A DNA stretch of 64,000 bases, from the IMG/VR virus record IMGVR_UViG_3300022200_000019, positions 148,918-212,917 of that record. One strand, 5' to 3'. Source of the DNA: a virus. How positions within the stretch are numbered: the first letter of the stretch is position 1; each line of letters opens with the position of its first letter. The notes beneath the pieces are model-generated. The model was given only the letters and a program-made list of their open reading frames with translations. It was not told the origin of the DNA and did not search any database. Of the stretch, positions 1-64,000 are shown in pieces. Both the position numbers and the translations under genes were made by a program.

Positions 1-569
1 TTGACGCTGATGGTGTTTTATTAGATTGGATGTATGCTTTTGATCAATGGATGATCCGTCATGGATTTCAAGTAAAAGATCCAAACGGATATAAAGTAGA
101 CGAGCGTTTTTACATTGAGCATGATAAAGGCAAGATGTATGCCAAGATGTTTAATGAAAGTGCGTGGATTCGCAAACTTCCACCACACAAAGATGCTATT
201 CACTATGTAAAGAAATTACATCAAGAACACGGTTATGTATTCCACGTAATTAGTTCGCTTAGTGATGATGAATATTCTCAGCACCTGCGTACTAAGAACT
301 TGCGTGAATTGTTTGGTGATACTGTGTTTGAAAAGTATGTATATTTGGACACAGGTGCAGACAAGGACAATGCGTTATTGCCGTACAAGGACTCTGGTTG
401 TTATTGGGTAGAAGATAAGCCAGAAAACAGCGAATTAGGCTATAATATGGGGCTAACTCCACTACTTATGGAGCATGACCATAACGCTGATCACGTTAGT
501 GATAACGTGAAGCGTGTACAAAACTGGCGCGAAGTTTACGAAATTATTACCGAGAACGACACGTATTAA
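1..569 (+). CDS. HAD-superfamily phosphatase, 5' end cut off
   Basis: The reading frame is already open at base 3 and reads DADGVLLDW, which is HAD motif I (DxDGxxxD, nucleophile and acid/base aspartates). An internal ATG at 30 would remove this motif, so the gene starts upstream of the window. Further along, HVISSLSDD fits motif II (Ser/Thr after a strand) and WVEDKPEN fits the acidic motif IV. About 189 residues are visible. This size and lack of a large cap suit the small phage HAD proteins often annotated as 5'(3')-deoxynucleotidases, which remove phosphate from nucleotides, but the substrate cannot be read from sequence. It ends convergently with the radical SAM gene, with a 23-nt overlap of 3' ends. 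Confidence 0.75.
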   Translation, partial: DADGVLLDWMYAFDQWMIRHGFQVKDPNGYKVDERFYIEHDKGKMYAKMFNESAWIRKLPPHKDAIHYVKKLHQEHGYVFHVISSLSDDEYSQHLRTKNLRELFGDTVFEKYVYLDTGADKDNALLPYKDSGCYWVEDKPENSELGYNMGLTPLLMEHDHNADHVSDNVKRVQNWREVYEIITENDTY

Positions 570-1551
570 GGCATATATAGGGTTTGCCTGACATTATATC
601 AGGTAAATCCCACGACTTCTGCAATGTTGTAAACCATTCAACACATTCGCTTAGAGGATATTCCAGTGCATTGTTATTTTTAATCATTGGTTTAATTTGC
701 GAGTTGCCAGGTTGGTGCATAGTTTCCGGGTAAAATCCCGTAAAACAACATGGATATATAGAACCGTCGGCTGCTAGATAAATTTCTTGGTTTTGCATAG
801 ATATACAGTTTAATCTCGACGATTCGTCTATGTCTATTGACATTTTTATCGATGGATCAAACCAAGATAAATGATTGTTCAATAAATCAGTAACTTTAGG
901 TATGCCGCCAGGCCATCCATTAGTTCCTATCCAATATTCAAACTCTCCTTTTCTAGAATACACAGGGGTTTGGTTTCTTCCTTGGTCCCACAGTGTGAAA
1001 TCTGTAAACCCAAGATCTTTTGCTAATGCCTTGCATTCGTTGATCTGATGTTTGTTATGCATAAATGGTATAAATTTCCAAACAGCATTTCCGTTATTGT
1101 TAATAACAGATTTCGCGTTAGCAATAACTTTATTCCAATTCGTGTCTATTCTATAGGTGCTATGGGTATCTTCTAACCCATCCAATGCAAATAATATAGT
1201 GATGCGTCTATTTGCTAATTGTGCCCACCATTCTGGAGTATTAGCACTACCGTTAGTTTCGATTTGTATTTGCGAAGTGCTGTTAGTTAGAAAGTAATCA
1301 ACTATTTTTAGCGCATCCTTGGCGTTAGAAAAGTCGCCAAGGTTACCATTAAAGTTAACATGCCTGATTTGCTTTAAAAAATCAATAGAAAATATTTTCT
1401 GTATATCTTCTAATAAAAGTTCTGTTATCGGGTACCCAGAATTATAAGAATATCCGCGATAATTTCTCATGCACATTGGGCACCTAGCATTGCATCTAGT
1501 GGTTAACTCAATGTGCAGAGAACGTATACTGTTGATATCTAGCATCAACAT
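547..1551 (-). CDS. radical SAM protein with SPASM-like C-terminus
   Basis: The N-terminus contains CNARCPMC (residues about 20-27), the CxxxCxxC loop that holds the [4Fe-4S] cluster and cleaves S-adenosylmethionine. Extra cysteines follow near the C-terminus (LNCIS, YPCCF, the Cys of SECVEW and CLNTC), as in SPASM/twitch proteins that bind auxiliary clusters. At 334 residues it is a normal length for the family. The substrate is unknown: related enzymes mature peptides or modify small molecules. It sits 9 nt downstream of phoH on the same strand, so the two are probably co-transcribed. The start could be Met1 or Met3, because the first residues MLML give two choices and no clear ribosome binding site distinguishes them. 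Confidence 0.8.
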   Translation of the reverse strand: MLMLDINSIRSLHIELTTRCNARCPMCMRNYRGYSYNSGYPITELLLEDIQKIFSIDFLKQIRHVNFNGNLGDFSNAKDALKIVDYFLTNSTSQIQIETNGSANTPEWWAQLANRRITILFALDGLEDTHSTYRIDTNWNKVIANAKSVINNNGNAVWKFIPFMHNKHQINECKALAKDLGFTDFTLWDQGRNQTPVYSRKGEFEYWIGTNGWPGGIPKVTDLLNNHLSWFDPSIKMSIDIDESSRLNCISMQNQEIYLAADGSIYPCCFTGFYPETMHQPGNSQIKPMIKNNNALEYPLSECVEWFTTLQKSWDLPDIMSGKPYICLNTCRSR

Positions 1552-1560
1552 ATTTACATA

Positions 1561-2271
1561 TTAATTCTGGTATAAATTTAAAACTGTGTCAATAATTCTG
1601 TGTCGTTGAATGTCCTTGGTCGATAATTTACAAACAGTGATGCCAGATGTCTGTTCTTGAAGTCTAGCACAAAGATCAATAAGACCATTTTCAGACTTAC
1701 GGCGATCTGTTTGTTCTACGTCACCTGTTACAACAACCTTACTACCTTCACCAATACGTGTTAGTAGCATTTTCATTTGTCCAGGAGTGGCGTTTTGCAT
1801 TTCATCTCCGATAATCCAAGCGTTTTTGAATGTGCGACCTCTCATAAATGCTAGTGGGGCAACTTCCACAATTTGTTCTTCTAACATTCTTGCGATCTCT
1901 TGAGGCGTGTAATATTCACGTAATACGTCTAGTAATGGACGAGTCCAAGGTGCCATTTTTTCCTCAAGGGTACCTGGTAAGAAGCCATGCTGCTCATCTT
2001 CTACGCCTACTGCTGGTCTTGTTAGTACAATACGTTCGCAACGCCCCATTCTAAAACAACGGATTGCCGCTTGCATTGCTAGATATGTTTTGCCTGTACC
2101 TGCTGGGCCATAAGCAATAACAATGTCAGTGCTTGGATCAAGTAATCCTACAATATAGTTCTCTTGATTAAGTGATTTAGGAATTAACTCTGTTTGTCTT
2201 AGCTGTGTTTTTAATGCTGAATTAAAGTTAATAGTATTTTCATCTTTCTTTAAACGTTTGTTTCTAGCCAT
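1561..2271 (-). CDS. phoH: PhoH-like P-loop ATPase
   Basis: This is a 236-residue PhoH-family protein with Walker A GPAGTGKT near residue 55, Walker B IIGDEMQN near residue 153, and the family motif VVVTGDVEQTD near residue 178. PhoH proteins are ATPases, probably RNA helicase or RNA-processing related, and are among the commonest genes in marine phages. A role in phosphate stress is often proposed, but the phage function is not settled. The start is supported by an AAGGAG ribosome binding site just before the ATG on the minus strand. The 160-nt region between this gene and the divergent gene at 2432 should carry both promoters. No consensus sigma70 pair is obvious on the minus side. Confidence 0.92.
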   Translation of the reverse strand: MARNKRLKKDENTINFNSALKTQLRQTELIPKSLNQENYIVGLLDPSTDIVIAYGPAGTGKTYLAMQAAIRCFRMGRCERIVLTRPAVGVEDEQHGFLPGTLEEKMAPWTRPLLDVLREYYTPQEIARMLEEQIVEVAPLAFMRGRTFKNAWIIGDEMQNATPGQMKMLLTRIGEGSKVVVTGDVEQTDRRKSENGLIDLCARLQEQTSGITVCKLSTKDIQRHRIIDTVLNLYQN

Positions 2272-2418
2272 ATATCTCCTTCCTGACTTAATTTTATTTA
2301 AGGCCGCAATCAGATCAATATTACAGCTCAGTTATTGAAAATATTTTCGAGCTAAATAAATTTTTTGCACCCCTGAAAAACTTAAAATCACAAAATATAT
2401 TCCCAGTCCTGTATCGCG

Positions 2419-2426
2419 CATACATA
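2419..2426 (+). promoter_or_regulatory. late promoter variant, close to start codon
   Basis: CATACATA differs by one base from the CATAAATA late motif used elsewhere in the window. It lies 5 nt before the ATG at 2432, matching the 4-7 nt spacing of the better examples. Confidence 0.45.
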
Positions 2427-2431
2427 GTGTT

Positions 2432-3031
2432 ATGAACTTACCCAAACGTTTATTCTTTACAGGCGTACCAGGTTCTCGGTGGAGCGGCATTGCGCAGGTG
2501 CTAGAAGCACTACCAGGATTTAATACCACAGATCGCACACCAGAACGAACATACGAACACCATGCATACACAGGGCATGTGGGTGCATATTTTGGGCGTG
2601 GCATGGAATTCCCAGCTGAGCTGGATTTAGATACAATTGATAGTGCATGGACCGATCCAGCAGCTGGTACACAGATTGTTAAAAGTCATGACTGGGCGTA
2701 TAAACTCAATGAAATACGAGCTGTTGCTAAAGAAAACGGAGATTGGATAATGCTTGTTTACCGTCCCGATTTAGCGAGTCAAGCATGGTGGCACGAGGCC
2801 GGTGGATTCCAAATTAAATATCCAAACTACGGTGTATACCGAGACCATGCAGGAATGCTTGCAGAGATTGTAGCACAAAACAAGGCTATACTAAAATTTG
2901 GCCGGGACGTTCTTGCTCGTTGGGATTATTTTGATGCGTCTTGGATTGCTGCAAAGTTTGGCATTCCGATTAATGATATTCCAGACATAACACCCTGGGA
3001 TGACATACTCGTATCGGTGATAAAAATATGA
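2432..3031 (+). CDS. sulfotransferase-like protein
   Basis: The 199-residue protein opens with LFFTGVPGSRWSGIAQVLEAL, a glycine-rich loop after a beta strand that resembles the 5'-phosphosulfate loop of PAPS-dependent sulfotransferases. It contains KSHDWAY and LVYRPD segments resembling the 3'-phosphate-binding region. Sulfotransferases move a sulfuryl group from PAPS to a hydroxyl or amine on a sugar, lipid or protein. Similar short proteins occur in marine T4-like phages, where the substrate is not known. It overlaps the next gene by 4 nt (ATGA), suggesting translational coupling with the SGNH protein. An APS-kinase-like gene at 13735 could relate to PAPS supply, but that link is speculative. 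Confidence 0.6.
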   Translation: MNLPKRLFFTGVPGSRWSGIAQVLEALPGFNTTDRTPERTYEHHAYTGHVGAYFGRGMEFPAELDLDTIDSAWTDPAAGTQIVKSHDWAYKLNEIRAVAKENGDWIMLVYRPDLASQAWWHEAGGFQIKYPNYGVYRDHAGMLAEIVAQNKAILKFGRDVLARWDYFDASWIAAKFGIPINDIPDITPWDDILVSVIKI

Positions 3032-4278
3032 AAAATATATTAATAGTTGGAGATAGCTTTGCGGCCGACTGGACAGTAAAATATAAAGATCATTATTTAG
3101 GATGGCCAAATTTGCTAGCAACTGACTTTAACGTAACTAATTTGGCGCAAGCCGGATGCGGGGAATATAAAATTTGGTTGCAATTAACAAGTATTGATAT
3201 TAAAGATTATGACTTCATTATTGTTAGTCATACTAGTCCATCTAGAATATATGTTAAAAACCATCCAATACACAACACTGATACATTGCACAAGAACAGC
3301 GATTTAATTTACAATGATATTGTTAATCATTCAAAAAAACACAAAGAATTAAATGTTATAGTTAAATTTTTTGAAGAATATTTTGATTTGGATCAATCTG
3401 AATTTGTGCATAAATTAATACAACAACAAATTATTGACTATATAAAAGAAAAAACAGATGCGACAATTATAGAATTGTCGCATATCAAAGGAAATATTAT
3501 ACCTAATGCACGAGACACAATACAAGCTGAATTTTTATATCATGAAAAGCGGGCTGGGTTAATTAACCATTATACGCCCGACGACAACAAAAAAGTATTT
3601 AATATACTAAAAAGCATAATTAATGAGCCGATATTACGTAATATCTCAGCTTTCAAATTTTCATTTCGTAAATCTGCATTTGAAGGATCTGATGACAAGT
3701 TAATATTGTATGAATATAACTCTCGTGGATTTCGAGATGCAGAATGGCCAAAATCAATCAACGAACTTAAAAAATGTATATGGTGTTTTGGCGATAGCCA
3801 AACAGTCGGTGTCGGTGATGCCTATGAAAATACCTGGCCTAAATTGTTAGAAAAAAAAATTAATAAACGTTGTATTAACGTTAGCATGGTTGATGCTAGC
3901 AACGATTGGATTTTCGATAGAGTTAAAATGATCATTGATGTTATAAAACCAAAATTTATTGTAATACAATGGTCTTTTCTGCATCGGTATGAAGAAAATG
4001 CCGAGCAAAAACACTTTTGTGCCAATGAAATACTCGAGGATGATCTACGTTTAATTGACAAATTTGAAAAACAATATGACATTATTGAACAACTAGCAAA
4101 GAAGAATAATGTTAAAATTATACATTCGTCGGTTCCGAACGATATATTAAATAACTGTCTTGAAATAATTGTAGAAGACTTTGCTCGCGATAGTTGTCAC
4201 TATGGCGTTAAAACAGCAAATACATACACAGACAATGTTATTAAAAAAATAAAAGAATATGAACAGAAAGATTTTTAA
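3028..4278 (+). CDS. tandem SGNH-hydrolase-like protein (two domains)
   Basis: The 416-residue protein has two GDS blocks. The first is IVGDSFAADW at residues 5-14, and the second is FGDSQTVGVGD at about residue 252, each following a short hydrophobic strand. The second block is followed by FIVIQWSFLHRYEE, a typical later strand. SGNH/GDSL proteins are serine hydrolases that act on esters such as O-acetyl groups of sugars. The C-terminal Asp-x-x-His of the triad is not clear in either half, so one or both domains may be inactive or binding-only. Base composition is more AT-rich than the flanking nutrient genes. It overlaps the neighbours at both ends, so it is likely co-expressed with the sulfotransferase-like protein and the methyltransferase. 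Confidence 0.6.
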   Translation: MKNILIVGDSFAADWTVKYKDHYLGWPNLLATDFNVTNLAQAGCGEYKIWLQLTSIDIKDYDFIIVSHTSPSRIYVKNHPIHNTDTLHKNSDLIYNDIVNHSKKHKELNVIVKFFEEYFDLDQSEFVHKLIQQQIIDYIKEKTDATIIELSHIKGNIIPNARDTIQAEFLYHEKRAGLINHYTPDDNKKVFNILKSIINEPILRNISAFKFSFRKSAFEGSDDKLILYEYNSRGFRDAEWPKSINELKKCIWCFGDSQTVGVGDAYENTWPKLLEKKINKRCINVSMVDASNDWIFDRVKMIIDVIKPKFIVIQWSFLHRYEENAEQKHFCANEILEDDLRLIDKFEKQYDIIEQLAKKNNVKIIHSSVPNDILNNCLEIIVEDFARDSCHYGVKTANTYTDNVIKKIKEYEQKDF

Positions 4279-4966
4279 TAAACTCTTAGAAATAGTTAAG
4301 ACAAGTCCGCAACTGCTGCTTGATAACCATTTATTAGGACAGGCCATTGCTGGGGAATTCAACGTTAAATTGGATGTTGTTAACATCGACATTATTAAAT
4401 TGGTTAACCAAATTGAAGAAGCTGTATTAGAACAATACTTCTCAAGGACATGGCAGCCCGAAACTAAAAAGTACAAGTATAGCGGACTAGCTATCATTGA
4501 TCAAGTAAACTCGCTGAATCCAGATGCAGTACTTGACGCTGGCTGTGGATATAACGAGTTTAAAGGGAAGATTCAAAATTTAACAGGCATCGATCCGTAT
4601 AATGATCGTGCTGACATTAACGCACATATTTTAGACTACAAAACTGATGTAGAATACGATGTTGTTATTTGTTTAGGTAGTATCAACTTCGGCACAGCTG
4701 ATAAGATTTTTCAAGAAGTGCAGAAAGTGGTTAAATTAACTAAACCAGGCGGCTTAATTATCTTTCGCGTAAATCCTGGTATTCAACACGTTGCTAGAGA
4801 AAGTAAATGGATTGATTTTTTTGAGTGGGACATACCGTTCATTTTGAACGTAGCATATGCATTAAATTGTTCGGTAAAAGAATTACACACAGATACATCA
4901 CAAGATAAAAATCAGACATTGCTCAATGGCGAACGTTTATATTTTGTACTAGAAAAACAGCACTAA
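4259..4966 (+). CDS. class I SAM-dependent methyltransferase
   Basis: The 235-residue protein has the Rossmann SAM-binding motif VLDAGCGYNEF near residue 88, an acidic end of strand 2 (LTGIDPYND), motif IV YDVVICLGSINF, and the late motif LTKPGGLIIFRVNPG. These are the hallmarks of class I methyltransferases. The target could be a small molecule, glycan, nucleic acid or protein, and nothing in the sequence decides this. The start at 4259 overlaps the upstream gene by 20 nt, which suits coupled translation. A shorter start would lose little because the first 80 residues are outside the catalytic fold. Confidence 0.8.
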   Translation: MNRKIFNKLLEIVKTSPQLLLDNHLLGQAIAGEFNVKLDVVNIDIIKLVNQIEEAVLEQYFSRTWQPETKKYKYSGLAIIDQVNSLNPDAVLDAGCGYNEFKGKIQNLTGIDPYNDRADINAHILDYKTDVEYDVVICLGSINFGTADKIFQEVQKVVKLTKPGGLIIFRVNPGIQHVARESKWIDFFEWDIPFILNVAYALNCSVKELHTDTSQDKNQTLLNGERLYFVLEKQH

Positions 4967-4969
4967 ATA
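4963..4969 (+). promoter_or_regulatory. possible late promoter CTAAATA
   Basis: CTAAATA lies at the end of the methyltransferase gene, 90 nt before tctA. If used like a T4 late promoter, transcription would begin at about 4975, the first base of the hairpin at 4975-4992, making the hairpin the 5' end of the mRNA. Confidence 0.35.
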
Positions 4970-4974
4970 CCTCA

Positions 4975-4992
4975 AAACAACGAGTGTTGTTT
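4975..4992 (+). promoter_or_regulatory. hairpin repeated upstream of two genes (copy 1)
   Basis: AAACAACGAGTGTTGTTT forms a perfect 7-bp stem with a GAGT loop. A near-identical hairpin occurs at 8103-8120. In both places exactly 67 nt separate the hairpin from the next start codon. It may be a shared 5' mRNA stabiliser, an operator or, because T-rich sequence follows this copy, a weak terminator. Confidence 0.5.
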
Positions 4993-5059
4993 GTTTCTTT
5001 GAATAAAAATTGCTGATAGCGATTGCTCTATGTATTAACATATGTCATAATAGGAAATC

Positions 5060-6517
5060 ATGTCACCTGATCATATCCTTTGGTTAATAGCTGGTATTAT
5101 TTACGGACTGGTAGTAGGTATTATTCCTGTTGCTGGCGCAACAACCGGCTTGATTACAGTATTTTCATTTATTGGTATCTTTCAATACGGCGATCCTTAT
5201 GCCGGGGTAGTATTCACTACAGCGTTAGTCGCAGCAAGTGCCATTGGCGATTCGTTCGCCAGCGTAGTAATGAATATCCCAGGTGCCAATGGTAGTGCCG
5301 CTACAATGATTGATGGATTTCCACTAGCACGTAAAGGTAAAGGAGCATATGCTCTATCCTCTGCAATTACTACGAGCACAATTAACGGCTTATTATGGGG
5401 AGTAATAGTATTTTATATGCTGCCATATTACGGAAGTCTAATGATGATACTAGGAGTTCCGGAAATATTTGGGTTAATGATATTGGCATTAACGTGCATT
5501 GTATTCCTAAACAATCAGTATTGGGTGCGTGGTATAATTGCTATTGCATTGGGTATATTCTTAGGCTTAGTGGGAACAGACCCAGATACAAATGCAGCAC
5601 GTTGGACAGGTGGCTGGTTCTATTTAGAAGATGGCATTCAAATAATGGCGCTACTATCTGGACTGTTAGCATTTCCTGAACTAATTGAAGGATTACGCAA
5701 TCATGGTAAACCAACCCCGCTTACCTCAAGAACACAATGGGGGCAAGTATGGGATGGTATTAAGGACAGTTGGCGCTATCGCTGGTTAGGCTTTAGAGGC
5801 GGTGTAGTTGGTGCTATTGTAGGCGCACTTCCTGGTTTAGGCGGCAATATTGCTGACTGGATGGCTTACGCACAAACAACAGCTACTTGTAAAAATGAAA
5901 AAATTCCGTTTGGTCAAGGAAATATTAAAGGTGTTATTGGTTGTGAGGGTGCCAACAATGCACATAAAGCAACCGCATATTTGCCGACTGTTTTGTTTGG
6001 TATTCCCGGTGCTCCGTTTGCCGCCGTAGTACTGGGACTGTTTTCATATCTCGGTTTTGAACTAGGTTCTATTAGCCTATTAGATGACAAACAATTTTTT
6101 GAAAGTCTTACTGCCGGTTATATGTGGGCATTGGTACTCACTTTCCCTGTTGCATTATTAACTATACGTTGGTTAACAATGATGACTCAATTACCGTTTA
6201 AGTATTTCTTTTGGCCTATTCTAGCAACTATTGTTTGGGCAAGCGTACAATACACAGGTGGGTGGGAAGATTATGCTGTATTAGTTATTTTTACGATATT
6301 AGGTTTATTCTTACGCAAATACAAGTTTAGTCGTCCGGCTCTTGTTATTGGCTTTATTTTATCCGACAAAATCGAAGCACTATATAAACAAGTGAGTGTT
6401 CTTTATACGCCAGAACAGTTGATCTCTCGTCCAGGATTTGTTATAATACTCGTGTTAACTGTGATTGCACTAGTATATGGACTGTTCTTTCACAAAAACA
6501 AAATTGAATTCACTTAA
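5060..6517 (+). CDS. tctA: TctA-like tripartite tricarboxylate transporter permease
   Basis: This 485-residue polytopic membrane protein has the duplicated TctA signature: GLVVGIIPVAGATTG near residue 17 and GGVVGAIVGALPGLGGN near residue 250. It also has the family block CEGANNAHKATAYLPTVLFGIPGAPF. TctA is the large inner-membrane permease of TTT systems, which take up citrate and other carboxylates using a periplasmic binding protein and sodium or proton gradients. The length is close to cellular TctA (about 500 residues), and no breaks are seen. The binding protein follows 9 nt later and a small membrane protein follows that, so the operon looks like a full three-part transporter. Such a system is unusual in a phage. 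The transported substrate is not known. Confidence 0.88.
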   Translation: MSPDHILWLIAGIIYGLVVGIIPVAGATTGLITVFSFIGIFQYGDPYAGVVFTTALVAASAIGDSFASVVMNIPGANGSAATMIDGFPLARKGKGAYALSSAITTSTINGLLWGVIVFYMLPYYGSLMMILGVPEIFGLMILALTCIVFLNNQYWVRGIIAIALGIFLGLVGTDPDTNAARWTGGWFYLEDGIQIMALLSGLLAFPELIEGLRNHGKPTPLTSRTQWGQVWDGIKDSWRYRWLGFRGGVVGAIVGALPGLGGNIADWMAYAQTTATCKNEKIPFGQGNIKGVIGCEGANNAHKATAYLPTVLFGIPGAPFAAVVLGLFSYLGFELGSISLLDDKQFFESLTAGYMWALVLTFPVALLTIRWLTMMTQLPFKYFFWPILATIVWASVQYTGGWEDYAVLVIFTILGLFLRKYKFSRPALVIGFILSDKIEALYKQVSVLYTPEQLISRPGFVIILVLTVIALVYGLFFHKNKIEFT

Positions 6518-6526
6518 GGAGAAACT

Positions 6527-7696
6527 ATGAAAAAGTGGTTGGCCGCAATGGCTATGTTTGTCGCGTTACCTGCGAGCGCAACATATACAATGATTATTCC
6601 GCAGGAAGCAGGCGGCGGTACTAGTGTATGGGCTAGTATTATTGCTAAACATCTCGAAAAGCATCTAGGTGAAGAGATTGTATTACAGCACATTCCGGGT
6701 GCTCGCGATATTCCAGCATTTAACAAATTTCACAATGAACTACAGAACGATGACAAAACTATTATGGTAAGTCATGGTGGCAATGCTGAAAGTTACCTCA
6801 TTGAGGAAGTTGATTACAACTACAAGGAATATGAGCCTATTGGCGGTATGAATCTGTCAATTGTAACTGCTGGTCGCACAGGCACTGATCCAACCAAGGA
6901 TCCAATCCGCTTTAGTTCTGGTTCAGGAAATAACCCGGATGTAATGGCATTTACATTGCTTGCGTGCGGTGAGTTGCCTACAATTGATGATTATGTTGCG
7001 TGTTTTAAAGATAAAGTTACATTTGTTAAGGGCATGAAATCTGGTGATCGTCGTCTTGCATTTATGCGTGGTGAACTAAATGCTACTCGCGAATCAACCG
7101 CTGCGTTTATTAAGCACGTCCAGCCATTGATTGATAAAGGCGAAGCAGAACTTTGGTTCAGTCACGGTGTACTTGATCTTGAAACTGGCTTAGTTATGCC
7201 CGACGACAACTATTCCGTTGGTAGTTTTGATCAATACTATTTCCAGAAGTACAGTAAAAACCCAAGTGGTCCGTTGTACGATGCATACATCCTTGTAAAG
7301 CAGTATCGCGATGCACTACAGAAAGCACTATGGATGCGTAAAGGTAACCCAAATGCGCCAGCAGTTAAGGCTGCACTTGTAGCAATGCTTGCTGATCCAG
7401 AAGCACAGGCTGCTATTGAAAAGAAAGCAGGTAAGTATGGCTGGAATGTTGGCCCAGATTTGCTCAAAGCTGTAGACATTCTAAGTAACTTAACCAAGCG
7501 TCAAGCACTACAGGATCTTGTTCAATTCCAAGCTGAGGCACTTGGTGTTAAGGCTGTGTACAAAGCAGACATCACTGTGGATGCCAACGCTGCTGAACGT
7601 ATGGTGAACAATACCTCACGCAGATTAGACCAAGCAGAAGAATCCTCTCTTAGTGCAACTGATCGTGCAATTAAATGGGTTAAAGACTTGTTCTAA
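6527..7696 (+). CDS. tctC: TctC-like periplasmic solute-binding protein
   Basis: The 389-residue protein starts with a clear signal peptide (MKKWLAAMAMFVALPASA, cleavage after ASA). It continues with YTMIIPQEAGGGTSVWA, which matches the start of TctC/Bug-type binding proteins, where the loop after the first strand contacts the carboxylate ligand. It would bind a carboxylate in the periplasm and pass it to TctA. It is longer than usual for Bug proteins (about 320 residues), with an extended C-terminal helical region. A good ribosome binding site (AAGGAG) precedes the ATG. The gene lies between the permease and the small membrane gene, whose ATG directly follows this stop codon. Confidence 0.8.
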   Translation: MKKWLAAMAMFVALPASATYTMIIPQEAGGGTSVWASIIAKHLEKHLGEEIVLQHIPGARDIPAFNKFHNELQNDDKTIMVSHGGNAESYLIEEVDYNYKEYEPIGGMNLSIVTAGRTGTDPTKDPIRFSSGSGNNPDVMAFTLLACGELPTIDDYVACFKDKVTFVKGMKSGDRRLAFMRGELNATRESTAAFIKHVQPLIDKGEAELWFSHGVLDLETGLVMPDDNYSVGSFDQYYFQKYSKNPSGPLYDAYILVKQYRDALQKALWMRKGNPNAPAVKAALVAMLADPEAQAAIEKKAGKYGWNVGPDLLKAVDILSNLTKRQALQDLVQFQAEALGVKAVYKADITVDANAAERMVNNTSRRLDQAEESSLSATDRAIKWVKDLF

Positions 7697-8053
7697 ATGG
7701 AATTGCTACTAACAAACGCAATTTATGTATCATATCGTTTGTTAGTTAGCGGGCCAATAGTTCGTACATTAAACAGGTATCTTACGTATTACTTGGCTGT
7801 GTTTGTAATGGCACAGTTAAGTTTTGCGTATGATACCTTCGTCTTTGGATACTATTTTAATGCTCAGGAATTACCCCACATATTAGATTACTTGTATTCT
7901 GATTTATTGTACACGTTACGAGTTATTGCTGCTTGGTGGGTAATTAAGCAATTATGGAATTGGATTGGCAACTATTGGATAGCGGTATTCTTAGGTGCTG
8001 AATTAACTTTTGTAACAGACTATTTCATTTTTAAAGATTTATTTGTAGGCTAA
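7697..8053 (+). CDS. small four-helix membrane protein, possible TctB counterpart
   Basis: The 118-residue protein has about four hydrophobic segments (residues about 5-22, 30-50, 66-85 and 93-113) and few charged residues. It begins at the base after the tctC stop. In cellular TTT operons the third component, TctB, is a small membrane protein of about 150 residues with four helices. Position and topology therefore suggest it plays that part here. I see no family motif, so the TctB assignment is inference from context only. After this gene comes a 134-nt gap with a CTAAATA motif and the second copy of the repeated hairpin. Confidence 0.55.
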   Translation: MELLLTNAIYVSYRLLVSGPIVRTLNRYLTYYLAVFVMAQLSFAYDTFVFGYYFNAQELPHILDYLYSDLLYTLRVIAAWWVIKQLWNWIGNYWIAVFLGAELTFVTDYFIFKDLFVG

Positions 8054-8102
8054 ATACATTTGGTATCGCAAGATACTATCCATTTTGTGTTTGAATTATT
8101 TA

Positions 8103-8120
8103 CAACAACGAGTGTTGTTG
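8103..8120 (+). promoter_or_regulatory. hairpin repeated upstream of two genes (copy 2)
   Basis: CAACAACGAGTGTTGTTG forms a 7-bp stem with a GAGT loop and shares the 16-nt core AACAACGAGTGTTGTT with the hairpin at 4975-4992. It lies 67 nt before the ATG at 8188, the same distance as copy 1 from its gene. Confidence 0.5.
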
Positions 8121-8187
8121 GTCTTTAGAGTTAAAGTCTTTTAAATAAGACAAACATTCACATTTTAAACATAAAGAGGATATTCAA

Positions 8188-8871
8188 ATGTCATTTAACG
8201 CAAAAGCCTACGTGGCACAAGTTAAGGCGGATAATGCAGAACTATTTGCTGCTAGCCGTGAAAACGCAAAAAACTACTTCACTAGCAACCCTTCAAAAGA
8301 AGAATTAGTAGATCACTTCGTTGGTCGTATGGTTAATGAGCGTATGAACATGGTTGAAATTTCAAACCGTGTTGCTTCTATGCCAGCCGATACTAGCCCA
8401 GAAGAATTAGAAATGCTATCAAAGCAAGCCTTTGACGAAGCAGTTCACTTCAAGCTAGTTAAAGAAGTTATCGAACACATTGCCGGTGGTGAAATCAATG
8501 TTGCTGAAAAGATTGAATCGGCAGCAGGCGCAGAAGTTGCAGAAGGTAACTACGCTAAGGGTGCTACCCTACTAGCTAAGTACGAAGCATCTACTGATCC
8601 AGTTTCACTAGCACTATATCAGCTAATTGCTGAAGGCCGTGCTGAGCAAGTTTGGGACGAAATGGCTAACTGCATCGAAGATACATACGTATCTAGCCGT
8701 TATGCAAAGATCGCTCGTGACGAAGGTTTCCACAGCAACATCGGTGCTTGGAAGCTAGAAAAAATGCTAGAAGCTAACCCAGCTCTAGTTGCCCGTGTTG
8801 AAGAATTAGCACCACAAATGCGTGCTGACCTAATGCACATCAGCAACGAGAATACTGCTCTAGCAGCATAA
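8188..8871 (+). CDS. ferritin-like di-iron protein
   Basis: The 227-residue, largely helical protein shows a four-helix di-iron pattern: Glu in helix 1 (NERMNMVE, E51 or E57), ExxH at 84-87 (EAVH), Glu in helix 3 (AEGRAEQVW, E149 or E153) and a second ExxH at 179-182 (EGFH). This is the metal-binding arrangement of ferritin-like oxidases, monooxygenases and iron-storage relatives. It is longer than ferritin (about 160-180) and has no sign of a signal peptide. Function could be iron handling or an oxidation. It has a strong ribosome binding site (AGAGGA) and regular codon use, consistent with high expression. Its stop overlaps the ATG of the amidotransferase by one base. Confidence 0.65.
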   Translation: MSFNAKAYVAQVKADNAELFAASRENAKNYFTSNPSKEELVDHFVGRMVNERMNMVEISNRVASMPADTSPEELEMLSKQAFDEAVHFKLVKEVIEHIAGGEINVAEKIESAAGAEVAEGNYAKGATLLAKYEASTDPVSLALYQLIAEGRAEQVWDEMANCIEDTYVSSRYAKIARDEGFHSNIGAWKLEKMLEANPALVARVEELAPQMRADLMHISNENTALAA

Positions 8872-9410
8872 TGAATATTGGACTCACTCAACGAGTCTTA
8901 GTTCATAACCAACAAGCGTATGACTCAATAGATCAAGCGTGGTATCGCTACCTAGAGGGTCATACGCTTTCTTTTATTCCTAATAGAACAGATCAAGACT
9001 TTAAGCAATTAGCAGACACACTAGACTGTCTTATAATTACCGGCGGCGACGATAGTCCACTGCGACGTATAACCGAATTAAAAATAGCAACAGAAATGAT
9101 GAAACAGCAAAAACCTATATTAGGCGTTTGTCATGGAGCATTTTTGTTACAAGATGTGTTAGGCGGAAAAATCAAATCTGTCAATGGCCATTATGATACA
9201 GAGCATACAGTATATTATAACAATCAAGAATTTACAGTTAACAGTTACCATACATTGAGCATTGAATCAGCACATGGAAAAACACTAGTTGTCGATTCCA
9301 ATAATAATGCCGAAGCATGGATAGATGGCAATATTGCTGGTATTGTATGGCATCCTGAACGTATGGAACAACCTTGGCTACCAAATGAAATTTTTAAATT
9401 AATATTTTAA
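8871..9410 (+). CDS. class I glutamine amidotransferase-like hydrolase
   Basis: The 179-residue protein has the GATase-1 triad: the nucleophile elbow GVCHGAF with Cys near residue 86 and the late WHPERME block with His and Glu. The LIITGGDDSP segment forms the typical oxyanion strand-loop. These proteins hydrolyse glutamine, or gamma-glutamyl amides in the PuuD/peptidase C26 branch, to release ammonia or glutamate. It is short for PuuD (about 250) and has no fused synthase domain. Standing next to an ammonium channel and after the ferritin-like gene, a link to nitrogen metabolism is plausible. It could alternatively act with a nucleotide- or base-modifying enzyme elsewhere in the genome. Confidence 0.75.
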   Translation: MNIGLTQRVLVHNQQAYDSIDQAWYRYLEGHTLSFIPNRTDQDFKQLADTLDCLIITGGDDSPLRRITELKIATEMMKQQKPILGVCHGAFLLQDVLGGKIKSVNGHYDTEHTVYYNNQEFTVNSYHTLSIESAHGKTLVVDSNNNAEAWIDGNIAGIVWHPERMEQPWLPNEIFKLIF

Positions 9411-9419
9411 CATCCCGTC

Positions 9420-9448
9420 TTGACGCATGATATATACTAATGTATAAT
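9420..9448 (+). promoter_or_regulatory. sigma70-type promoter of amt
   Basis: TTGACG (9420-9425), a 17-nt spacer and TATAAT (9443-9448) give a near-perfect host-type promoter 67 nt before the amt start codon. Confidence 0.8.
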
Positions 9449-9455
9449 GACAATC

Positions 9456-9479
9456 ATAAGTGAGTTATTATACACTTAT
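9456..9479 (+). promoter_or_regulatory. inverted repeat in amt leader
   Basis: ATAAGTG (9456-9462) and CACTTAT (9473-9479) form a perfect 7-bp inverted repeat with a 10-nt loop, starting about where the amt mRNA should begin. It may be an operator or a 5' mRNA hairpin. Confidence 0.45.
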
Positions 9480-9514
9480 AAACGTAAGACAATTTAATAT
9501 TAAGGAGTTTTTAT

Positions 9515-10669
9515 ATGGAATTAGGCTATGCCTTAAACACCTTCTACTTCCTCATGTCAGCGGTGCTGGTTATGTGGATGGCAGCAGGTTTCACTATGTT
9601 GGAAGCAGGTAGTGTTCGAGTAAAGAATGTTACTGAAATCCTTGTTAAGAATGTTTCGCTTTATGCAGTAGCATCTCTTACATATCTTTTCTTAGGTTAT
9701 GAACTAATGTACGGTTGGAGCCAGCCTGAAGATCACGCCATGATGAGTGATTTCTTCTTCCAGGTTGTGTTTGTAGCAACCGCAATGTCGGTTGTATCAG
9801 GTGCAGTTGCTGAACGAAAGAAACTTTGGTCTTTCTTGGTCTTTGCAGCAGTTTTCACCGCAGTCATTTATCCAATCCAAGGTTCTTGGTCTTGGGGCGG
9901 CGGCTGGTTGTCTGAAGCAGGATTTTTTGACTTTGCCGGTTCAGGTATTGTACACATGGCAGGTGCAGCAGCAGCATTAGCAGCAGTATTGCTAATTGGT
10001 CCACGTGCCGGTAAGTACGTTGATGGCAAGCCAGTAGCAATTCATGGATCTAACAGTGGTCAAGTAGCACTGGGTATGTTGATTCTTTGGATGGGTTGGT
10101 TTGGGTTCAACGGTGGTTCTCAGTTGTCTATCATTGGTAACGAAAACGCAGATGCAGTTGCTCAAATCTTTGTAAACACAAATACAGCGGCAGCAGCAGG
10201 TTTGATTGTTGCTATGTTGTTGTCTAAGTTGTGGACTGGTAAGACTGCTCTTAACGCAACAGTAAATGGTGCATTGGCAGGTTTGGTTGTTATTACTGCT
10301 GACCCACTTACACCTTCTGCTGAAATGGCAGCACTATACGGTGGACTTGGTGGTTTGATTGTAGTGCCAGCAATGTCTCTGCTTGAAAAGTGGGGTATTG
10401 ATGATCCAGTGGGTGCTATCTCGGTTCATGGTGTCGCAGGTATTCTAGGTCTGCTACTTGTTCCTGTACTTAACGCCGATGCTACTCTAATGGCACAGTT
10501 GATCGGTACTGGCGCAATCTTTGGATTCGTATTTGTTGCTTCATTGATTGTATGGACAGTTTTGAAGTACACAATTGGCATTCGTGTCGGCGAAGAAGAA
10601 GAGCTTGCTGGTTCAGATATGTGGGAAGGCACAGGCGCTGCTTATCCTGACTTTATGAATAACAAGTAA
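9515..10669 (+). CDS. amt: Amt/AmtB-family ammonium channel
   Basis: The 384-residue, roughly 11-helix membrane protein carries the Amt signatures: MWMAAGFTMLEAG near the N-terminus, SGIVHMAGAAAAL with the first pore histidine, and DPVGAISVHGVAGILG with the second. The twin histidines line the pore that conducts ammonia into the cell. It looks complete. The C-terminal tail is short and ends about 30 residues after the last helix, so control by a GlnK/PII protein is possible but not evident. The gene has its own sigma70-type promoter, an AAGGAG ribosome binding site and its own terminator, so it forms a one-gene transcription unit. A phage-borne Amt would raise nitrogen uptake during infection. 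Confidence 0.93.
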   Translation: MELGYALNTFYFLMSAVLVMWMAAGFTMLEAGSVRVKNVTEILVKNVSLYAVASLTYLFLGYELMYGWSQPEDHAMMSDFFFQVVFVATAMSVVSGAVAERKKLWSFLVFAAVFTAVIYPIQGSWSWGGGWLSEAGFFDFAGSGIVHMAGAAAALAAVLLIGPRAGKYVDGKPVAIHGSNSGQVALGMLILWMGWFGFNGGSQLSIIGNENADAVAQIFVNTNTAAAAGLIVAMLLSKLWTGKTALNATVNGALAGLVVITADPLTPSAEMAALYGGLGGLIVVPAMSLLEKWGIDDPVGAISVHGVAGILGLLLVPVLNADATLMAQLIGTGAIFGFVFVASLIVWTVLKYTIGIRVGEEEELAGSDMWEGTGAAYPDFMNNK

Positions 10670-10691
10670 ACACAAATCTTACGTTGCATCA

Positions 10692-10715
10692 AAGCAGCCT
10701 TCGGGCTGCTTTTTT
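10692..10715 (+). terminator. rho-independent terminator after amt
   Basis: AAGCAGCC, TTCG tetraloop, GGCTGCTT followed by a T run. The same hairpin recurs after pstS at 11797-11821. Confidence 0.9.
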
Positions 10716-10726
10716 ATTGGTAAACC

Positions 10727-10766
10727 TTGTAACAAAAATTTAACAAAAGTGTAATAAAACGGTAAC
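10727..10766 (+). promoter_or_regulatory. Pho-box-like array of four direct repeats upstream of pstS
   Basis: Four 7-mers, TTGTAAC, ATTTAAC, GTGTAAT and CGGTAAC, begin at 10727, 10738, 10749 and 10760 and are separated each time by AAAA, giving an exact 11-bp period. This is the layout of PhoB binding sites in proteobacteria. It ends 46 nt before the pstS ATG, with an AT-rich candidate -10 region (TTTAAATAAT) between. Confidence 0.7.
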
Positions 10767-10812
10767 GGTTTTATGTTTAAATAATGTTGATAAAACAAGG
10801 AGAAAAGAAGCA

Positions 10813-11769
10813 ATGAAAAGACTAATTGCGTTTTTTGCCGCACTGGCAATTAGCACAAGTGCTTTCGCAGGGGCGAAAGTAGACACACAGTTACCAAACT
10901 ATCATAAAGTTTCAGGTGTTAGTGGTAATTTAAACTCGGTGGGCTCAGATACATTAGCAAATTTAATGACTATGTGGGCTGAGGAATTTCGTAAAATATA
11001 TCCTAATGTTAACATTGGTATTCAAGCAGCGGGATCAAGCACTGCCCCGCCAGCACTAACTGAAGGAACTTCAAATGTTGGTCCAATGAGTCGTAAGATG
11101 AAGGATAAAGAACTACAAGCATTTGAGGCAAAGTATGGATATAAACCAACTGCTATTCCTGTTGCTATTGATGCGTTAGCAGTATTTGTTAACAAGGACA
11201 ATCCTATTAAAGGATTAACGATTGCTGAAGTTGACGCAATCTTCTCAAGCACAAGAAAGTGCGGTGCTAAACAAGACGCAATTAAATGGGGCGATGTAGG
11301 GTTAACTGGCTCCTGGACAAATCGCACAATTCAATTGTATGGTCGTAATTCTGTATCTGGCACCTACGGCTACTTTAAGAAAAAAGCACTTTGTAAAGGG
11401 GATTACAAAAATGATGTAAATGAACAACCAGGTTCAGCATCTGTAGTACAAAGTGTCACAGGTAGTATAAATGGCATTGGTTACTCAGGTATGGGTTACA
11501 AGACTTCTGGTGTAAAAACTGTTCCATTAAGCAAGAAAGGCGGTCCATACGTGGACGCAACACCTGAAAATGCATTAAATGGTTCATACCCACTGGCACG
11601 TTTTTTATACATTTATGTAAACAAGGCTCCTAATAAGCCGTTAGATCCAATGACATACGAATTTATTCGTATGGTTCTATCCAAGCAAGGACAAACAGTT
11701 GTAGTCAAAGATGGCTATGTTCCGTTACCTGCTGATATGGCTGAGAAATTATTGAAAACTGTTCAATGA
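10813..11769 (+). CDS. pstS: PstS phosphate-binding protein
   Basis: The 318-residue protein has a signal peptide ([19 protein letters not shown]) and the PstS/SphX core: [31 protein letters not shown], and [16 protein letters not shown]. These loops bind phosphate through Ser/Thr and Arg residues. It would be secreted to the periplasm and feed phosphate to the host PstABC transporter, which is not encoded here. Two Cys residues (KCGAK and LCKGD) could form a disulfide. The ribosome binding site AAGGAG lies 9 nt or more upstream. The upstream Pho-box-like repeats suggest the host PhoB switches this gene on under phosphate limitation, as shown experimentally for some cyanophage pstS genes. It ends in its own strong terminator. 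Confidence 0.93.
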
Positions 11770-11796
11770 TAACTATCTAGACTGCAACAAAAATTA

Positions 11797-11821
11797 AAGC
11801 AGCCTTCGGGCTGCTTTTTTT
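11797..11821 (+). terminator. rho-independent terminator after pstS
   Basis: AAGCAGCC, TTCG, GGCTGCTT and a T run, the same hairpin as after amt. Its last T is the first base of the TATAAATA late promoter at 11821. Confidence 0.9.
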
Positions 11822-11828
11822 ATAAATA
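11821..11828 (+). promoter_or_regulatory. T4-type late promoter
   Basis: TATAAATA is a perfect T4 late promoter motif, placed 5 nt before the ATG at 11834. Confidence 0.75.
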
Positions 11829-11833
11829 GTATT

Positions 11834-12394
11834 ATGGATAAAGATTTTTTCAAAGACGATAAGGCATATTGGCAGATTGCTGATGAAGTTAAAGGCATTT
11901 ATCTGAGTGATGGCTCAATGGCAAGTTTAATTGACTTTGAGCGTGTATTAGATGAAGTAGACATCTACGCTTTTGCTAACTGGGAAGATGGCGAACTTGT
12001 TAAAGGCCCAGACATCGGACGTTATAAAGTAACTTGTACTTTTATGTGGCCAGAGCGTATGATGCCTGATCCACGTGGTGCTAAACGTTTATTACCGTTT
12101 GACTGCGATGTATCGTTTTTGAAAACTGTTCTACAAGTTCCTGCTAAAGTTAAATCGTATGATGACTTTAAGCCCGGTACTAAAAAACCAAAAATGATTG
12201 ACATGCCAGTATGGCTTGTTGAAATCACTATGCCAAAGGATCTAATGTCAGATATTCGCACTGGTTCAATTGAACTAGAAGGTCAGGATATTGATCTAGA
12301 AGATCTGGACGCAGCATACGAACAAGACTTAGATCAACAAGAAACTCAAGACATCGAAACACAAGAAGAAGCAGACGAAGCATTTGCAGGTTAA
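11834..12394 (+). CDS. conserved-type phage protein, unknown function
   Basis: I do not recognise this 186-residue protein. It has a mixed alpha/beta central part rich in Trp and Pro and a strongly acidic C-terminal tail (from about residue 150) with many Asp, Glu and Gln. It has no signal peptide or membrane segment. A perfect late promoter lies 5 nt before the ATG, which points to a virion or assembly role. The next gene starts 2 nt after this stop, so they form a unit. Acidic tails like this occur in DNA-mimic and scaffold-type phage proteins, but that is only a loose analogy. Confidence 0.65.
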   Translation: MDKDFFKDDKAYWQIADEVKGIYLSDGSMASLIDFERVLDEVDIYAFANWEDGELVKGPDIGRYKVTCTFMWPERMMPDPRGAKRLLPFDCDVSFLKTVLQVPAKVKSYDDFKPGTKKPKMIDMPVWLVEITMPKDLMSDIRTGSIELEGQDIDLEDLDAAYEQDLDQQETQDIETQEEADEAFAG

Positions 12395-12395
12395 T

Positions 12396-12938
12396 ATGAA
12401 TAACGAACAACTTAATGAAGGACTAGAATTTAAAGATCTAGAAGGCATTGTAAAGCCTACTGTGTTTATTGATGAGTTTGCTAGTAAAATGGGCTCAGAT
12501 GATGAAGTAAGTGTAGTTAGTTTTTATGTTCGTAACAACCGAGCAGCAAACGATCTAGTTAATTGGTTTGAAAAAGGCTATGACTTTGTGCTTGATGCAG
12601 ATCGCAGTCCAGGCGAAGTTCGACCAAATCGTTATCTAGTCTATGTCGAGATGAAACGCCGCAACACATTACCAGAATGGATTCAAGAATTACTATATGA
12701 TTTAAATACACTAACCGAACACGAATCGGAAAATTCTTGGACCGTGGGATACAAAGGTGAAGAATTTCCGTTTACTGTAGAAGATATACGCAGTCGTGTT
12801 ATTCTAAGTCCAGTCAAGTACAGAGAGGCAAAAGAAGCAGGGCTAAACGAAATGCGCATTGCTGCTGGACTAAAAACCAAATCAACTCGCAATAACGATT
12901 CAGATATCAAAAATTTTGTTGCACTTGCCGGTCTTTAA
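12396..12938 (+). CDS. unknown protein, coupled to upstream late gene
   Basis: This 180-residue protein starts at the ATG at 12396, 2 nt after the previous stop, rather than at a TTG 12 nt earlier. It contains VLDADRSPGEVRPNRYLVYVEMKRR and a WTVGYKGEEFPFTVEDI region, and reads like a compact soluble alpha/beta protein. I recall similar proteins in marine T4-like phages but know no function. Co-transcription with the acidic-tailed protein upstream suggests a joint structural or assembly job. The first 15 residues are Glu/Asn rich, and there is no capsid-targeting tag. Confidence 0.65.
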   Translation: MNNEQLNEGLEFKDLEGIVKPTVFIDEFASKMGSDDEVSVVSFYVRNNRAANDLVNWFEKGYDFVLDADRSPGEVRPNRYLVYVEMKRRNTLPEWIQELLYDLNTLTEHESENSWTVGYKGEEFPFTVEDIRSRVILSPVKYREAKEAGLNEMRIAAGLKTKSTRNNDSDIKNFVALAGL

Positions 12939-12949
12939 TACATAATTAT

Positions 12950-13753
12950 GTGAAAAAATATAACAGATTAATTTCTTTTGGAGATAGTTTTGTCTGGGGC
13001 AGTGAGTTATCAGATTGTTTGACCGCTTCTCCAAAAGAAATTGTGAATAATCCAGAAAAATTCCCCAACGAATTAAAATTCATTCAAGATCGAAAAATTG
13101 GACCTTGTTCTGAAGTAAACATCAACGGCGAAATTAGCTCGTTATTTGCAGGATATAGTCTTAGTACTTGGCCTGCACTGTTAGCCACATACCTAAATCT
13201 AGAATATAGATGTGTGGCATATCCTGGAATTAGTAACCAAACTATTATTCGCAAATTAGTAAAATTTCTTCCAGAAATAAATTCTACAGATTTAGTTGTC
13301 ATTGACTGGACTTTTATAGATAGATGGGACTATGTTGATATTAACGAACCCCGTATCGAATATCAATGGAAAACATTGCGTCCAACATCAGATAAAAAAA
13401 CAAAAATTGAAAAATTTTATTTTGACGCAGTTCAAAGCGAACTCTGGAATAAATGGGAATCATTAAGAGCCATCATGCTGGTAGTACATTTGCTTAGATC
13501 GAGAGACATCGATTTTATCATGACCTCAGAAGATACACTGATACTTGATGAAAACTACCATACTCCTTCATATATAAGGAACGCACAAACTGAAATTAAA
13601 AATCATATAAACTGGTTCGAAGACAATGGGTTTTATCATTGGTCGATAAATCAAGGATTTCTTCGAGGTAAAGAAAATGATCATCCATTAGAAGATGCAC
13701 ACCAAGCAGCATTTGAATACATAATAGAAAATCAATGGCATTTAGAATTCTAA
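12950..13753 (+). CDS. SGNH-hydrolase-like protein
   Basis: The 267-residue protein begins with RLISFGDSFVWGSEL, the block I GDS nucleophile motif. It has YPGISNQTIIRKL (block II/III region with Gly and Asn) and LVVIDWTFIDRWD (strand before block III), and ends near ENDHPLEDAHQAAFEYI, an Asp-x-His block V. So the Ser/Asp/His triad appears present. SGNH enzymes remove or transfer ester groups such as O-acetyl from sugars. The GTG at 12950 is the only start that keeps the GDS motif. It overlaps the kinase-like gene by 19 nt. It is one of five SGNH-like proteins in the window. Confidence 0.68.
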   Translation: MKKYNRLISFGDSFVWGSELSDCLTASPKEIVNNPEKFPNELKFIQDRKIGPCSEVNINGEISSLFAGYSLSTWPALLATYLNLEYRCVAYPGISNQTIIRKLVKFLPEINSTDLVVIDWTFIDRWDYVDINEPRIEYQWKTLRPTSDKKTKIEKFYFDAVQSELWNKWESLRAIMLVVHLLRSRDIDFIMTSEDTLILDENYHTPSYIRNAQTEIKNHINWFEDNGFYHWSINQGFLRGKENDHPLEDAHQAAFEYIIENQWHLEF

Positions 13754-14160
13754 TAATGGGCCTATCTGGTGCGGGCAAAACCACACTGGCAAAAAAACTT
13801 GTTGACGGACTAAAAAAATATGAATTTGATGTGGCATGGTTTAACGCAGATGATGTGAGAGAATTAACAAACAACTGGGATTTTTCTGCAGAAGGACGAA
13901 TTTTACAAGCGCATACACTAAAGCGCATGGCAGATGAGGCTCCCAATGATATCATAGTTGCTGATTTTATTGCTCCACTTGCGCAACAGCGTGCAATATT
14001 TAATCCCAACTTTATTATATGGGTCGATACCATTGGATCCAGTCAATACACAGACACCGACAGTGTTTTTGAAACACCAGCCTTTGTTAACTACTACATT
14101 TCTGATTGGGACGAACAACACGAAGCAAATATCTTACATTTACTTCTAGAAGATGAATAA
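13735..14160 (+). CDS. adenylylsulfate-kinase-like P-loop kinase
   Basis: The 141-residue protein has Walker A GLSGAGKTT at residues 9-17 and WFNADDVRE at about residue 36, the pattern of CysC (APS kinase), which phosphorylates adenylylsulfate to PAPS. It is shorter than CysC (about 200 residues), ends soon after the IIWVDTIGSS segment and lacks an obvious lid. It could therefore be a kinase for another small alcohol. PAPS production would fit the sulfotransferase-like gene at 2432, but this is inference. The ATG lies inside the end of the SGNH gene, and the stop overlaps the dnaJ start by 8 nt. Confidence 0.65.
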   Translation: MAFRILIMGLSGAGKTTLAKKLVDGLKKYEFDVAWFNADDVRELTNNWDFSAEGRILQAHTLKRMADEAPNDIIVADFIAPLAQQRAIFNPNFIIWVDTIGSSQYTDTDSVFETPAFVNYYISDWDEQHEANILHLLLEDE

Positions 14161-14911
14161 TCCGTACCATATATTAGGCGTTTCTCCAAACGCATCACCA
14201 GAACAGATTAAAAAGGCTTTCAAGCAGCTAGCCATGAAGCATCATCCTGATCGCGGCGGCGACGAAGCAGAGTTTAAAAAAATCAACGAAGCATATGCTA
14301 TACTAAGCGATCCTGAACGCAAGCAACAGCACGACAATCCTGGATTTAATTTCAGACACACCGCAGGTGGAAACTTTCATGATGTGTTTGATGAATTTTT
14401 CAGACAGCAAAGACAACAGCGCACATCAACTGTTAGATTATCGTTGTATATTGATTTAAAAACCGCAGCCACAGGCGGGGAAAAACTCGTAAGTTTACAA
14501 ACTACTAACGGCCCACAAGCAGTGGAAATCGAAATTCCCGAAGGTATTAACGATGGCGATACTGTGCGTTATCCTCAGTTACTCAGGCACAGCGACTTAC
14601 AAGTTACATTTCGCATACATCCAGATAAAACATGGCAGCGTCAGGGGAACAATCTAACACGCGAGCTTGAACTGGATTTCTGGGATTTTATTCTAGGCAG
14701 CAAAGTTGAAGTGGAAACCATCTACGGCGATCGCATCGCGTTAACTGTGCCACCAAAATCACATCCAGGAACACTGATGCGGATTAAAACCAAAGGCATG
14801 CGTGGCAAATATGCAGGCCAGACTGGAGATATGTTTGTAAAACTTACTGCTAAACTCCCAGAAGATTTGCCAGAAGAGCTAATTGATACCCTAAAAAGGT
14901 TGCGCCAATAA
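14153..14911 (+). CDS. DnaJ-family co-chaperone, no zinc finger (CbpA-like)
   Basis: The 252-residue protein has an N-terminal J domain with the HPD motif (KHHPDRGG, residues about 30-37), which stimulates Hsp70 ATPase. A short Phe/Gly-containing linker follows, then the two beta-sandwich C-terminal substrate-binding domains (for example PQAVEIEIPEGINDGDTVRYP and DMFVKLTAKLPEDL). The CxxCxGxG zinc fingers of DnaJ are absent, so it is type II like CbpA. It should recruit the host DnaK to fold or remodel phage proteins. It sits just before a ClpA-type unfoldase, forming a protein-quality block. Confidence 0.9.
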   Translation: MNNPYHILGVSPNASPEQIKKAFKQLAMKHHPDRGGDEAEFKKINEAYAILSDPERKQQHDNPGFNFRHTAGGNFHDVFDEFFRQQRQQRTSTVRLSLYIDLKTAATGGEKLVSLQTTNGPQAVEIEIPEGINDGDTVRYPQLLRHSDLQVTFRIHPDKTWQRQGNNLTRELELDFWDFILGSKVEVETIYGDRIALTVPPKSHPGTLMRIKTKGMRGKYAGQTGDMFVKLTAKLPEDLPEELIDTLKRLRQ

Positions 14912-14914
14912 ATA
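14908..14914 (+). promoter_or_regulatory. late promoter ATAAATA close to start
   Basis: ATAAATA overlaps the end of dnaJ and lies 5 nt before the ATG at 14920. Confidence 0.6.
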
Positions 14915-14919
14915 TTTTT

Positions 14920-15273
14920 ATGTTAAAATTAGTCAAAACGCCAAAGAAAAAGAAGCCAACAGATTGTACATTTGAAAAGCCAGTTGACAATCAAAAAACA
15001 GCAGTTAAAATGTTAATGTGCTGTAACAGTAATAACAGAGAATATGTAATTGGCCCAGATGTAGGTTTAGATTTAAATGTATTGGTAACAAAAACAAAAC
15101 CAAATTATTATTTCAATCCGGCTATAGTTGATAATGGTGTGCAATATCAAGATTACTTAGGTAACACAATGCACACAGATACAATAACAGAAGCAATGCA
15201 AGAAGCATTAACAAGACTTGCAGGAACTAGAAGAACCAGGAAAAAAACGGATGCAAATCAATCCAGAAATTGA
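14920..15273 (+). CDS. small basic protein, unknown
   Basis: I do not recognise this 117-residue protein. Both ends are basic (LVKTPKKKKPTD at the start, RRTRKKTD near the end). The middle has two adjacent cysteines (MLMCC) and a Tyr/Asn-rich region. It has a late-type promoter 5 nt before its ATG. Its last 23 nt overlap the clpA start region in another frame. Charge suggests nucleic acid contact, but no fold can be named. Confidence 0.55.
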   Translation: MLKLVKTPKKKKPTDCTFEKPVDNQKTAVKMLMCCNSNNREYVIGPDVGLDLNVLVTKTKPNYYFNPAIVDNGVQYQDYLGNTMHTDTITEAMQEALTRLAGTRRTRKKTDANQSRN

Positions 15274-17536
15274 ACAAATCACAGATTATGCAATTACTAT
15301 TGCAAAGAAAAAAGAACATCATTACGTGTTAATCGAACATTTATTGCTTAGTTTAATACGCTTTGAACCATTTAATAACGTACTAGTAAAGTATGGTGTT
15401 GAAGTTGATTTATTAGATCAAGAACTAGACTACTATCTTGACAGTTTAGTAAATCTTACAAACAAAGACTACGATGGACATCCAAAACGCACAAATGGTC
15501 TAGAGCGTGTGTTTAACCGTGCCGGTACACAAGTATTGTTTACAGGCCGTCGTTATATTACTACTGTTGATTTGTATCTTAGTATTACTTCTGAAACCAA
15601 CAGTCATGCACAATATTTTCTGTTAAAATACGGAGTCGAAAAAGAAGCATTTACTTCGTTCTGGAATGAAAATTACAAACAAGGCAAAGTTACTCTTAAC
15701 GACGATCAAATTAAAGAAGTACTTGAGGAGCATTGCACTAACTTAAATGCACTTGCTCGTGAAGGAGATCTAGAACCGCTTATTGGTCGTTCTGCAGAAT
15801 TACAAGATGCAATTGAAATTCTTGCTAAAAAGTTCAAGTCTAATGTATTGATGATCGGCGATCCAGGTGTTGGTAAAACTGCTATTGTAGAAGGGCTTGC
15901 ACAAAAGATCGAAAATAGCGATGTACCAGAATTTCTTAAAGACCATGAAATCTGGAGTTTGGAAGTTGGTTCATTGCTTGCTGGATCTAAGTATCGCGGC
16001 GAGTTTGAAGAAAAATTTAAAGATGTTATTAAAGCACTAGAAGCAACCGATAATGCTATTTTGTTTATTGACGAAGCACACACTATGCACGGTGCTGGTG
16101 CTGGATCAAATTCAAGTCTGGACATGGCCAACATGCTCAAGCCGGCAATCACCAAAGGAAAACTAAAAGTAATTGCTTCCACTACCTGGGAAGAATACTA
16201 CGAGACTTTTGAAAAAGATCGTGCCATGATGCGTCGATTCTATAATCTTTCAATCGATGAACCAGATCACGATACTACAATTAAGATTCTTCAAGGACTC
16301 AGCGAACGATTAGAAGAATATCACGATGTTGAAATTGATTCTGCTGCTATTACTACCGCAGTTGACTTAGGAACACGCTATATTCACGATCGTAAGAATC
16401 CAGACAAGTCAATTGATTTGCTTGACGCTGCTTGTGCTAAACAACGTGCCAAAGATAACTCAGGTGTAATCATTACTGCCGATTTAATTTACGCAGAAGC
16501 AAATAAATTAACCGGAATTCCTCAAGAACGCTTAAAAAATGAGGATTGTGATAAGGTTCGTAACCTTGAATCACGTGTTAAGGAACGATTATACGGACAA
16601 GACGAAGTCGTTGATACCGTACTGAAGCGTATTAACGTTTCATTTGCTGGACTTAATTCTGATAATAAACCTGTTGCTAGTTTCTTGTTCTTGGGCCCAA
16701 CTGGCACAGGTAAAACTGAACTTGCTAAACTGCTAAGTGAAAACTTGGATATGGAATTGTTACGTTATGATATGAGTGAGTATCAAGAAAAACACACAGT
16801 ATCAACACTTATTGGCGCACCACCGGGTTATGTTGGGTATGAAGATTCTAACTTAGGCGGCGGTAAGTTAATTAACGATTTGTCTAAAGATCCTTTTAGT
16901 ATTATTTTGTTTGACGAAATTGAAAAAGCGCATCCAGATGTAAGCAATGTGTTGTTATCAATGCTCGACGAAGGTAAAATTACATCAAGTTCGGGCAAAA
17001 CCGTAAACTGCACTAATGCTATTATTATTCTTACATCTAACTTAGGTGCTCGTGATAATGAAAACAATAATATCGGTTTTGGCACTGATCTAGAGCGCAC
17101 TGGTTCTGAAGATAAAGCACTCAAAGAATACTTTAAACCAGAACTACGTAATCGCTTAGATGCTATTGTTAAATTTAACAAACTAGATACACTAAGTATT
17201 AAGAAGATTGTTAATAAATTCTTAAATCAACTCAAAAAGAATTTGTCTAAGAAAGGTATCGCAATTAATGTCACCGAGCCAGTTGTTGAATATCTAGCAG
17301 AAGTTGGATATGACAAGAAGATGGGCGCACGTCCGCTGGCACGTAAAATTGACGAACTATTAAAAGTTCCGCTAAGTGAAAAAATTCTGTTTGAAAATTT
17401 GCGTGATACTGACATTAACATTCGTTTAACCACAGAAAATACCATAGAATTTGTAAATAAAAATAGCGGCGGTCAAGAAGCTTCTGTGAACAAAGATGGA
17501 CTCATTGTACTGGACCAATTCAAACCTAAAGCATAA
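15251..17536 (+). CDS. clpA: ClpA-type AAA+ unfoldase
   Basis: This 761-residue ClpA-like protein has an N-domain (residues 1-140), an AAA module D1 with Walker A GDPGVGKTAIVEG and Walker B ILFIDEAHTMHGAG, and a D2 module with GPTGTGKTEL, IILFDEIEKAHPDV and a sensor-2 GARPLAR. It unfolds proteins with ATP and threads them into ClpP. The segment NNIGFGTDL in D2 matches the IGF/IGL loop by which ClpA docks on ClpP, so it may use the host ClpP. No clpP is in the window. I chose the ATG at 15251 (MQINPEIEQ) because it begins the N-domain as in ClpA. A TTG 33 nt earlier is possible. Confidence 0.92.
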   Translation: MQINPEIEQITDYAITIAKKKEHHYVLIEHLLLSLIRFEPFNNVLVKYGVEVDLLDQELDYYLDSLVNLTNKDYDGHPKRTNGLERVFNRAGTQVLFTGRRYITTVDLYLSITSETNSHAQYFLLKYGVEKEAFTSFWNENYKQGKVTLNDDQIKEVLEEHCTNLNALAREGDLEPLIGRSAELQDAIEILAKKFKSNVLMIGDPGVGKTAIVEGLAQKIENSDVPEFLKDHEIWSLEVGSLLAGSKYRGEFEEKFKDVIKALEATDNAILFIDEAHTMHGAGAGSNSSLDMANMLKPAITKGKLKVIASTTWEEYYETFEKDRAMMRRFYNLSIDEPDHDTTIKILQGLSERLEEYHDVEIDSAAITTAVDLGTRYIHDRKNPDKSIDLLDAACAKQRAKDNSGVIITADLIYAEANKLTGIPQERLKNEDCDKVRNLESRVKERLYGQDEVVDTVLKRINVSFAGLNSDNKPVASFLFLGPTGTGKTELAKLLSENLDMELLRYDMSEYQEKHTVSTLIGAPPGYVGYEDSNLGGGKLINDLSKDPFSIILFDEIEKAHPDVSNVLLSMLDEGKITSSSGKTVNCTNAIIILTSNLGARDNENNNIGFGTDLERTGSEDKALKEYFKPELRNRLDAIVKFNKLDTLSIKKIVNKFLNQLKKNLSKKGIAINVTEPVVEYLAEVGYDKKMGARPLARKIDELLKVPLSEKILFENLRDTDINIRLTTENTIEFVNKNSGGQEASVNKDGLIVLDQFKPKA

Positions 17537-18197
17537 AATTAGAGAATCTAATCGTTTATTTTACGATCAGTATCGTTATTGTGCTTCGGGTGAATTGAGT
17601 TACACAAAACTTCTTCGCGGACTGGATCGGAAAACACTGGAACATAGATTAAAAACCTATCGTTCAATGAACAAAACTGATTTTGGTTATTTCTTTTATA
17701 GTTATAATCAACGTCGCCGACAAATTACTGATCAAACAGAATCGAATTTATATAACTTTTTGGATTTAATAGAAAGCATAGATGTTGATCATAAGCTAGT
17801 TCTGGGCTGGCACGATTTTTATTTTTATACCAATGATACTGGATCTATTGACCAGATTTTAACTGCTGATGGGGTGTATGCTAAACCAGTTGTTGAAACT
17901 GTACTAACGCACCCCTTGAAAACTATTGTTAGAAAGCGCAGTGAATACCAATATAGATGTTACCTGGCTAACGCAGTAATTTCTGAATCTCAACAAAATC
18001 ATTTAGTTAAATTTTTTAAAAATCACACAGATAACATAAAATTAAGCAAAACTTTTAGCGAATGGTTGAATAAAGAATATAAGTATTGCAGAGATTACTT
18101 TTTCTTTGACCATAACGACACAGGTTTACCTCTGTTACTTGAGATGATAGTCCCAGGGCTGGTTAAAGAAACATTAGAAATTATTACACAGGATTAA
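17496..18197 (+). CDS. unknown T4-like phage protein
   Basis: The 233-residue protein is rich in Tyr, Phe and Lys/Arg and appears globular. Its first 40 nt overlap the clpA end in another frame. An internal start a little later is possible, because the first dozen residues lie in the overlap. The segment IVRKRSEYQYRCYLANAVIS, followed by a C-terminal DYFFFDHND region, resembles proteins I have seen in marine T4-like phages with no assigned role. There is no membrane segment or tag. Confidence 0.65.
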   Translation: MDSLYWTNSNLKHKIRESNRLFYDQYRYCASGELSYTKLLRGLDRKTLEHRLKTYRSMNKTDFGYFFYSYNQRRRQITDQTESNLYNFLDLIESIDVDHKLVLGWHDFYFYTNDTGSIDQILTADGVYAKPVVETVLTHPLKTIVRKRSEYQYRCYLANAVISESQQNHLVKFFKNHTDNIKLSKTFSEWLNKEYKYCRDYFFFDHNDTGLPLLLEMIVPGLVKETLEIITQD

Positions 18198-18202
18198 ACA
18201 TA

Positions 18203-18370
18203 ATGGCTAGAATTCAAGAAGAAACACTAACGATTAAAGTTAGCAAATTATTTAGAGACACAGATCAAGACGAAATTCTTGTTACTGCTGATTTAACCGC
18301 ACAGCTTGAAATGGTTCTACAAGAACTAGTTGGTGCCGGTGTATTGGTTGAAATTTACAAAGGTGAATAG
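18203..18370 (+). CDS. 55-residue protein, unknown
   Basis: This short frame was translated by hand: it begins MARIQEETLTIKVSKLFRD and ends VLVEIYKGE. It encodes a compact beta/alpha mini-protein starting 5 nt after the previous stop. Its TAG shares its G with the GTG start of the next gene. This overlap and the normal amino-acid make-up support it as real. The role is unknown. Confidence 0.65.
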   Translation: MARIQEETLTIKVSKLFRDTDQDEILVTADLTAQLEMVLQELVGAGVLVEIYKGE

Positions 18371-18804
18371 TGGACACTGTAAAATTTTCTTGCGTTGTTA
18401 ACACAAATATTCCGTCAAACCCAATACATCTACAAATCATGTTAGACGAAGCTGTCGTGTTTGACAAGGATGTAACTGCCGAAGAAACTGTATCTTTTGA
18501 AGTTGTCGAAGACGACAAAGAGCATGAAATTCGTTTTTTAATTTCTGGTAAAAACGATGCGCATATTATTCGTGATAATGCTGGAAACATTCTAGATAGC
18601 ACCGAGCTATCCATTACCAACCTTTCATTCGACGATGTGGGCATCAATAACATTATCATGGTTTCTCCACTGGAATATAAACACGACTTCAACGGTAACG
18701 ATGCTGAAATTGTCGATAAGTTTTATAACATTGCCGGTTGCAATGGCGAAATTACGTTAAATTTCACAACTCCAATATATCTTTGGTTACTCGAAAACAT
18801 GTAG
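18370..18804 (+). CDS. beta-rich protein, unknown, possibly virion-associated
   Basis: The 144-residue protein has a GTG start, TAGTG-coupled to the 55-residue gene. It alternates hydrophobic and polar residues with many Asp/Asn, suggesting a beta-sandwich (FSCVVNTNIPSNPIHLQIMLDEAVVFDKD...). The layout of a short ligand-like strand pair around LDEAVVF resembles the protein at 38533 (VDNELFAER), so both may be the same type of small carbohydrate-binding-like module. This is a weak structural impression. It is followed by a late promoter. Confidence 0.6.
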   Translation: MDTVKFSCVVNTNIPSNPIHLQIMLDEAVVFDKDVTAEETVSFEVVEDDKEHEIRFLISGKNDAHIIRDNAGNILDSTELSITNLSFDDVGINNIIMVSPLEYKHDFNGNDAEIVDKFYNIAGCNGEITLNFTTPIYLWLLENM

Positions 18805-18817
18805 TACTGTGTTTTAA

Positions 18818-18824
18818 ATAAATA
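18818..18824 (+). promoter_or_regulatory. late promoter ATAAATA close to start
   Basis: ATAAATA lies 7 nt before the ATG at 18832 and opens the long late block of internal-virion-type genes. Confidence 0.65.
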
Positions 18825-18831
18825 CAGTATC

Positions 18832-19815
18832 ATGAATTTAAAAGAACTAGATAGTTTTAAACTAGGCGATGCAGTTAACTTCCACGAAGAACTAAATCCT
18901 GCTCTCTGGGAAAACGAAATGATGCGCTCAGACGTGCGCAAAGCACTGTTACGCATTGCCGCAGATTTCCAAGAGTTCTTAGGTGTTAAAGATCTAGCAG
19001 TAGAAGATGTTCGCGTTTCCGGGAGTAACGCAGCATATTCATATACGCCACATTCAGACATTGACTTACACTTGATTGTTGACTTTGACCAAATCAACAA
19101 CGATGAAGTGTATCAAGAGTTATTCAACGCAAAAAAGTTTCAATATAACCAAGAGCATAATATTAAAGTTCGTGGTTATGATGTAGAACTGTATGTTCAG
19201 GACGCAACCCAACCACACGCCAGTTTAGGTGAATATAGTGTAGCACGTGATGAGTGGACTCGCATTCCAACAAAGCAGCGTGCCAACCTAGACGATTTTG
19301 CAACACGTCAAAAATACGATAAACTCAAAGGCTTAGTTATGGCTGCGTTGGTTAGTAAAAAACTAAACATGGTAGATGACGTAACAGATGTTGTTAAACG
19401 TTATCGTCGTGCTGGACTAGCAGAGGGTGGTGAGTTTAGCCCAGAAAATTTAGCATTCAAAATGTTACGTACTCAAGGTTATATTGAAAGACTTTGGAAA
19501 CATCGTAGTGAACTAGAAGATCGTGAACTTAGTTTAGAGCAAGCCGAATCTATTGTAGAAGCAGCAATACGCGAATTAGAATTACATCAGGTATTAGCAG
19601 AAATGAAATTATCAGACTTTTTACCCAAAAAAACCCGAGAGCAAAATCAAGCAGATGAGCGTATGGCTATCGACGCAATGATGGTTTTAAGTACTTCAAC
19701 TGAATACGCAATTGAAGATATTGTAAGGGCTGTAGAAGCGGCTTTAGAAACCGGAAAAGTTCACAATCGAAAAGATCTTTTACAAATGGCGGCAGATATA
19801 TTAGAAAAACAATGA
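18832..19815 (+). CDS. nucleotidyltransferase-fold protein
   Basis: The 327-residue protein has VSGSNAAYSYTPHSDIDLHLIVDF (residues about 62-86), the Pol-beta-type nucleotidyltransferase signature: Gly-Ser on a helix followed by the DxD metal ligands in SDIDLHL. A third carboxylate may be in GYDVELYVQD. The rest is helical. Enzymes of this fold add a nucleotide to a protein, RNA or antibiotic. Some are MNT toxin/antitoxin parts. Preceded by a late promoter and followed by tag-bearing virion proteins, it may be packaged, but it has no perfect capsid-targeting tag: VNFHEE near residue 20 only loosely fits. Confidence 0.7.
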   Translation: MNLKELDSFKLGDAVNFHEELNPALWENEMMRSDVRKALLRIAADFQEFLGVKDLAVEDVRVSGSNAAYSYTPHSDIDLHLIVDFDQINNDEVYQELFNAKKFQYNQEHNIKVRGYDVELYVQDATQPHASLGEYSVARDEWTRIPTKQRANLDDFATRQKYDKLKGLVMAALVSKKLNMVDDVTDVVKRYRRAGLAEGGEFSPENLAFKMLRTQGYIERLWKHRSELEDRELSLEQAESIVEAAIRELELHQVLAEMKLSDFLPKKTREQNQADERMAIDAMMVLSTSTEYAIEDIVRAVEAALETGKVHNRKDLLQMAADILEKQ

Positions 19816-21176
19816 AAGACTTTCACGTACTAGCATTAAGTAACGATAATGGAGTAAGAACCTACGCTATTCTAGCAGGCGAAAAACCCATTGGCCGTGC
19901 TGTGCGCAAGGGCAAAGAAATTGCGTTTCAAGTAACCGGATATCCTCCGCAACGAGAACACGGTAGTAACGTAGAACGTATTATCGCCAAATGGTTAGAT
20001 AGTCATTATGTTGACTTACAAGAAGGTGATGTAATATTACATCCTCGTTTTAAAGCACAGCAACAAGAAAAAGAAAGACTTGATCAACTGATTGCTGACT
20101 ATCAAAAACAAGCTGCTGCCGAAGAAGCTGATTTAAAAAGATTAGCAACTTTTTGGTGGAATAACGACGAAAGTCCAGAGGTTGAACAACTACTGGCACG
20201 CATGGGTTGGGAAATCGGCCAAGATGAAGGATATGATGACGAGCCCGGAGCATTTGTAGTACAGATAGGCGACGAAGATGGTGACAGCTTTCTTTCTTGG
20301 TCGCCGGATGATTTAAGAAACAATGTAACAGAAGGCGACGTTGTTAAACACAAATTTGGACTAAAGCAACAACAAAAGAATAAAACCAAATATCGTTTTT
20401 ATCAAGAAATCAAAGACGATATTCCTGTATTTGATCGCGGCAGATATGCGGCTGTAAAGCCACGATACATTGCGTCGCACAGACATCCGGAAAACCTAGA
20501 ACCATTTGATCACTTTGAAGTAGAACCAAGTAATTCGGGAGCCAATGGCAGAATAATTGGCATTACCCGAGACGGGATGCGAGTATTAGCCGATGTGTCG
20601 AGACTAGCACATGCAGAAGCATTCGCTGATGCGTGGAACAGAGGTGGATTTTCTGATAAAGATCCTAGTCGAGAACCGCTGGATACATTAGAAAGTCGCC
20701 GTTCAAGTGCAGCACTAAAAGGGATTAATCTAGCAGAGAATCCAACAAACGAAGCTGGGTACGAAAGTTCTTGGCAAAAGCGTTATAGAACAGATCCGGA
20801 ATTCCGCGAGCGTCAAAAACAAAACGAACGCAATCGCAGAAAGAATCCAGAATACGCAGAGAAGAAACGCGAATACCAACGCGAGCGTTCACGTAAGTTA
20901 TATGCTGATCCAGACTGGCGCAAAGAAGACCTAGCAAGACGCAGAGATGTGTATGCTGCTAACAAAGACGCAGTATTAGCCAAACGTCGTGAGTTAATGA
21001 AAGATCCAGCATATGCTGCTCGTAAAGCAGAATATTGGAAACAAGACGCTGCTAAACGTAAAGAATTAACACAAAAGTTCCAACAGTTATTACAGGATCC
21101 AGATTTTAACCCTGCTAAACTACCAACAGCAGAACTTAAAAAGTTTATTAAATTTTTAGAAAAAGGAAGAGTATAA
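19812..21176 (+). CDS. large protein with basic C-terminal repeats
   Basis: This 454-residue protein overlaps the previous gene by 4 nt (ATGA). The N-terminal 150 residues are mixed alpha/beta (TYAILAGEKPIGRAVRKG). An acidic region follows (GQDEGYDDEPGA). The C-terminal 130 residues are imperfect basic repeats around DPEFRERQKQNERN, PEYAEKKREYQRERS, DPDWRKEDLARRRD and PAYAARKAEYWKQD, each about 19 residues, helical and rich in Arg/Lys. Such repeats would bind DNA or RNA. I do not recognise the N-terminal domain. The late position and neighbours suggest a virion or core protein. Confidence 0.65.
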   Translation: MKDFHVLALSNDNGVRTYAILAGEKPIGRAVRKGKEIAFQVTGYPPQREHGSNVERIIAKWLDSHYVDLQEGDVILHPRFKAQQQEKERLDQLIADYQKQAAAEEADLKRLATFWWNNDESPEVEQLLARMGWEIGQDEGYDDEPGAFVVQIGDEDGDSFLSWSPDDLRNNVTEGDVVKHKFGLKQQQKNKTKYRFYQEIKDDIPVFDRGRYAAVKPRYIASHRHPENLEPFDHFEVEPSNSGANGRIIGITRDGMRVLADVSRLAHAEAFADAWNRGGFSDKDPSREPLDTLESRRSSAALKGINLAENPTNEAGYESSWQKRYRTDPEFRERQKQNERNRRKNPEYAEKKREYQRERSRKLYADPDWRKEDLARRRDVYAANKDAVLAKRRELMKDPAYAARKAEYWKQDAAKRKELTQKFQQLLQDPDFNPAKLPTAELKKFIKFLEKGRV

Positions 21177-21853
21177 TGTCATCATTGAACGAAGATCCAA
21201 TTAGAGATCTACTAAACAAGTTATTTGGTAAAAAGTCCGACGCACCTACTGCGGATACCGGATCGGAAGATAATATGGACAATGCTGCTAATACCGGTGA
21301 CATTACTCCAGGTCAAAGTTATAGTAGCGCAGCATCATTTGCTGACAAATATGATCGTAGCCCGATTAAAACATATGACTTACCTCCTTCAGATGTAAAA
21401 GCAGCGAATCCTCCGGGAACAGAGAACGAGCCTTTTGACATTGACGCTATGAATAAAGCAGATTCTTTAAGAAATCTATTTAAAAGAGATGAGCCAAGAA
21501 AGCCTGTTACTGTTAAGAACGTTGAACCTAAGAAACCAGGCGAATATACTGGTGTTACAAAAGCAGTCGACGATGCTGCAACATGGGTTGGAGATAAAGT
21601 AGATCAAGGTTGGGGTGCTGTTAAAGATTTCTTCAATGAACCAAGCACACCAGAACCAGCAGCAGATGATGAATCCGGTTGGTTAGACGGTGTTGTTGAT
21701 CGCTATAAAAGATTCTATGGCGTCGGCGACAAGGAAGCAGAAACTCCTAAACCTGCGTCTAAGCCAGCAGATAGCGATGCTGCTAGATCAGCCAACGACG
21801 CACTAAACAGACTAATGGCAGATCCAGAATTTAGAAAGATGTTGGATCAATAA
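21176..21853 (+). CDS. low-complexity protein, probable virion/core component
   Basis: The 225-residue protein is mostly disordered, rich in Asp, Pro, Ala, Lys and Asn. It has one short amphipathic segment, TWVGDKVDQGWGAVKDFFNEP, and a similar later piece, LDGVVDRYKRFYG. It is coupled to both neighbours by one-base overlaps (TAATG). Its composition resembles phage scaffold or core proteins. No enzymatic motif is seen and there is no clear N-terminal targeting tag. Confidence 0.6.
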   Translation: MSSLNEDPIRDLLNKLFGKKSDAPTADTGSEDNMDNAANTGDITPGQSYSSAASFADKYDRSPIKTYDLPPSDVKAANPPGTENEPFDIDAMNKADSLRNLFKRDEPRKPVTVKNVEPKKPGEYTGVTKAVDDAATWVGDKVDQGWGAVKDFFNEPSTPEPAADDESGWLDGVVDRYKRFYGVGDKEAETPKPASKPADSDAARSANDALNRLMADPEFRKMLDQ

Positions 21854-23745
21854 TGAACCTTTACGATCTATTTGAAGCCTTAGTTGGTCATGACATGCCT
21901 CGCAGCAAGAAATATAGCAGCGATCAGTCTGACTTTGAAATACAGCCGCAACTAGGTGAATTAATAGATCGTATCGAAGCAGGCGAAATCAAACCTAAAA
22001 TTGTAAAACTAAACCCACAGAAATTACAAGCAACGCAAGGATGGCTAGATACTCGCAATGGTGGCGGTGCGCCATTGCTAGATCGCTATACAAAATTACC
22101 TGTTATTCTTAAAGATCAATCAGGATATCATATCTTAGACGGGCACCATAGAACATCCCACGCTCTTAGTAAAGGACAACAATCGATTAAAGTTTATCTA
22201 TTTCGCATGCCCGACGATTTAAGCGAAGCATCGTTTGCTGATTTAAAGAAACTGGTTCCTGTGTATAATGTTGATGAATGGTCACAAGAATTAGGTATTC
22301 CACGTAAGGTAGCATACTTATACGGCGAACTTGGTTACTTACAACGCGGCAAACCAGAACAGATTATGGTTAAAGTTCAACATTTTATGGGCGGTGGCGG
22401 AGTTGTTCCGTTTTGCTTAGAACACGTAGGTGACTTGTCAGATCGTATGACACCTAGACATCCATTACATTGGAGTTATGGTGCTGTAAAAGAAAAAGCA
22501 GAAAAAACATACAGATCGTTAACACACAGTTATGGATTTGAGCGCGAGTTCCAAGAGAACCTAGACGCTACAATCGAATATCAAAAGATTGAAAATCCAG
22601 ATGAGTATCGTGAGCGTGTATATCGTGCTATGCAAATGTATGCCGATGCACATAAAGAATTGCTTCCATACTGCCACACAGATATTCACAAGAATGCTGT
22701 ATATGCTGCTATCTCATTGGGTGAAAGAAAGTTTGATGATGCTGCTACCTTTGTAGGTGCAATCAAACGTCTTTGTGCTAGCGAAGAAAGTTATCACAAT
22801 GCGCTAAGAGCATATGATAAAAAACTAGATGGCAAACTAGCAGGCGAAGAAGTACTAGACGAAGCGGGCGAATGGTGGAAAACATTTTCAGATGTAGTTT
22901 CTGGATCAAAAAAAGCATATGATACCGCAGTTATTGCTGGTCCCAAATGGCAAGCAGCAATTGATAGCAAAGATCCAGTTGTAATTGATCAAGGTATTAA
23001 AGACTTAGCAAAAGACTTAGGTATGGATCCAAACGATCCAAAATACAAGCAATGGGCAGGCAGTATGCGTTACAAAGCATACAAAGCAGCGGATATTAAA
23101 CACGATGTAACACGAGATGCTGAACGTAAAGCCTATGCTGCTGATCCACGACACTGGAAGGAACTTGAAATTCCCGGTTATGATGAACCCTGGGTTACAT
23201 TTAGTAAGCCATCCCCACGTGGTATTCCGCTTCGTGTAGGCGGTGACAAAGTAGATGAAGAGGCTCTTGACCGTTTTGAGATAGGCATGGGATTAGAGCA
23301 GATGCATAACAATGACATTGCTCTTGTTGGTGGCATGCGTTCAGGATCAAGCCCTGCTAACTTAACACGTTTAAAATATAGCATTTATGATGTTCCTATG
23401 CTAAAACAACTAAAGCAAACAGGTGGCAATCAAAATGACGCACTCATGGGCCATGTTGAATTAATGGTAGAAGATGGCACAGGCGATCTTATTGGTTTAA
23501 TTAACATCGAAATGAAGCGCGGCGGCAAACGCCAAGGTTACGGCTCACAAGTTGTGCGTTCTATTATTGATAGTCCGTTTGCTCGCAAGCCATTTAGAAT
23601 CTACGATATACAAAAGAAAGCTGTGGGTTTTTGGAAGAAGATGGGTGTAGAGTTTACACACTCAGACTTTAAAACTCCTATTGCGCCGACTCAGCTGCCC
23701 AGGCTTGCATTGGGACCAGGGAATATATTTGGAATCATACGATGA
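21853..23745 (+). CDS. tagged ParB/Srx-like plus GNAT-like fusion, putative packaged protein
   Basis: The 630-residue protein starts MNLYDLFE, a capsid-targeting-like tag with LFE as the protease site. Residues about 40-115 hold a ParB/sulfiredoxin-like fold with YHILDGHHRTSHAL (D96-R100). This motif binds nucleotide in CTPases/nucleases of the ParB superfamily. A long helical middle follows. At residues about 540-615, LIGLINIEMKRGG and GKRQGYGSQVV (G558-V567), then IYDIQKKAVGFWKKMG, match the acetyl-CoA-binding motif A and motif B of GNAT acetyltransferases. The combination suggests an enzyme carried in the capsid and injected, as T4 Alt is, but neither activity is proven. Confidence 0.65.
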   Translation: MNLYDLFEALVGHDMPRSKKYSSDQSDFEIQPQLGELIDRIEAGEIKPKIVKLNPQKLQATQGWLDTRNGGGAPLLDRYTKLPVILKDQSGYHILDGHHRTSHALSKGQQSIKVYLFRMPDDLSEASFADLKKLVPVYNVDEWSQELGIPRKVAYLYGELGYLQRGKPEQIMVKVQHFMGGGGVVPFCLEHVGDLSDRMTPRHPLHWSYGAVKEKAEKTYRSLTHSYGFEREFQENLDATIEYQKIENPDEYRERVYRAMQMYADAHKELLPYCHTDIHKNAVYAAISLGERKFDDAATFVGAIKRLCASEESYHNALRAYDKKLDGKLAGEEVLDEAGEWWKTFSDVVSGSKKAYDTAVIAGPKWQAAIDSKDPVVIDQGIKDLAKDLGMDPNDPKYKQWAGSMRYKAYKAADIKHDVTRDAERKAYAADPRHWKELEIPGYDEPWVTFSKPSPRGIPLRVGGDKVDEEALDRFEIGMGLEQMHNNDIALVGGMRSGSSPANLTRLKYSIYDVPMLKQLKQTGGNQNDALMGHVELMVEDGTGDLIGLINIEMKRGGKRQGYGSQVVRSIIDSPFARKPFRIYDIQKKAVGFWKKMGVEFTHSDFKTPIAPTQLPRLALGPGNIFGIIR

Positions 23746-24203
23746 GAGCAAACGAATTTATCAGCGAAATTAACCTAGATCCACGCTCGTGGTTTGGTGC
23801 TGGACAAATGGGTGGCCGTGGAGGCAGTGGCTCTCAAGCAGTTGCTACTGGCGGACGCACAGCACCAGCAACCGCCAAACCAAATCTAGGTAAATTTGAA
23901 CGTACACCAGATGGAAAGATCATTGATCCACAAGGACAGGTAGTTAATCCACGCACAGGCGATCCGTATACAAAAGCAGACGTAACCAGAGACACTGGTA
24001 AGAGTCCAGAGTTTAAGAGTATATCTCCAGAGCGTTCACACTATGCTAGAACTACACAAGCAGACCGTGTTAGAGACGAACGTGCTGCACGCAACATGGA
24101 ACGTTATGCCGATGAATACCAAGCAGCAAAAACTAGATGGCAAGAAAAAGGTGATGCTGCTTCATTTGGCGATATGATAAAGATTCTAAACAGAGTAGAT
24201 TAA
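23742..24203 (+). CDS. tagged small protein, putative internal virion protein
   Basis: The 153-residue protein starts MRANEFISE, a capsid-targeting-like tag with ISE as the predicted protease site. The mature part is Gly/Arg/Thr rich at first (GQMGGRGGSGSQ) and then basic and helical (VRDERAARNMERYADEYQAAKTRW). No enzyme motif is seen. It overlaps the previous gene by 4 nt and the next by one base, so all are made together. Confidence 0.65.
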   Translation: MRANEFISEINLDPRSWFGAGQMGGRGGSGSQAVATGGRTAPATAKPNLGKFERTPDGKIIDPQGQVVNPRTGDPYTKADVTRDTGKSPEFKSISPERSHYARTTQADRVRDERAARNMERYADEYQAAKTRWQEKGDAASFGDMIKILNRVD

Positions 24204-24436
24204 TGCGTGAATTGAGATATAACACGGAAACATTAGGTTTTTCGTCACCAGACGATAGTTGTTATCTAGATCCCAGCGATCCTATACACGAATTTCGTCG
24301 CACAGGCAATGCTGCTGCATTAAATCAACCACGACGTATTCCAGTTGCACAACAGTTTGCAGAACATGAACGTAAAATGGAATTAGCAAAAGCACAGGGT
24401 ATTCGTCCTGGTTCCCCAGCATGGTATATGTTATGA
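24203..24436 (+). CDS. small protein, unknown
   Basis: This 77-residue protein is coupled by TAATG to the previous gene and overlaps the start of the next. It has no targeting tag and no membrane segment, and contains Pro- and Arg-rich stretches (QPRRIPVAQQF). The role is unknown. Its position inside the tagged block suggests virion or assembly use. Confidence 0.55.
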   Translation: MRELRYNTETLGFSSPDDSCYLDPSDPIHEFRRTGNAAALNQPRRIPVAQQFAEHERKMELAKAQGIRPGSPAWYML

Positions 24437-25257
24437 AAGTATCAGAAATTATTTGCGAAGGCACTGGTATCGACCAGCACATCGCGCCGGAATTATTGCA
24501 ACAACAAGTAAATCAAATCATTGATGCTATTAAAGCAGGCGGTTATTTGTTAACGGATGCTGATAAAGCCTTGCTCGATTATGCACGTAAACAAAAAATC
24601 TATCATCCAGATGAAATTGCGAATAACAAATTCCATAAATCAATAATCGCATCTGTTAAGCCGTTGCTAAAAAAAATAGAACAGCTATGGTCTGAACCAC
24701 GCGATATAACCAGTGATGTTGAAGCAATTATTGGTGAGCCTATTCTTACCCTTCATCAAAAAATAAAACCATTGCTTGCAAATCCTAATAGACAACCAAT
24801 GGATTATGTTGTGCGAGCAAACTTAACACAATTATTAATTGCTGCTGCATGCCCAAAAAACAATGGCACTTGGGATACCAGCACAGCCAAATGCTATTCA
24901 AACAATTATCCTTGGATATTAGATCAGGTGAAGGAAAAGTATCGTGCTAAAGACAGAAAACGCCGTGCCAACATGACTCCAGATGAAAGAGAAGAGGTTC
25001 AGGCTAAAGACAGAGAATATCAGCAACAAAGACGGGATACCATGACTCCAGCTGAAAGAGAAGAGTATTTGGCTTACGACAGAGAACGGAAACGTAACCG
25101 TCTTGCCAACATGTCTCCAGCTGAAAGAGAAGAGTATCGGGCTAAACATAGAGAATATTACCAACAGTGGACGGCTAACATGTCTCCAGCTAAAAGAGAA
25201 GAGTATTTGGCTAAAAAAAGAGAACGGCAACAACGGCGGAAGGCCAAGAAAAAATGA
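24433..25257 (+). CDS. tagged protein with four basic 23-residue repeats
   Basis: The true start is the ATG at 24433 (MKVSEIICE, capsid-targeting-like tag with ICE). An in-frame ATG 12 nt earlier would hide the tag. The 274-residue product has a helical middle containing two cysteines (AACPKN and AKCYSN). It ends in four tandem 23-residue units of the type MSPAEREEYxAKxRExxxQ, with many Arg/Lys and a KKK end. The repeat region would form charged helices able to bind packaged DNA. The gene is linked to the next tagged gene by a 4-nt overlap. Confidence 0.7.
   Translation: MKVSEIICEGTGIDQHIAPELLQQQVNQIIDAIKAGGYLLTDADKALLDYARKQKIYHPDEIANNKFHKSIIASVKPLLKKIEQLWSEPRDITSDVEAIIGEPILTLHQKIKPLLANPNRQPMDYVVRANLTQLLIAAACPKNNGTWDTSTAKCYSNNYPWILDQVKEKYRAKDRKRRANMTPDEREEVQAKDREYQQQRRDTMTPAEREEYLAYDRERKRNRLANMSPAEREEYRAKHREYYQQWTANMSPAKREEYLAKKRERQQRRKAKKK
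24973..25248 (+). repeat. four tandem 69-nt coding repeats
   Basis: The Met codons that open each unit are at 24973, 25042, 25111 and 25180, exactly 69 nt apart. Each unit encodes an MTP/MSP-x-x-REE core followed by a basic stretch. Confidence 0.85.
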
Positions 25258-25457
25258 AAGTATCAGAAATCATCAACGAAGGTGTAGGACGTATTACGCC
25301 GCAAAACCAAACACAGGATGTCGGTCCTGATCAAGTTTCTATTGAAGCAAAGAAATTAGGTTTTAAAGTAGATCGGGATGGTCGCCCACCACTTTTAAGT
25401 TCAAACGCAAAGAAAAACACAAATCCTAACACACTATTCAATCTTGGCATAAATTAA
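25254..25457 (+). CDS. tagged 67-residue protein
   Basis: The protein starts MKVSEIINE, almost the same tag as the previous gene (MKVSEIICE), with INE as the protease site. The mature part of about 58 residues has a KKLGFKVDRDGRPPLL segment and an Asn-rich end. No fold is recognised. A duplication of the 5' end of the preceding gene is possible, since the first 24 coding bases are nearly identical. Confidence 0.65.
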   Translation: MKVSEIINEGVGRITPQNQTQDVGPDQVSIEAKKLGFKVDRDGRPPLLSSNAKKNTNPNTLFNLGIN

Positions 25458-25460
25458 TAC

Positions 25461-26171
25461 ATGTCAGATGTGATATATTGCTCCGGAGATTCGTGGACCT
25501 ACGGCGCCGGTCTTAATAATCTTAACGATTCGTTTTGTTATCAATTGTCTACATTAATAAATGTCGACTGCGTTAATCTAGGCGTTAATGGCGGTAGTAA
25601 CAGCGGAATGTTTAACGAAGTATTTAATCGACTCGACAAAATAAACAATAGTAAATACGATCGTGGTTATATTATACTAACATTTACCGAAAATGGAAGA
25701 GATATACGAGATTTTAAAAATCGCCCATTTGATTACATATCCGCATATAAAGATATGGTTCATAATTATAACTTTTACACCTGTGTATTGGATGATATTG
25801 AATATGAGTGGGAAGTCAAGCTATCTCAACTCAGAGAAAAAATAGATCCAAGGTTTCGTATCATAACAGGATGTAATTTTGCCAAGCCAAAAAATATAAA
25901 ACTAGATATTCAAGAGCCATGGATTTCATTATTAGGTTATAATAAGTTAGTGCCAAGACTTACCTGCGTTGAAACAACTAATACATTAAATGAAATATTA
26001 GGTATTGAATCTTCCGACGACCATAAACTGTGGTTAATTGACCATGGGCAACAACCAATTGATATATATAACTTTTTTGATCAGTGCTCGTATATGTTAG
26101 ATCATGATCGAGGGCATCCTAATAAGGTCGGACATCAAATCTGGGCAGAGAGGATACTATGCGAGCTCTAA
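25461..26171 (+). CDS. SGNH hydrolase
   Basis: The 236-residue protein has block I YCSGDSWTYGAG (Ser near residue 9), block II-like VNLGVNGGSNSGMF with Gly and Asn, and block V DRGHPNKVGHQIWAE near the C-terminus, giving the Asp-x-x-His pair. All catalytic elements of an SGNH esterase are visible. Likely substrates are acetylated sugars of cell-surface glycans or modified phage glycans. It has no targeting tag, and a variant late motif (CATAAATTA) lies just before its ATG. It is followed by an epimerase-like gene, with a 13-nt overlap. Confidence 0.75.
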   Translation: MSDVIYCSGDSWTYGAGLNNLNDSFCYQLSTLINVDCVNLGVNGGSNSGMFNEVFNRLDKINNSKYDRGYIILTFTENGRDIRDFKNRPFDYISAYKDMVHNYNFYTCVLDDIEYEWEVKLSQLREKIDPRFRIITGCNFAKPKNIKLDIQEPWISLLGYNKLVPRLTCVETTNTLNEILGIESSDDHKLWLIDHGQQPIDIYNFFDQCSYMLDHDRGHPNKVGHQIWAERILCEL

Positions 26172-26863
26172 TCGGATATACTGGATTCATCGGCGGAGTA
26201 TTGCAAGGACAAATTAGATTTGATTTAACATTTAATTCAGTGAATATTAATGATCTTCCAGAACATAACATTGATATACTATATTGTGCTGCACCAACTG
26301 GCAGTAGAATGTATGCTAGCGAATATCCAGCACAGGACCTAGAAAACACTAACAAATTAATAGAAACATTAGAAAAATCTAACATTAAAAAATTTATTTT
26401 AATTGGCACAGTAGATTCAATACATGCATTAAACACGTCATATGGTCGTAACAGAAAAATGTTAGAAGATTTTGTTAAATTTAAATTTAAAGATTATCAT
26501 ATTGTTAGACTATGTTCATTAATACATTCAGACATTAAAAAAAATGTACTCTATGATTTAAAACATAAAAAATATCTAAATAAAATTAATAAAGAACAAG
26601 TTAACCAATGGTATCCATTGGATCGGTTACATAGCGACATACAAAAAAATATTTCAATGAATATCAGAGAATCAAATTTTGTCAGTGAACCCATATCAAA
26701 TTTAGAAATTATTAACAATTTATACCCGGGTCTCGATGTTGGTTATTGTAAAAATACAGAACCATATAATTTAAAGTGTTGCGATACTGTAGACTATCTA
26801 ATAAGTAAAACAGAAATATTTAAAGAAATGGAAAAATATATTGGGCATGCTATTACAAAATAA
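26159..26863 (+). CDS. NAD-dependent epimerase/dehydratase-like (SDR) protein
   Basis: The 234-residue protein begins MRALIGYTGFIGGVLQ, the TGxxGxxG-type dinucleotide loop of extended SDR enzymes. It has LYCAAPTG (the NAG-like strand end) and FILIGTVDSIHALNTSYGRNRKMLE, which contains the usual Ser and Tyr region. The canonical YxxxK is altered: Tyr and Lys here are one residue further apart (YGRNRK). The protein is shorter than typical sugar epimerases (about 300). It may have lost or changed catalysis. Its place between an SGNH hydrolase and a glycosyltransferase-like protein suggests sugar metabolism. Confidence 0.65.
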   Translation: MRALIGYTGFIGGVLQGQIRFDLTFNSVNINDLPEHNIDILYCAAPTGSRMYASEYPAQDLENTNKLIETLEKSNIKKFILIGTVDSIHALNTSYGRNRKMLEDFVKFKFKDYHIVRLCSLIHSDIKKNVLYDLKHKKYLNKINKEQVNQWYPLDRLHSDIQKNISMNIRESNFVSEPISNLEIINNLYPGLDVGYCKNTEPYNLKCCDTVDYLISKTEIFKEMEKYIGHAITK

Positions 26864-26870
26864 AGGTGGG

Positions 26871-27935
26871 ATGTTCGAACCGTTACGGTGGAGTGGGAGC
26901 ATTCGGGACTTTCCTTATTTTAACGAGTATCCGTGGCTTGAACGTTATAAAACTAAAAACTATTATGTTGGTGCAAGTGCCGCTTGGGATTTTTTTCAAG
27001 ATCTACCCATTGGGTTTGACGCATATATCTTTATCCATCATGTAGAGTTATGCGATCCTAAATGGCTCAAACAACAACAAAAAAGAGTCAATACGCCGTT
27101 TTATGTTCTGTTGTCGGGAAATGACTATAACATTAATATTCCAAATACTACTTTTATTCCATATACACATTGGCACTATGATTTACAAAAAATAGTTGAC
27201 TGGTGGGGTATACAAAAAACACCCGACCATAAAAAATATAAATTTAGTGCAGTTAATAATAGAATTACACAAGCAAAAGTTTGGATTACCACTAAGTTAT
27301 TAATTTCTAGTAGAAATGAATCATTAATAATTAATAATCCAAATTGGATTGAAAGTAAGAATATACATAACTGGGAGCATTGTGGAAATCCTATTCTAGA
27401 CGAGTTGACCGATATTTTTTTACAAGAGTTCATCGACTTAGAACTCAAAGACGAGTTTGATAAGGATAAAAATTTTCAAAGGTATAATTCTAATCCATGG
27501 CAGCCATTATATACAGACACCTCTATACATTTTACAAACGGTAGCCATCATTATAGTTTTATGATGGATGACTATTTTCCATACACGTTTCCCGGACCGC
27601 ATATTGATGAAAAAACATTTAAATGCTTAGTAGCAGGTACTGCATTTATACCAGTTGCGCAATTTGAAATTTATAAATCGTTGGAAAATTTTGGATTACA
27701 GTTTGATTATGGTTTTAACACTGAATGGGATAACGACCCTGGTAACTTGTCAAGATTTGAAAACATTATAAAATTAATTGATTTGCTAAATGATTACTCA
27801 AAAGAAGAACTGTACAGCAAAACAAAAGACATCTCAATTTATAATCAACAATACATATTTGATGGCAAATTCTATAAAAATTGCGAATTACACAATGAAG
27901 AATGCATTGAACAGTTGCATCAACTAATAGCATAA
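26871..27935 (+). CDS. glycosyltransferase-like unknown protein
   Basis: The protein (about 354 residues) has a C-terminal segment HIDEKTFKCLVAGTAFIPV followed by FGLQFDYGFNTEWD. This resembles CFTEKTMRVLQLPRPWLLFG and WGFDVFDDWIDHSYD in the protein at 42580. That shared pattern, E-K-T-hydrophobic-Pro then Gly-Phe-Asp-x-Phe/Tyr, recalls phage and bacterial fucosyltransferase-like domains, but I cannot confirm it. I chose the ATG at 26871 after AAAGGTGGG. An ATG at 26847 and a TTG at 26841 are alternatives that overlap the previous gene. Confidence 0.55.
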   Translation: MFEPLRWSGSIRDFPYFNEYPWLERYKTKNYYVGASAAWDFFQDLPIGFDAYIFIHHVELCDPKWLKQQQKRVNTPFYVLLSGNDYNINIPNTTFIPYTHWHYDLQKIVDWWGIQKTPDHKKYKFSAVNNRITQAKVWITTKLLISSRNESLIINNPNWIESKNIHNWEHCGNPILDELTDIFLQEFIDLELKDEFDKDKNFQRYNSNPWQPLYTDTSIHFTNGSHHYSFMMDDYFPYTFPGPHIDEKTFKCLVAGTAFIPVAQFEIYKSLENFGLQFDYGFNTEWDNDPGNLSRFENIIKLIDLLNDYSKEELYSKTKDISIYNQQYIFDGKFYKNCELHNEECIEQLHQLIA

Positions 27936-27938
27936 ATA
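27931..27938 (+). promoter_or_regulatory. late promoter CATAAATA close to start
   Basis: CATAAATA directly follows the previous coding region and lies 7 nt before the ATG at 27946. Confidence 0.7.
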
Positions 27939-27945
27939 CGTCTAT

Positions 27946-30174
27946 ATGAACTTAAATGACATCCTCAACGAAAAAATTAAGAAAGTACATGGTAAGTGGG
28001 CCCTGGTAAGCAAAAGCGATCCGGATAAAGTCTTACAATATTATCATGGCAAAGACCATCCTAGCAAAGAATGGGAAAAGAAAGTTGAGCGTCGTGTTCA
28101 TGCATTCTCAGAAGCAGAAAGTTTAGACAAAACCATTGATAGAATGCGTAACTTAGATATCGATGATATCGAACACCTGAAGCGTTATTCAAACCCACAA
28201 TTAAAAGATTGGTTAAAACGCTTAACAGCAGCAAATAAAAACAATATTGGTTCAGCACTTAATACATTAGACACTATGGGTCCTATTGCTAAACCATTTG
28301 CTAAGTCATTTGTACAAAAGCAATTTCCAGGCATCGACGATACAGAGTTTGACCAAGCCTGGAAGTTCTGGCAAGAAACTGATCCAGCAACTCGTTCAGC
28401 AGTTACTAAAGGTGACTTGACTACGCTTGATCCAAGAGACGAACATGGCTTTGTTAAAGAAGCCAATAATGACATAGTAGCGAACAGTATCAATGAATAC
28501 AATACCGACGGCATTGATCCAGGAAACGATGAACTATTTGTGCCTATGGGTCTGCTCAACCGTTTTGAAGATAATGGGTGGTATGCATTTGACGGCGGTC
28601 GAGATCAAGCGGTGTTAGCCAAACGCAACATACCTTATGTGCTGAAAATTGTAGGTCAAGGATCGCACAACAGAATTGACGCAGTTCGCCAGTATGTTGA
28701 TTTCTTTCGTCGCAATCAACATAATCCACATTTTCCCAAAGTGGGTAGTGATAAAACACTAACCTGGGAAGGCAAAAAATACTATGCTTACGCTCAAGAA
28801 AAACTTATAGATTTACCGGGTGATGCGGTGATGGATTATCTCGAAGATACTATGCAATCATTTGGTCACAGCGGAAAACAGCCTAACTTTGACAAAATAC
28901 CCCAGGGGCTGTCAGCAAAGCAAGTTAAAGGTTTAATGAATGCTATTAGTGAGTTGCTTGCATCGGGCATAGGCAATAATCGTGCGTTTGATTTGGGTAA
29001 TGTCCTGAATATTATGAAACGAAAAAATGGACAGCTAGTGATTGTTGATCCATTTAGTTCTCACGATCGTTTAGATCCTAGCGAAGAATACGTGAGCGAA
29101 ACAGATGATTATGATGCTTGGTTAGAAAAAGCCAAAAAACGTGCAGAAAAGCAAGCAGCAAAAAAACGTGCTGAATTACAGCAAGTAATGAAGGGCATCG
29201 AAACCGATCCAGAAAAACTAGCATTACAAGGTACAATTCAAGCGGCACGCGGTGAGCTTAGTAAGCGTAAGCGTGAAGCATTGGCTAAGATGGAGCAAAT
29301 GAAACAAATTTACTCTGAGTTTTCTGATGAAGAATTAGATAAAATTATCGGGCGTTATTCAAAAGGTCCAGGTGCTGGTTCAGATTTTGTGGAATGGTTA
29401 AAGTCCATTAAACAAGAACGCGAAGACGAGCGGTCTGGTGTTCAACAACGACAGGATGTATTTAGAAGCGTGGCAGGACCCATGCAAGGCAAACAAAGCC
29501 AAAAGGCTGCACCTGCACAAGGTAAACCATGGACACAGTTAGGTATGACTCGTGATGAATTTAGAAAAATTCTAAACAACCCACAACATCCTCGTCATAG
29601 AGAAATTAAACAATTACACGATCAGTATAAACAAGTCGACGAAGATTTAACTCGCAGAGATTTCTTAAAAGGTGTCGCAGGCGGGGCAATGGCGCTAGGG
29701 GCTATGAAAGCTGCTAAAGCATTAGGATTAAAAGATCCTACCAGATCCACAGACACTGATGATCAGTACCAGAGATTCACAGGCGCAAAACCTGCACCAT
29801 TGTATGCTAAACCAGACCTGGATCCAGAACGTAAATGGAACCGTGTGGGTGTCAATCAACCAGGCGGTCAGTTCAGCATTGTGCTACACAAAGACTTTGA
29901 TTTATATTTGTATTTTGTAACACGTGATTTTTCCACATCGCCCTATGCCTACATAGAATTACAGGATGGTGAAAAATATAAATTCCGCATTCGTACTCTG
30001 AAAAACGATACATTTACCATCGAAGATCCCAGAATGGCAGCAACACTATTGAATTATCAAGGTAAATTCAATCTGTATGTTGGCGATGACGTGTACACAT
30101 TTAACATCATGCCCAGTCAGGAATCCAAAGTATTATATCGCTGGTGGAAAGAAGGCACACATCAGGGATTGTGA
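27946..30174 (+). CDS. tagged kinase-like protein with internal Tat motif, putative packaged effector
   Basis: This 742-residue protein starts MNLNDILNE, a capsid-targeting-like tag (LNE). Residues 10-50 hold the phage-typical HGKWALVSK block. Residues about 200-372 look like a protein-kinase/aminoglycoside-phosphotransferase fold: VLKIVG with K234, YAQEKLIDL as the hinge, RAFDLGNVLNIM (D349, N355) as the catalytic loop, and LVIVDPF (D368) as the DFG equivalent. The loop is one residue longer than the usual DxxxxN. A charged coiled-coil region follows. At 568-576, LTRRDFLKG plus an Ala/Gly-rich stretch is a twin-arginine signal, preceded by VDE (564-566), a possible prohead-protease site. The last 150 residues are beta-rich. 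Confidence 0.65.
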   Translation: MNLNDILNEKIKKVHGKWALVSKSDPDKVLQYYHGKDHPSKEWEKKVERRVHAFSEAESLDKTIDRMRNLDIDDIEHLKRYSNPQLKDWLKRLTAANKNNIGSALNTLDTMGPIAKPFAKSFVQKQFPGIDDTEFDQAWKFWQETDPATRSAVTKGDLTTLDPRDEHGFVKEANNDIVANSINEYNTDGIDPGNDELFVPMGLLNRFEDNGWYAFDGGRDQAVLAKRNIPYVLKIVGQGSHNRIDAVRQYVDFFRRNQHNPHFPKVGSDKTLTWEGKKYYAYAQEKLIDLPGDAVMDYLEDTMQSFGHSGKQPNFDKIPQGLSAKQVKGLMNAISELLASGIGNNRAFDLGNVLNIMKRKNGQLVIVDPFSSHDRLDPSEEYVSETDDYDAWLEKAKKRAEKQAAKKRAELQQVMKGIETDPEKLALQGTIQAARGELSKRKREALAKMEQMKQIYSEFSDEELDKIIGRYSKGPGAGSDFVEWLKSIKQEREDERSGVQQRQDVFRSVAGPMQGKQSQKAAPAQGKPWTQLGMTRDEFRKILNNPQHPRHREIKQLHDQYKQVDEDLTRRDFLKGVAGGAMALGAMKAAKALGLKDPTRSTDTDDQYQRFTGAKPAPLYAKPDLDPERKWNRVGVNQPGGQFSIVLHKDFDLYLYFVTRDFSTSPYAYIELQDGEKYKFRIRTLKNDTFTIEDPRMAATLLNYQGKFNLYVGDDVYTFNIMPSQESKVLYRWWKEGTHQGL

Positions 30175-30494
30175 CCGTATAGGTCTTGTGTGGACAACAT
30201 CTCCCATTTGTCCCATTCAGGACGCCAGTGATATTTGTATTCTCTGACTTTGCGAACCACCGTGGTAGACACATAATCACGGCAACCGCCAAACGGATCG
30301 CAATGTCTGGCTGATTTATCCTCTATGTGATATTGTTCCACAGGAGATTCATAATCTTTGGCACGATACTGATCCTGGCTGGTCGCCCATTCCCAGATTG
30401 CAGTGCTTGCCAGACTGATGCCCAGCGAATCCAGAAATGCTGGAGCCGCTGGACTATACAGACTAATTGTGGCGATCAGAATCAGCTGGCGCAT
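30162..30494 (-). CDS. secreted small protein, envelope cassette
   Basis: The 110-residue protein has an N-terminal hydrophobic segment with possible signal-peptide cleavage after MRQLILIATISLYSPAAPA. The mature part has HCDPFGGCRDY, two cysteines that could form a disulfide in the periplasm, and several Trp/Tyr residues near the end. It is the last gene of a three-gene minus-strand unit, coupled by TAATG to the lipoprotein gene. Its 3' end overlaps the end of the kinase-like gene by 13 nt. I recognise no family. Confidence 0.65.
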   Translation of the reverse strand: MRQLILIATISLYSPAAPAFLDSLGISLASTAIWEWATSQDQYRAKDYESPVEQYHIEDKSARHCDPFGGCRDYVSTTVVRKVREYKYHWRPEWDKWEMLSTQDLYGHNP

Positions 30495-31063
30495 TAACGA
30501 CGTTCTAGATCTTCAAATGCACGTGCAGCCGCAGATTCATCTGTGACTGTGATGGATTCAGCCACAGCAACTTTTTCGGAAATGCCAAGAGACAGGTTAA
30601 TGTATGCACGATACATGGTTCCTTCCTTGAACACAGCCTTGTTGACTACACGATAACCGTTCACAGGAACATCTTTAAATTCGCTGACAGACACAAACTC
30701 GTTGGTCTGTGTAGAGTCGCTGGTTACGCTCTTGCGATTATCTGCGGTATACTGCTTAAATTTACCTGAAGTAAGAGCAGATACTTTGTCGCCCAGTTTG
30801 ATCTTAGCACTATGCAATGCTTTCTCCATTGCAAATTCCATGTCATCTGCGAGACCAGTTGCAGCAGCATAGATAATGCTACCATCTTCAACACCTGGAT
30901 CCAGATACCATACAGGTACAATTTCCTTCTTTTCAAGTGGCACAACACCAACAACGTCAACACCGCCGACCTTGTCTTCTGCTTCCATTCGTGCTACACT
31001 GCTGTTAGACGCACAACCGCCCACAAAGGCAGCAGCCATAGCAATTACGATTACCTTTTTCAT
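30494..31063 (-). CDS. LPP20-like lipoprotein
   Basis: The 189-residue protein begins MKKVIVIAMAAAFVGGC, a signal peptide with lipobox VGGC, so it should be lipid-anchored. The mature part contains VWYLDPGVEDGSIIYAAATG, followed by a helix with many Ala (FAMEKALHSAKIKLGDKV) and a beta segment, the pattern of the LPP20 lipoprotein family of Gram-negative envelopes. The function of that family is unclear. In a phage it could alter the host outer membrane, for example to block superinfection. It lies in a minus-strand operon with an upstream consensus sigma70 promoter, opposite to all surrounding late genes. Confidence 0.75.
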   Translation of the reverse strand: MKKVIVIAMAAAFVGGCASNSSVARMEAEDKVGGVDVVGVVPLEKKEIVPVWYLDPGVEDGSIIYAAATGLADDMEFAMEKALHSAKIKLGDKVSALTSGKFKQYTADNRKSVTSDSTQTNEFVSVSEFKDVPVNGYRVVNKAVFKEGTMYRAYINLSLGISEKVAVAESITVTDESAAARAFEDLERR

Positions 31064-31212
31064 TTCTTTGTAACTCCAGTAGAGTCAATAATTTGAGACT
31101 TAACAGAATTATAATCTGCTTCGAGTCCCGCCATTGTGCCCTTGAATGGGTTAATACCTGTAGCACAAACAGCAAGAGCAACGGCAAGTACTACAATAAT
31201 CAAAGTTTTCAT
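31060..31212 (-). CDS. 50-residue exported or membrane-anchored peptide
   Basis: This short frame was found by hand on the minus strand: MKTLIIVVLAVALAVCATG, then a 30-residue tail ending STGVTKK. The hydrophobic N-terminus is a signal or anchor. The Cys after LAV resembles a lipobox but has Val at the -1 position, so lipidation is doubtful. The stop overlaps the next gene start (ATGA). It is the first gene after the sigma70 promoter at 31250-31277. Confidence 0.6.
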   Translation of the reverse strand: MKTLIIVVLAVALAVCATGINPFKGTMAGLEADYNSVKSQIIDSTGVTKK

Positions 31213-31249
31213 AATTAAAATTCATTCCTATATTGCGAAATGTATCTAT

Positions 31250-31277
31250 ATTATACACAATGCTAATCTAATGTCAA
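31250..31277 (-). promoter_or_regulatory. consensus sigma70 promoter, minus strand
   Basis: Read on the minus strand: TTGACA (31277-31272), a 16-nt spacer and TATAAT (31255-31250), both perfect hexamers. It drives the three-gene envelope cassette and is back-to-back with the late promoter at 31293. Confidence 0.85.
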
Positions 31278-31292
31278 CCATTAATTTTGTTG

Positions 31293-31300
31293 CATAAATA
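31293..31300 (+). promoter_or_regulatory. late promoter CATAAATA close to start
   Basis: CATAAATA lies 4 nt before the ATG at 31305. Confidence 0.7.
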
Positions 31301-31304
31301 CAAC

Positions 31305-31574
31305 ATGCGTGCCACAGAATTTTTAACAGAATCTTATCCAACAGTAACAATGAATTACCAGCAGTTTCTCGTTGAAGAACCTGTAAAAAGTTCATGGATT
31401 GAAGATTTATCTTATGTTGAATTCAAAGACGGATCTGGTGGTGTAAACATGACCACAAAGGGTGGCCGCACTTATTTTATCGAAGACGTACCATACGAAG
31501 TCTACGAACGCTGGTTAAAAGCTCTTAGCAAAGGCAAATTCTGGTGGTCAGACATCAAATACTTCTATACTTAA
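31305..31574 (+). CDS. tagged KTSC-domain protein
   Basis: The ATG at 31305 gives MRATEFLTE, a capsid-targeting-like tag. An earlier in-frame ATG at 31287 lies upstream of the late promoter and is unlikely. The 89-residue product has a second tag-like stretch, MNYQQFLVE, at residues 16-24. It then has a KTSC-like domain: SSWIEDLSYVEF, GRTYFIEDVPYEVYERWLKA and SKGKFWWSDIK. KTSC domains are small and of unknown role, sometimes fused to lysyl-tRNA synthetase-related or nucleic-acid proteins. The tag suggests packaging in the head. Confidence 0.7.
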   Translation: MRATEFLTESYPTVTMNYQQFLVEEPVKSSWIEDLSYVEFKDGSGGVNMTTKGGRTYFIEDVPYEVYERWLKALSKGKFWWSDIKYFYT

Positions 31575-31580
31575 TACCCG

Positions 31581-31588
31581 CATAAATA
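31581..31588 (+). promoter_or_regulatory. late promoter CATAAATA close to start
   Basis: CATAAATA lies 4 nt before the ATG at 31593 and drives the run of four paralogs. Confidence 0.7.
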
Positions 31589-31592
31589 GTAG

Positions 31593-32918
31593 ATGCGAGC
31601 AAGAGATTTCATTCTACTAGAATACAAGCACGACGTTACGATGAGAAACTATGGTGAAAAGTTTCGCGATCGCATGCTTGGCGATATGACCATTACTGCT
31701 AGTACTCAGAGTAAACTAGAAGATGCTAAAGCTAAAGGCATAGGTCCGTCCAGTGATACGTTCACTCCAGGCTATCTAAGAAGAATCGAACAATCAGATC
31801 CAACTCCAAATCGAGAATACACACAGTGGATGGTGCGTAGTTATATTAACCGTGTTGTTAATTATTACGAAGACGTATTATCTACACTTGCGGGCTTTGC
31901 TGGTATGTTTAACGAGCTTAAAATACATCGTCGTTTACCAGAAAAATATCGCGACATTAATCAAATCAAAACTCGAGAAATCTTTCGTGATGCTTATCGA
32001 GCAGTTGCTGATCGATATGAAGAATTCCGCGACGAACAGCAAGAACAGAAACCACTAAGCAAAGGCCACGCACAAGAAGTCTACAACGGACCAGAAGTGA
32101 GAATCATCCATCCTGTAGACCAAGCGGCTGCTTGTTACTATGGGCAAGGTACACAGTGGTGTACTGCTAGTACACGCAGCCAAAATTACTTTAATGATTA
32201 CAACAACGAAGGTCCGTTATTAATACTAATTCCCAAGAAGCCAGCGCATGAAGGCGAGAAATATCAATTACATGCTGCTAGCGAACAAGTTATGGACGAG
32301 CATGACAGTTCTGTTCCAATGGGTCACGTAGTAAGTAGATTCCCCAATACCAATCTTGGAGAGATTCTAATTAAATTTGATCCTGAATGGAAAGACTTTG
32401 CAGAACTAATGCATCCAGATGATCTTAAACGAATTGTTCGTTTGTATAACCAAAGACTTGTAAACTTTAACAAATGGATCTTGGATCAATACACCCAAAA
32501 CAGCTCAATGTCAAAACAGCAACAACAAGAACTAAAAGCTGCTGCGGAACGTGCTGGTTGGCCAAACGCTGGTACATTCACATACGATCAGTTTGCTGAA
32601 TATCTACGTACTGGATCTATCCATTCTAAGGAACGTTTTATAAGAACACTAGTTGATCTATCTTATGATTTATTAATCCCGCATTTAAGAAGCAATGACG
32701 CTCTTGAGCAGTTTGACAAGACTCCTAGAGATGTTTTAAATACTCAAGGAATGGTAGGATTAAGCAAAAGAAACTTTGTTCAAACATGGACAGTATTATT
32801 AAATGACTGGAGAATTCGGTTTAGTGATGAAGATCCAGATTGGGCAACATATGTTGGGCCTACTAACAACAGCATGTATAATAACGCAGTAGGGTATACC
32901 GATTGGAGTAGCCGATGA
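31593..32918 (+). CDS. tagged WCTA-core paralog 1, putative packaged protein
   Basis: The 441-residue protein starts MRARDFILLE (tag, LLE), then YKHDVTMRNYGEKF. The conserved core at residues 181-192 is CYYGQGTQWCTA (C181, W189, C190). NYFNDY, LLILIPKKP and GEKYQLH follow. The same core recurs in the next three genes. The N-terminal part includes DPTPNREYTQWMVRSYINR, also shared. I do not know the domain. Two Cys, the Trp and a following Asn/Phe/Tyr pattern suggest an active or metal site. The C-terminal 200 residues differ between paralogs, so each may carry a different function. Confidence 0.7.
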   Translation: MRARDFILLEYKHDVTMRNYGEKFRDRMLGDMTITASTQSKLEDAKAKGIGPSSDTFTPGYLRRIEQSDPTPNREYTQWMVRSYINRVVNYYEDVLSTLAGFAGMFNELKIHRRLPEKYRDINQIKTREIFRDAYRAVADRYEEFRDEQQEQKPLSKGHAQEVYNGPEVRIIHPVDQAAACYYGQGTQWCTASTRSQNYFNDYNNEGPLLILIPKKPAHEGEKYQLHAASEQVMDEHDSSVPMGHVVSRFPNTNLGEILIKFDPEWKDFAELMHPDDLKRIVRLYNQRLVNFNKWILDQYTQNSSMSKQQQQELKAAAERAGWPNAGTFTYDQFAEYLRTGSIHSKERFIRTLVDLSYDLLIPHLRSNDALEQFDKTPRDVLNTQGMVGLSKRNFVQTWTVLLNDWRIRFSDEDPDWATYVGPTNNSMYNNAVGYTDWSSR

Positions 32919-34249
32919 GAGCTCGTGAATTTATCGTAGAATATAAACGCGACATTACCATGAAAAACTGGTACGACAAGATCTTACGGCAACAAATGGT
33001 CGATAAAACCTACACCACACACGCTCAAAATGAAATCAGAGATTGGCTGGAAAAACGTGCTCGAGGAGAACTAACTCAACTTGAACAAGAGTTGTTAGAT
33101 CAATCAGTCGAAATGATAGTAAGACAATTTGAATCTGCAGATCCAAGTCCAAACAAACAGTATGTACAATGGATGTTGCGTATTTGGACCAATCCAAATG
33201 GTGTTGGCAGAATCGAAGATGTTACGTCCACAACAGCAGAAATGCTACACAAGTACCACGAACTAAAACAACGCAATCGTTTGCCTATTGACATTCGCGA
33301 CATTAACCAGGTTAAGGATATGCGAACACTGGAAAAGTTGCACGATGATGTGGATCGTTTATATGCATTACTAGATAAAGATAAAATAGCAGCAATGCCA
33401 AAAGGCTCTGCTCGTGAAGTATATAACGGACCAGATTTTAGACTTATCGTTCCAGAAGATGAAGCAGCCGCTTGTTATTATGGCCAAGGAACACGCTGGT
33501 GTACGGCAGCAACCAAGGGTCATAATATGTTTGATCACTATAGTAAGGCTGGCCCTATCTACATTCTCATTCCTAAAAAGCCAGAGTATGAAGGTGAAAA
33601 ATATCAATTACACGGCGCATCACGCCAATCAATGGATGAACGAGATCAGCCATACTATATTGGTAATTTACTTGGCAGATTCCCTGAGCTAAAAGAAATA
33701 TTATTTTCTACTGATGATTTTTATAGTTGGGTTGAGATAATGCCGGATGCTTTTGTTGAGGATGGCGTTGCTACCTGGAATGCGTATGCTGCGAAACATT
33801 TTAAAGAATGGGGTCTAACACAAGTATTGACTGGTTGGACGCGAACTGCTAAGAATCGCGGCGAGATTGTGGATGTACAAAAAACCTGGGAAAAGGTTAG
33901 AAAAGTATTGCTTGACTTGCTAGCAAATAGCGAAGTTTCAGTAGCAGACTTTTATGATGCTGCTACACAGACGCACATCAAAGGCGATACTGGTGCTACA
34001 GATGCTGAAAATGAGTTTGCTCGAATACTTTCATATGCGTGGAAGTATAACCTGATAGAAGCGTTAAAAGCCGGTTATCTGGGTGTGAATGCTAAGGTTA
34101 GTTTAGAACATCCTGAATGGGATATTACAGTTCGTGTAATAGATTCTGAAGCGAACGCCTGGAAAGATTCCACTGCCGAGTGGAGCAATGACGAGGGCTG
34201 GGAATTCTCCATTAATGATCCCGAAGATACTCGCTACAATGAGGACTAA
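32915..34249 (+). CDS. tagged WCTA-core paralog 2, putative packaged protein
   Basis: The 444-residue protein starts MRAREFIVE (tag, IVE), then YKRDITMKNWYDKI. It has the shared DPSPNKQYVQWMLRIW segment and the core CYYGQGTRWCTAAT. MFDHYSKAGPIYILIPKKP and GEKYQLHG follow. It overlaps paralog 1 by 4 nt. The C-terminal part (residues about 260-444) is helical, then beta-rich, with Trp/Asp/Glu near the end, and is unlike paralog 1. It is probably a recent duplicate that diverged at the C-terminus. Confidence 0.7.
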   Translation: MRAREFIVEYKRDITMKNWYDKILRQQMVDKTYTTHAQNEIRDWLEKRARGELTQLEQELLDQSVEMIVRQFESADPSPNKQYVQWMLRIWTNPNGVGRIEDVTSTTAEMLHKYHELKQRNRLPIDIRDINQVKDMRTLEKLHDDVDRLYALLDKDKIAAMPKGSAREVYNGPDFRLIVPEDEAAACYYGQGTRWCTAATKGHNMFDHYSKAGPIYILIPKKPEYEGEKYQLHGASRQSMDERDQPYYIGNLLGRFPELKEILFSTDDFYSWVEIMPDAFVEDGVATWNAYAAKHFKEWGLTQVLTGWTRTAKNRGEIVDVQKTWEKVRKVLLDLLANSEVSVADFYDAATQTHIKGDTGATDAENEFARILSYAWKYNLIEALKAGYLGVNAKVSLEHPEWDITVRVIDSEANAWKDSTAEWSNDEGWEFSINDPEDTRYNED

Positions 34250-34251
34250 AT

Positions 34252-35568
34252 GTGAGAGCCAAAGAGTTTTTATTAGAATATAACAGAGACATCACCAAAA
34301 AGAACTATGGTGACAAGATTGTTCTGCGCTGGGGCGTGGGAGCTGTTAGCAGTGGATTAAGCATTCGCCGTGTACACGACAAGATTCTTGCTGGCGAACC
34401 ATTGGATGCCAACGAACAAAATGTTTATGATGAAGCAGTTGCTAACATTATTAACAAAGCAGAAATTGCTGACCCAACTCCAAACAAACAATATGTACAG
34501 TGGCTTGTTCGTGCGTGGATCAATAAACTGCTAAGACTTGCTGAAGATATTCTTTCATCAGGCAGTGAGTTTGTTAAAATGTGGCACGAGTTAAAAACTC
34601 ACCGTATGCTACCGCCAAATTACACAGACATTAACAGAATTAAAACACCGAGCGATTGGAATCAGGCCTGGGTGGATATTCGAGCAGCATACGAAAACTT
34701 CAAACCCAAGAAGCCAATGCCCAAAGGCAAGGCACGTGAACTGTTAAACAATGCGGAAGTAAGAATCGTTCGCCCAGAAAATGAAGCAGCGGCTTGCTAT
34801 TACGGACAAGGCACACAGTGGTGTACGGCTGCTACAGAAACACGCAACTTGTTTGATCATTATCACAAAGATGGCGATCTAAGTATCTTTATTCCTAAGA
34901 ATCCACGGTACGAAGGTGAAAAATATCAACTGTGGGTCAATAACGACACTGGTGGATATCAGTTAATGAACGAACAAGACGATCCACTTGAATACGGCCT
35001 AGAAGAACTAACAGACAGATTTAATACATTAACTTATGAGATTTTAGAAAAACTACATCCAGCACTAATGAAACATCCTGAATTTAACACTGAAGAATTT
35101 GAGTCAGTTAAACGGCAAATTGCTGTTAACCTATTCAAAAATGGATACTTCAAATTAGCATATAGCGATCTAATTAATATGCTTGATGATTCATTTGACG
35201 AATACGACAAAGATTCCATTAATTATATGAAAGAAATGTTTATGGAAATGGAAGCTGAAGTGTTGCGAGCTATTAACAATGTTGGATACGATGAACTCGC
35301 ATTTAATGATCCTGGTGTAACATTCCCTGAGTTACCCAATGCTGTATTTAGATGGCTTGAATACATGACTGATGACACCAACATGTGGGGCGATTGGGCT
35401 GACGACGAATATATGGTAGGCTTTATCAGCAACATTGAAGCCTGGTTTAACAGACAAACAAATTGGGACAAGCGTAATCAGAATCAAACTCTGATACCGT
35501 ACTACAGCATCAAACAAGACGAAAAAACTGGAAAGTGGGAAGTAGAGTACGAAGGCCCGTGGACATGA
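34252..35568 (+). CDS. tagged WCTA-core paralog 3, putative packaged protein
   Basis: The 438-residue protein uses a GTG start that yields MRAKEFLLE (tag, LLE), then YNRDITKKNYGDKI. The DPTPNKQYVQWLVRAW segment and core CYYGQGTQWCTAAT are shared, with NLFDHYHKDG and FIPKNPRYEGEKYQL. It starts 2 nt after paralog 2. The C-terminal half is acidic with several Met/Glu helices. The GTG start could lower its translation compared with its siblings. Confidence 0.7.
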   Translation: MRAKEFLLEYNRDITKKNYGDKIVLRWGVGAVSSGLSIRRVHDKILAGEPLDANEQNVYDEAVANIINKAEIADPTPNKQYVQWLVRAWINKLLRLAEDILSSGSEFVKMWHELKTHRMLPPNYTDINRIKTPSDWNQAWVDIRAAYENFKPKKPMPKGKARELLNNAEVRIVRPENEAAACYYGQGTQWCTAATETRNLFDHYHKDGDLSIFIPKNPRYEGEKYQLWVNNDTGGYQLMNEQDDPLEYGLEELTDRFNTLTYEILEKLHPALMKHPEFNTEEFESVKRQIAVNLFKNGYFKLAYSDLINMLDDSFDEYDKDSINYMKEMFMEMEAEVLRAINNVGYDELAFNDPGVTFPELPNAVFRWLEYMTDDTNMWGDWADDEYMVGFISNIEAWFNRQTNWDKRNQNQTLIPYYSIKQDEKTGKWEVEYEGPWT

Positions 35569-36968
35569 GAGCAAACGATTTAATTTTTGAATACAAGCGT
35601 GACGTAACCGTAAAGAATTATACTGACAGACTGATTGATCGTATGATCAGCGATGGCAGTGTCGAACGTATGACGTTTGGCGGCAATGGATGGGGTTACA
35701 CCACAGATGATATGTTTGATATGGTTCGCGGCATTCAGTGGCAGAATCAACCGCCGTTGACTCCAGAAAAAGTAGAAGCAGCCAAGGAAATATTTGCGAG
35801 AGGTGCTATTACACAAATTGAGCAAGCAGATCCTACCAGTAAAAAAGCCTACACAGAATGGTTGGTAATGGCATATATCAACAGTATATTTGTGCGTTGG
35901 GAAGACATATTCTCAACTGGAACTGATTTCTTAGCAATGTATAACGACCTAAAGCAACGCAACTTATTTAATAAAGTCGATACTCTTAAAGCAGTATCAA
36001 ACATTAAACAAATCAACAATCGCGAAAGATTTAGATGGGCATATACTACAATTTCAAACGCACACGATTTTTATCTCGGTCAAACCACAGACATTGATCG
36101 CGGCGATGCTGAAGAAATCCACAACGGACCAGAAGTTCGTGTACTAAAAGTAAACGATCAAAAAGCAGCGTGTTATTATGGACGCGGCACAGAATGGTGT
36201 ACAGCAGCAACACGTTCTCGCAATATGTTTGATCACTATAACCGTACTGGAAACATATACATATTCATTCCTAAAAAGCCACAGCACGACGGTGAAAAAT
36301 ATCAGTTCTGGGCAGGCGACGATGGGCGCAACGTTGATATTCAACTAATGGACGAACACGACGAGCCAGTAGATTTTGAAACCTGGGACAATCGTTTTCC
36401 AGGATTGGGCATCAAATACTTGTATGATCTTGAACCTAAGGTATTGAGTCAGTTTGTTATGTTTAACCGAAAGCGATTTGATTATATCATAGCCGAAGTT
36501 GTTGAACTTTTACAAAACAACTGGAAATGGGATGTCGTTGCTGACTGGGAGCATGACGATGATTATTATTGGCAATGGTTGCGTGACGAAGGTTACATAG
36601 ATGACGAAGGCGACTTTGATGATGATAAAATGGAAAAAGACGGCATAAACTATCTAGAGTTTAACGACGATTTGCGCCGAGGACTAAACGACGTGTTTGA
36701 CGCTTTTGAAGAACTTACACCGTCAGAACTCAATAATTTTTATAGTGATGACAATGGTGGACCATTGGACTTCTACCGTATGATTGATACCTTAGGTGAC
36801 TGGATAGAAGATCAAGCCGGCAGTCACTATGAAAGTTTATTCAAAGATGCCGGTAATTTCATTGCCAATAATATTGGCAGTTACTCAGATAAGGAAGGTA
36901 ACTTTAAGGTAGATCATGTTGCTAATATTCGCGGTACACCTTATCTAGCGCATCCAGCTAGACGATAA
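35565..36968 (+). CDS. tagged WCTA-core paralog 4, putative packaged protein
   Basis: The ATG at 35565 gives MRANDLIFE (tag, IFE) then YKRDVTVKNYTDRL. An upstream start in the same frame would place ten extra residues before the tag and is rejected. The 467-residue product shares DPTSKKAYTEWLVMAYINS and the core CYYGRGTEWCTAAT, with MFDHYNRTGNIYIFIPKKP. It has an insertion near residue 30 (GGNGWGYTTDDMF) and a very acidic C-terminal region (DDDYYWQWLRDEGYIDDEGD). It overlaps paralog 3 by 4 nt. Confidence 0.7.
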   Translation: MRANDLIFEYKRDVTVKNYTDRLIDRMISDGSVERMTFGGNGWGYTTDDMFDMVRGIQWQNQPPLTPEKVEAAKEIFARGAITQIEQADPTSKKAYTEWLVMAYINSIFVRWEDIFSTGTDFLAMYNDLKQRNLFNKVDTLKAVSNIKQINNRERFRWAYTTISNAHDFYLGQTTDIDRGDAEEIHNGPEVRVLKVNDQKAACYYGRGTEWCTAATRSRNMFDHYNRTGNIYIFIPKKPQHDGEKYQFWAGDDGRNVDIQLMDEHDEPVDFETWDNRFPGLGIKYLYDLEPKVLSQFVMFNRKRFDYIIAEVVELLQNNWKWDVVADWEHDDDYYWQWLRDEGYIDDEGDFDDDKMEKDGINYLEFNDDLRRGLNDVFDAFEELTPSELNNFYSDDNGGPLDFYRMIDTLGDWIEDQAGSHYESLFKDAGNFIANNIGSYSDKEGNFKVDHVANIRGTPYLAHPARR

Positions 36969-36976
36969 ACTAAATA
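36969..36976 (+). promoter_or_regulatory. late promoter ACTAAATA
   Basis: ACTAAATA lies 22 nt before the ATG at 36999, leaving room for a short leader with AAAGAGA as a ribosome binding site. Confidence 0.5.
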
Positions 36977-36998
36977 CTATATCAAAGAGAAAAATATC

Positions 36999-37577
36999 AT
37001 GAACTTATCCGAAGAACTCAGAAAATATGCCAATATCTTAAATGAAGAACGCACAGACGAATACTTTGATTATGGCGACGATGCCGATACCAGCAATGAA
37101 CCAGCAGGTATGCCGTTTTATAAACTGCCTGCAAAAAGTTCAGCAGTAAAAATCACAAATAAAGCGCACCAAGCCGGACTAAACACAGTTGAGTTTCAAG
37201 GACAATATCTGAGTGTTTCGCCTAACCAAGCCGATCGGCTGGAAGAACTAATGCGTGCCATGCGCATGCAGTTTACGCCGGTAACGGGTGTTCCTGATTG
37301 GGGTGCAGATGATTCACATCTAAGTCGCAAAGAACGTGCTCGTGGCATGCCATATAAATTTAGCGAAAACAAATCGGTAATTCGTAAAAGATTTCCCAAA
37401 TTAGAAAAAGCAATTATTCAAGATCAAGATCCAGAGTTGGCATCTCTGTATGCCATAAAGGTAATCGGAGGCAGATGGCCCGAAGCAGAACCAGTGATTG
37501 CCAAAGATTCAGAGTCGGCATCTCTGTATGCCCGATATATACTCAAAGGTCCTTGGCCCGAAGCAGGGATCAAATGA
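36999..37577 (+). CDS. tagged protein with C-terminal 30-residue repeats
   Basis: The 192-residue protein starts MNLSEELRKYANILNE, a longer tag-like leader ending LNE. The middle includes LEELMRAMRMQFTPVTGVP and a basic patch. The last 50 residues hold two copies of a repeat (QDPELASLYAIKVIGGRWPEAEPVI and the related DSESASLYARYILKGPWPEAG), a unit I have seen in several phage and giant-virus proteins without a known role. The leader resembles SDELRKLAGLATED near the end of the protein at 38977. It is coupled by ATGA to the next gene. Confidence 0.65.
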   Translation: MNLSEELRKYANILNEERTDEYFDYGDDADTSNEPAGMPFYKLPAKSSAVKITNKAHQAGLNTVEFQGQYLSVSPNQADRLEELMRAMRMQFTPVTGVPDWGADDSHLSRKERARGMPYKFSENKSVIRKRFPKLEKAIIQDQDPELASLYAIKVIGGRWPEAEPVIAKDSESASLYARYILKGPWPEAGIK

Positions 37578-37987
37578 GAGCAAGAGAATTCACATCTGAA
37601 GCAGATATGACACGTAGAGATTTTCTCAAACGTGCAGCAGCAACACTGGCAGCACCAGCAGTAGCAAAGGCTGGTCCTCCGGTTAGTGACGAAACTACCC
37701 AAGCAGTTGATCTAGCACAAGATCCAAACTGGATGCCACTATACAAAGACGGCGAACCAGTTACTGCTCCTCCATATGCTCAAGAGTTATATGGCAAGGG
37801 TTATCCAAAAGATACAGATTATCGTCCCGTTGATCCAATTGATTCGTTTGAAAAAGACCCAGACGTTCAGAGATTCTATGATCTCAAAGCAAAACGTTGT
37901 TTGGCAAACCGTGGCACACCAGTAAAGGATGCGCAAGGTAACATAGATTGTACGCAAGTACGTGGTAAAGCATCGCAAACATGGTAG
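37574..37987 (+). CDS. tagged protein with twin-arginine signal
   Basis: The 137-residue protein starts MRAREFTSE, a degenerate tag (TSE instead of LxE). TRRDFLKRAAATLAAPAVAKA follows directly: a twin-arginine motif, hydrophobic stretch and AKA cleavage site. If the tag is removed in the prohead, the mature protein begins with a Tat signal. The remaining part (PNWMPLYKDGEPVTAPPYAQELYGKGYP) has two Cys near the end. This suggests a packaged protein that could be exported to the host periplasm after injection, or during synthesis. The fold is unknown. Confidence 0.65.
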   Translation: MRAREFTSEADMTRRDFLKRAAATLAAPAVAKAGPPVSDETTQAVDLAQDPNWMPLYKDGEPVTAPPYAQELYGKGYPKDTDYRPVDPIDSFEKDPDVQRFYDLKAKRCLANRGTPVKDAQGNIDCTQVRGKASQTW

Positions 37988-37993
37988 AGGTTG

Positions 37994-38233
37994 ATGGGAA
38001 AGATATTAAAATTTCCAACTGAAAAAACTTTTACTTGTATGCTGCCAGACGACTGGGCAGACCCAGAAAACCCTACGCAATACGAAATCGCTAACACAAT
38101 GCGCACATTACGTCAGATGATGACAGAGTGCGAAAAAGAATATCACAAAACACAATCCCCTGCGTTAACTGTACAAATCAATAAAATTAAATCCTGTATA
38201 CAGTTAATGTACAGTTATTATCGCTCAGACTAA
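37994..38233 (+). CDS. small helical protein, unknown
   Basis: The 79-residue protein starts at the ATG at 37994, with AGAGG just upstream. A TTG 3 nt earlier is less likely. The N-terminal MGKILKFPTEKTFTCML is beta-like, and the rest is a helical pair rich in Met, Gln and Lys. No tag or membrane segment is seen. Unknown function. Confidence 0.6.
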   Translation: MGKILKFPTEKTFTCMLPDDWADPENPTQYEIANTMRTLRQMMTECEKEYHKTQSPALTVQINKIKSCIQLMYSYYRSD

Positions 38234-38237
38234 CCTG

Positions 38238-38245
38238 TATAAATA
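38238..38245 (+). promoter_or_regulatory. T4-type late promoter TATAAATA
   Basis: A perfect TATAAATA motif 28 nt before the GTG at 38274. In this case a proper ribosome binding site (AGGAG) lies between. Confidence 0.75.
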
Positions 38246-38273
38246 TTTTTAACATGTAGCACAGGAGTCTACC

Positions 38274-38513
38274 GTGAGCGATGATATCTTTGACGACATT
38301 GAACTCACAGGCATTGAACGCTTTAATAGCCACTTGAACGAGGATATCAAAGACCGTGCCTATCGCTATGTTACACATAGTCCAGAGTACCACAGAGTAC
38401 CTCTTAGCGAACTCAGAAGAATACGCAGCAAAGCAAAAAAACTAAAAAGAAGCTATAAAAAACAACAACGCAAGCAATCTCAAGACATTTCCAAACGCTA
38501 CGGCGGTCGTTGA
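38274..38513 (+). CDS. small basic protein, unknown
   Basis: The 79-residue protein has a GTG start with AGGAG 9 nt upstream. The first 20 residues are acidic (SDDIFDDIE). The last 35 are strongly basic and helical (RRIRSKAKKLKRSYKKQQRKQ), typical of nucleic-acid binding or core proteins. It is preceded by a perfect late promoter. Confidence 0.6.
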   Translation: MSDDIFDDIELTGIERFNSHLNEDIKDRAYRYVTHSPEYHRVPLSELRRIRSKAKKLKRSYKKQQRKQSQDISKRYGGR

Positions 38514-38520
38514 TTACTAG

Positions 38521-38528
38521 CATAAATA
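38521..38528 (+). promoter_or_regulatory. late promoter CATAAATA close to start
   Basis: CATAAATA lies 4 nt before the ATG at 38533. Confidence 0.7.
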
Positions 38529-38532
38529 CTGT

Positions 38533-38853
38533 ATGAAAGATACAGTATTCGTAAAACTCTGTGTGGATTTACACTGTGACTGGCAGGGGTTGCCACCAGA
38601 TTACCGTATCTATGTGGACAATGAATTGTTTGCTGAACGCACTTATCGTTGGGAAAAACCTGTATACCTGACAGAAATTCTTCAGATTAATGCAGTGCCT
38701 GACACAGAATATCTGGTCACACTGGACGATTTTGCACCACAGATTGCAAATTTCAAGATGTCAAACCACAGAGTTGAATATTGTGACTTGCCTGTGGAAT
38801 TTAACAAGTGTAAAGACAAAAAATTTAGGTTTAAAGTTAAAAATGAAAGTTAA
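38533..38853 (+). CDS. small beta-sandwich-like late protein
   Basis: The 106-residue protein has alternating strands (VFVKLCVDLHCDW, YRIYVDNELFAERTYRW, VYLTEILQINAVPDTEYLVTL) that suggest a beta-sandwich of the carbohydrate-binding-module kind. Similar phage proteins are usually structural. The last 11 nt overlap the next tagged gene. A loosely similar protein is at 18370. Confidence 0.6.
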   Translation: MKDTVFVKLCVDLHCDWQGLPPDYRIYVDNELFAERTYRWEKPVYLTEILQINAVPDTEYLVTLDDFAPQIANFKMSNHRVEYCDLPVEFNKCKDKKFRFKVKNES

Positions 38854-38980
38854 TGAGATAATTTCAGAAATGACCAGTGCTGGTGCTGTTGCCGCAGTAG
38901 CGCAACCATTAGGCGGCACAATTAGTCGTAACCAGGGCGTATATACCAAACCAAAAAAGAAAAAGAAGGGTAAAAAATGA
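38843..38980 (+). CDS. tagged 45-residue peptide with Lys-rich tail
   Basis: The frame MKVNEIISE, then MTSAGAVAAVAQPLGG and YTKPKKKKKGKK, is a complete 45-residue gene in a larger open frame. ISE is the protease site. The Ala-rich middle and lysine-rich end resemble small T4-like core or internal peptides bound to packaged DNA. The ATG overlaps the upstream gene, and its stop overlaps the next ATG (ATGA). Confidence 0.65.
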   Translation: MKVNEIISEMTSAGAVAAVAQPLGGTISRNQGVYTKPKKKKKGKK

Positions 38981-40449
38981 ACGATCCACAAATGAATAAT
39001 ATTCTAGCACGACTCAATTCTGTTGGCACTAAACCAGCAAGTGCATCCAATAACCGTAGTTCTAGCGCAGGCGACCCGGCCATGCACGAAATACTAAGTC
39101 GTTTTCATGCTGTGGGTAGTAAAACAACAGTCAACGAAGGACTAGGCGCAGAGCAACGCAAGGTGGGTCAACTAGGTCCAACTGACAAACCCAGCAAACG
39201 CAAAGATCATGCGTTCAAGGGTAAACTAGTTGGTGAAGATGATACATCTCGATTAGCCCAGCTAGAAAAAATGCGCAATCCAGAAGCCGAAGCAAACTTT
39301 GCTAAAACCGGTACTTATGGTCGCGAACAATCAGCAAAGATGCATTCGGGATTTTTTTCAATGCCAGATGAGTTTGAAGATCCACACAAAATGATCAAAG
39401 GCGCGATGAACATGGGCATGACAGCCGCTGATGTTGATGCAGCGTTGCCCAAAGGATACAGCATACCACCAGCGAAAGCACAAAAAACGTCAGGGTTTAG
39501 AACACCGTTTGATCAACCAGCAGGTGCTACAAACACATCAACTGGATTTACACCAGGATCTAATAAACTATTCCAAGACGAATTCAGTGAAGATTATAAC
39601 GTAGATGAATATGATCAAGAGGGCGAAATGGCTAAAGGGCAGCTAGACCGTGCTGCTGACGCTGCGCAAGAATTACACGATATTTTAGATGATTCGGATA
39701 ATTTACCAGAATGGGTACAATCAAAGATTACCAAAGCATTGGATTACTTAGATACCGCCAGAGATTATATTAAGAGCGAATTCAGCGAATCAGTCGAAGG
39801 TGCAGAAGATTCCTTAACCATGGGAATCCCGTTGTTTATTCGTATGCTAGAGTACGCTCGAGAAGAAGCAAAAACTGACGCAGACCTACATCATGTTACC
39901 AAAAAAATGTTAGACATGGGTGGCAATGTTACCATGGACGATTATGAAGAAATTATGTCCAGTGTTAGCGGCGAAGAATCAGAAATGGGTGAAGCTGTTG
40001 GTGATAAGCTCACTGATCTGGAATATGGTAGTTCTACTGCTACTCGAACTCCAACTGTAGGCGGCTATCACCAAAGACGTGATTTAGAAACAGGATCATA
40101 TACTGATTACACAGATCGTGGTCCGATCAGCACACAAACAACTTATGATAAATCAGGACAAATGACTAGCCAACACGCACAGGCACGTGTAGGTGATCAA
40201 TCAATGGCACGCTCTCGCTTTTATCCTAAGCGTAACGAAAGCGATGAATTACGCAAACTTGCTGGTCTTGCTACCGAAGACTATGTTGGCGGCCGAGAAG
40301 CACCAGCAGACTTAGTTAAAACGCTAAGTAAAAGTTATAGAGACTTTGTTAAAGAAGTTGAAGCTACTAGTGCTGCTAAACCAGATCGTGAACTGCGCAG
40401 TAAAACAGAAAAGCCACGTAAATTTGGCAATATCTTAGGTGAAGAATAA
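38977..40449 (+). CDS. probable head/core structural protein
   Basis: The 490-residue protein lacks the short N-terminal tag but contains the repeated motif DPQMNNILARLNSVG and DPAMHEILSRFHAVG near the start. A later helical part (GQLDRAADAAQELHDILDDSDNLPEWVQSKITKALDYLDTARDYI) is a segment I recall from marine T4-like head-associated proteins. It ends with SDELRKLAGLATED and KFGNILGEE, which contain possible prohead-protease sites. It is mostly disordered and charged. A scaffold/core or internal head role is likely. Confidence 0.6.
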   Translation: MNDPQMNNILARLNSVGTKPASASNNRSSSAGDPAMHEILSRFHAVGSKTTVNEGLGAEQRKVGQLGPTDKPSKRKDHAFKGKLVGEDDTSRLAQLEKMRNPEAEANFAKTGTYGREQSAKMHSGFFSMPDEFEDPHKMIKGAMNMGMTAADVDAALPKGYSIPPAKAQKTSGFRTPFDQPAGATNTSTGFTPGSNKLFQDEFSEDYNVDEYDQEGEMAKGQLDRAADAAQELHDILDDSDNLPEWVQSKITKALDYLDTARDYIKSEFSESVEGAEDSLTMGIPLFIRMLEYAREEAKTDADLHHVTKKMLDMGGNVTMDDYEEIMSSVSGEESEMGEAVGDKLTDLEYGSSTATRTPTVGGYHQRRDLETGSYTDYTDRGPISTQTTYDKSGQMTSQHAQARVGDQSMARSRFYPKRNESDELRKLAGLATEDYVGGREAPADLVKTLSKSYRDFVKEVEATSAAKPDRELRSKTEKPRKFGNILGEE

Positions 40450-41057
40450 TGAACTTTTACGAATTATTTGAAGCAAGCAAAGAAAAAGAAGAAAAATCAG
40501 AAAAAGCCGGTGAATATCAGGATGTGGCCATTGCTGATCCCAAGGCAGCAATTGCCCTAAAACAGGCACGTGCAAAATACACCTATGCACAGAGCGATTT
40601 AGAAGCATTTGTTAAAATGATGCAGGATCAAGAAGAAAAAGATCAGCAAGAGATTGACAACCTGGAAGCAGACACTGAACGTCAGGAAGAAGAAATCCAG
40701 CAGGCTGAAAAAGAAATACGAGAATTAGAAAAACGTGAAGCACAGGATACTGCCAAAAATAATGCAAAAATCAACAAACTCAACAAAGAAATTGATTTGC
40801 AAAACAGGCTGATTCAGACGCTCAACACCAAAGAACAGGGATACGAAAAAGCATTGGCCCAATATGCTGACAGAATTGAAAAGATCAATGCAGATCTAAC
40901 AGACCTGGAAGATCGCATGGGTGGTATCAAAGGGTTCCGTGCTCGTCCAAAATCCAAGGCACCACCATTACCAAAACCATCAGACTTTGCAGTGGGTCAG
41001 GCTGCTTTCCAACGTACACAAAGAGATGGAGGAATTCCAGATTTAGATACAGAATAA
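40449..41057 (+). CDS. tagged coiled-coil protein
   Basis: The 202-residue protein starts MNFYELFE (tag, LFE; compare MNLYDLFE at 21853). Residues about 45-160 form a long coiled coil with heptads (DNLEADTERQEEEIQQAEKEI and further). A Pro-rich linker (KAPPLPKPSD) and a short tail end the protein. It is likely an internal head or core protein. It ends the late block and is followed by a terminator. Confidence 0.7.
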   Translation: MNFYELFEASKEKEEKSEKAGEYQDVAIADPKAAIALKQARAKYTYAQSDLEAFVKMMQDQEEKDQQEIDNLEADTERQEEEIQQAEKEIRELEKREAQDTAKNNAKINKLNKEIDLQNRLIQTLNTKEQGYEKALAQYADRIEKINADLTDLEDRMGGIKGFRARPKSKAPPLPKPSDFAVGQAAFQRTQRDGGIPDLDTE

Positions 41058-41077
41058 TCGCAACATATCTGTTTATC

Positions 41078-41104
41078 AAAAGAGTGGTCTACCACTCTTT
41101 TTTA
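41078..41104 (+). terminator. rho-independent terminator closing the late block
   Basis: AAAAGAGTGG, loop TCTA, CCACTCTTTT followed by more T. It directly precedes the dsbA promoter. Confidence 0.85.
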
Positions 41105-41133
41105 TTGACTTGAAACTGATTGTAATATATAAT
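41105..41133 (+). promoter_or_regulatory. sigma70-type promoter of dsbA-like gene
   Basis: TTGACT (41105-41110), a 17-nt spacer and TATAAT (41128-41133), 24 nt before the ATG. Confidence 0.8.
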
Positions 41134-41139
41134 ATTACA
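41121..41139 (+). promoter_or_regulatory. palindrome over the -10 box, candidate operator
   Basis: TGTAATAT (41121-41128) and ATATTACA (41132-41139) are perfect 8-bp inverted arms with a 3-nt spacer. They overlap the TATAAT box, so a bound dimer would block RNA polymerase. Confidence 0.5.
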
Positions 41140-41157
41140 TTCATACAGGAGATAAAC

Positions 41158-41418
41158 ATGAATGATGTAGTTTTTAATGCTGAACAGAAAGCAAAATTGA
41201 ATAATCTTTTTAACGAAGGTATTGCTGTGATGACTGAAATTGAAACATTGCAAGGTGGTTTGTCAGATACCATCAAGGCCATTGCAGAAGAAATGCAGAT
41301 CAAGCCCAGCGTGCTCAAGAAGGCTGTGCGCACTGCTTACAAGAGCAAGTTCACAGACGAAAAACACGACTACGAATTACTTGAAACCATTCTGGAAACT
41401 GTTGGTAAGACCTGGTAA
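41158..41418 (+). CDS. dsbA: DsbA-like small DNA-binding protein
   Basis: The ATG at 41158, with AGGAG upstream, gives an 86-residue helical protein. It has AEEMQIKPSVLKKAVRTAYKS and ends LLETILETVGKTW. The pattern matches the small T4-like protein annotated DsbA, a double-stranded-DNA-binding protein linked to late transcription in T4. This is from family resemblance, not from a catalytic motif. An upstream TTG in the same frame is rejected because it lies inside the promoter. The gene is preceded by a palindrome that could be its own binding site. Confidence 0.65.
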   Translation: MNDVVFNAEQKAKLNNLFNEGIAVMTEIETLQGGLSDTIKAIAEEMQIKPSVLKKAVRTAYKSKFTDEKHDYELLETILETVGKTW

Positions 41419-41419
41419 T

Positions 41420-42580
41420 ATGTATTCGGTCTATCAACACTGGGATCCATTAAAGTATTGTATAGTAGGTAGAACCTATCCGCCTGAGTTTTACTCATGG
41501 ATACAAAATTCACAAACACGCAGCACTTTTGAAAAACTTGCTCAAGAAACTGAGGAAGATTATCAAAATTTAATCAAGTTACTTGAAAATAAATTTGGAG
41601 TGAAAACAGTACGTCCTGAATTTCCGTCAGATCTAGAAGAGCTGTACGTTGATGGCAAATGGGTACAACCCCCGACAGCACCGCGTGATTATTTTATTAT
41701 GATTGGTGATAAATTCTGGGTGCCCAAGGTTCCAAATGGTAGTCATGCCTGGTCAGTATTTTATAGACAGAATAAACAGTCTTACTGGCCAGATTATGTG
41801 CGCCCAAAAGATTTTTACGATGCATGGCCACAATTTGCAGACGAAGTTCGTAAAAAGTTTGAACTGTTCCAGCAGTTTGATCAGAGCCACTTGGATGCTA
41901 AACTTAAATTTTACACCCATATCTTTGATGATTTACGGGCAAACAATAACAGCATTGAATATACTGATTTAGATTTTATCAATGGATGTTTTGTAAGCCG
42001 TATTGGCGAAGATCTAATGTTTGCCACACAAACATTCCACGATGATAAAGCAGCACTGCTAACGCAAGTAAACGAACATTTTCCAGACACTACTAATAAG
42101 ATTGTTAATGCAGGCGGTCACGGCGATGCTGTGTACTGTCCAGTAACACCTGGTTTAATAATTAGTCTACATGATATTCCAACATATAAGGATACTTTTC
42201 CTGATTGGGAAGTTTTGTACTTACCTGACTCAAACTACGCTCATATGCGAGAGTTTGAATTTTCTATGAAGCGCAATAAAGGACGTTGGTTCTTTCCAGG
42301 ATTTGAAAAAGATCCCAATATGATTGATATGGTAAATCATTACTTTGACGAATGGGTTGGCGAAGTACACGAAACCGTATTCGATGTTAATATGTTAACC
42401 GTTGATGATAAAAACGTCATTGTATCAGCACACAACGATCAAGTCGAAGAAGCCTGTGCAAGACACGGTGTTGAAGTTCATATATCGCCATTTAGACACA
42501 AGTATTTTTGGGACGCTGGTATTCATTGTATTACTAATGACCTGCACCGCGAGAACACAGGGCCAAAGAGATTTCTTTAA
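41420..42580 (+). CDS. pentein-fold amidinotransferase/deiminase-like enzyme
   Basis: The ATG at 41420 is 1 nt after the dsbA stop. An upstream in-frame start lies within dsbA and is rejected. The 386-residue protein has NAGGHGDAVYCPVTPG with a His/Asp pair and FWDAGIHCITNDLHREN near the C-terminus, with the nucleophilic Cys in HC. This matches glycine/arginine amidinotransferases and deiminases (pentein fold), which move or hydrolyse guanidino groups. Related genes occur in marine T4-like phages. The substrate is unknown. Confidence 0.78.
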   Translation: MYSVYQHWDPLKYCIVGRTYPPEFYSWIQNSQTRSTFEKLAQETEEDYQNLIKLLENKFGVKTVRPEFPSDLEELYVDGKWVQPPTAPRDYFIMIGDKFWVPKVPNGSHAWSVFYRQNKQSYWPDYVRPKDFYDAWPQFADEVRKKFELFQQFDQSHLDAKLKFYTHIFDDLRANNNSIEYTDLDFINGCFVSRIGEDLMFATQTFHDDKAALLTQVNEHFPDTTNKIVNAGGHGDAVYCPVTPGLIISLHDIPTYKDTFPDWEVLYLPDSNYAHMREFEFSMKRNKGRWFFPGFEKDPNMIDMVNHYFDEWVGEVHETVFDVNMLTVDDKNVIVSAHNDQVEEACARHGVEVHISPFRHKYFWDAGIHCITNDLHRENTGPKRFL

Positions 42581-43557
42581 TGAAGAATGATGTTTATACA
42601 GATCAGATAATGAATGACCATTTGTCCAGATCTTGGGCGAATGGGTTTAATGCTAAAATAAAAGAAATACTTGCCGGATGGGAAATAGTACAGCCAGAAA
42701 ATGTCAATCATTATTTAATGGCAGTAAAAGATGGTATGACAGTATTTTTGAATATGTTTCATATTCCTGTCAACCCACACAAATACGATATACTAATTTC
42801 GGAAGTGGTAACATCACATCCTAACCAACTGAAACTTTGGCCTGAATTCTACGGTATATATTACCAGGATTTTAGGTACATTAATCGCATCCCTACTAAA
42901 AAACTCAATTGTTTTATACATAGAAGTTGTCCTTTTAGACAAAGTTGGTTTTACCAACTAGTACGCGAAGACATATTAGATAACACATACAGTTCTTTTT
43001 GGTCTCAAAATGTTACCTACGACAACCTAAGCCCAAATGAATTATTTGATCATTACTTTGAACAGAATAAAATATTTGAAGCAGAGCACAACACTATTAG
43101 ATCGCAAATACCGTTTAAAAATTTTGATTGCACACTAGAAGAGGCAATAATAGACAGCGAAAAAAGCCTTGTGATCGAAACCTATTTTGAAGATCCGGAC
43201 ATGGTTTGCTTTACAGAAAAAACAATGCGAGTACTGCAACTACCTAGACCTTGGCTATTGTTTGGTAACCCGGGGTCTGTTGCAAAGTTACGCGAATGGG
43301 GATTTGATGTGTTTGATGACTGGATTGATCACTCTTACGATACAGAATTAGATCCAGTGCGCAGACAACGGTTGATTTTAGATCAAATACATAATACAAT
43401 ACCATACACACAATCACTGCTTAACGATTTTGATCAACGTGCCAAAAATAACCGTAATATATTCAAACAATATCAAGAAAAATTTATAAACAAAAAAGAA
43501 AACACAATTTTGGAGAATTTAAAAGATGAGCTTTGTAGACGCACTACACGATCGTGA
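42580..43557 (+). CDS. glycosyltransferase-like unknown protein
   Basis: The 325-residue protein is coupled by TAATG. The C-terminal segment FEDPDMVCFTEKTMRVLQLPRPWLLFG, then WGFDVFDDWIDHSYD, resembles the C-terminal segment of the protein at 26871 and the donor-site region of fucosyltransferase-like enzymes. The N-terminal half is Tyr/Trp rich. It overlaps the polymerase gene by 32 nt. Call based on a motif-level resemblance only. Confidence 0.55.
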   Translation: MKNDVYTDQIMNDHLSRSWANGFNAKIKEILAGWEIVQPENVNHYLMAVKDGMTVFLNMFHIPVNPHKYDILISEVVTSHPNQLKLWPEFYGIYYQDFRYINRIPTKKLNCFIHRSCPFRQSWFYQLVREDILDNTYSSFWSQNVTYDNLSPNELFDHYFEQNKIFEAEHNTIRSQIPFKNFDCTLEEAIIDSEKSLVIETYFEDPDMVCFTEKTMRVLQLPRPWLLFGNPGSVAKLREWGFDVFDDWIDHSYDTELDPVRRQRLILDQIHNTIPYTQSLLNDFDQRAKNNRNIFKQYQEKFINKKENTILENLKDELCRRTTRS

Positions 43558-46204
43558 TCATGACCGCATTCTGGTCGTGGAGCGTGTCAACGGCGAGCGT
43601 GTCTACAATGAGTTTCCTGCTGAGTATGTGTTTTATTATCCAGACCGTCGAGGCAAGTTCACTACAATCTTCGGAAATTCAGTCAGTCGTTTTTCCACAC
43701 GCAATTACAAAGAGTTTCAGAAAGAACTCAAGATGCACTCAGGGCAAGAACTGTTTGAAAGCGATTTCAAACCTGTGTTTCGTTGTTTAGAAAACAACTA
43801 CAAAGGTAAAGATTCGCCCAAACTGCAAACAGCATTTTTCGACATCGAGGTGGATTTTCATCAGGAACGAGGATTTAGTCCACCAGAAGATCCATTCAAC
43901 GCCATTACTGCCATCACGGTATACCTGGACTGGCTTGAGCAGTGTATTACTCTTGCCGTGCCTCCCAAGACCATGTCCATGGATCAAGCCAGACACCAGG
44001 TGCAGGAGTTTGATAACACATTCTTGTTTGAAAAAGAACATGAAATGTTATTGGCATTTTTGGATGTTATTCAGGATGCTGACATACTGAGCGGCTGGAA
44101 CTCAGAAGGTTTCGATATTCCATATACCATTAATCGCATCACACGAATTTTAAGCAAGGACGACACCCGTCGATTTTGTTTATGGGGACAATTGCCCAAA
44201 AAGCGTACATTTGAAAGATACGGCGCAGCGCATGAAACATACGATACTGTTGGCAGAATCCACATGGACTATCTGCAACTGTATCGCAAATATACCTATC
44301 ATGAAATGCATTCGTATTCGTTGGATGCCATTGCTGAATATGAACTGGGTGAGCGCAAGGTACAATACGAAGGCACGCTGGACCAGTTATACAATCAAGA
44401 TTTTCGCAAGTTCATTGATTATAACAGACAGGATACCATGATACTGGGCAGACTTGATGAAAAACTCAAGTTTCTGGATTTAGCCAACGAACTGGCACAT
44501 GCCAACACCGTGTTGCTACAAACAACAATGGGTGCCGTTGCTGTAACAGAACAAGCAATTATTAATGAAGCACATGAACGTGGGCTGATTGTTCCTGATC
44601 GCAAAAAGCACGAACGAGACGATACTCAGGCAGCAGGGGCATATGTGGCTGTGCCTAAAACAGGCATTCATCAATGGGTAGGATCGGTAGACATTAATTC
44701 ACTGTATCCCAGCGTAATTCGTGCGCTGAACATGGCGCCCGAAACCATTGTTGGCCAGCTTCGTCCAATCATGACTGATCAGTTTATCAAAGAACGCATG
44801 GCCAAAAAAATGTCGTTTGCGGCCAGTTGGGAAGGATTGTTTGGTACCATTGAATACACGGCTGTCATGGATCAGCGTGCAGACACAGAAATCACTGTAG
44901 ATTGGGTCAACGGCGAAAGCACTGTACATTCAGCACATGAAATCTGGCACCATGTGTTTAATTCTAACAGTAACTTGTGCTTGAGCGCAAACGGCACAAT
45001 CTTTACATATGAGCGCGAAGGTGTTGTGCCAGGATTACTAAAGCGTTGGTATGCAGAACGTAAAGAGCTTCAGGCAAAGAAGAAAGAAGCAACAACCAAA
45101 GAAGATATTGCTTTCTGGGATAAACGACAACTTGTTAAGAAGATTAACTTGAACTCGTTGTACGGTGCAATTCTTAACCCAGGCTGTAGATTCTTTGATA
45201 AACGCATTGGACAATCAACTACACTGACCGGCCGTGCTATTGCACAACACATGGATGCTTTTATTAATCAAGTACTTACAGGTGAGTATGACCACGTAGG
45301 CGAATGTGTTGTGTATGGCGACACAGACTCGTGTTACTTCAGTGCCTGGCCTGTGATGAAAGGCAGAGTAGAACGTGGAGAAATGGAATGGAACAAGGAC
45401 ATTGCTGTGCAATTATACGATGCAATTGGTGACGAAGTTAATAACAGTTTCCCACCATTTGCATACAGAGCATTTCATTGCCCAGAAGAATACGGAAACA
45501 TTCTTGCATGCGGCCGAGAAGTAGTTGCTGAATCAGGATTGTTTATTACTAAGAAACGCTATGCATTGTTGGTCATTGACAATGAGGGACAACGCCTGGA
45601 CATAGACGGCAAGCCCGGAAAAGTCAAGGCCATGGGCCTGGATCTGAAACGTTCAGATACACCCAAGATTGTACAGGACTTTTTGAGTGATATTTTGCAG
45701 CGTGTACTCAAAGGCGCAAGTCGTGATGACGTGGTCAAACACATACGAGAGTTCAAGATTGATTTTCACGCCAAGCCAGCCTGGGAGAAAGGAACTCCCA
45801 AGCGTGTAAATAATTTGACCAAATATGGTGAACTGGAACGACAAAATCAATCATTCCATAGCCAGAAAGCCAAGGTGACTATCCCTGGGCATGTCAGGGC
45901 TGCACTGAACTGGAATTATTTGCGAAAGATGCACAACGATAATTACAGTATGGCGGTTGTGGATGGTATGAAGACTGTGGTGTGTAAGCTCAAGAGCAAC
46001 CCCCTGGGACTTAACAGCATCGGCTATCCCACTGATGAATCCAGACTTCCTGAATGGTTTAAAGAACTTCCGTTTGATGACGCACTTATGGAGAGCACCA
46101 TCATTGACCAGAAGGTTGACAATCTGTTGGGTGTTCTGGAGTGGGATCTGTTGTCCAGTACCGATACCAGTAACACATTTGAAGATCTGTTTGAGTTTGT
46201 ATGA
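43526..46204 (+). CDS. 43: family B DNA polymerase (T4 gp43 type)
   Basis: This 892-residue polymerase has the 3'-5' exonuclease site FFDIEVDF (D106, E108), motif A DINSLYPSVIRALN (D389 onward), motif B KKINLNSLYGA (K538-A548) and motif C VYGDTDSCYF (D599, D601). Length and motif order match T4-like gp43. It copies the phage genome together with the clamp at 47199. It begins within the end of the upstream gene, with GGAG 10 nt before the ATG, and overlaps the next gene by 4 nt. No intein or split is visible. Confidence 0.97.
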   Translation: MSFVDALHDRDHDRILVVERVNGERVYNEFPAEYVFYYPDRRGKFTTIFGNSVSRFSTRNYKEFQKELKMHSGQELFESDFKPVFRCLENNYKGKDSPKLQTAFFDIEVDFHQERGFSPPEDPFNAITAITVYLDWLEQCITLAVPPKTMSMDQARHQVQEFDNTFLFEKEHEMLLAFLDVIQDADILSGWNSEGFDIPYTINRITRILSKDDTRRFCLWGQLPKKRTFERYGAAHETYDTVGRIHMDYLQLYRKYTYHEMHSYSLDAIAEYELGERKVQYEGTLDQLYNQDFRKFIDYNRQDTMILGRLDEKLKFLDLANELAHANTVLLQTTMGAVAVTEQAIINEAHERGLIVPDRKKHERDDTQAAGAYVAVPKTGIHQWVGSVDINSLYPSVIRALNMAPETIVGQLRPIMTDQFIKERMAKKMSFAASWEGLFGTIEYTAVMDQRADTEITVDWVNGESTVHSAHEIWHHVFNSNSNLCLSANGTIFTYEREGVVPGLLKRWYAERKELQAKKKEATTKEDIAFWDKRQLVKKINLNSLYGAILNPGCRFFDKRIGQSTTLTGRAIAQHMDAFINQVLTGEYDHVGECVVYGDTDSCYFSAWPVMKGRVERGEMEWNKDIAVQLYDAIGDEVNNSFPPFAYRAFHCPEEYGNILACGREVVAESGLFITKKRYALLVIDNEGQRLDIDGKPGKVKAMGLDLKRSDTPKIVQDFLSDILQRVLKGASRDDVVKHIREFKIDFHAKPAWEKGTPKRVNNLTKYGELERQNQSFHSQKAKVTIPGHVRAALNWNYLRKMHNDNYSMAVVDGMKTVVCKLKSNPLGLNSIGYPTDESRLPEWFKELPFDDALMESTIIDQKVDNLLGVLEWDLLSSTDTSNTFEDLFEFV

Positions 46205-47139
46205 ATCTAAGTAAAATTATATCATATAACCGAGGCTTTGACGACGATAACATTGAACCTTTGGATCAGCACATAAAATCTGAACTGAGCAGTTTACAAG
46301 GCAAACTGGAAACCTTGCAAATACAGGATTATTCAGAAATTCTGACAATCAAAGATTCAATTTTATCAGACATGAAAAAACTCAGACATGCACTGGATGA
46401 TTACAAAAACTCATTGCACAATATCATTACACAGCAAGAGCAGGAATATTTTGTTAAGAGTTATAAGATCTATGAAGGCATGTCAAATGACACACCAGAA
46501 TATATCCTGGATCGAACCAATCCCAAAACCATTGATAATTCTGTAGATTTTGCTGATCGTATCAAACTTTACAGCAGTTGGAAAAATGCTGGATTATACA
46601 TACGTCCTGGAAAAAATCTGTACATCAACGAAATGATTGATGCAGATCCGCTTTATGTGGTTGATGAGCATCTGGAATTGTTGGGCCCAGTAAAAAAATT
46701 ATGGACACCAGCATATCAGGCTCGGTTAAGATATAGCATAATCAACGAACAATCAGATCAGATATTTAAGAATCTACCCAAACAACAAATTGGGCTAATT
46801 GTGGCTAGTGACTTTTTTGATTTTAAACCATTCGAGATCATCAAGAAATATCTCAAAGAATTCTGGAATCTGTTAAAACCAGGCGGAGTGGTAATTTTTA
46901 CATACAACAACTGTGATCAGCCAGGAGCAGTCCGCAATGTTGAAAACTTCTTTAACTGTTACACTCCTGGTCGCCTGATCAAAGATTTTGTGGTGGGTCT
47001 GGATTTTGAATTGTTGAATAGCACAGAATCTGCCAGCGGAATCAATTGGTTAGAGATCAAAAAACCCGGTGATTTATCAAGCATGCGTGGTGGTCAAACA
47101 CTGGCGAAAATAATTAAATCCGAACAAGATAAAATCTAA
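46201..47139 (+). CDS. methyltransferase-like protein with N-terminal coiled coil
   Basis: The 312-residue protein has a coiled-coil N-terminal part (residues about 30-95). The later region has IGLIVASDFFDFKPFEIIKKYL and FWNLLKPGGVVIFTYNNCD, matching the motif IV and late PGG motif of class I SAM methyltransferases. The Gly-rich SAM loop is hard to see: ADPLYVVDEHLELLGPV may hold strand 2. It may therefore be a degenerate methyltransferase. It is coupled to the polymerase gene by ATGA. Confidence 0.6.
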   Translation: MNLSKIISYNRGFDDDNIEPLDQHIKSELSSLQGKLETLQIQDYSEILTIKDSILSDMKKLRHALDDYKNSLHNIITQQEQEYFVKSYKIYEGMSNDTPEYILDRTNPKTIDNSVDFADRIKLYSSWKNAGLYIRPGKNLYINEMIDADPLYVVDEHLELLGPVKKLWTPAYQARLRYSIINEQSDQIFKNLPKQQIGLIVASDFFDFKPFEIIKKYLKEFWNLLKPGGVVIFTYNNCDQPGAVRNVENFFNCYTPGRLIKDFVVGLDFELLNSTESASGINWLEIKKPGDLSSMRGGQTLAKIIKSEQDKI

Positions 47140-47145
47140 ATATAC

Positions 47146-47174
47146 TTGCAAAAACACACGTATTGTATTATAAT
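47146..47174 (+). promoter_or_regulatory. sigma70-type promoter of clamp gene
   Basis: TTGCAA (47146-47151), a 17-nt spacer and TATAAT (47169-47174), 24 nt before the ATG at 47199. Confidence 0.75.
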
Positions 47175-47198
47175 AGTAACACACATAAAAGGAAAAAC

Positions 47199-47930
47199 AT
47201 GAGAGATTATTTATTAGACATTGTTAGTCACACACACGACTTAGGGACCATTGATTTGATCAAAATCACTGGCGATGCCAATCAGACCATTATTGATGGT
47301 ATTGCAAGTAACAAAACTGTGGTTGTCAAGGGTGCTTTCACAGTTCCCAGTGCAGAACTCACAGGCACATTTGGTATGCCCAACTTGAACAATCTGAAGA
47401 CTCTGCTCAACCTGGAAGCATACAAAGAAGATAGCAGCATCACGCTCACGACCATCACAGCTGATGGTCAGACAGTACCAACTGGACTACATTTTGAAAA
47501 CAAGGACGCTGATTTTAAAAACGACTATCGTTTCATGGTCAAAGATGTTGTTGACAATCAACTCAAGTCAGTGCAATTCAAAGGCACGACCTGGGGCGTA
47601 GAATTTAATCCCACCATTGCCAGCACTCAGAGATTGAAGATGATGGCCAGCACCAACAACACTGAAGTGTCATTCCAAACCAAACTGGATGGTGATCGAC
47701 TGATGGTTTATTTTGGTGATCACAGCACACACGCTGGTGAATTTGTGTTCCAGACCGGTGTATCTGGCACACTAAACAAAACACTGAGTTGGCCAACTGA
47801 AGTGGTTATTAAGATTCTTGATCTGGCAGGCGACAAAACCATGCGTATCTCCGATTCAGGAATTGCAGAAATTACTGTAAATTCAGGACTGATTGAATAT
47901 TCCTATCTGATCCCGGCACTTAGCAAATAA
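47199..47930 (+). CDS. 45: sliding clamp (gp45-like processivity factor)
   Basis: The ATG at 47199 with AAAGGA upstream gives 243 residues. An earlier in-frame start lies within the promoter. The pattern of long strands with LTGTFGMPNLNNLKTLLNL (domain-1 helix), MKMxA-like segments and a C-terminal TVNSGLIEYSYLIPALSK resembles T4 gp45, which forms a trimeric ring that holds gp43 on DNA. Sequence similarity to T4 gp45 is weak by eye, so position next to the polymerase carries much of the weight. It is coupled by TAATG to the DpdA-like gene. Confidence 0.72.
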   Translation: MRDYLLDIVSHTHDLGTIDLIKITGDANQTIIDGIASNKTVVVKGAFTVPSAELTGTFGMPNLNNLKTLLNLEAYKEDSSITLTTITADGQTVPTGLHFENKDADFKNDYRFMVKDVVDNQLKSVQFKGTTWGVEFNPTIASTQRLKMMASTNNTEVSFQTKLDGDRLMVYFGDHSTHAGEFVFQTGVSGTLNKTLSWPTEVVIKILDLAGDKTMRISDSGIAEITVNSGLIEYSYLIPALSK

Positions 47931-49459
47931 TGAATAAAGATCTAACATCTGCACAGCAAGACTATGCCATTTATCTGCCGGCTATTAGTGGATTTTATTC
48001 CACATATATTGGCAAACAGCAGTATGGTGAATATGTTCCAGCCAGCAGAATGCCTGCTGGCATTCCAGAAATGGAAATGCTGAACTTTTTTAATCCCAAT
48101 AAAGGACTGTATCAGTATCAGTGGGGATTGTATTCAGCTGGACATGCCAATCTGAAATTAGACAAACACGATCCCAAAGAAGCAATGATCCGTGAACGTG
48201 GTGCACACACCACATTGGTTGCTGACTCAGGTGGATTTCAGATCGCCAAGGGTGTCTGGGAAGGCGAATGGGCTAATCCCAATTGTCCTCGTGCAGAAAA
48301 ATATCGCAGTCAGGTATTGAAATGGTTGTGCGAAATCAGCGATTATTCCATGGTACTGGATATTCCAACGTTTGCCTACCTGGATCCTGAAGCATCAGCC
48401 AAGAATGGTATTCGTAGTTATGATGATGCTGTCAATGCAACCATCTATAATCATGAATATTTCATCAAGAACAGCTACAACGATGCTAAATTCCTGAACG
48501 TGCTTCAGGGCAACAACCATACTGATTCTGATAATTGGTATGAAATCATGAAGCAATATTCAGATCCCAAGAAATACGATAAATTTTTCCGTGGTTGGGC
48601 GTTTGGTGGTGCAAACAAAGCAGATCTTCATCTGTCACTCAAACGCATCGTAACACTGATTCATGACGGTCTTTTGCAAACTGGCATGCATGACTGGATG
48701 CATTTCCTGGGAACTGGTCAGATTGAATGGGCGCCAGTGCTAACTGCAATTCAGAGAGCTGTGCGCAGACATCACAATCCCAACTTTACCATTAGTTTTG
48801 ACTCTGCAAGTCCATTCTTGTCAACTGCAAATGGTCACATATACACACATTCTGCGACACCAGCACACGCACGTTGGTCTCTGAGAACTGATGTTGCCGC
48901 AGACAATAAGAAATACGCATCTGATACCAGAGCATACCGAGATGCAGTTACCAGTGATGGCATTAATCAGTTCTTTGAAGATTCTCCCATCACAGAAAAG
49001 CTAAAGATCAATGATGTGTGTGTTTATGCGCCAGGTGAGTTAAATAAGATTGGCAAAGAAGGTAAAACCAGTTGGGACAGTTTTTCCTATGCTTTGCTCA
49101 TGGGACACAATGTCTGGCATCACATCAACGGAATACAACAAGCAAATCGAATGGCTGACGCAGGTATCTTTGCATCAACGCTGGAAAGCACACTGATTCA
49201 TGATCATTCAAACATTCAGACCATTATTGATAAAATCTTTGCAGAACCTGATTACGACAATCGCATGTCGCTAATTGACCATTACAGTAAATTCTGGGCC
49301 AAATTGCCAGGGTCTTCTGGCATGGGCGGAAGCGAAAAGAAGGTCAAGAATTCAGATACAAACTTTGATAATCATTTTGAAGAAGTCAATAATGAAATTT
49401 CAGTTGATGATTCAGATTTTAATCAACAAAGACTTGACGAACTAGAGGAATCCGTATAA
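47930..49459 (+). CDS. dpdA: DpdA-like DNA 7-deazaguanine transglycosylase
   Basis: The 509-residue protein has the TGT-superfamily catalytic strand LVADSGGFQIAKG (D99), NVLQGN, AFGGANK, FLGTGQ and FTISFDSASP (D291, the nucleophile position). The Cys3-His zinc site of tRNA-guanine transglycosylases is absent. This pattern fits DpdA, which exchanges guanine in DNA for a 7-deazaguanine base such as preQ0. DpdA modification protects phage DNA from restriction enzymes. QueD, FolE and QueE genes nearby support DNA modification. A C-terminal acidic tail ends it. Confidence 0.82.
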   Translation: MNKDLTSAQQDYAIYLPAISGFYSTYIGKQQYGEYVPASRMPAGIPEMEMLNFFNPNKGLYQYQWGLYSAGHANLKLDKHDPKEAMIRERGAHTTLVADSGGFQIAKGVWEGEWANPNCPRAEKYRSQVLKWLCEISDYSMVLDIPTFAYLDPEASAKNGIRSYDDAVNATIYNHEYFIKNSYNDAKFLNVLQGNNHTDSDNWYEIMKQYSDPKKYDKFFRGWAFGGANKADLHLSLKRIVTLIHDGLLQTGMHDWMHFLGTGQIEWAPVLTAIQRAVRRHHNPNFTISFDSASPFLSTANGHIYTHSATPAHARWSLRTDVAADNKKYASDTRAYRDAVTSDGINQFFEDSPITEKLKINDVCVYAPGELNKIGKEGKTSWDSFSYALLMGHNVWHHINGIQQANRMADAGIFASTLESTLIHDHSNIQTIIDKIFAEPDYDNRMSLIDHYSKFWAKLPGSSGMGGSEKKVKNSDTNFDNHFEEVNNEISVDDSDFNQQRLDELEESV

Positions 49460-49460
49460 A

Positions 49461-49649
49461 ATGCCTACTGTATCAGAAATACAACGACAATTAACCGCAG
49501 TTAGTAAGAAATTATCAGAAGCAAAAGATACACATCAACAAGACGAACTTCGTAAGAAGAAAACAGCGTTAACATTAGATTTAAGAAGAGCTCAACAACG
49601 AGCATGGAATAACCGCAACGACAACATAGACTGGGGCGATGGATACTAA
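49461..49649 (+). CDS. small coiled-coil protein
   Basis: This 62-residue protein is a single charged helix (VSEIQRQLTAVSKKLSEAKD and further) with an Asn/Trp-rich end. It starts 1 nt after the dpdA stop and overlaps the next start. The role is unknown. Confidence 0.6.
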   Translation: MPTVSEIQRQLTAVSKKLSEAKDTHQQDELRKKKTALTLDLRRAQQRAWNNRNDNIDWGDGY

Positions 49650-50145
49650 ATCAGCACACAGCAACTTTAAAGGGCGGTACTTTACTGGTACTGAAGTAGA
49701 ACAAACTGCAATGTATGGTAAGCCTACACTATTTGTAGTAGGCGAGCCAGATTTGGATGGTATTCAAGAACAGCTAGACGCAAATCCTGATATTCAGCAC
49801 GTTCGCTTTGGTGCTAATATGAGTTTTAATGCAAAAAAACTCCATAACTGGGAAGCAGTTATTATGGATTTCTTACGTGAAGAGTATTGGTGTACACTAG
49901 ACTTTGATATCCAATATGTTAATGATATTCTCGAAACCGAAATGGTCGAATGGCATCGTTTCGTTCCAGTGGTATCAGCCAAACTTCCCTATATCGACCA
50001 ACTTGGATATAACGCAGTACTTAAACTTGACGATGCACATTTTAAGGCAACTAACCCCGGAGTCTGGATTCATCGAGTACGAGATTTAATGAACACAGAA
50101 TCATTTACAGATTGGTCTCGGTATGAAGACAATAAGGCACCATGA
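49639..50145 (+). CDS. unknown protein in 7-deazaguanine cluster
   Basis: I do not recognise this 168-residue alpha/beta protein. It has strands like TLFVVGEPDLDGI and HVRFGANMSF, plus a FVPVVSAKLPYIDQLGYNAVLKLDDAHF segment. Lying between dpdA and a T-fold protein, it may act in base modification. It overlaps the next start by 4 nt. Confidence 0.6.
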   Translation: MDTKSAHSNFKGRYFTGTEVEQTAMYGKPTLFVVGEPDLDGIQEQLDANPDIQHVRFGANMSFNAKKLHNWEAVIMDFLREEYWCTLDFDIQYVNDILETEMVEWHRFVPVVSAKLPYIDQLGYNAVLKLDDAHFKATNPGVWIHRVRDLMNTESFTDWSRYEDNKAP

Positions 50146-50600
50146 TGGAAGAACAAATTAAACAAGCACAAATAGAAACTGCCAATCGTATTATGGATAA
50201 GGCACCTCGTATGATTTGGGTAACACTTCAAAAAGAAGGTGTGCATCGTTATCCAGGTGCCGATACTGATCCTAAACTCGCAACAGGCGACTGGGATGAT
50301 GTAAGTTTTCTAGGTGTTCCTCACAGACATATCTTTCACTTTAAGGTATGGATTGAAGTATTTCACAATGATCGCGATATTGAGTTTATCCAATTTAAAC
50401 GTTGGATCACTAGACTGTACGATCAAAGTGTGTTACAGTTAGACTATAAATCATGTGAAATGATAGCAGATGATTTATATGCTGAAATCGCTACTAAATA
50501 TCCAGGTCGCGCCGTGTGGATTTCAGTTAGCGAAGATAATGAAAACGGCGCATTTATTCAATATAATACAACTAAACCAGTGAATTCACTGAAAATTTAA
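50142..50600 (+). CDS. T-fold protein (QueD/QueF-like), possibly atypical
   Basis: The 152-residue protein shows a T-fold layout: PHRHIFHFKVWIEV (H61, H63; H35 earlier) resembles the HGH zinc site of QueD. The E-x-x-x-F-K stretch IEFIQFKRWITR, DYKSCEMIADDLYAEI and WISVSEDNENGAFIQY resemble both QueD and QueF. The catalytic Cys expected before HRH is not seen. It may therefore be a QueD relative that lost the Cys, or a QueF/QueF-L relative. Location in the 7-deazaguanine cluster fits either. Confidence 0.5.
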   Translation: MMEEQIKQAQIETANRIMDKAPRMIWVTLQKEGVHRYPGADTDPKLATGDWDDVSFLGVPHRHIFHFKVWIEVFHNDRDIEFIQFKRWITRLYDQSVLQLDYKSCEMIADDLYAEIATKYPGRAVWISVSEDNENGAFIQYNTTKPVNSLKI

Positions 50601-50614
50601 ACAAGGCAACTAAA

Positions 50615-50827
50615 ATGTCAAATAAGAAGAAGTACAATAACCCTCGTGTTAATCAAATTTTTGATGATCTGGAGGATTATCTTGATTTTTGCCGTGTATA
50701 CGGCTATCGTTTTAATGAAGCAGACTTGTACAATATGCAGTCATATCCGTTCCAGCAGTTCAATAAGAAGCGTAATGGCAAGAATTTTAAGGATCAAGCA
50801 GGTGTTGATCTAGCACGCATGCGTTAA
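50615..50827 (+). CDS. small protein, unknown
   Basis: The 70-residue protein has a basic start and end with an aromatic middle (EDYLDFCRVYGYRFNEADLYNM). I have seen similar small proteins in marine T4-like phages without function. It is coupled by TAATG to the next gene. Confidence 0.6.
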   Translation: MSNKKKYNNPRVNQIFDDLEDYLDFCRVYGYRFNEADLYNMQSYPFQQFNKKRNGKNFKDQAGVDLARMR

Positions 50828-51204
50828 TGTTTTACGTTATTCATAACACAGCAAACCAAGAAGGCGGCGAACACCTGTCACAACAACTTTGCAATTTATA
50901 TGGCGGAGAGAATGTGGCAGATGTTCGCGCTGCCGATACTTCCGTTCCCGATAGTGGCGATGCTGGACACTATTGGACTGCGGCACAGGTATTAATGAAA
51001 TTGTGCGATATGTACGCCGATAATGTTATTACTTCGGATGATACACTTATCTTTACTTGGTTCCATGATCCTAACGCTAGACTCGTTAATGACCTAAATA
51101 TTAGCTATAATGTACAACCCAAGCAGTACTGGTATACATTTGAAGGTACTGGTGTTTGGGAAATAAGCTCACATAAGTTTATGAAACTTGAAGAGTTGGT
51201 GTAG
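50827..51204 (+). CDS. unknown protein
   Basis: The 125-residue alpha/beta protein contains two Cys (LCNLYGG, LCDMYAD) and a C-terminal TGVWEISSHKFMKLEEL segment. No motif is recognised. The stop shares its G with the GTG start of the following SGNH gene. Confidence 0.6.
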   Translation: MFYVIHNTANQEGGEHLSQQLCNLYGGENVADVRAADTSVPDSGDAGHYWTAAQVLMKLCDMYADNVITSDDTLIFTWFHDPNARLVNDLNISYNVQPKQYWYTFEGTGVWEISSHKFMKLEELV

Positions 51205-51932
51205 TGCGAAAATTAATAATTGCAGGAAGTTCTTGGTCAGCTGGCACTTGGAAATTTGAGGAGCCAAACATCTATGCGCTGGATGAACCAGGTCTACAAT
51301 TACTATCAGAAAAATACAACGTAATTAACCTCAGTCGCGGCAGATCAAGTAACTGGCAATCTCTAAACACAATTATAAATTATTTTAACCATATCAGTGA
51401 CGAGTTGTTCGATGACACAGATGTTTTACTAGGTCAAACAGATATGTTCCTAGACAAAATGAGCAATTTGTTTGATGTTGACTATTCTGATTTATACAAA
51501 AGGGCTGTGGATTTTGAGAATTTTTACTTGTCTGCGGCAGAATTATTTTATTACAAATTGGATGCTATTTCCAAAACTATTAAAAAACCAATCCATATCA
51601 TCGGAGAATCATCTGATGTAGATGTTAATTTGTTGCATTCAATTACAGATAGAGTAAACGTAATATGTAGTAGTTGGGTAAAACTATTTAAAACAGATCA
51701 TCATGAATCGTTGATTCCGTTGGTAATAAATAAAAATTTTCTTCCAACAGCAAAAAAGAACCAACGACTTGATATTGCCATGCAAGGTACTGAGTATTCA
51801 GACTTAAATTTTAAAGAATTTATGAAATTACAAGAATCTGAATATATGGGAAATTTTATCGGTGATTTTCATCCAACGTCAAGTGGACACGACTTAATGT
51901 CCAGAAAAATTTTGTCTTATTTCGATGTTTGA
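51204..51932 (+). CDS. SGNH-like hydrolase
   Basis: The 242-residue protein (GTG start) has block I IIAGSSWSAGTW, where GSS replaces GDS, block II-like VINLSRGRSSNWQ, and block V GDFHPTSSGHDLMS, giving Asp-x-His. The Ser nucleophile and His are present, but the family Asp before Ser is lost. It is the fourth SGNH protein in the window. It overlaps the DegT-like gene by 8 nt. Confidence 0.68.
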   Translation: MRKLIIAGSSWSAGTWKFEEPNIYALDEPGLQLLSEKYNVINLSRGRSSNWQSLNTIINYFNHISDELFDDTDVLLGQTDMFLDKMSNLFDVDYSDLYKRAVDFENFYLSAAELFYYKLDAISKTIKKPIHIIGESSDVDVNLLHSITDRVNVICSSWVKLFKTDHHESLIPLVINKNFLPTAKKNQRLDIAMQGTEYSDLNFKEFMKLQESEYMGNFIGDFHPTSSGHDLMSRKILSYFDV

Positions 51933-52536
51933 CACAATACTTAAATTTGAAAACGTACTGGCTGAATACACAAATGCTCCGTATGCAGTTATGACTGACT
52001 GCTGCACACATGCAATTGAGTTATGCTTACGATACCAACAAAGTACGGAGCATCTAGATCACGTAGAGTTTACTGCATACACATACCTAAGTGTTCCAAT
52101 GACCATGCATAAGCTCGGAATTAACTATGACCTGCATGATGAATACTGGATCGGCGAATATCCAATTCATGGTACACAAATTTGGGACAGTGCCAGACGT
52201 TTAGAACGCAATATGTACCGCACAGGCACCATGCAGTGTTTGAGTTTTGGTTATTCTAAACCCATTGAAATTGGTCACGGCGGTGCTATACTGTTAGACA
52301 ACGAAGCAGCGTACAATAAACTAATTCGCATGCGCTATGATGGCCGCGACCTAGATATTAGTCCATGGTCGGCGCAGGTAATGTTTGAAGTTGGTTATCA
52401 TTATAGACCAACAGTAGAAGATGCTGAGCGTGGACTAGAATTACTAGAAAAATATAAAAACAAAAACAACACAAATCCTGTATATGTACAATATCCAGAC
52501 TGTAGATCTATTACTATAAATAAAAATGTTACATAA
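51925..52536 (+). CDS. short DegT/DnrJ-like aminotransferase
   Basis: The 203-residue protein resembles DegT/DnrJ/EryC1 PLP enzymes in compact form. It has APYAVMTDCCTHAIELCL (PLP phosphate loop), IHGTQIWDSARRLE (the Asp near the pyridine nitrogen) and CLSFGYSKPIEIGHGGAILL, with Lys for the Schiff base. Full-length relatives have about 370 residues, so the C-terminal domain is missing and the protein might be a dimer-based minimal version or inactive. Cellular relatives make amino-sugars. Next to an SGNH gene, glycan work is plausible. Confidence 0.7.
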   Translation: MFDTILKFENVLAEYTNAPYAVMTDCCTHAIELCLRYQQSTEHLDHVEFTAYTYLSVPMTMHKLGINYDLHDEYWIGEYPIHGTQIWDSARRLERNMYRTGTMQCLSFGYSKPIEIGHGGAILLDNEAAYNKLIRMRYDGRDLDISPWSAQVMFEVGYHYRPTVEDAERGLELLEKYKNKNNTNPVYVQYPDCRSITINKNVT

Positions 52537-52544
52537 CGGTAACA
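52527..52544 (+). promoter_or_regulatory. inverted repeat near folE promoter
   Basis: TGTTAC (52527-52532), 6-nt gap and GTAACA (52539-52544) form a perfect inverted repeat ending 6 nt before the folE -35 box. It could be an operator. Confidence 0.35.
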
Positions 52545-52550
52545 ACCTGA

Positions 52551-52579
52551 TTGACAACAACGTGTTAATCTTGTATAAT
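52551..52579 (+). promoter_or_regulatory. consensus sigma70 promoter of folE
   Basis: TTGACA (52551-52556), a 17-nt spacer and TATAAT (52574-52579) are both perfect hexamers. The ATG is 35 nt downstream with AAGGAAGGGG between. Confidence 0.87.
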
Positions 52580-52614
52580 ATCAATATTAAATCCGTGTAA
52601 GGAAGGGGTATAAA

Positions 52615-53295
52615 ATGAGTTTTAATAAAACAAAAACCGATCCTGTTCTGGGTCGTGAAGTTCATGAATGGTTAGTTAAATGCGGGGTCGAAACACCTGT
52701 TGAAGATATGGGCATCGATCGCAAAGACAAAATCGAAATCATTGAAAGACATTTTGCTGAAATTATGCGAACCATGGGGTTGGATCTAACTGATGACAGT
52801 CTGATGGAAACGCCCAAACGTGTCGCGAAAATGTATGTCAACGAAATATTTTGGGGTTTGGACTATGAAGCATTTCCGAAGTGTACTACTGTAGATAACA
52901 AAATGTCATATGATGAAATGGTTATCGAAACTGGTATTAACGTACAGAGCAACTGTGAACACCATTTTGTGGTGATTGATGGTCGAGCAACTGTTGCGTA
53001 TATTCCAGACAAGGTTGTGCTTGGGCTGAGTAAAATGAATCGCATCGTAGAATATTTCAGCAAACGTCCACAAATTCAGGAACGTTTAACTGAGCAAGTT
53101 TATCATGCACTGCAATACATCCTGGGAACAGACAACGTCGCTGTACTAATCGACGCACAACACTATTGCGTCAAGAGTCGTGGCGTTGAGGATGTAGGTT
53201 CTAGTACCATTACCAGCAAACTAGGTGGTGTATTCAAATCAGACCCAAGTGCTCGCGCAGAGTTCTTGGCAATTGCTCGTGATAATTGCAAATAA
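52615..53295 (+). CDS. folE: GTP cyclohydrolase I
   Basis: The 226-residue protein has the FolE core: NCEHHFVVIDGRATVAYIPD (zinc Cys and His), GLSKMNRIVEYFSKRPQIQERLTEQ, and AQHYCVKSRGVED (second zinc Cys). It converts GTP to dihydroneopterin triphosphate, the first step to 7-deazaguanine and folate. Length is normal. It has its own consensus promoter. Ten nt after its stop begins queD, so together they make the carboxy-tetrahydropterin precursor for QueE. Confidence 0.95.
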   Translation: MSFNKTKTDPVLGREVHEWLVKCGVETPVEDMGIDRKDKIEIIERHFAEIMRTMGLDLTDDSLMETPKRVAKMYVNEIFWGLDYEAFPKCTTVDNKMSYDEMVIETGINVQSNCEHHFVVIDGRATVAYIPDKVVLGLSKMNRIVEYFSKRPQIQERLTEQVYHALQYILGTDNVAVLIDAQHYCVKSRGVEDVGSSTITSKLGGVFKSDPSARAEFLAIARDNCK

Positions 53296-53305
53296 GGAGA
53301 ATAAT

Positions 53306-53893
53306 ATGGGCGTTAAGGTAAAATCAACGAAAGTATATAGATACTTGCCTTGTGGTCACGCACAGTTCTTTGATCTGGAACCAGATGGTAGTCCGGGAGA
53401 GTGTGCTAGCGTACACGGATATGATCGTTCAGTAGAACTCACATTTGCTGGTGACATTGACGACATGGGATGGATTGTTCCATTTGGTGAACTCAGTGCC
53501 GTGAAAAAGTTTATTGAATATTACTTTGATCACGTAACTGTGTTACCAGCAAACGATCCACGCTTGGATCAAATTACATCAGAAATGAAACAGCCTGGTG
53601 GTATTCTTGGTACTGTACGTATCCTACCAAGCGGTGTATCAATGGAAATGAGTTCACTATTCATTTGGGAATGGGTTAACCATTATATCTTTGATATCAC
53701 AGATGGTCGTTGCTATGTAGAAGGTGTGCGTGTATACGAACACGATCGCAATGACGCAATGATTGAAGTGGATCGCGAAACTGCTATCAAAGATGCAAGT
53801 AAGAAGATTGCGGCAGGTGAAGAAATCCTTCCACTCATCGACGAATGGTATTGGGAAGCACCCAAAGACGCAGTAGCAAGGATTGAAGGGTGA
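53306..53893 (+). CDS. queD: QueD-like 6-carboxytetrahydropterin synthase
   Basis: The ATG at 53306 with AAGGAGA gives 195 residues. An upstream in-frame start lies in folE. QueD motifs are present: LPCGHAQFF (H18), ECASVHGYDR with the likely catalytic Cys33 and H37, MGWIVPFGELSAVKKFIEYYFDHVTVL, and VRVYEHDRNDA (Glu). In most QueD enzymes the second zinc motif is HGH. Here it is HGY (Y39), so one zinc ligand is altered. It is longer than typical (about 120-140). It would convert the FolE product to 6-carboxytetrahydropterin. GTG-coupled to the cupin gene. Confidence 0.82.
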   Translation: MGVKVKSTKVYRYLPCGHAQFFDLEPDGSPGECASVHGYDRSVELTFAGDIDDMGWIVPFGELSAVKKFIEYYFDHVTVLPANDPRLDQITSEMKQPGGILGTVRILPSGVSMEMSSLFIWEWVNHYIFDITDGRCYVEGVRVYEHDRNDAMIEVDRETAIKDASKKIAAGEEILPLIDEWYWEAPKDAVARIEG

Positions 53894-54222
53894 AGTTAGG
53901 TGGTTATTTTGATGTAGGCGGCACTGTTGTAAAACAGGATGACCGCTATATTGTTAAAGATAATACAGAACTAAACAACTTAGTTCTTAGTTCTACAAGA
54001 CTTAATCCAAACAAAAGTACTTCTGGACATAAACATGAAGGTCAAGAAGAAGTATATATGTTTATTACTGGTAGCGGCGAAATGGAATTAGACGACGAAA
54101 AGTTTTCTGTCACTGCTGGAGATATTGTTACAATAAAAGATGGAGTATTTCATCGTGTCCACGCTGGGCAGTATGGTTGTTATTTTATTTGTGTATTTGA
54201 TGGTTCAAGTAAACAACGATGA
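53890..54222 (+). CDS. small cupin protein
   Basis: The 110-residue protein (GTG start) has cupin motif 1 TSGHKHEGQEEVYMFITGSGEMEL, with two His and Glu, and motif 2 GDIVTIKDGVFHRVHAG with His. These ligands bind a metal in a small beta barrel. The substrate is unknown. It is overlapped by the queD end (GTGA) and followed by a small membrane protein gene (ATGA). It may act on a nucleotide or sugar intermediate. Confidence 0.75.
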   Translation: MKLGGYFDVGGTVVKQDDRYIVKDNTELNNLVLSSTRLNPNKSTSGHKHEGQEEVYMFITGSGEMELDDEKFSVTAGDIVTIKDGVFHRVHAGQYGCYFICVFDGSSKQR

Positions 54223-54371
54223 AATGGCGGGTTTGGTGTAGGACTTTGGGGGCTAAAATCTCAGAGGACAAAAAGGAAGCAGACTATGCGTGTCTGTTCA
54301 GGACGATTTATACTGGTATAATGTTTGTTACCTGCTTCTTTATTATTGCTGGAGTCCTACACCAATGGTAA
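54219..54371 (+). CDS. 50-residue single-pass membrane protein
   Basis: Found by hand, the frame MKWRVWCRTLGAKISEDKK continues ADYACLFRTIYTGIMFVTCF and ends FIIAGVLHQW. A single hydrophobic helix lies at residues about 31-47, so the N-terminus is probably cytoplasmic. Similar small proteins are common in marine T4-like phages. It overlaps the cupin gene (ATGA) and the next lipoprotein gene. It could be part of a lysis or envelope pair, which is only a guess. Confidence 0.65.
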   Translation: MKWRVWCRTLGAKISEDKKEADYACLFRTIYTGIMFVTCFFIIAGVLHQW

Positions 54372-54493
54372 GAATATTAATTCTTGGTTCTGCGATTTTT
54401 CTAAGTGGGTGTACTGGGTTTACGGTTTGCTGGCAGGATTGTCAACAAATTGTGCCAGTAGAACCAACCCCTAAATTGGTAATAGAACCGTAA
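54365..54493 (+). CDS. 42-residue lipoprotein
   Basis: The ATG at 54365 gives MVRILILGSAIFLSGC, a signal with lipobox LSGC, then a Pro/Val-rich tail (QQIVPVEPTPKLVIEP) with two more Cys. The length and tail recall very small outer-membrane lipoproteins, including o-spanins of phages. The paired membrane protein at 54219 overlaps it, as spanin genes often do, but neither shows spanin motifs. A terminator follows. Confidence 0.6.
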   Translation: MVRILILGSAIFLSGCTGFTVCWQDCQQIVPVEPTPKLVIEP

Positions 54494-54524
54494 GTTATTG
54501 ATTTTACAGTCTAACTTTTTTACC

Positions 54525-54552
54525 AAAAGCCGCTTGACACAGCGGCTTTTTT
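54525..54552 (+). terminator. terminator hairpin containing a promoter -35 box
   Basis: AAAAGCCGC (54525-54533), loop TTGACACA (54534-54541), GCGGCTTTT and a T run. The loop contains the -35 hexamer of the next promoter. Confidence 0.85.
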
Positions 54553-54561
54553 ATGTATAAT
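54534..54561 (+). promoter_or_regulatory. sigma70 promoter embedded in terminator
   Basis: TTGACA (54534-54539), a 16-nt spacer and TATAAT (54556-54561) are perfect hexamers. The gene starts 48 nt downstream at 54610. Confidence 0.83.
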
Positions 54562-54609
54562 ATACAACGTAACTAACACTTTTAACCCATCCACAACGGA
54601 GACACTAGG

Positions 54610-57600
54610 ATGGACTTTACAAAAAGTAAAATTGCTATCGCTGTTGCTACTGCTGCTACCCTCACTGGGTGTGGTGGAGGTGGTGGCGGTCCGCAAACAC
54701 GCCCAAGTCCAATTATCGAATGGGGCAACGGCGTATACGATCCTTGGTTGTTAACTTCATCAACAGACACTACAGTTAACGACACCACCGAAGTCGACTG
54801 TCGCAATGACAACTACGAGCGTAATGTTTGGTGGGAAAAGATCATCGATGGTGTTCGTACAGGCATCAAAGGCGATTTAATTCGCGTCGAAACTAAAACT
54901 GAGGAAGTGTGTGTAAACACTACTGTTTCCCGTTATGAGGATGTTGAGACTAGCGAAAGTACAGTTACTCGCGGCACAACAACTGTTGAAACAACGTATA
55001 CCGATACTACAAGCGTTACCACTGATGTTAGTGGTAACACGGTTACAGAAGTGTGGCGCACATATACAGACACAACTACTACGCCTGTAACTACAACCAC
55101 AGTAACTACCACCACACGCACAACTTATTATAGCAACGGTACAAGTTCAAGCGAAGTAATCGATTCACAAACAACCCAGGAGACAAGCAATGATGTTACC
55201 AGTTCCGCCAGAGAAGCTGAACTCGTTAGCAGAACTGTTACTGCAAATCTTATTAGCAGCACACTAAGTTCCGTAGACGAAACCACAACCACTAACGGTA
55301 CGCCAACATCTGTTACAACTTATACAGATGAAACTCGTACCTTAGAGGATGCAAACGGTAGTACAGTTACAGAAGTGTGGCGTGTATATACTACAACTGT
55401 TACCACTCCTGTAACTACTACCGTAACTACAACTGTAACACGCATTGATACATATTCTGATGGTAGAACTATTCCAGAAACTGTAAGTGTTACACCAGTT
55501 TCTTCAACTGCTAATACAACATCTACTTCTACCACAGAAGAATTGTTGTCTAGTACTACAACACCTAATGTTGTAAGCACATCAACAAGTAGTGCCGACT
55601 CAGTTACTACATCAACTGGTACTGCTACAACAGAAACAACATATGTTGATGATGTGCGCACCAGTTTGGACGCTAACGGTAGTACTATAACTGAGACTTG
55701 GCGAGTATATACGGACACCACAACCACTCCAGTAACAACTACAACGGTCACTACGATTACTCGCACTACTGTTTATACCGACGGTACATCCGTTACTGAA
55801 CCTGTTAGTGTTACAAGTGCAGATTCTACAGAAAATACAGTAACTACTTCTACTCGCGAAGAATTACAATCACGTACAGTAACACCAAATGTTGCTAGTA
55901 CTGCTGATTCATCCAGCGATGTAACGTCAACCTCAACAGGGACTGCTACTGTTACTACAACCTATGTAGATGATGTACGTACTAGTTTGGATGCTAATGG
56001 CAGCACAGTTACAGAAACGTGGCGTGTACACACAGACACAACTACCACTCCAGTAACAACAACAGTTACAACTACAACAACTCGCACCACAACCTACACA
56101 GACAGTTCTACTACCTCCGAAGTGATTGATGTTAGCAGCACTGAATCGGTATCCAATACTGTTACAACTGCTACCCGAGAAGAACTATTATCTAGTGTAA
56201 CCACGCCAAATGTTGCTGGTACATCAGACTCAACCAGTTCGAGTACTACTACAACTGTAAGTGATCCTGTGTTTGATCGCACAGTTACTAACACAGACAC
56301 ACGTCCCGATGGTGTTTGGACGTATTATTACGATTATTGGATTACTACAACTACCGCAGTAACTACAGTAACTACTACTCGCACTACAACATATACAAAC
56401 GGCACAACTAATTCAGAAGTAATTGATGTTACAACAACCGAAAATGTTACAACTGCTGAAACATACACTACTCGTATTGTTGCTCCAGAAGCAACACCAG
56501 CAGATCCTTCGGCTCCGGAATCAAATGCGGGTACTGTAATAACACAGGACAATGCTCCTACATTGGATTATGATCCAGCTACATACAATTATTTGACGTA
56601 TTACAATAGCAATTATGTAGGTACTCCTACTGCTGTTGATAGTAACGATCCGGCAGATTTTGCTACAGTTGAAGCAGACAATGGCGCCGTGCTCGATGTA
56701 AACGCAAACTATGCGTATGCTCGAGGTTGGACTGGCAAAGGATCAACTGTAATGATTATGGATTCTGGTATTGACCAAGATCACCCGGAGTTTGAAGGTA
56801 AAATTAAGTATTTGTGGGATGCTGGTTACGATACTCCATATGAAGATACCAACGGGCATGGTACCCATGTTGCTGGTATTGTAGCAGCAAACAAAAACGA
56901 TACGGGTATGCATGGTATTGCATACGATGCTGATCTTGCTATTGCTCGTATCACTGATACTGGATATGGCAACTATTACGCTATTGCAGCACTAGATTGG
57001 GCTAAACAATACGAAGATATTGTTGCTGCTAACCTAAGTTCAAATACTGTATATCCAAGTTCGTATCGCAACGCAATGACTTATCAAGGTGATGGTGTTT
57101 ATACCAATAGCGATGCTACATATGGTGGGGTCAATTATTACAACCTAGAAAACCCAGCAACTTGGGCAGCAGCAATGCCAAGCGAACTGGTACTTACTGT
57201 GAGTGCTGGTAACCAAAGTTTAGGTTACGTTCAAAATCCTGCTACATTTGCTACCGCAGTAGACGCAGACGGTAACTTATTGTTTGACAGACGTATGCTT
57301 GTTGTTGGTAATTGGAACACAAGCACACAATCAGTAGACGGAGCAAAATCAGGACACGTTTGTAAGGATTATACTGTAACTTGTAATGACCCATACTTGA
57401 CCAAAGACTTTTATATTCTTGCTCCGGGTTCGCAAATTAATTCTACCTACCTAAATGGTGAATACAAGAGCATGAGTGGTACGTCAATGGCAGCACCTGT
57501 TGTGGCTGGTGCAGTTGCTATTGTACACCAACTGTGGCCGTATATGAAAGGATCAAATATTGCTCAATTGTTGTTGCAAACAGCGAATAAAACTATCACC

Positions 57601-58479
57601 GGATACGATGAAAATACTCACGGTCAGGGTTTGCTAGACTTAGATCAAGCAACACGCCCAGTAGGTGATTTGGGTATTTCGCTAACTGGACGTACAGGAT
57701 CCGCTGTACAGATTTCTGGTAGTATTAGTGTAAACGGTGTTAATGATGCTGTATTAAGCAATATCTCAGCAGTAGACGACTTTGATCGAGACTTTGTTGT
57801 TGACTTGTCAGGTGCTAAAGTTGATCGCAAGATTAGCGTAGAATATGCAGAGCGTCAAAAGGACAATAACAGTTGGGCAGCAAGTATGTCTAATATTTCA
57901 ACCCGTAAGTCTGAATCAGTTCGTTTTGGTGCATCAGAAAATGCCAAAAACTTTGCAATTGGTTATGATCATAAAATCTTTGACACCAATGCTACAGTAG
58001 GCGTAAGTTATACCAAATCTGATTCAAATCCATGGATTGATATGTCTGGCATGTGGGGCGAAGTTAAAGGTGCTCGCACTACAGAACTTAACTTGACATA
58101 TGACTTCTCAGACAATGCATGGGTACAAGCAGGCGCAATGGATACACGCACTGACTTTAGCTCAGGACTTGTTACAGACGTTAGCAACGTGCGTTCTGTG
58201 TACGCAGTAGCAGGATATGACGCAGATAACTATAGCGTGTATGCTGGTATTAAACCTTACGCAGTAGATGGTTCAGTTACTATGCGACTGCCAACAAGCG
58301 TTGATACCGCAGGCGTTATGCACTACGACACAGTAAGCAGCAACATTCGTTCAACGGTAGAAGGGTATGCAGGGTTTAAGCACAACTATACCAAGGACAA
58401 TCATTCTACTACGTTTGTAGGCGTTGTTGATTCGGATGGTGATAAGCATTTAGGATTTAACTATCGCTACAAGTTCTAA
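54610..58479 (+). CDS. surface subtilisin-like protease with Thr-rich repeats and barrel-like end
   Basis: This 1289-residue protein has a signal and lipobox (ATLTGC, then GGGGGG). Residues about 128-620 are Thr/Ser/Val-rich repeats of 107 residues. A subtilase S8 domain follows: IMDSGIDQDHPEF (catalytic Asp), NGHGTHVAGIVA (His), VLTVSAGNQS (oxyanion Asn) and MSGTSMAAPVVAGA (Ser), about residues 710-985. The last 250 residues alternate strands and end in FNYRYKF, with terminal Phe as in outer-membrane beta-barrels. It thus looks like a lipid-anchored autotransporter-type protease of the host surface, very unusual in a phage. It has a consensus sigma70 promoter. Confidence 0.82.
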   Translation: MDFTKSKIAIAVATAATLTGCGGGGGGPQTRPSPIIEWGNGVYDPWLLTSSTDTTVNDTTEVDCRNDNYERNVWWEKIIDGVRTGIKGDLIRVETKTEEVCVNTTVSRYEDVETSESTVTRGTTTVETTYTDTTSVTTDVSGNTVTEVWRTYTDTTTTPVTTTTVTTTTRTTYYSNGTSSSEVIDSQTTQETSNDVTSSAREAELVSRTVTANLISSTLSSVDETTTTNGTPTSVTTYTDETRTLEDANGSTVTEVWRVYTTTVTTPVTTTVTTTVTRIDTYSDGRTIPETVSVTPVSSTANTTSTSTTEELLSSTTTPNVVSTSTSSADSVTTSTGTATTETTYVDDVRTSLDANGSTITETWRVYTDTTTTPVTTTTVTTITRTTVYTDGTSVTEPVSVTSADSTENTVTTSTREELQSRTVTPNVASTADSSSDVTSTSTGTATVTTTYVDDVRTSLDANGSTVTETWRVHTDTTTTPVTTTVTTTTTRTTTYTDSSTTSEVIDVSSTESVSNTVTTATREELLSSVTTPNVAGTSDSTSSSTTTTVSDPVFDRTVTNTDTRPDGVWTYYYDYWITTTTAVTTVTTTRTTTYTNGTTNSEVIDVTTTENVTTAETYTTRIVAPEATPADPSAPESNAGTVITQDNAPTLDYDPATYNYLTYYNSNYVGTPTAVDSNDPADFATVEADNGAVLDVNANYAYARGWTGKGSTVMIMDSGIDQDHPEFEGKIKYLWDAGYDTPYEDTNGHGTHVAGIVAANKNDTGMHGIAYDADLAIARITDTGYGNYYAIAALDWAKQYEDIVAANLSSNTVYPSSYRNAMTYQGDGVYTNSDATYGGVNYYNLENPATWAAAMPSELVLTVSAGNQSLGYVQNPATFATAVDADGNLLFDRRMLVVGNWNTSTQSVDGAKSGHVCKDYTVTCNDPYLTKDFYILAPGSQINSTYLNGEYKSMSGTSMAAPVVAGAVAIVHQLWPYMKGSNIAQLLLQTANKTITGYDENTHGQGLLDLDQATRPVGDLGISLTGRTGSAVQISGSISVNGVNDAVLSNISAVDDFDRDFVVDLSGAKVDRKISVEYAERQKDNNSWAASMSNISTRKSESVRFGASENAKNFAIGYDHKIFDTNATVGVSYTKSDSNPWIDMSGMWGEVKGARTTELNLTYDFSDNAWVQAGAMDTRTDFSSGLVTDVSNVRSVYAVAGYDADNYSVYAGIKPYAVDGSVTMRLPTSVDTAGVMHYDTVSSNIRSTVEGYAGFKHNYTKDNHSTTFVGVVDSDGDKHLGFNYRYKF
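54991..56470 (+). repeat. four 107-108-codon coding repeats plus a partial one
   Basis: Unit starts (TTYxD) are at 54991, 55315, 55636 and 55957, spaced 324, 321 and 321 nt. A partial unit begins around 56278. Each unit has TETWRVYT, a TTTTPVTTT run and a TREELLSSTVTPN-like piece. The nucleotide sequence varies while the protein pattern is kept. Confidence 0.8.
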
Positions 58480-58485
58480 TGATCG

Positions 58486-58493
58486 CATAAATA
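58486..58493 (+). promoter_or_regulatory. late promoter CATAAATA close to start
   Basis: CATAAATA lies 7 nt before the ATG at 58501 and opens the structural block. Confidence 0.7.
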
Positions 58494-58500
58494 CTACATT

Positions 58501-58785
58501 ATGCGAGCAACAGAATTAATAAGACACGTTCTAGATTTAATTGACAATATTGAGGCAACAAAAGGCCCCGATGTTGCAGTTAGTGTTACTAACATCACAA
58601 AAGAAGAACCCGAACCCGAAGCAGAATACGCAAACGAACCCAACGAACAGTATGCTCCGGTTAGTGCTGTGACTACTGATATGGGCGGCGGACCTAATAA
58701 GCCTAAACATCCTGCGGACCTTAGAGGCGATTCTCAAAGTCTTTATCCTACCATGCAGTATGATCCATACCGAGGACTACGATAA
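58501..58785 (+). CDS. small acidic late protein
   Basis: The 94-residue protein starts MRATELIRHVLDLIDNIE, which shares its first residues with the tagged proteins but lacks a clean LxE site. The middle is acidic and Pro/Glu rich (EEPEPEAEYANEPNEQ), the end Pro/Gly rich. It is a late gene by its promoter and is coupled by TAATG to the next structural protein. Unknown function. Confidence 0.6.
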   Translation: MRATELIRHVLDLIDNIEATKGPDVAVSVTNITKEEPEPEAEYANEPNEQYAPVSAVTTDMGGGPNKPKHPADLRGDSQSLYPTMQYDPYRGLR

Positions 58786-59888
58786 TGGCTACGGTAACAG
58801 TACAAAGTTTATTAAACACGGCTGTTTATGATTCGTATACTAGTATTACACTTACAACCAAAACTGTAGCACAACTTAAAGCAGATATTCAAACTGCTAC
58901 CGGTGTCGATGTTGACTGGTTTGATCTTGTATTAAACGAAACTGTACTTGTTGAAGGTAACACACTTTCCGTAGAAGGCGTCCAAGACGGCGACGCATTG
59001 CGCACACATAACAAAATTGCTCGTTTGTCGGATCGTGAAACTAAACAAAAAGCAAAATTAGCACTTGCTGCGCTTGATAGAATTGCCAGTGGCAAGTCAG
59101 GTGAATATGACATCACAGAATTACCAACACAGTATCGTGGTGATGTTGCTGTAGACAATCCTAATACCGGAGGATTATTAGAAGGTCGTCCGTGGTCAAC
59201 TAGCGGTATTGAAGAAACAAACTTGGTTATGTACTTAGATGGTCTTATTACATCTAGCGGTACTACCGTATATGATCAATCACCATTGGGCAACAATGCC
59301 ACACTGGTTGGGCCAACACACGATTCTTCAAACGGTTACTTTACGTTTGACGGTTCAAATGATTATATTCGTTCGTCAGATTTTAATGGTACGGCTGTTT
59401 ACAGCCCAGATACTTTCTCAGCAGGTGCGTGGGTATACCCAACAGCAGCAGGTGTGGTTGTAAGTATTGCCGACGCTAACTCGCCAGCAGGAGCAAGTTA
59501 TCATTACAGTAGTTTAGAAATGGTTGAGTCTGGTGGCAATCCAGTTCCGTACTTTGGATTATGGAACGGCACTAGTATCACATCGGATTCTGGAACAGCA
59601 CTAAGTTACAACACTTGGTATCATATGGTAATAACCTATAATGGAACAACACTAAAAGGCTATATCAACGGCAGCGAAGTTGCCAGTGCCAGTGTTACAT
59701 ACGATAGTCCTGCTGATGATGCTACCGGAGCACAATACTTCTTGTTTGGTGCGTCGGATATTACAAATATGGGCGATGGCACATATTTTAATGGACGTAT
59801 GGGCGAGATTCGGTTGTATAGTGCCGCACTATCGCCAACCGAAGTTGCGGATAACTATAACTTTACTAAATCACGTTACGGATACTAA
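58785..59888 (+). CDS. structural protein: ubiquitin-like N-terminus plus LamG-like domain
   Basis: The 367-residue protein begins with a ubiquitin-like beta-grasp pattern (residues 1-75: a strand pair, VAQLKADIQTATGVDVD helix, then LVLNETVLVEGNTLSVEGV and ALRTHN). A linker follows. From about residue 145 there is a concanavalin A/LamG fold (NLVMYLDGLIT, YFTFDGSNDYI, FSAGAWVYP, NTWYHMVITYNGTTLKGYINGSEV, GRMGEIRLYSAALS). LamG domains bind sugars, so it is probably a fibre or baseplate adhesin-like virion protein. Coupled to both neighbours. Confidence 0.75.
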   Translation: MATVTVQSLLNTAVYDSYTSITLTTKTVAQLKADIQTATGVDVDWFDLVLNETVLVEGNTLSVEGVQDGDALRTHNKIARLSDRETKQKAKLALAALDRIASGKSGEYDITELPTQYRGDVAVDNPNTGGLLEGRPWSTSGIEETNLVMYLDGLITSSGTTVYDQSPLGNNATLVGPTHDSSNGYFTFDGSNDYIRSSDFNGTAVYSPDTFSAGAWVYPTAAGVVVSIADANSPAGASYHYSSLEMVESGGNPVPYFGLWNGTSITSDSGTALSYNTWYHMVITYNGTTLKGYINGSEVASASVTYDSPADDATGAQYFLFGASDITNMGDGTYFNGRMGEIRLYSAALSPTEVADNYNFTKSRYGY

Positions 59889-61771
59889 TGGGTAACTTAA
59901 ACGACAACTCAACCAGTTATGTTCACAGTTATGAACCAAACACCAATGACCTCACAATGGCAATGGACTACAATGACGCAGGCGAACCTGCTATCCGCGT
60001 TAAGTCATATATTGAAGGGGATATCACAATTGAAGGCGACGTTAACATACCCGGTTCTGTTGAAATCAGTAATGACATAGGAAATCCTATTCCAGTAAGT
60101 GGTACAATTACAGCATTACAAGGAACAGATCCTTGGACTGTAGATGGCACTGTTAATATTGGCAACGAAGTAAGCATCAACGACGGCGGCAATAGCATTA
60201 CTGTAGATGTCAACGGAAATGTAACTGTTGTTCAAGGAACAACGCCTTGGACTGTAGATGGAACTGTTAATATTGGCACTATGCCTAATGTAACACTTAA
60301 CCAACCAATCGCAGTTACAGACAACGGCAGTAGTCTAACAGTAGATGGAACTGTGGCAGTCAGCAACTTCCCTGCTACACAGACAGTAGATGGAACTGTG
60401 AATATTGGCAACGAAGTAGCAATCAATGATGGTGGCAACAGCATCACAGTTGATGGAACTGTGGGCATCACTGGCGATGTAAATGTAACACAAGGAACAA
60501 CGCCTTGGACCGTGAGCGGCACAGTTACCGTACAAGAAACAGGATTTAACAGCACAGGTAATATTTCTGGATCTAGTGATGCATTCGGTAGGTTGCGTAT
60601 ATCGCAGCCACTTACACTTTTTGATAGTAGTCACAGGTACAGAGACAACAACCTATTTGCAGAAAGCACCAGCGGCGGTGGCTCTAGTTCTTTTAACGCA
60701 AATGCTGGTCTGATTGAAATGGATGTAGGCACAGCCAGCGGCGATGAAGTGCTTCGCGAATCAACAAAGGTAATGAGTTATCAACCTGGTAAGTCGTTGT
60801 TGATTATGAGTACATTTGTTTTTAATGAAGCAAAAACAAATCTTAGACAGCGTGTGGGATATTTCGGTAGTAAAAATGGAATGTATCTTGAACTGGACGA
60901 TAATGATCTGTGTTTTGTAGAACGCAGCAGCGTTACTGGTAGTGTCACTGAAACTAAGATTCCGCAGAGCCAATGGAATGTTGATACCATGGACGGATCT
61001 GCCGGCGCTGGCAATGTTAGCGGCATTACTCTTGATATTACCAAGGCGCAGATATTATGGATGGATATTGAATGGCTAGGACTAGGAAGTTCAAGAATGG
61101 GTTTTGTAATCAACGGGCAGTTTGTGGTTGCTCATGTTTTCCATCATGCTAATCTAATAGACAGTACATATATTACTACTGCTAGTTTGCCATTGAGACA
61201 AGAAATAACCAACACCGGTACAACAACAAGTGCAAGTAAGTCAAAACAAGTTTGCTCAACTGTTATAAGTGAAGGCGGCTATGAACTGCGTGGGCTTCAA
61301 CAAGCCGTGGGTACTCCTATAGCAACACCTCGAGATTTAGCACTTGCAGATACATACTATCCAATCATATCTATTAGGTTGAAGACTAGCCCAGACAGAC
61401 TAGATGCTATCGTTATTATGACTGCAATGAGTCTAATCGGTACAAGTAACAACAGTAACTACAACTGGCGTGTAGTAGCCACTGGAACAACAACAGGCGG
61501 CTCATGGGTAAGTGCTGGCATAGACAGTGCAGTAGAATATAACATAACAGGCACCAGTCACAGCGGCGGGCGTATTCTCGCTAGTGGATGGTTTCAAGGA
61601 AGTAATCAAGGTAGTTCAGTTGTTGATATTTTGAAAGAAGCACTATTTAAGTTTCAACTAGAGCGTGATAGTTTTGTGCCTGAGCCATACGAGCTGACAC
61701 TGGTTGTTGCTACAGACAATGCAGGTTCTGATATGTACGCTACTATCGACTGGGAAGAAATCAGTCGATAA
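59888..61771 (+). CDS. fibre-like structural protein with repeated beta segments
   Basis: The 627-residue protein has residues about 45-230 made of short beta repeats. WTVDGTVNIG or close variants appear four times, with INDGGNSITVD twice and GTTPWTV three times. Such repeats form beta-solenoid or triple-helix shafts. The later part is a globular domain (AFGRLRISQPLTLFDSSHRY, LRQRVGYFGSKNGMYLELDD, and others) seen in marine T4-like virion structural proteins. It probably forms a tail fibre or baseplate part that binds the host. Confidence 0.75.
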   Translation: MGNLNDNSTSYVHSYEPNTNDLTMAMDYNDAGEPAIRVKSYIEGDITIEGDVNIPGSVEISNDIGNPIPVSGTITALQGTDPWTVDGTVNIGNEVSINDGGNSITVDVNGNVTVVQGTTPWTVDGTVNIGTMPNVTLNQPIAVTDNGSSLTVDGTVAVSNFPATQTVDGTVNIGNEVAINDGGNSITVDGTVGITGDVNVTQGTTPWTVSGTVTVQETGFNSTGNISGSSDAFGRLRISQPLTLFDSSHRYRDNNLFAESTSGGGSSSFNANAGLIEMDVGTASGDEVLRESTKVMSYQPGKSLLIMSTFVFNEAKTNLRQRVGYFGSKNGMYLELDDNDLCFVERSSVTGSVTETKIPQSQWNVDTMDGSAGAGNVSGITLDITKAQILWMDIEWLGLGSSRMGFVINGQFVVAHVFHHANLIDSTYITTASLPLRQEITNTGTTTSASKSKQVCSTVISEGGYELRGLQQAVGTPIATPRDLALADTYYPIISIRLKTSPDRLDAIVIMTAMSLIGTSNNSNYNWRVVATGTTTGGSWVSAGIDSAVEYNITGTSHSGGRILASGWFQGSNQGSSVVDILKEALFKFQLERDSFVPEPYELTLVVATDNAGSDMYATIDWEEISR

Positions 61772-61773
61772 GA

Positions 61774-61803
61774 TTGACATAGAATACAAAAAGGTAGTAT
61801 AAT
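61774..61803 (+). promoter_or_regulatory. sigma70-type promoter of 61809 gene
   Basis: TTGACA (61774-61779), 18-nt spacer and TATAAT (61798-61803). Only 5 nt separate the -10 box from the ATG, so the mRNA should start at or about the start codon. Confidence 0.7.
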
Positions 61804-61808
61804 ACGGT

Positions 61809-61952
61809 ATGTTTTTAGGATTACTTACACTACTGCTGATAGCAACAATGTTACTGTTGCTGGAAACATTGGCTGGATTGAACCAGCGCAGGATTAACCT
61901 TCTGCTGCGGGGGTATCTGGAGTTTCTGGTGCCCGATATTCTTCAGGCTTAG
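61809..61952 (+). CDS. 47-residue membrane protein
   Basis: The frame MFLGLLTLLLIATMLLLLE, then LAGLNQRRINLLLRGYLEFL, has a hydrophobic helix at residues 2-18 and a basic region after it, so it is a likely inner-membrane peptide. It has a promoter just upstream. Its 3' part overlaps the minus-strand candidate at 61894. Function unknown. Confidence 0.5.
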   Translation: MFLGLLTLLLIATMLLLLETLAGLNQRRINLLLRGYLEFLVPDILQA

Positions 61953-62031
61953 GTTCGTTTTTTACAGGCATCCCTGATAAACGTTTAATATCTTTTAGCC
62001 AATCTGCGTAACGATCGTCGTCTTCACTCAT
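61894..62031 (-). CDS. 45-residue acidic protein, minus strand
   Basis: Found by hand: MSEDDDRYADWLKDIKRLSG followed by a Pro/Glu-rich tail ending PDTPAAEG. It has a good amino-acid make-up for a small phage protein. No consensus promoter or ribosome binding site is seen. It overlaps the 61809 gene tail to tail, so one of the two could be false. Confidence 0.5.
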   Translation of the reverse strand: MSEDDDRYADWLKDIKRLSGMPVKNEPKPEEYRAPETPDTPAAEG

Positions 62032-62068
62032 AAAAATACTTATCACAGCAAACTGATCTAAATAATTA

Positions 62069-62097
62069 TTGACACATAACTGTTAAAATGTTATAAT
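62069..62097 (+). promoter_or_regulatory. sigma70 promoter of phosphoribosyltransferase gene
   Basis: TTGACA (62069-62074), a 17-nt spacer and TATAAT (62092-62097) lie 7 nt before the ATG at 62105, so the leader is very short. Confidence 0.8.
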
Positions 62098-62104
62098 TAC
62101 TCAC

Positions 62105-62611
62105 ATGAAAGTAGAAAAAAATAAAGTCTTTTACACTTGGCAAGATGTACAGAGCATGACTCTGGATCTTATTCGCAGCATTGACGCTGCCGAATGGCGC
62201 CCAGATTATGTTGTTGGACTAACACGTGGAGGATTACACGCTGCTAACTTGATTAGTCAATGGTATAATATTCCTATGGAAACATTACGTGTTAGTTTGC
62301 GTGATCACGCTAACACAGAATCTAATGCGTGGATGGCAGAAGATGGTTTACAAACAGGAATGAAAATCCTCATTGTAGATGACATTAATGACTCCGGTGC
62401 TACAATTAACTGGATCAAGGATGATTGGCACTCAAGTGTATACAACGGCAATCGTGAAGCATGGGGCAACAACATTCGTTTTGCTACACTTGTAGACAAT
62501 AGTGCCTCAGATGCAGATGTTGAATATTGTTGTGTAGAAATTAATAAGTTAGATGATCCAGACCTGTGGATCGTCTTCCCTTGGGAAGATTGGTGGTTAA
62601 CACATGAGTGA
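62105..62611 (+). CDS. phosphoribosyltransferase
   Basis: The 168-residue protein has the PRPP-binding loop ILIVDDINDSGATINWI (acidic pair then SGAT) near residue 96, and VVGLTRGGLHAANLISQWYNIP as the conserved loop of type I PRTases. This family joins a purine or pyrimidine base to PRPP. Its resemblance is to xanthine/hypoxanthine-guanine enzymes. It could salvage bases or support 7-deazaguanine handling. Substrate not determined. Confidence 0.82.
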   Translation: MKVEKNKVFYTWQDVQSMTLDLIRSIDAAEWRPDYVVGLTRGGLHAANLISQWYNIPMETLRVSLRDHANTESNAWMAEDGLQTGMKILIVDDINDSGATINWIKDDWHSSVYNGNREAWGNNIRFATLVDNSASDADVEYCCVEINKLDDPDLWIVFPWEDWWLTHE

Positions 62612-62614
62612 CTT

Positions 62615-63328
62615 ATGCTATTACTAGCCGGTTGTAGTTTTATAGCTAATCCAGATCTTCCTGAAGTAGCGTTTGGTCGTGAAGTATGGGATAAAAAGTT
62701 AGTAAGAATAAATGCGTGGGGGGGTGCTGGTAACGCTTTTATATCAAGAGCCGTATTAGATAATCTCGATAAAGTTAACAATGTTCTTATATTGTGGACT
62801 GGTTTTTCTCGTATTGACATTGAACTCCCGGTGGAAATGGTAGATCAAGTTTCGAGTTATTACGAAGGTACACCTATTCATATTACCAATGATACTGTTT
62901 GGCTCCATAGTGGTGGGTTTGATGGAACGTGGTATAATTATAGTCGTACCAAATATGAAAAATACATCTATGAATATATTAAAAGTCAATACTTGCCGTG
63001 CAATTGGAATTACCTGAATAATAAAAATTTACGAATTATTGCCGGAACGTTGAATACTTTAGAACAACTGAATATTGAATACAAGTTTGGATTTATCTAT
63101 GACATTTTTTCAGACCATATCAGCGAACAACAGAGTTTAGGCAGTGCAGTTGATAGAAATAATCCATTGCTTAACTTAATCAATTGGGATAATTGTTTAT
63201 CTGAAACTCCGTACGATTTTTGTAAAGATCGTGGGCTATTGTCCGATGATCGATTCCATCCCACTAGAGAAGGTTATAACCAATGGTGGAATGCAGTAAA
63301 ACAAGATATTACATTTGACTTAACCTAA
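62615..63328 (+). CDS. SGNH-like hydrolase
   Basis: The 237-residue protein starts MLLLAGCSFIANP, block I with GCS instead of GDS. It has INAWGGAGNAFISRAV (block II/III), ILWTGFSRIDI, and block V DDRFHPTREGYNQWW with Asp-x-x-His. The Ser and His are present, but the Asp next to Ser is Cys, as in some degenerate members. It is the fifth SGNH-like protein here. It follows the PRTase by 3 nt. Confidence 0.65.
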   Translation: MLLLAGCSFIANPDLPEVAFGREVWDKKLVRINAWGGAGNAFISRAVLDNLDKVNNVLILWTGFSRIDIELPVEMVDQVSSYYEGTPIHITNDTVWLHSGGFDGTWYNYSRTKYEKYIYEYIKSQYLPCNWNYLNNKNLRIIAGTLNTLEQLNIEYKFGFIYDIFSDHISEQQSLGSAVDRNNPLLNLINWDNCLSETPYDFCKDRGLLSDDRFHPTREGYNQWWNAVKQDITFDLT

Positions 63329-63343
63329 AAAATAAAGTATAAT
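63315..63343 (+). promoter_or_regulatory. sigma70-type promoter of queE
   Basis: TTGACT (63315-63320), a 17-nt spacer and TATAAT (63338-63343), the last 5 nt before the queE ATG. It overlaps the end of the previous gene. Confidence 0.75.
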
Positions 63344-63348
63344 TAATT

Positions 63349-64000
63349 ATGAATGAACGTACAATTAAAATAGCAGAAATTTTTTATAGCATACAAGGCG
63401 AAGGAATGTATGCTGGTGTCCCAAGTGTTTTTATTAGAACATTCGGCTGCAATTTTGAATGTAGGTCTTTTGGTTTACCGACCGGGATGATGAGTCAAGA
63501 GCCAGAAAACATTGCGGCAAAAATTGATGAATTTCATAGTTACGAGGAGCTTCCGCTTGCTGAATCAGGCTGCGACAGTTACGCAAGTTGGCATCCTGCT
63601 TTCAAGCATCTTTCACCAAAGATGACTATTTCTAGTATTGTAGACCAAGTGTTAGCATCGATTAATAGAGAACGTATTTACGATCCTGGTGAGAGTTACA
63701 CAGATACGCATATTATTATTACAGGTGGAGAACCACTACTGGGTTGGCAGCGTGCGTATCCAGAACTTATTGATGCGCTATACGCAGAAGGATTCCGCAA
63801 CTTTACATTCGAAACAAACGGCACACAGAAACTTTCTGCAGACTTCAAGGATTATTTGCTAATTAATAATATCAAGAACAAAAAAATTGATCTTACTTTT
63901 AGTGTAAGTGCTAAACTCCCGTGTTCTGGCGAATTGTGGGATAATGCTATTCTTCCTGATGTTGTTACAGAGTACGAACAGTACGGCCGCGCATTTTTAA
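63349..64000 (+). CDS. queE: QueE-like 7-carboxy-7-deazaguanine synthase, 3' end cut off
   Basis: Open to the window end (217 codons seen), the frame starts MNERTIKIAEIFYSIQGEGMYAGVP, the QueE substrate-binding N-terminus, then FIRTFGCNFEC and, later, IIITGGEPLLG (GGE motif binding the SAM amino group) and FETNGTQ. QueE is a radical SAM enzyme that turns carboxytetrahydropterin into 7-carboxy-7-deazaguanine. The cluster loop is odd: C34 and C38 are followed by Phe41 instead of Cys. The next Cys is C75. A radical SAM site that misses the third Cys may have lost activity or uses a shifted ligand. The gene fits with FolE, QueD and DpdA. Confidence 0.85.
   Translation, partial: MNERTIKIAEIFYSIQGEGMYAGVPSVFIRTFGCNFECRSFGLPTGMMSQEPENIAAKIDEFHSYEELPLAESGCDSYASWHPAFKHLSPKMTISSIVDQVLASINRERIYDPGESYTDTHIIITGGEPLLGWQRAYPELIDALYAEGFRNFTFETNGTQKLSADFKDYLLINNIKNKKIDLTFSVSAKLPCSGELWDNAILPDVVTEYEQYGRAFL

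What the first reader, a model, noticed from the sequence alone, without database searches (positions are those of the whole stretch)
21853..41057. A battery of at least 14 proteins carrying T4-style capsid-targeting tags
Fourteen genes (starts at 21853, 23742, 24433, 25254, 27946, 31305, 31593, 32915, 34252, 35565, 36999, 37574, 38843, 40449) begin with variants of M-x-x-x-[ED]-[FIL]-x-x-E, for example MRAREFIVE, MKVSEIINE, MNFYELFE. Nearly all end in (L/I)xE, the cleavage rule of the T4 prohead protease gp21, and the pattern matches the T4 capsid-targeting sequence that packages Alt and internal proteins. Their remaining parts differ widely, from enzymes to basic peptides. This suggests a large set of proteins loaded into the head and injected at infection. 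T4 is known to have only a handful.
Basis: partly seen in the sequence, partly recalled or inferred. Interest (0 to 1): 0.92.

Follow-up and report, generated by a model that had tools for sequence, protein, structure and literature searches.

The report
Phage head-cargo tags, some hiding export signals
This uncultured giant phage, like its relatives, puts a short removable address tag on a dozen or more unrelated proteins, apparently so they are loaded into the virus head and injected into the host, and in two of them (and in many relatives) the head protease's predicted cutting site sits right in front of a bacterial export signal, suggesting the injected protein is then sent on to the cell wall.

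Summary
Confirmed and extended. The window is the last 64 kb of a 212,917-bp phage contig whose closest named relatives by terminase are the PA5oct-like jumbo phages. Strict tags (M-x3-[ED]-[FIL]-x2-E) start 11 of 269 genes (about 0.5-0.9 expected), 9 of them among the 26 genes at 21176-41057 (P about 9e-9). Tags vary synonymously at codon level, recur in all eight related phages examined, and in IMG/VR the single spelling MRAxEFIxE starts 24 unrelated protein bodies. PA5oct homologues of three tagged families are flagged as mass-spectrometry-detected. A gp21-type (S77) protease lies just upstream of the capsid gene in near relatives; our contig is cut there. New: tagged proteins carry Tat signal peptides placed directly after a gp21-type site ([LIVT]xE), in the window at 37574 and 27946. 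In relatives the Tat passengers include GH19 lysozymes, a LysM+SLT transglycosylase and an M48 peptidase. 19 of 21 Tat-like signals have the site, against 9.5% of all RR pairs. I propose that head maturation unmasks Tat signals, so injected enzymes are exported to the periplasm. Packaging by tag is well supported; protease-gated Tat export is untested.

The parts
21853..23745 (+). Tagged protein MNLYDLFE|A, 630 aa; weak ParB-like nuclease and GNAT acetyltransferase matches
   Evidence: PF08857 E=0.0086, PF00583 E=0.05, both below curated cut-offs
23742..24203 (+). Tagged protein MRANEFISE|I, 153 aa, no clear domain
24433..25257 (+). Tagged protein MKVSEIICE|G, 274 aa, Lys/Arg-rich helical repeats
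25254..25457 (+). Tagged protein MKVSEIINE|G, 67 aa
27946..30174 (+). Tagged protein MNLNDILNE|K, 742 aa; weakly kinase-like middle, internal Tat signal, C-terminal domain of unknown function; late-type box 7 nt before ATG
   Evidence: (phage kinase profiles E=0.02-0.03)
29644..29721 (+). Tat signal DLTRRDFLKGVAGGAMALGAMKAAKA inside 27946, directly after a gp21-type site (VDE|D)
   Evidence: PF10518 24.7 bits, above cut-off
31305..31574 (+). Tagged protein MRATEFLTE|S, 89 aa, KTSC-like; late-type box 4 nt before ATG; homologue of PA5oct gp309 (ESI-MS/MS)
31593..32918 (+). Tagged paralogue 1 of 4 (MRARDFILLE|Y), 'WCT' family of unknown fold; late-type box 4 nt before ATG
32915..34249 (+). Tagged paralogue 2 (MRAREFIVE|Y); homologue of PA5oct gp279 (ESI-MS/MS structural protein)
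34252..35568 (+). Tagged paralogue 3 (MRAKEFLLE|Y)
35565..36968 (+). Tagged paralogue 4 (MRANDLIFE|Y)
36999..37577 (+). Doubtful member (MNLSEELRKYANILNE|E), possible second tag type
37574..37987 (+). Tagged protein MRAREFTSE|A, 137 aa, Tat signal directly behind the tag
37601..37672 (+). Tat signal ADMTRRDFLKRAAATLAAPAVAKA of 37574, ending in an AxA signal-peptidase-like site
   Evidence: PF10518 22 bits, just under the 22.7 cut-off
38843..38980 (+). Tagged small protein MKVNEIISE|M, 45 aa
40449..41057 (+). Tagged coiled-coil protein MNFYELFE|A, 202 aa

Best explanation
The shared N-termini are T4-type capsid-targeting propeptides. Late in infection they steer a set of otherwise unrelated proteins into the prohead core; the gp21-type protease then cuts after (L/I/V)xE and frees the cargo inside the head, and it enters the host with the DNA. 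A subset has a second layer: a Tat signal peptide lies directly behind a protease site, either behind the tag itself or internally between two domains. Cutting makes the Tat signal the new N-terminus, so after injection the host Tat translocase can export the folded passenger to the periplasm. In relatives the recognisable passengers are peptidoglycan or envelope enzymes (GH19, LysM+SLT, M48). Shown here: tags, their statistics and modularity, the protease gene in relatives, mass-spectrometry flags for homologues, and the Tat signals with their adjoining sites. Inferred: cleavage, injection, Tat export. My confidence is about 0.88 in tag-directed head packaging and about 0.55 in protease-gated Tat export; the figure below is for the packaging and cleavage core.
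For: Motif enrichment and clustering. T4 match: the first 10 residues of IPIII suffice for packaging, with processing residues at 8 and 10 (PMC9026906). Codons vary synonymously, so the peptide is selected. In paralogues the spacing varies but (L/I/V)xE stays (MRAREF-IVE|Y, MRASEFYRSVLLE|Y). MRAxEFIxE in IMG/VR: 144 matches, 121 of 143 within 20 codons of an upstream in-frame stop, 24 body clusters. S77 protease in 10 of 11 related records and next to scaffold and MCP in L018 and L020. PA5oct homologues gp279, gp309 and gp282 are flagged ESI-MS/MS. Three tagged window genes have a T4-late-type box at the start codon. Tat signals follow [LIVT]xE in 19 of 21 cases versus 9.5% of RR sites. In the large related genomes first surveyed, every Tat hit lies in a tag-bearing protein. 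Passengers are GH19, LysM+SLT and M48.
Against: No proteomics of this uncultured phage. Its own protease gene is not on the contig. PA5oct gp103, homologous to the N-terminus of 27946, is not flagged. The strict motif alone barely separates flagged from unflagged PA5oct proteins (2/93 versus 0/235, P = 0.08), and one further strict match (273747, unflagged) was outside my typed list. Only one of the two window Tat hits exceeds Pfam's cut-off. Tat cassettes may share ancestry, so the 19 cases are not independent. Host unknown, so possession of Tat is untested.
Confidence: 0.85

Rival explanations
1. The tags dock proteins into the prohead core, but the proteins serve only head assembly or DNA condensation and are not injected effectors.
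For: IPIII-like and core proteins have assembly roles in T4 (PMC9026906); some members are small and basic or coiled-coil.
Against: Bodies include GNAT, ART-like, kinase-like, lysozyme and peptidase domains, and the set changes from phage to phage.
Confidence: 0.15
2. The Tat-like segments are membrane anchors that help assemble proheads on the inner membrane, not export signals for injected proteins.
For: Proheads of SPN3US accumulate on the inner membrane (PMC7411985); an RR-free Ala/Gly-rich segment (EGWKDWxAGAALGAA) replaces Tat in some GH19 relatives.
Against: Consensus RRxFL, AxA sites in 19 of 21 cases, and passengers that act on peptidoglycan. An internal Tat segment would be masked until cut.
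Confidence: 0.2
3. The Tat-GH19 and SLT enzymes are endolysins exported late from the producing cell; the tag is incidental.
For: Where the tag directly precedes RR the uncut tag could serve as Tat n-region (37574, G008, L193, L217, L315).
Against: Internal Tat signals (27946, G003, G007, L192, L198, L206 and others) need a cut, and all those have the protease site.
Confidence: 0.15
4. The shared N-termini reflect DNA-level signals (promoter or ribosome binding) or chance.
For: Some starts abut a late-promoter box.
Against: Synonymous codon variation within tags and no common upstream sequence; chance expectation is about tenfold lower.
Confidence: 0.03

Closest known systems
T4 internal proteins IPI-III and Alt with capsid-targeting sequences
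   Same: Short N-terminal peptide with EFIxE core, (L/I)xE cut site, late genes, unrelated bodies
   Different: T4 has a handful; this phage has at least 13 in one region and more elsewhere. The usual tag is one residue shorter (MRAxEFIxE). Tat signals behind cut sites are not part of the T4 system as I know it.
Ejection proteins of phiKZ-like SPN3US
   Same: Many head-packaged proteins, some with N-terminal propeptides cut by the prohead protease
   Different: SPN3US propeptides are often long (111-130 aa) rather than a uniform 9-aa tag (PMC7411985)
Polyvalent proteins (Iyer et al. 2017, PMC5512222)
   Same: Multi-domain injected proteins; ParB, GNAT, ART and kinase domains also occur among these tagged proteins
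   Different: That paper contains neither 'capsid targeting' nor 'twin-arginine'; here the tag is a uniform N-terminal peptide
Pseudomonas phage PA5oct (Arenbergviridae)
   Same: Closest named relative by terminase (54.6% aa), same head module, homologues of three tagged families flagged ESI-MS/MS
   Different: Few strict tags and no clear Tat signal found in its proteins

Membership tests
T4-type capsid-targeting sequence | N-terminal 9-20 aa peptide ending in (L/I)xE | tested here: met
T4-type capsid-targeting sequence | same peptide on unrelated bodies | tested here: met
   24 body clusters share MRAxEFIxE
T4-type capsid-targeting sequence | gp21-type (S77) prohead protease encoded | tested here: inconclusive
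   Absent from the contig, which starts at the MCP; present in 10 of 11 related records, next to the MCP
T4-type capsid-targeting sequence | tagged protein present in virion | tested here: inconclusive
   PA5oct homologues gp279, gp309, gp282 flagged ESI-MS/MS, gp103 not
T4-type capsid-targeting sequence | cut after the Glu and injected | not testable with these tools
   needs virion proteomics and infection assays
Tat signal peptide | RRxFL with hydrophobic segment and AxA | tested here: met
   PF10518 24.7 bits for 27946 (cut-off 22.7) and 22.0 bits for 37574; AxA in 19 of 21 cases
Tat signal peptide | at the N-terminus of the exported chain | tested here: inconclusive
   N-terminal only after the predicted protease cut in 27946; near the N-terminus in 37574
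Tat signal peptide | Tat-dependent export | not testable with these tools
   host unknown
Polyvalent proteins | multi-domain injected proteins with ParB, GNAT, ART or kinase domains | tested here: inconclusive
   weak ParB/GNAT in 21853 and weak kinase match in 27946; clearer domains in relatives L206 and L223

The most novel reading that the evidence does not exclude
Protease-gated secretion: the phage head protease unmasks hidden Tat signals during capsid maturation, so that enzymes injected into the cytoplasm are re-exported by the host Tat pathway to act on the peptidoglycan or periplasm from inside.
Probability: 0.55. Interest if true: 0.92.

Novelty: new variant of a known kind. Interest (0 to 1): 0.8.

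Why it matters
The tag gives a simple sequence rule for predicting which proteins of uncultured T4-related jumbo phages travel in the head and enter the host, which turns many unknown genes into testable effectors. The Tat signals behind protease sites would be a new way for a phage to address injected proteins to a compartment (head, then cytoplasm, then periplasm), and they would put lysozymes, a transglycosylase and a peptidase in the periplasm at the start of infection rather than only at lysis.

Tried and rejected
PF03420 on the contig itself gave nothing: the contig starts at the MCP, so this is uninformative. The PA5oct test with a simple LxE regex showed no enrichment; short generic LxE motifs are too common. 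Fold search of the paralogue model found no PDB match, only viral proteins including the PA5oct structural protein. The model of 27946 is too poor to use (mean pLDDT 48). A tblastn of a 34-aa consensus tag+Tat peptide against named phages found nothing, but so short, Ala-rich a query is weak evidence of absence. Motura and S-CREM2 GH19 annotations were inspected but their N-termini were not analysed. L351 (G077) has an ordinary untagged N-terminal Tat signal and was counted against the pattern, as was L364, whose Glu lies too far from RR. I could not read the PA5oct proteomics paper and rely on the ESI-MS/MS notes in the GenBank record. Literature searches for Tat signals in phage head proteins found nothing relevant, but the library lacks most subscription journals.

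Full report
The window is positions 148918-212917 of a 212,917-base virus record. Its terminase is closest, among named phages, to those of Pseudomonas jumbo phages of the PA5oct group (54.6% aa). The contig begins at the major capsid gene (contig 65-1255; T4 gp23 hit). In near relatives the order upstream of that gene is portal, a small tagged gene (MNLNEMFEPA in L018), an acidic core protein, an S77 protease, scaffold, MCP, and Peptidase_S77 is found in 10 of 11 related records. The phage's own protease therefore probably lies just beyond the contig's end; the negative says nothing.

Observation. I called 269 genes. The strict motif occurs in 11, against 0.9 (internal Met) or 0.5 (shuffled N-termini) expected. 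Nine are among the 26 genes at 21176-41057, two among the other 243 (P = 8.6e-9). Further tagged genes outside the window are contig 39331 (MRSLSEFLTE|S; matches PHROG virion and internal head protein profiles) and 84270 (MNIRDIIRE|A).

What the tag is. T4 IPII and IPIII begin MKTYQEFIAE (my knowledge); the first ten residues of IPIII suffice for head targeting, and positions 8 and 10 govern processing (PMC9026906). MRAREFIVE aligns as EFIxE. Three lines show that the peptide is what is conserved. (a) Codons vary synonymously within tags, for example Ala GCA/GCC/GCT and Ile ATC/ATT/ATA. (b) Among the 'WCT' paralogues the distance from Met to the site varies while (L/I/V)xE stays (MRAREF-IVE|Y, MRASEFYRSVLLE|Y; more distant relatives have MKYIISENQYKILLKE|D). 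Related contigs G003-G009 and PA5oct carry 1-9 strict tags each, against about 1 or fewer expected.

Link to the virion. PA5oct's record flags ESI-MS/MS-detected proteins. Homologues of three tagged families are flagged: gp279 (the four paralogues at 31593-36968), gp309 (31305) and gp282 (contig 39331); gp103, homologous to the start of 27946, is not. In PA5oct itself the two strict tags in my typed gene list (gp333, gp246) are both flagged, and four of the five best scores under a profile trained on the window tags are flagged (P = 0.024), but the overall rank test is not significant. Three tagged window genes (27946, 31305, 31593) carry a T4-late-type box immediately before the start codon.

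Tat signals. A Tat signal (RRDFLK) stands directly behind the tag of 37574 (TSE|ADMTRRDFLKRAAATLAAPAVAKA|G) and inside 27946 behind VDE (VDE|DLTRRDFLKGVAGGAMALGAMKAAKA). Relatives have the same layout: G003 (tag, ART-like domain, LEE|MNRRGFL..., GH19), G007 (VSE|ADMNRRGFL...), G008 (MRATEFVTE|MDRRGFL... then GH19), G009 (MLSKEIINE|MDRRNFL... then M48 peptidase), and IMG/VR loci L192-L207, L217, L315 and L350-L365. Of 21 Tat-like signals gathered, 19 have [LIVT]xE ending 2-4 residues before RR; among all 1133 RR pairs in eight of these phages the rate is 9.5%. The exceptions are one untagged ordinary Tat protein and one with a more distant Glu. Part of this follows automatically where the Tat signal adjoins the tag, and homologous cassettes are not independent; but for internal Tat signals behind varied upstream domains the site is again present in every case but the distant-Glu one. 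Where the passenger is recognisable it is a peptidoglycan or envelope enzyme: GH19 lysozyme (many), LysM+SLT transglycosylase (L315), M48 peptidase (L186). In some GH19 relatives the Tat signal is replaced by an Ala/Gly-rich segment behind xxE|GWKD.

Mechanism. I propose late expression, core docking by the tag, cleavage by the S77 protease, injection with the DNA, and, for the Tat subset, export of the folded enzyme by the host. The first part follows T4 precedent; the Tat part is inference from anatomy. Searches of the held literature for Tat signals in phage head proteins found nothing relevant, and the polyvalent-protein paper contains neither 'twin-arginine' nor 'capsid targeting'.

Cargo. 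21853 has weak ParB and GNAT matches; 27946 is weakly kinase-like and aligns with two small tagged kinase-like proteins of G009. The 'WCT' paralogue family has a confidently modelled N-terminal part (residues about 10-270), a tag modelled as disordered, no PDB match, and viral matches that include the PA5oct structural protein and giant-virus proteins.

Limits. Nothing here shows cleavage, packaging or injection directly for this phage; its host is unknown; some domain calls are weak; gene starts come from my own simple gene caller.

Noticed in passing
own contig and relatives, e.g. window 31305, 31593, 27946, 18832, 58501: T4-late-type boxes (NATAAATA) lie at two distances from start codons: a sharp peak at 5 nt (32 cases, 4-8 nt in all 66) and a second mode at 17-23 nt, with none at 10-14 nt. 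If the start site is placed as in T4, the first class would be leaderless late mRNAs.
   Followed up: partly
window 54610-58479: 1289-aa subtilase (PF00082, E=1e-37) with an N-terminal lipobox-like segment, Thr-rich repeats and a C-terminal part ending in YRYKF that resembles an autotransporter barrel by eye; unusual on a phage contig.
   Followed up: partly
window 5060-7696, 9515-10669, 10813-11769: By eye: tripartite-tricarboxylate-transporter-like genes, an ammonium-transporter-like gene and a PstS-like gene, i.e. host-type nutrient uptake genes.
   Followed up: no
window 30162-31212 (minus strand): Three short minus-strand genes with signal peptides or lipoboxes sit inside the plus-strand tagged cluster.
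   Followed up: no
L194, L196, L197, L199-L201, L205; G009 233035: In the slot where other tagged GH19 proteins have a Tat signal, an RR-free element ([LV][DE]E-GWKD + Ala/Gly-rich segment) occurs, possibly another membrane-related signal.
   Followed up: partly
window 36999; contig 123628 (L007:3628): Two own proteins share M[NK]LxEELRxYxNIL[TN]E at the N-terminus, perhaps a second tag type.
   Followed up: partly
window 31593-36968: The 'WCT' family of unknown fold also has predicted-structure matches in giant viruses (Marseillevirus LCMAC202).
   Followed up: partly
window 3028, 12950, 25461, 51204, 62615: By eye, several proteins start with an SGNH-hydrolase-like GDS or similar motif; apparently a multi-copy family in one phage.
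   Followed up: no

What the first reader, a model, noticed from the sequence alone, without database searches (positions are those of the whole stretch)
31593..36968. Four tandem paralogs sharing a CYYGxGTxWCTA core
Four adjacent genes of 438-467 residues share the tag, a Y-K/N-x-D-[IV]-T segment, a DPxxxxxYxxW segment and the core CYYG[QR]GT[QRE]WCTA, then [FIM]FDHY-like and FIPKxPxxxGEKYQ, while the C-terminal halves diverge. This looks like recent tandem amplification of a packaged protein with a variable effector part. I cannot name the domain.
Basis: seen in the sequence. Interest (0 to 1): 0.72.

Follow-up and report, generated by a model that had tools for sequence, protein, structure and literature searches.

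The report
Phage head-packaged paralogs with WCTA domain
Four neighbouring genes of a large T4-like phage look like proteins that are packed into the virus head and shot into the bacterium with the DNA; they share a targeting tag and an unnamed domain built around one invariant cysteine, found in hundreds of other phages and apparently in some giant viruses, while their rear halves differ completely.

Summary
Four translationally coupled genes (441, 444, 438, 467 aa; window 31593-36968) share about 250 residues at 36-46% identity. Their C-terminal halves are at background (11-16%). The shared part is an N-terminal T4-type capsid-targeting/cleavage tag, a helical domain and a confident ~95-residue fold (AF2 pLDDT 96) carrying YGxGTxWCTA. 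Pfam, NCBIfam and the PDB do not know the domain; two PHROGs of unknown function match it. At least 573 stretches in viral contigs encode it, against four in 84,980 prokaryote species genomes. The relative in phage PA5oct is annotated from mass spectrometry as a virion protein. The host record has a Gp23 capsid and a T4-type terminase. Nearby genes are enriched for the same tag. Relatives carry other C-termini: GH19, a cell-wall hydrolase, DUF4116 or TPR repeats. So "packaged module with a variable rear" is well supported; injection and effector activity are inferred. "Recent" amplification is wrong: the expansion is specific to this lineage but old. Across 67 diverse cores only the WCTA cysteine is invariant, which argues against a two-Cys metal site. 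Foldseek also finds the domain in giant-virus proteins (47-52% identity) and, more weakly, in PcfJ-like proteins. Its activity is unknown.

The parts
31581..31588 (+). late-promoter-like box (GCATAAATA) just upstream of the array
   Evidence: GCATAAATA occurs 9 times on the coding strand and 0 times on the other in the 212.9-kb record; same box before 27946, 31305 and 38533. Resemblance to the T4 late box TATAAATA is from general knowledge.
31593..32918 (+). paralog 1, 441 aa: tag MRARDFILLE|Y, helical domain, WCTA core, private C-terminus
32915..34249 (+). paralog 2, 444 aa: tag MRAREFIVE|Y, helical domain, WCTA core, private C-terminus
   Evidence: (AF2)
34252..35568 (+). paralog 3, 438 aa (GTG start): tag MRAKEFLLE|Y; C-terminus 48% identical to that of a gene in L010
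35565..36968 (+). paralog 4, 467 aa: tag MRANDLIFE|Y; C-terminus of the type shared with several relatives
31593..31622 (+). capsid-targeting/cleavage tag of paralog 1 (10 aa, P3 Leu, P1 Glu10)
   Evidence: [LIV]-x-E|Y in 60 of 60 aligned relatives (partly biased by the search pattern)
32915..32941 (+). tag of paralog 2 (9 aa)
34252..34278 (+). tag of paralog 3 (9 aa)
35565..35591 (+). tag of paralog 4 (9 aa)
32058..32351 (+). WCTA core of paralog 1; invariant Cys190 at 32160-32162
33398..33691 (+). WCTA core of paralog 2; invariant Cys196 at 33500-33502; core-only AF2 model pLDDT 96.2
34720..35031 (+). WCTA core of paralog 3; invariant Cys191 at 34822-34824
36096..36407 (+). WCTA core of paralog 4; invariant Cys212 at 36198-36200
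21853..41057 (+). island of tag-bearing genes around the array (21853, about 23742, 24433, 25254, 27946, 31305, the four paralogs, 36999, 37574, 40449)
   Evidence: N-terminal tag scan of all ORFs of the record: most tagged ORFs fall here

Best explanation
The four genes encode precursors of internal head proteins of a PA5oct-like, T4-type large myophage. They are expressed late as one coupled operon. Each precursor is drawn into the prohead core by its 9-10-residue N-terminal tag and cut by a gp21-type prohead protease after the conserved [LI]-x-E (before Tyr). The mature protein is then ejected into the host with the DNA. The shared helical + WCTA module is the constant part. Its WCTA fold, built around one invariant cysteine with a near-invariant Lys and Gln, is probably an active or ligand-binding site. 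The divergent C-terminal ~180 residues would set the target or activity, so an array of paralogs carries several related but different effectors. Shown here: architecture, conservation, divergence, tag enrichment around the genes, and record-level mass-spectrometry annotation of one homolog. Inferred: processing, injection, and any effector or enzymatic action.
For: (1) Tag: MRAREFIVE|Y-type N-terminus with P3 Leu/Ile/Val and P1 Glu in 60/60 aligned relatives. In a set gathered on the core alone, 34 of 46 have [LIVFM]xEY and most others a variant, against 4% of 934 other ORFs. T4 capsid-targeting sequences are ~10 residues with processing determined at residues 8 and 10 (PMC9026906). (2) The homolog EST35_0205 of PA5oct carries MKLFEVFTLYE and is annotated 'structural protein, ESI-MS/MS', beside terminase. 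(3) The record has a Gp23-type capsid protein (PF07068, E 7e-98) and a T4-type terminase. (4) ORFs within 2 kb of WCTA genes bear the tag more often than ORFs 4 kb or more away (67/333 vs 25/397, Fisher p 2e-8). (5) The N-terminal domain and core travel together (180 of 204 core proteins), while C-termini vary: GH19, cell-wall hydrolase, DUF4116, TPR, others. (6) Window C-termini 11-16% identical against 36-46% for the rest. (7) Almost virus-only: at least 573 viral stretches vs 4 in 84,980 prokaryote species genomes. (8) Cys invariant in 67 diverse cores; Lys68 66/67, Gln70 65/67.
Against: No prohead protease was found in the record; the record starts at the capsid gene, so its usual neighbours may lie off it, and the S77 search had no positive control. 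No peptide evidence for this phage itself, and the PA5oct evidence is a record note. No homolog has a tested function. The His that a classical Cys-His site would need is replaced in 10 of 67 cores, two window paralogs included. No solved structure resembles the fold by Foldseek, so catalysis is only suggested.
Confidence: 0.62

Rival explanations
1. Morphogenetic proteins: the module belongs to the prohead core/scaffold and helps head assembly; the variable C-termini pack against the core and have no role in the host.
For: PA5oct lists the homolog as structural. T4 internal protein IPIII affects head assembly (PMC9026906). Helical domain plus core is the constant part.
Against: C-termini include peptidoglycan hydrolases and protein-interaction repeats. 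Copy number ranges from 1 to 7 per record. The core occurs without tag or helical domain in bacterial contigs L152 and L153 and in giant-virus proteins.
Confidence: 0.2
2. IPI-like inhibitors: the proteins are injected but act by binding and blocking host nucleases or other defences, without catalysis; paralogs cover different defences.
For: T-even internal proteins are described as a diverse set of defence proteins that share only the targeting sequence (PMC3012670). The four paralogs have private C-termini.
Against: A strictly invariant Cys plus near-invariant Lys and Gln in an otherwise divergent domain is more than a scaffold usually needs. Some members carry enzymatic domains.
Confidence: 0.25
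3. Adaptor head: the WCTA domain is a generic recruiting module joined to different target-reading repeats, in the way F-box domains are joined to ankyrin or FNIP repeats in giant viruses.
For: The core is joined to DUF4116 repeats (L141, L054), TPR (L153), and, by BFVD names, to ankyrin, FNIP and leucine-rich-repeat proteins.
Against: The window paralogs have no recognised repeats; their C-termini are helical, modelled with medium to low confidence. No host partner is known.
Confidence: 0.12
4. Ordinary cytoplasmic takeover genes in which the N-terminal tag is coincidental.
For: No virion data for this phage.
Against: Tag statistics, gene cluster, late-type box and the MS-annotated homolog.
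Confidence: 0.05

Closest known systems
T4 internal head proteins (IPI, IPII, IPIII) and Alt
   Same: about 10-residue N-terminal targeting tag ending in [LI]-x-E, T4-type head genes in the record, tag shared by unrelated cargo genes
   Different: T-even internal proteins share only the tag; here a helical domain and the WCTA fold are shared too. No ADP-ribosyltransferase domain was found in the four proteins
PA5oct EST35_0205 / Paride_0002 (Wroclawvirus)
   Same: same helical + WCTA arrangement, 30-31% identity over 182 residues, tag MKLFEVFTLYE, annotated as MS-detected structural protein in PA5oct
   Different: single copy next to terminase; unrelated C-terminus
PHROG 28193 and PHROG 17056 (unknown function)
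   Same: match the WCTA core of all four proteins (E 3e-8 to 5e-5)
   Different: no function known; only the core region matches
PcfJ (PF14284) of conjugative elements and temperate phages
   Same: Foldseek ranks five PcfJ-like proteins right after the family itself (TM 0.42-0.54); same G-x5-C spacing; a PF14284 gene with a tag-like N-terminus lies between two WCTA genes in L011
   Different: no window protein scores against PF14284; profile comparison is not above a reversed control; HCV instead of WCTA
Polyvalent proteins (Iyer et al. 2017, PMC5512222)
   Same: virion-borne multidomain proteins with mixed effector domains; long WCTA proteins such as L146 (1427 aa) and L031 (1057 aa) recall them
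   Different: the window proteins are short; the paper's text does not mention PcfJ or WCTA

Membership tests
T4-type internal head protein (CTS cargo) | short N-terminal targeting sequence with [LI]-x-E cleavage site | tested here: met
   60/60 relatives in A2; 34/46 strict matches in the core-ascertained set vs 4% background
T4-type internal head protein (CTS cargo) | phage has T4-type head genes | tested here: met
   Gp23 PF07068 E 7e-98; T4-type terminase
T4-type internal head protein (CTS cargo) | gp21-type prohead protease in the phage | tested here: inconclusive
   none found, but the record begins at the capsid gene and the S77 search had no positive control
T4-type internal head protein (CTS cargo) | present in virions | not testable with these tools
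   only the PA5oct homolog's record note 'ESI-MS/MS'
T4-type internal head protein (CTS cargo) | cleaved N-terminus and ejection into the host | not testable with these tools
   needs N-terminal proteomics and a delivery assay
PcfJ (PF14284) | scores above Pfam's gathering threshold | tested here: not met
   no PF14284 hit for the four proteins (E up to 1) or 14 cores (E up to 10); L011:4326-7661 does score (41.9 bits, cut-off 25) but is another protein
PcfJ (PF14284) | same fold | tested here: inconclusive
   five PcfJ-like proteins rank directly after the family in Foldseek/BFVD, TM 0.42-0.54, prob 0.44-0.93
PcfJ (PF14284) | significant profile-profile similarity | tested here: inconclusive
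   hhalign score 18.9 exceeds 100 column shuffles (max 16.8), but the reversed profile scores 21.9
two-cysteine metal-binding domain | at least two conserved ligand cysteines | tested here: not met
   only the WCTA Cys is invariant (67/67); the CYYG Cys is replaced in 13 of 67
T4 Alt-type ADP-ribosyltransferase | ART domain | tested here: not met
   no ART hit in Pfam, PHROGs or NCBIfam for the four proteins
Known anti-phage defence protein | PADLOC model match | tested here: not met
   only one weak hit at E 0.015, to a candidate system

The most novel reading that the evidence does not exclude
The WCTA domain founds an unrecognised cysteine-centred superfamily used by mobile elements across realms: as the constant head of virion-borne effectors in T4-like jumbo phages, joined to ankyrin or FNIP repeats in giant viruses, and as the PcfJ domain of conjugative elements, with C-terminal parts exchanged to retarget it.
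Probability: 0.25. Interest if true: 0.85.

Novelty: new variant of a known kind. Interest (0 to 1): 0.62.

Why it matters
T4-like phages deliver proteins with their DNA, but apart from Alt and IPI little of this cargo is understood. This is a very common cargo family (at least 573 viral stretches) with a confident fold that Pfam, NCBIfam and the PDB do not know. It is present once in Paride, which can replicate on dormant Pseudomonas aeruginosa (PMC10761892), so it can be deleted and tested in a cultured phage. Its one invariant cysteine gives a precise mutation to make. The occurrence of nearly the same domain in giant-virus proteins, if the assignments hold, would be a rare case of an effector domain shared between phages and viruses of eukaryotes.

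Tried and rejected
Single-protein search of viral contigs found nothing; alignment queries were needed. Pfam, NCBIfam, PADLOC and PDB sequence searches gave no useful hit. Foldseek of the full-length model against the PDB gave only noise (best E 1.6). First hhalign runs used a global flag by mistake and were repeated locally; the PcfJ link is not significant by sequence, because a reversed control scored higher. A WCTA profile hit on PcfJ L179 (12.7-13.8 bits) is matched by a decoy at 13-15 bits. Searches for prohead protease families S77 and S78 were negative or uncontrolled; the guess that window 62615-63328 is the protease found no relative. Metal binding was rejected (second Cys not conserved). 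A classical Cys-His catalytic pair was rejected as a claim (His72 of the core replaced in 10 of 67). Recent amplification was rejected. Two further PcfJ scans gave nothing or only more PcfJ loci.
Full report
The observation. Four adjacent + strand genes at 31593-36968 encode proteins of 441, 444, 438 and 467 residues with a 4-nt overlap, a 2-nt gap and a 4-nt overlap between them. The CYYGxGT DNA pattern occurs exactly four times in the 212.9-kb virus record and not on the other strand or in the backwards control; core profiles find only these four. Up to the end of the core the four are 36-46% identical in pairs, beyond it 11-16%, which is background.

Anatomy. AlphaFold2 on a 60-sequence alignment gives confident helices for residues 12-160, then a small alpha/beta domain, a helical stretch of medium confidence and a low-confidence end. 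The core alone is predicted at pLDDT 96, pTM 0.87, as strand-strand-helix-helix-strand-strand-strand-helix. In 67 diverse cores only the Cys of WCTA is invariant; Pro19, Gly29, Thr36, Tyr48, Gly52, Lys68 and Gln70 are nearly so. The other Cys (CYYG) is replaced in 13 of 67, so a two-Cys metal site is unlikely. Divergent copies lose the Trp but keep the Cys, for example L043, L028, L030 and L012.

What it is by sequence. Pfam, NCBIfam, PADLOC and PDB sequences have nothing useful; PHROGs 28193 and 17056, of unknown function, match the core. tblastn in cultured phages finds PA5oct-like Pseudomonas jumbo phages including Paride, Caulobacter phage CcrBL9 and Salicola phage SCTP-2. In genomes of 84,980 prokaryote species a somewhat stricter pattern finds four. 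The family is therefore almost entirely viral.

Packaging. The N-terminus is a T4-like capsid-targeting sequence. In 60 of 60 aligned relatives Glu precedes Tyr at residue 8-15 (9 in 50 of them), with Leu, Ile or Val two before the Glu. That set was partly gathered with a pattern covering this site, so I repeated the count on loci gathered with the core only: 34 of 46 have [LIVFM]xEY near the start, against 4% of 934 other ORFs. For T4, ten residues suffice for targeting and residues 8 and 10 govern processing (PMC9026906). The PA5oct homolog, annotated from mass spectrometry as structural protein, begins MKLFEVFTLYE. The record has a Gp23-type capsid gene and a T4-type terminase. It starts at the capsid gene, so the portal and protease genes may lie beyond its ends; no protease was found. 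GCATAAATA boxes, nine on the coding strand and none opposite, stand before 27946, 31305, 31593 and 38533, with none inside the array; they resemble T4 late boxes (general knowledge), which would put these genes with the late head genes.

Neighbourhood. Tag-bearing ORFs of this record cluster at 21853-41057 of the window. Across related loci, ORFs within 2 kb of a WCTA gene bear the tag in 67 of 333 cases, ORFs 4 kb or more away in 25 of 397 (Fisher p 2e-8). The array is therefore part of a cargo island, as T4 keeps unrelated cargo under one tag.

Variation. The N-terminal domain and core occur together in 180 of 204 core proteins. C-termini differ: most are about 170-200 residues, but others carry a GH19 domain (L107:14420-16687, E 5e-13), a cell-wall hydrolase (L077:9392-11941, E 1e-18), DUF4116 repeats (L141, L054), TPR (L153) or up to 1700 further residues. 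Paralogs 1 and 2 have C-termini without a match in the collected set; paralog 3 matches a gene in L010; paralog 4 matches L010, L119 and several more distant relatives. Copy number per record is one in 20 of 32 records searched, up to four (this record), six (that of L054) and seven (SCTP-2); many records are fragments. A tree puts the four window proteins and one from L010 in one clade (98/92) with long end branches, and paralog 4 joined to L010 (67% identity): an expansion in this lineage, but older than its split from L010.

Wider kinship. Foldseek of the core against predicted viral structures gives the known relatives, together with proteins assigned to giant viruses of eukaryotes: two from Marseillevirus LCMAC202 (one named ankyrin repeat protein), one from LCMAC201 and an Indivirus FNIP-repeat fragment, 47-52% identical, with rmsd 0.6-0.7 A for three of the four. 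To my knowledge these are metagenome assemblies and could be misassigned; I could not inspect their contigs. Close behind the family come five PcfJ-like proteins (TM 0.42-0.54, prob 0.44-0.93). PcfJ has the same G-x5-C spacing, and a genuine PF14284 protein with a tag-like start lies between two WCTA genes in L011. By sequence profile the link is not significant: the score beats 100 shuffles but not a reversed control. I treat it as a lead and do not file the domain under PcfJ.

Mechanism. Best supported: late-expressed, tag-targeted, protease-trimmed internal head proteins that enter the host with the DNA, with a constant Cys-centred domain and a variable C-terminal part that sets target or activity. 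Packaging is likely (about 0.8), an effector role less certain (about 0.6), and an active-site role for the Cys a guess (about 0.35). Rivals are a head-assembly role, non-catalytic inhibitors like T4 IPI, and an adaptor module.

Verdict. Ordinary in principle (T4-type cargo), new in content: a very common, unnamed cargo domain with a confident predicted fold that has no solved relative, and exchangeable C-termini.

Noticed in passing
window 37574-37984 (+); L110:2252-2644; L119:1175-1573; L147:457-1143: A capsid-targeting tag is followed at once by a twin-arginine signal (MRAREFTSE|ADMTRRDFLKRAAATLAAPAVAKA). In L147 it precedes an M48-type metallopeptidase (E 7e-12). This suggests cargo that is packaged, injected and then exported by the host's Tat system.
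   Followed up: partly
window 27946-30174 (+): A 742-aa tag-bearing protein has weak kinase-like PHROG hits and, at residues 567-586, an internal twin-arginine signal (QVDE|DLTRRDFLKGVAGGAMALG) that passes the NCBIfam TIGR01409 cut-off; cleavage at VDE would expose it.
   Followed up: partly
L146:9377-13657: A 1427-aa protein with two helical + WCTA modules and DUF4116-like repeats (by eye also a kinase-like end), modules preceded by a tag-like 'INEVLRIAGVKxLNE' or 'VILNEG' stretch: possibly a polyprotein cut by the prohead protease.
   Followed up: partly
BFVD A0A481Z016, A0A481YZT2, A0A481YW50, A0A1V0SEJ3: Proteins assigned to Marseillevirus LCMAC201/202 and Indivirus contain the WCTA core at 47-52% identity, in proteins named for ankyrin or FNIP repeats in two cases.
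   Followed up: no
L131:9126-9575, L080:7782-9413, L106:1870-3231, L107:10813-11931: Tag-bearing genes near WCTA genes look, by eye, ADP-ribosyltransferase-like ('LYH.T' starts) or kinase-like; L080 has a weak KptA hit.
   Followed up: partly
L181 (Myroides plasmid pMA84474): A PcfJ gene stands next to a gene annotated as AcrIIA9-family Cas9 inhibitor; in other elements PcfJ stands next to a PcfK-like gene.
   Followed up: no
L043:8268-8579, L030:8247-8552, L028:13018-13326, L012:8268-8576, L122:13919-14215: A divergent sister group of the core with [FY]CTG in place of WCTA keeps the Cys and often lies next to a WCTA gene.
   Followed up: partly
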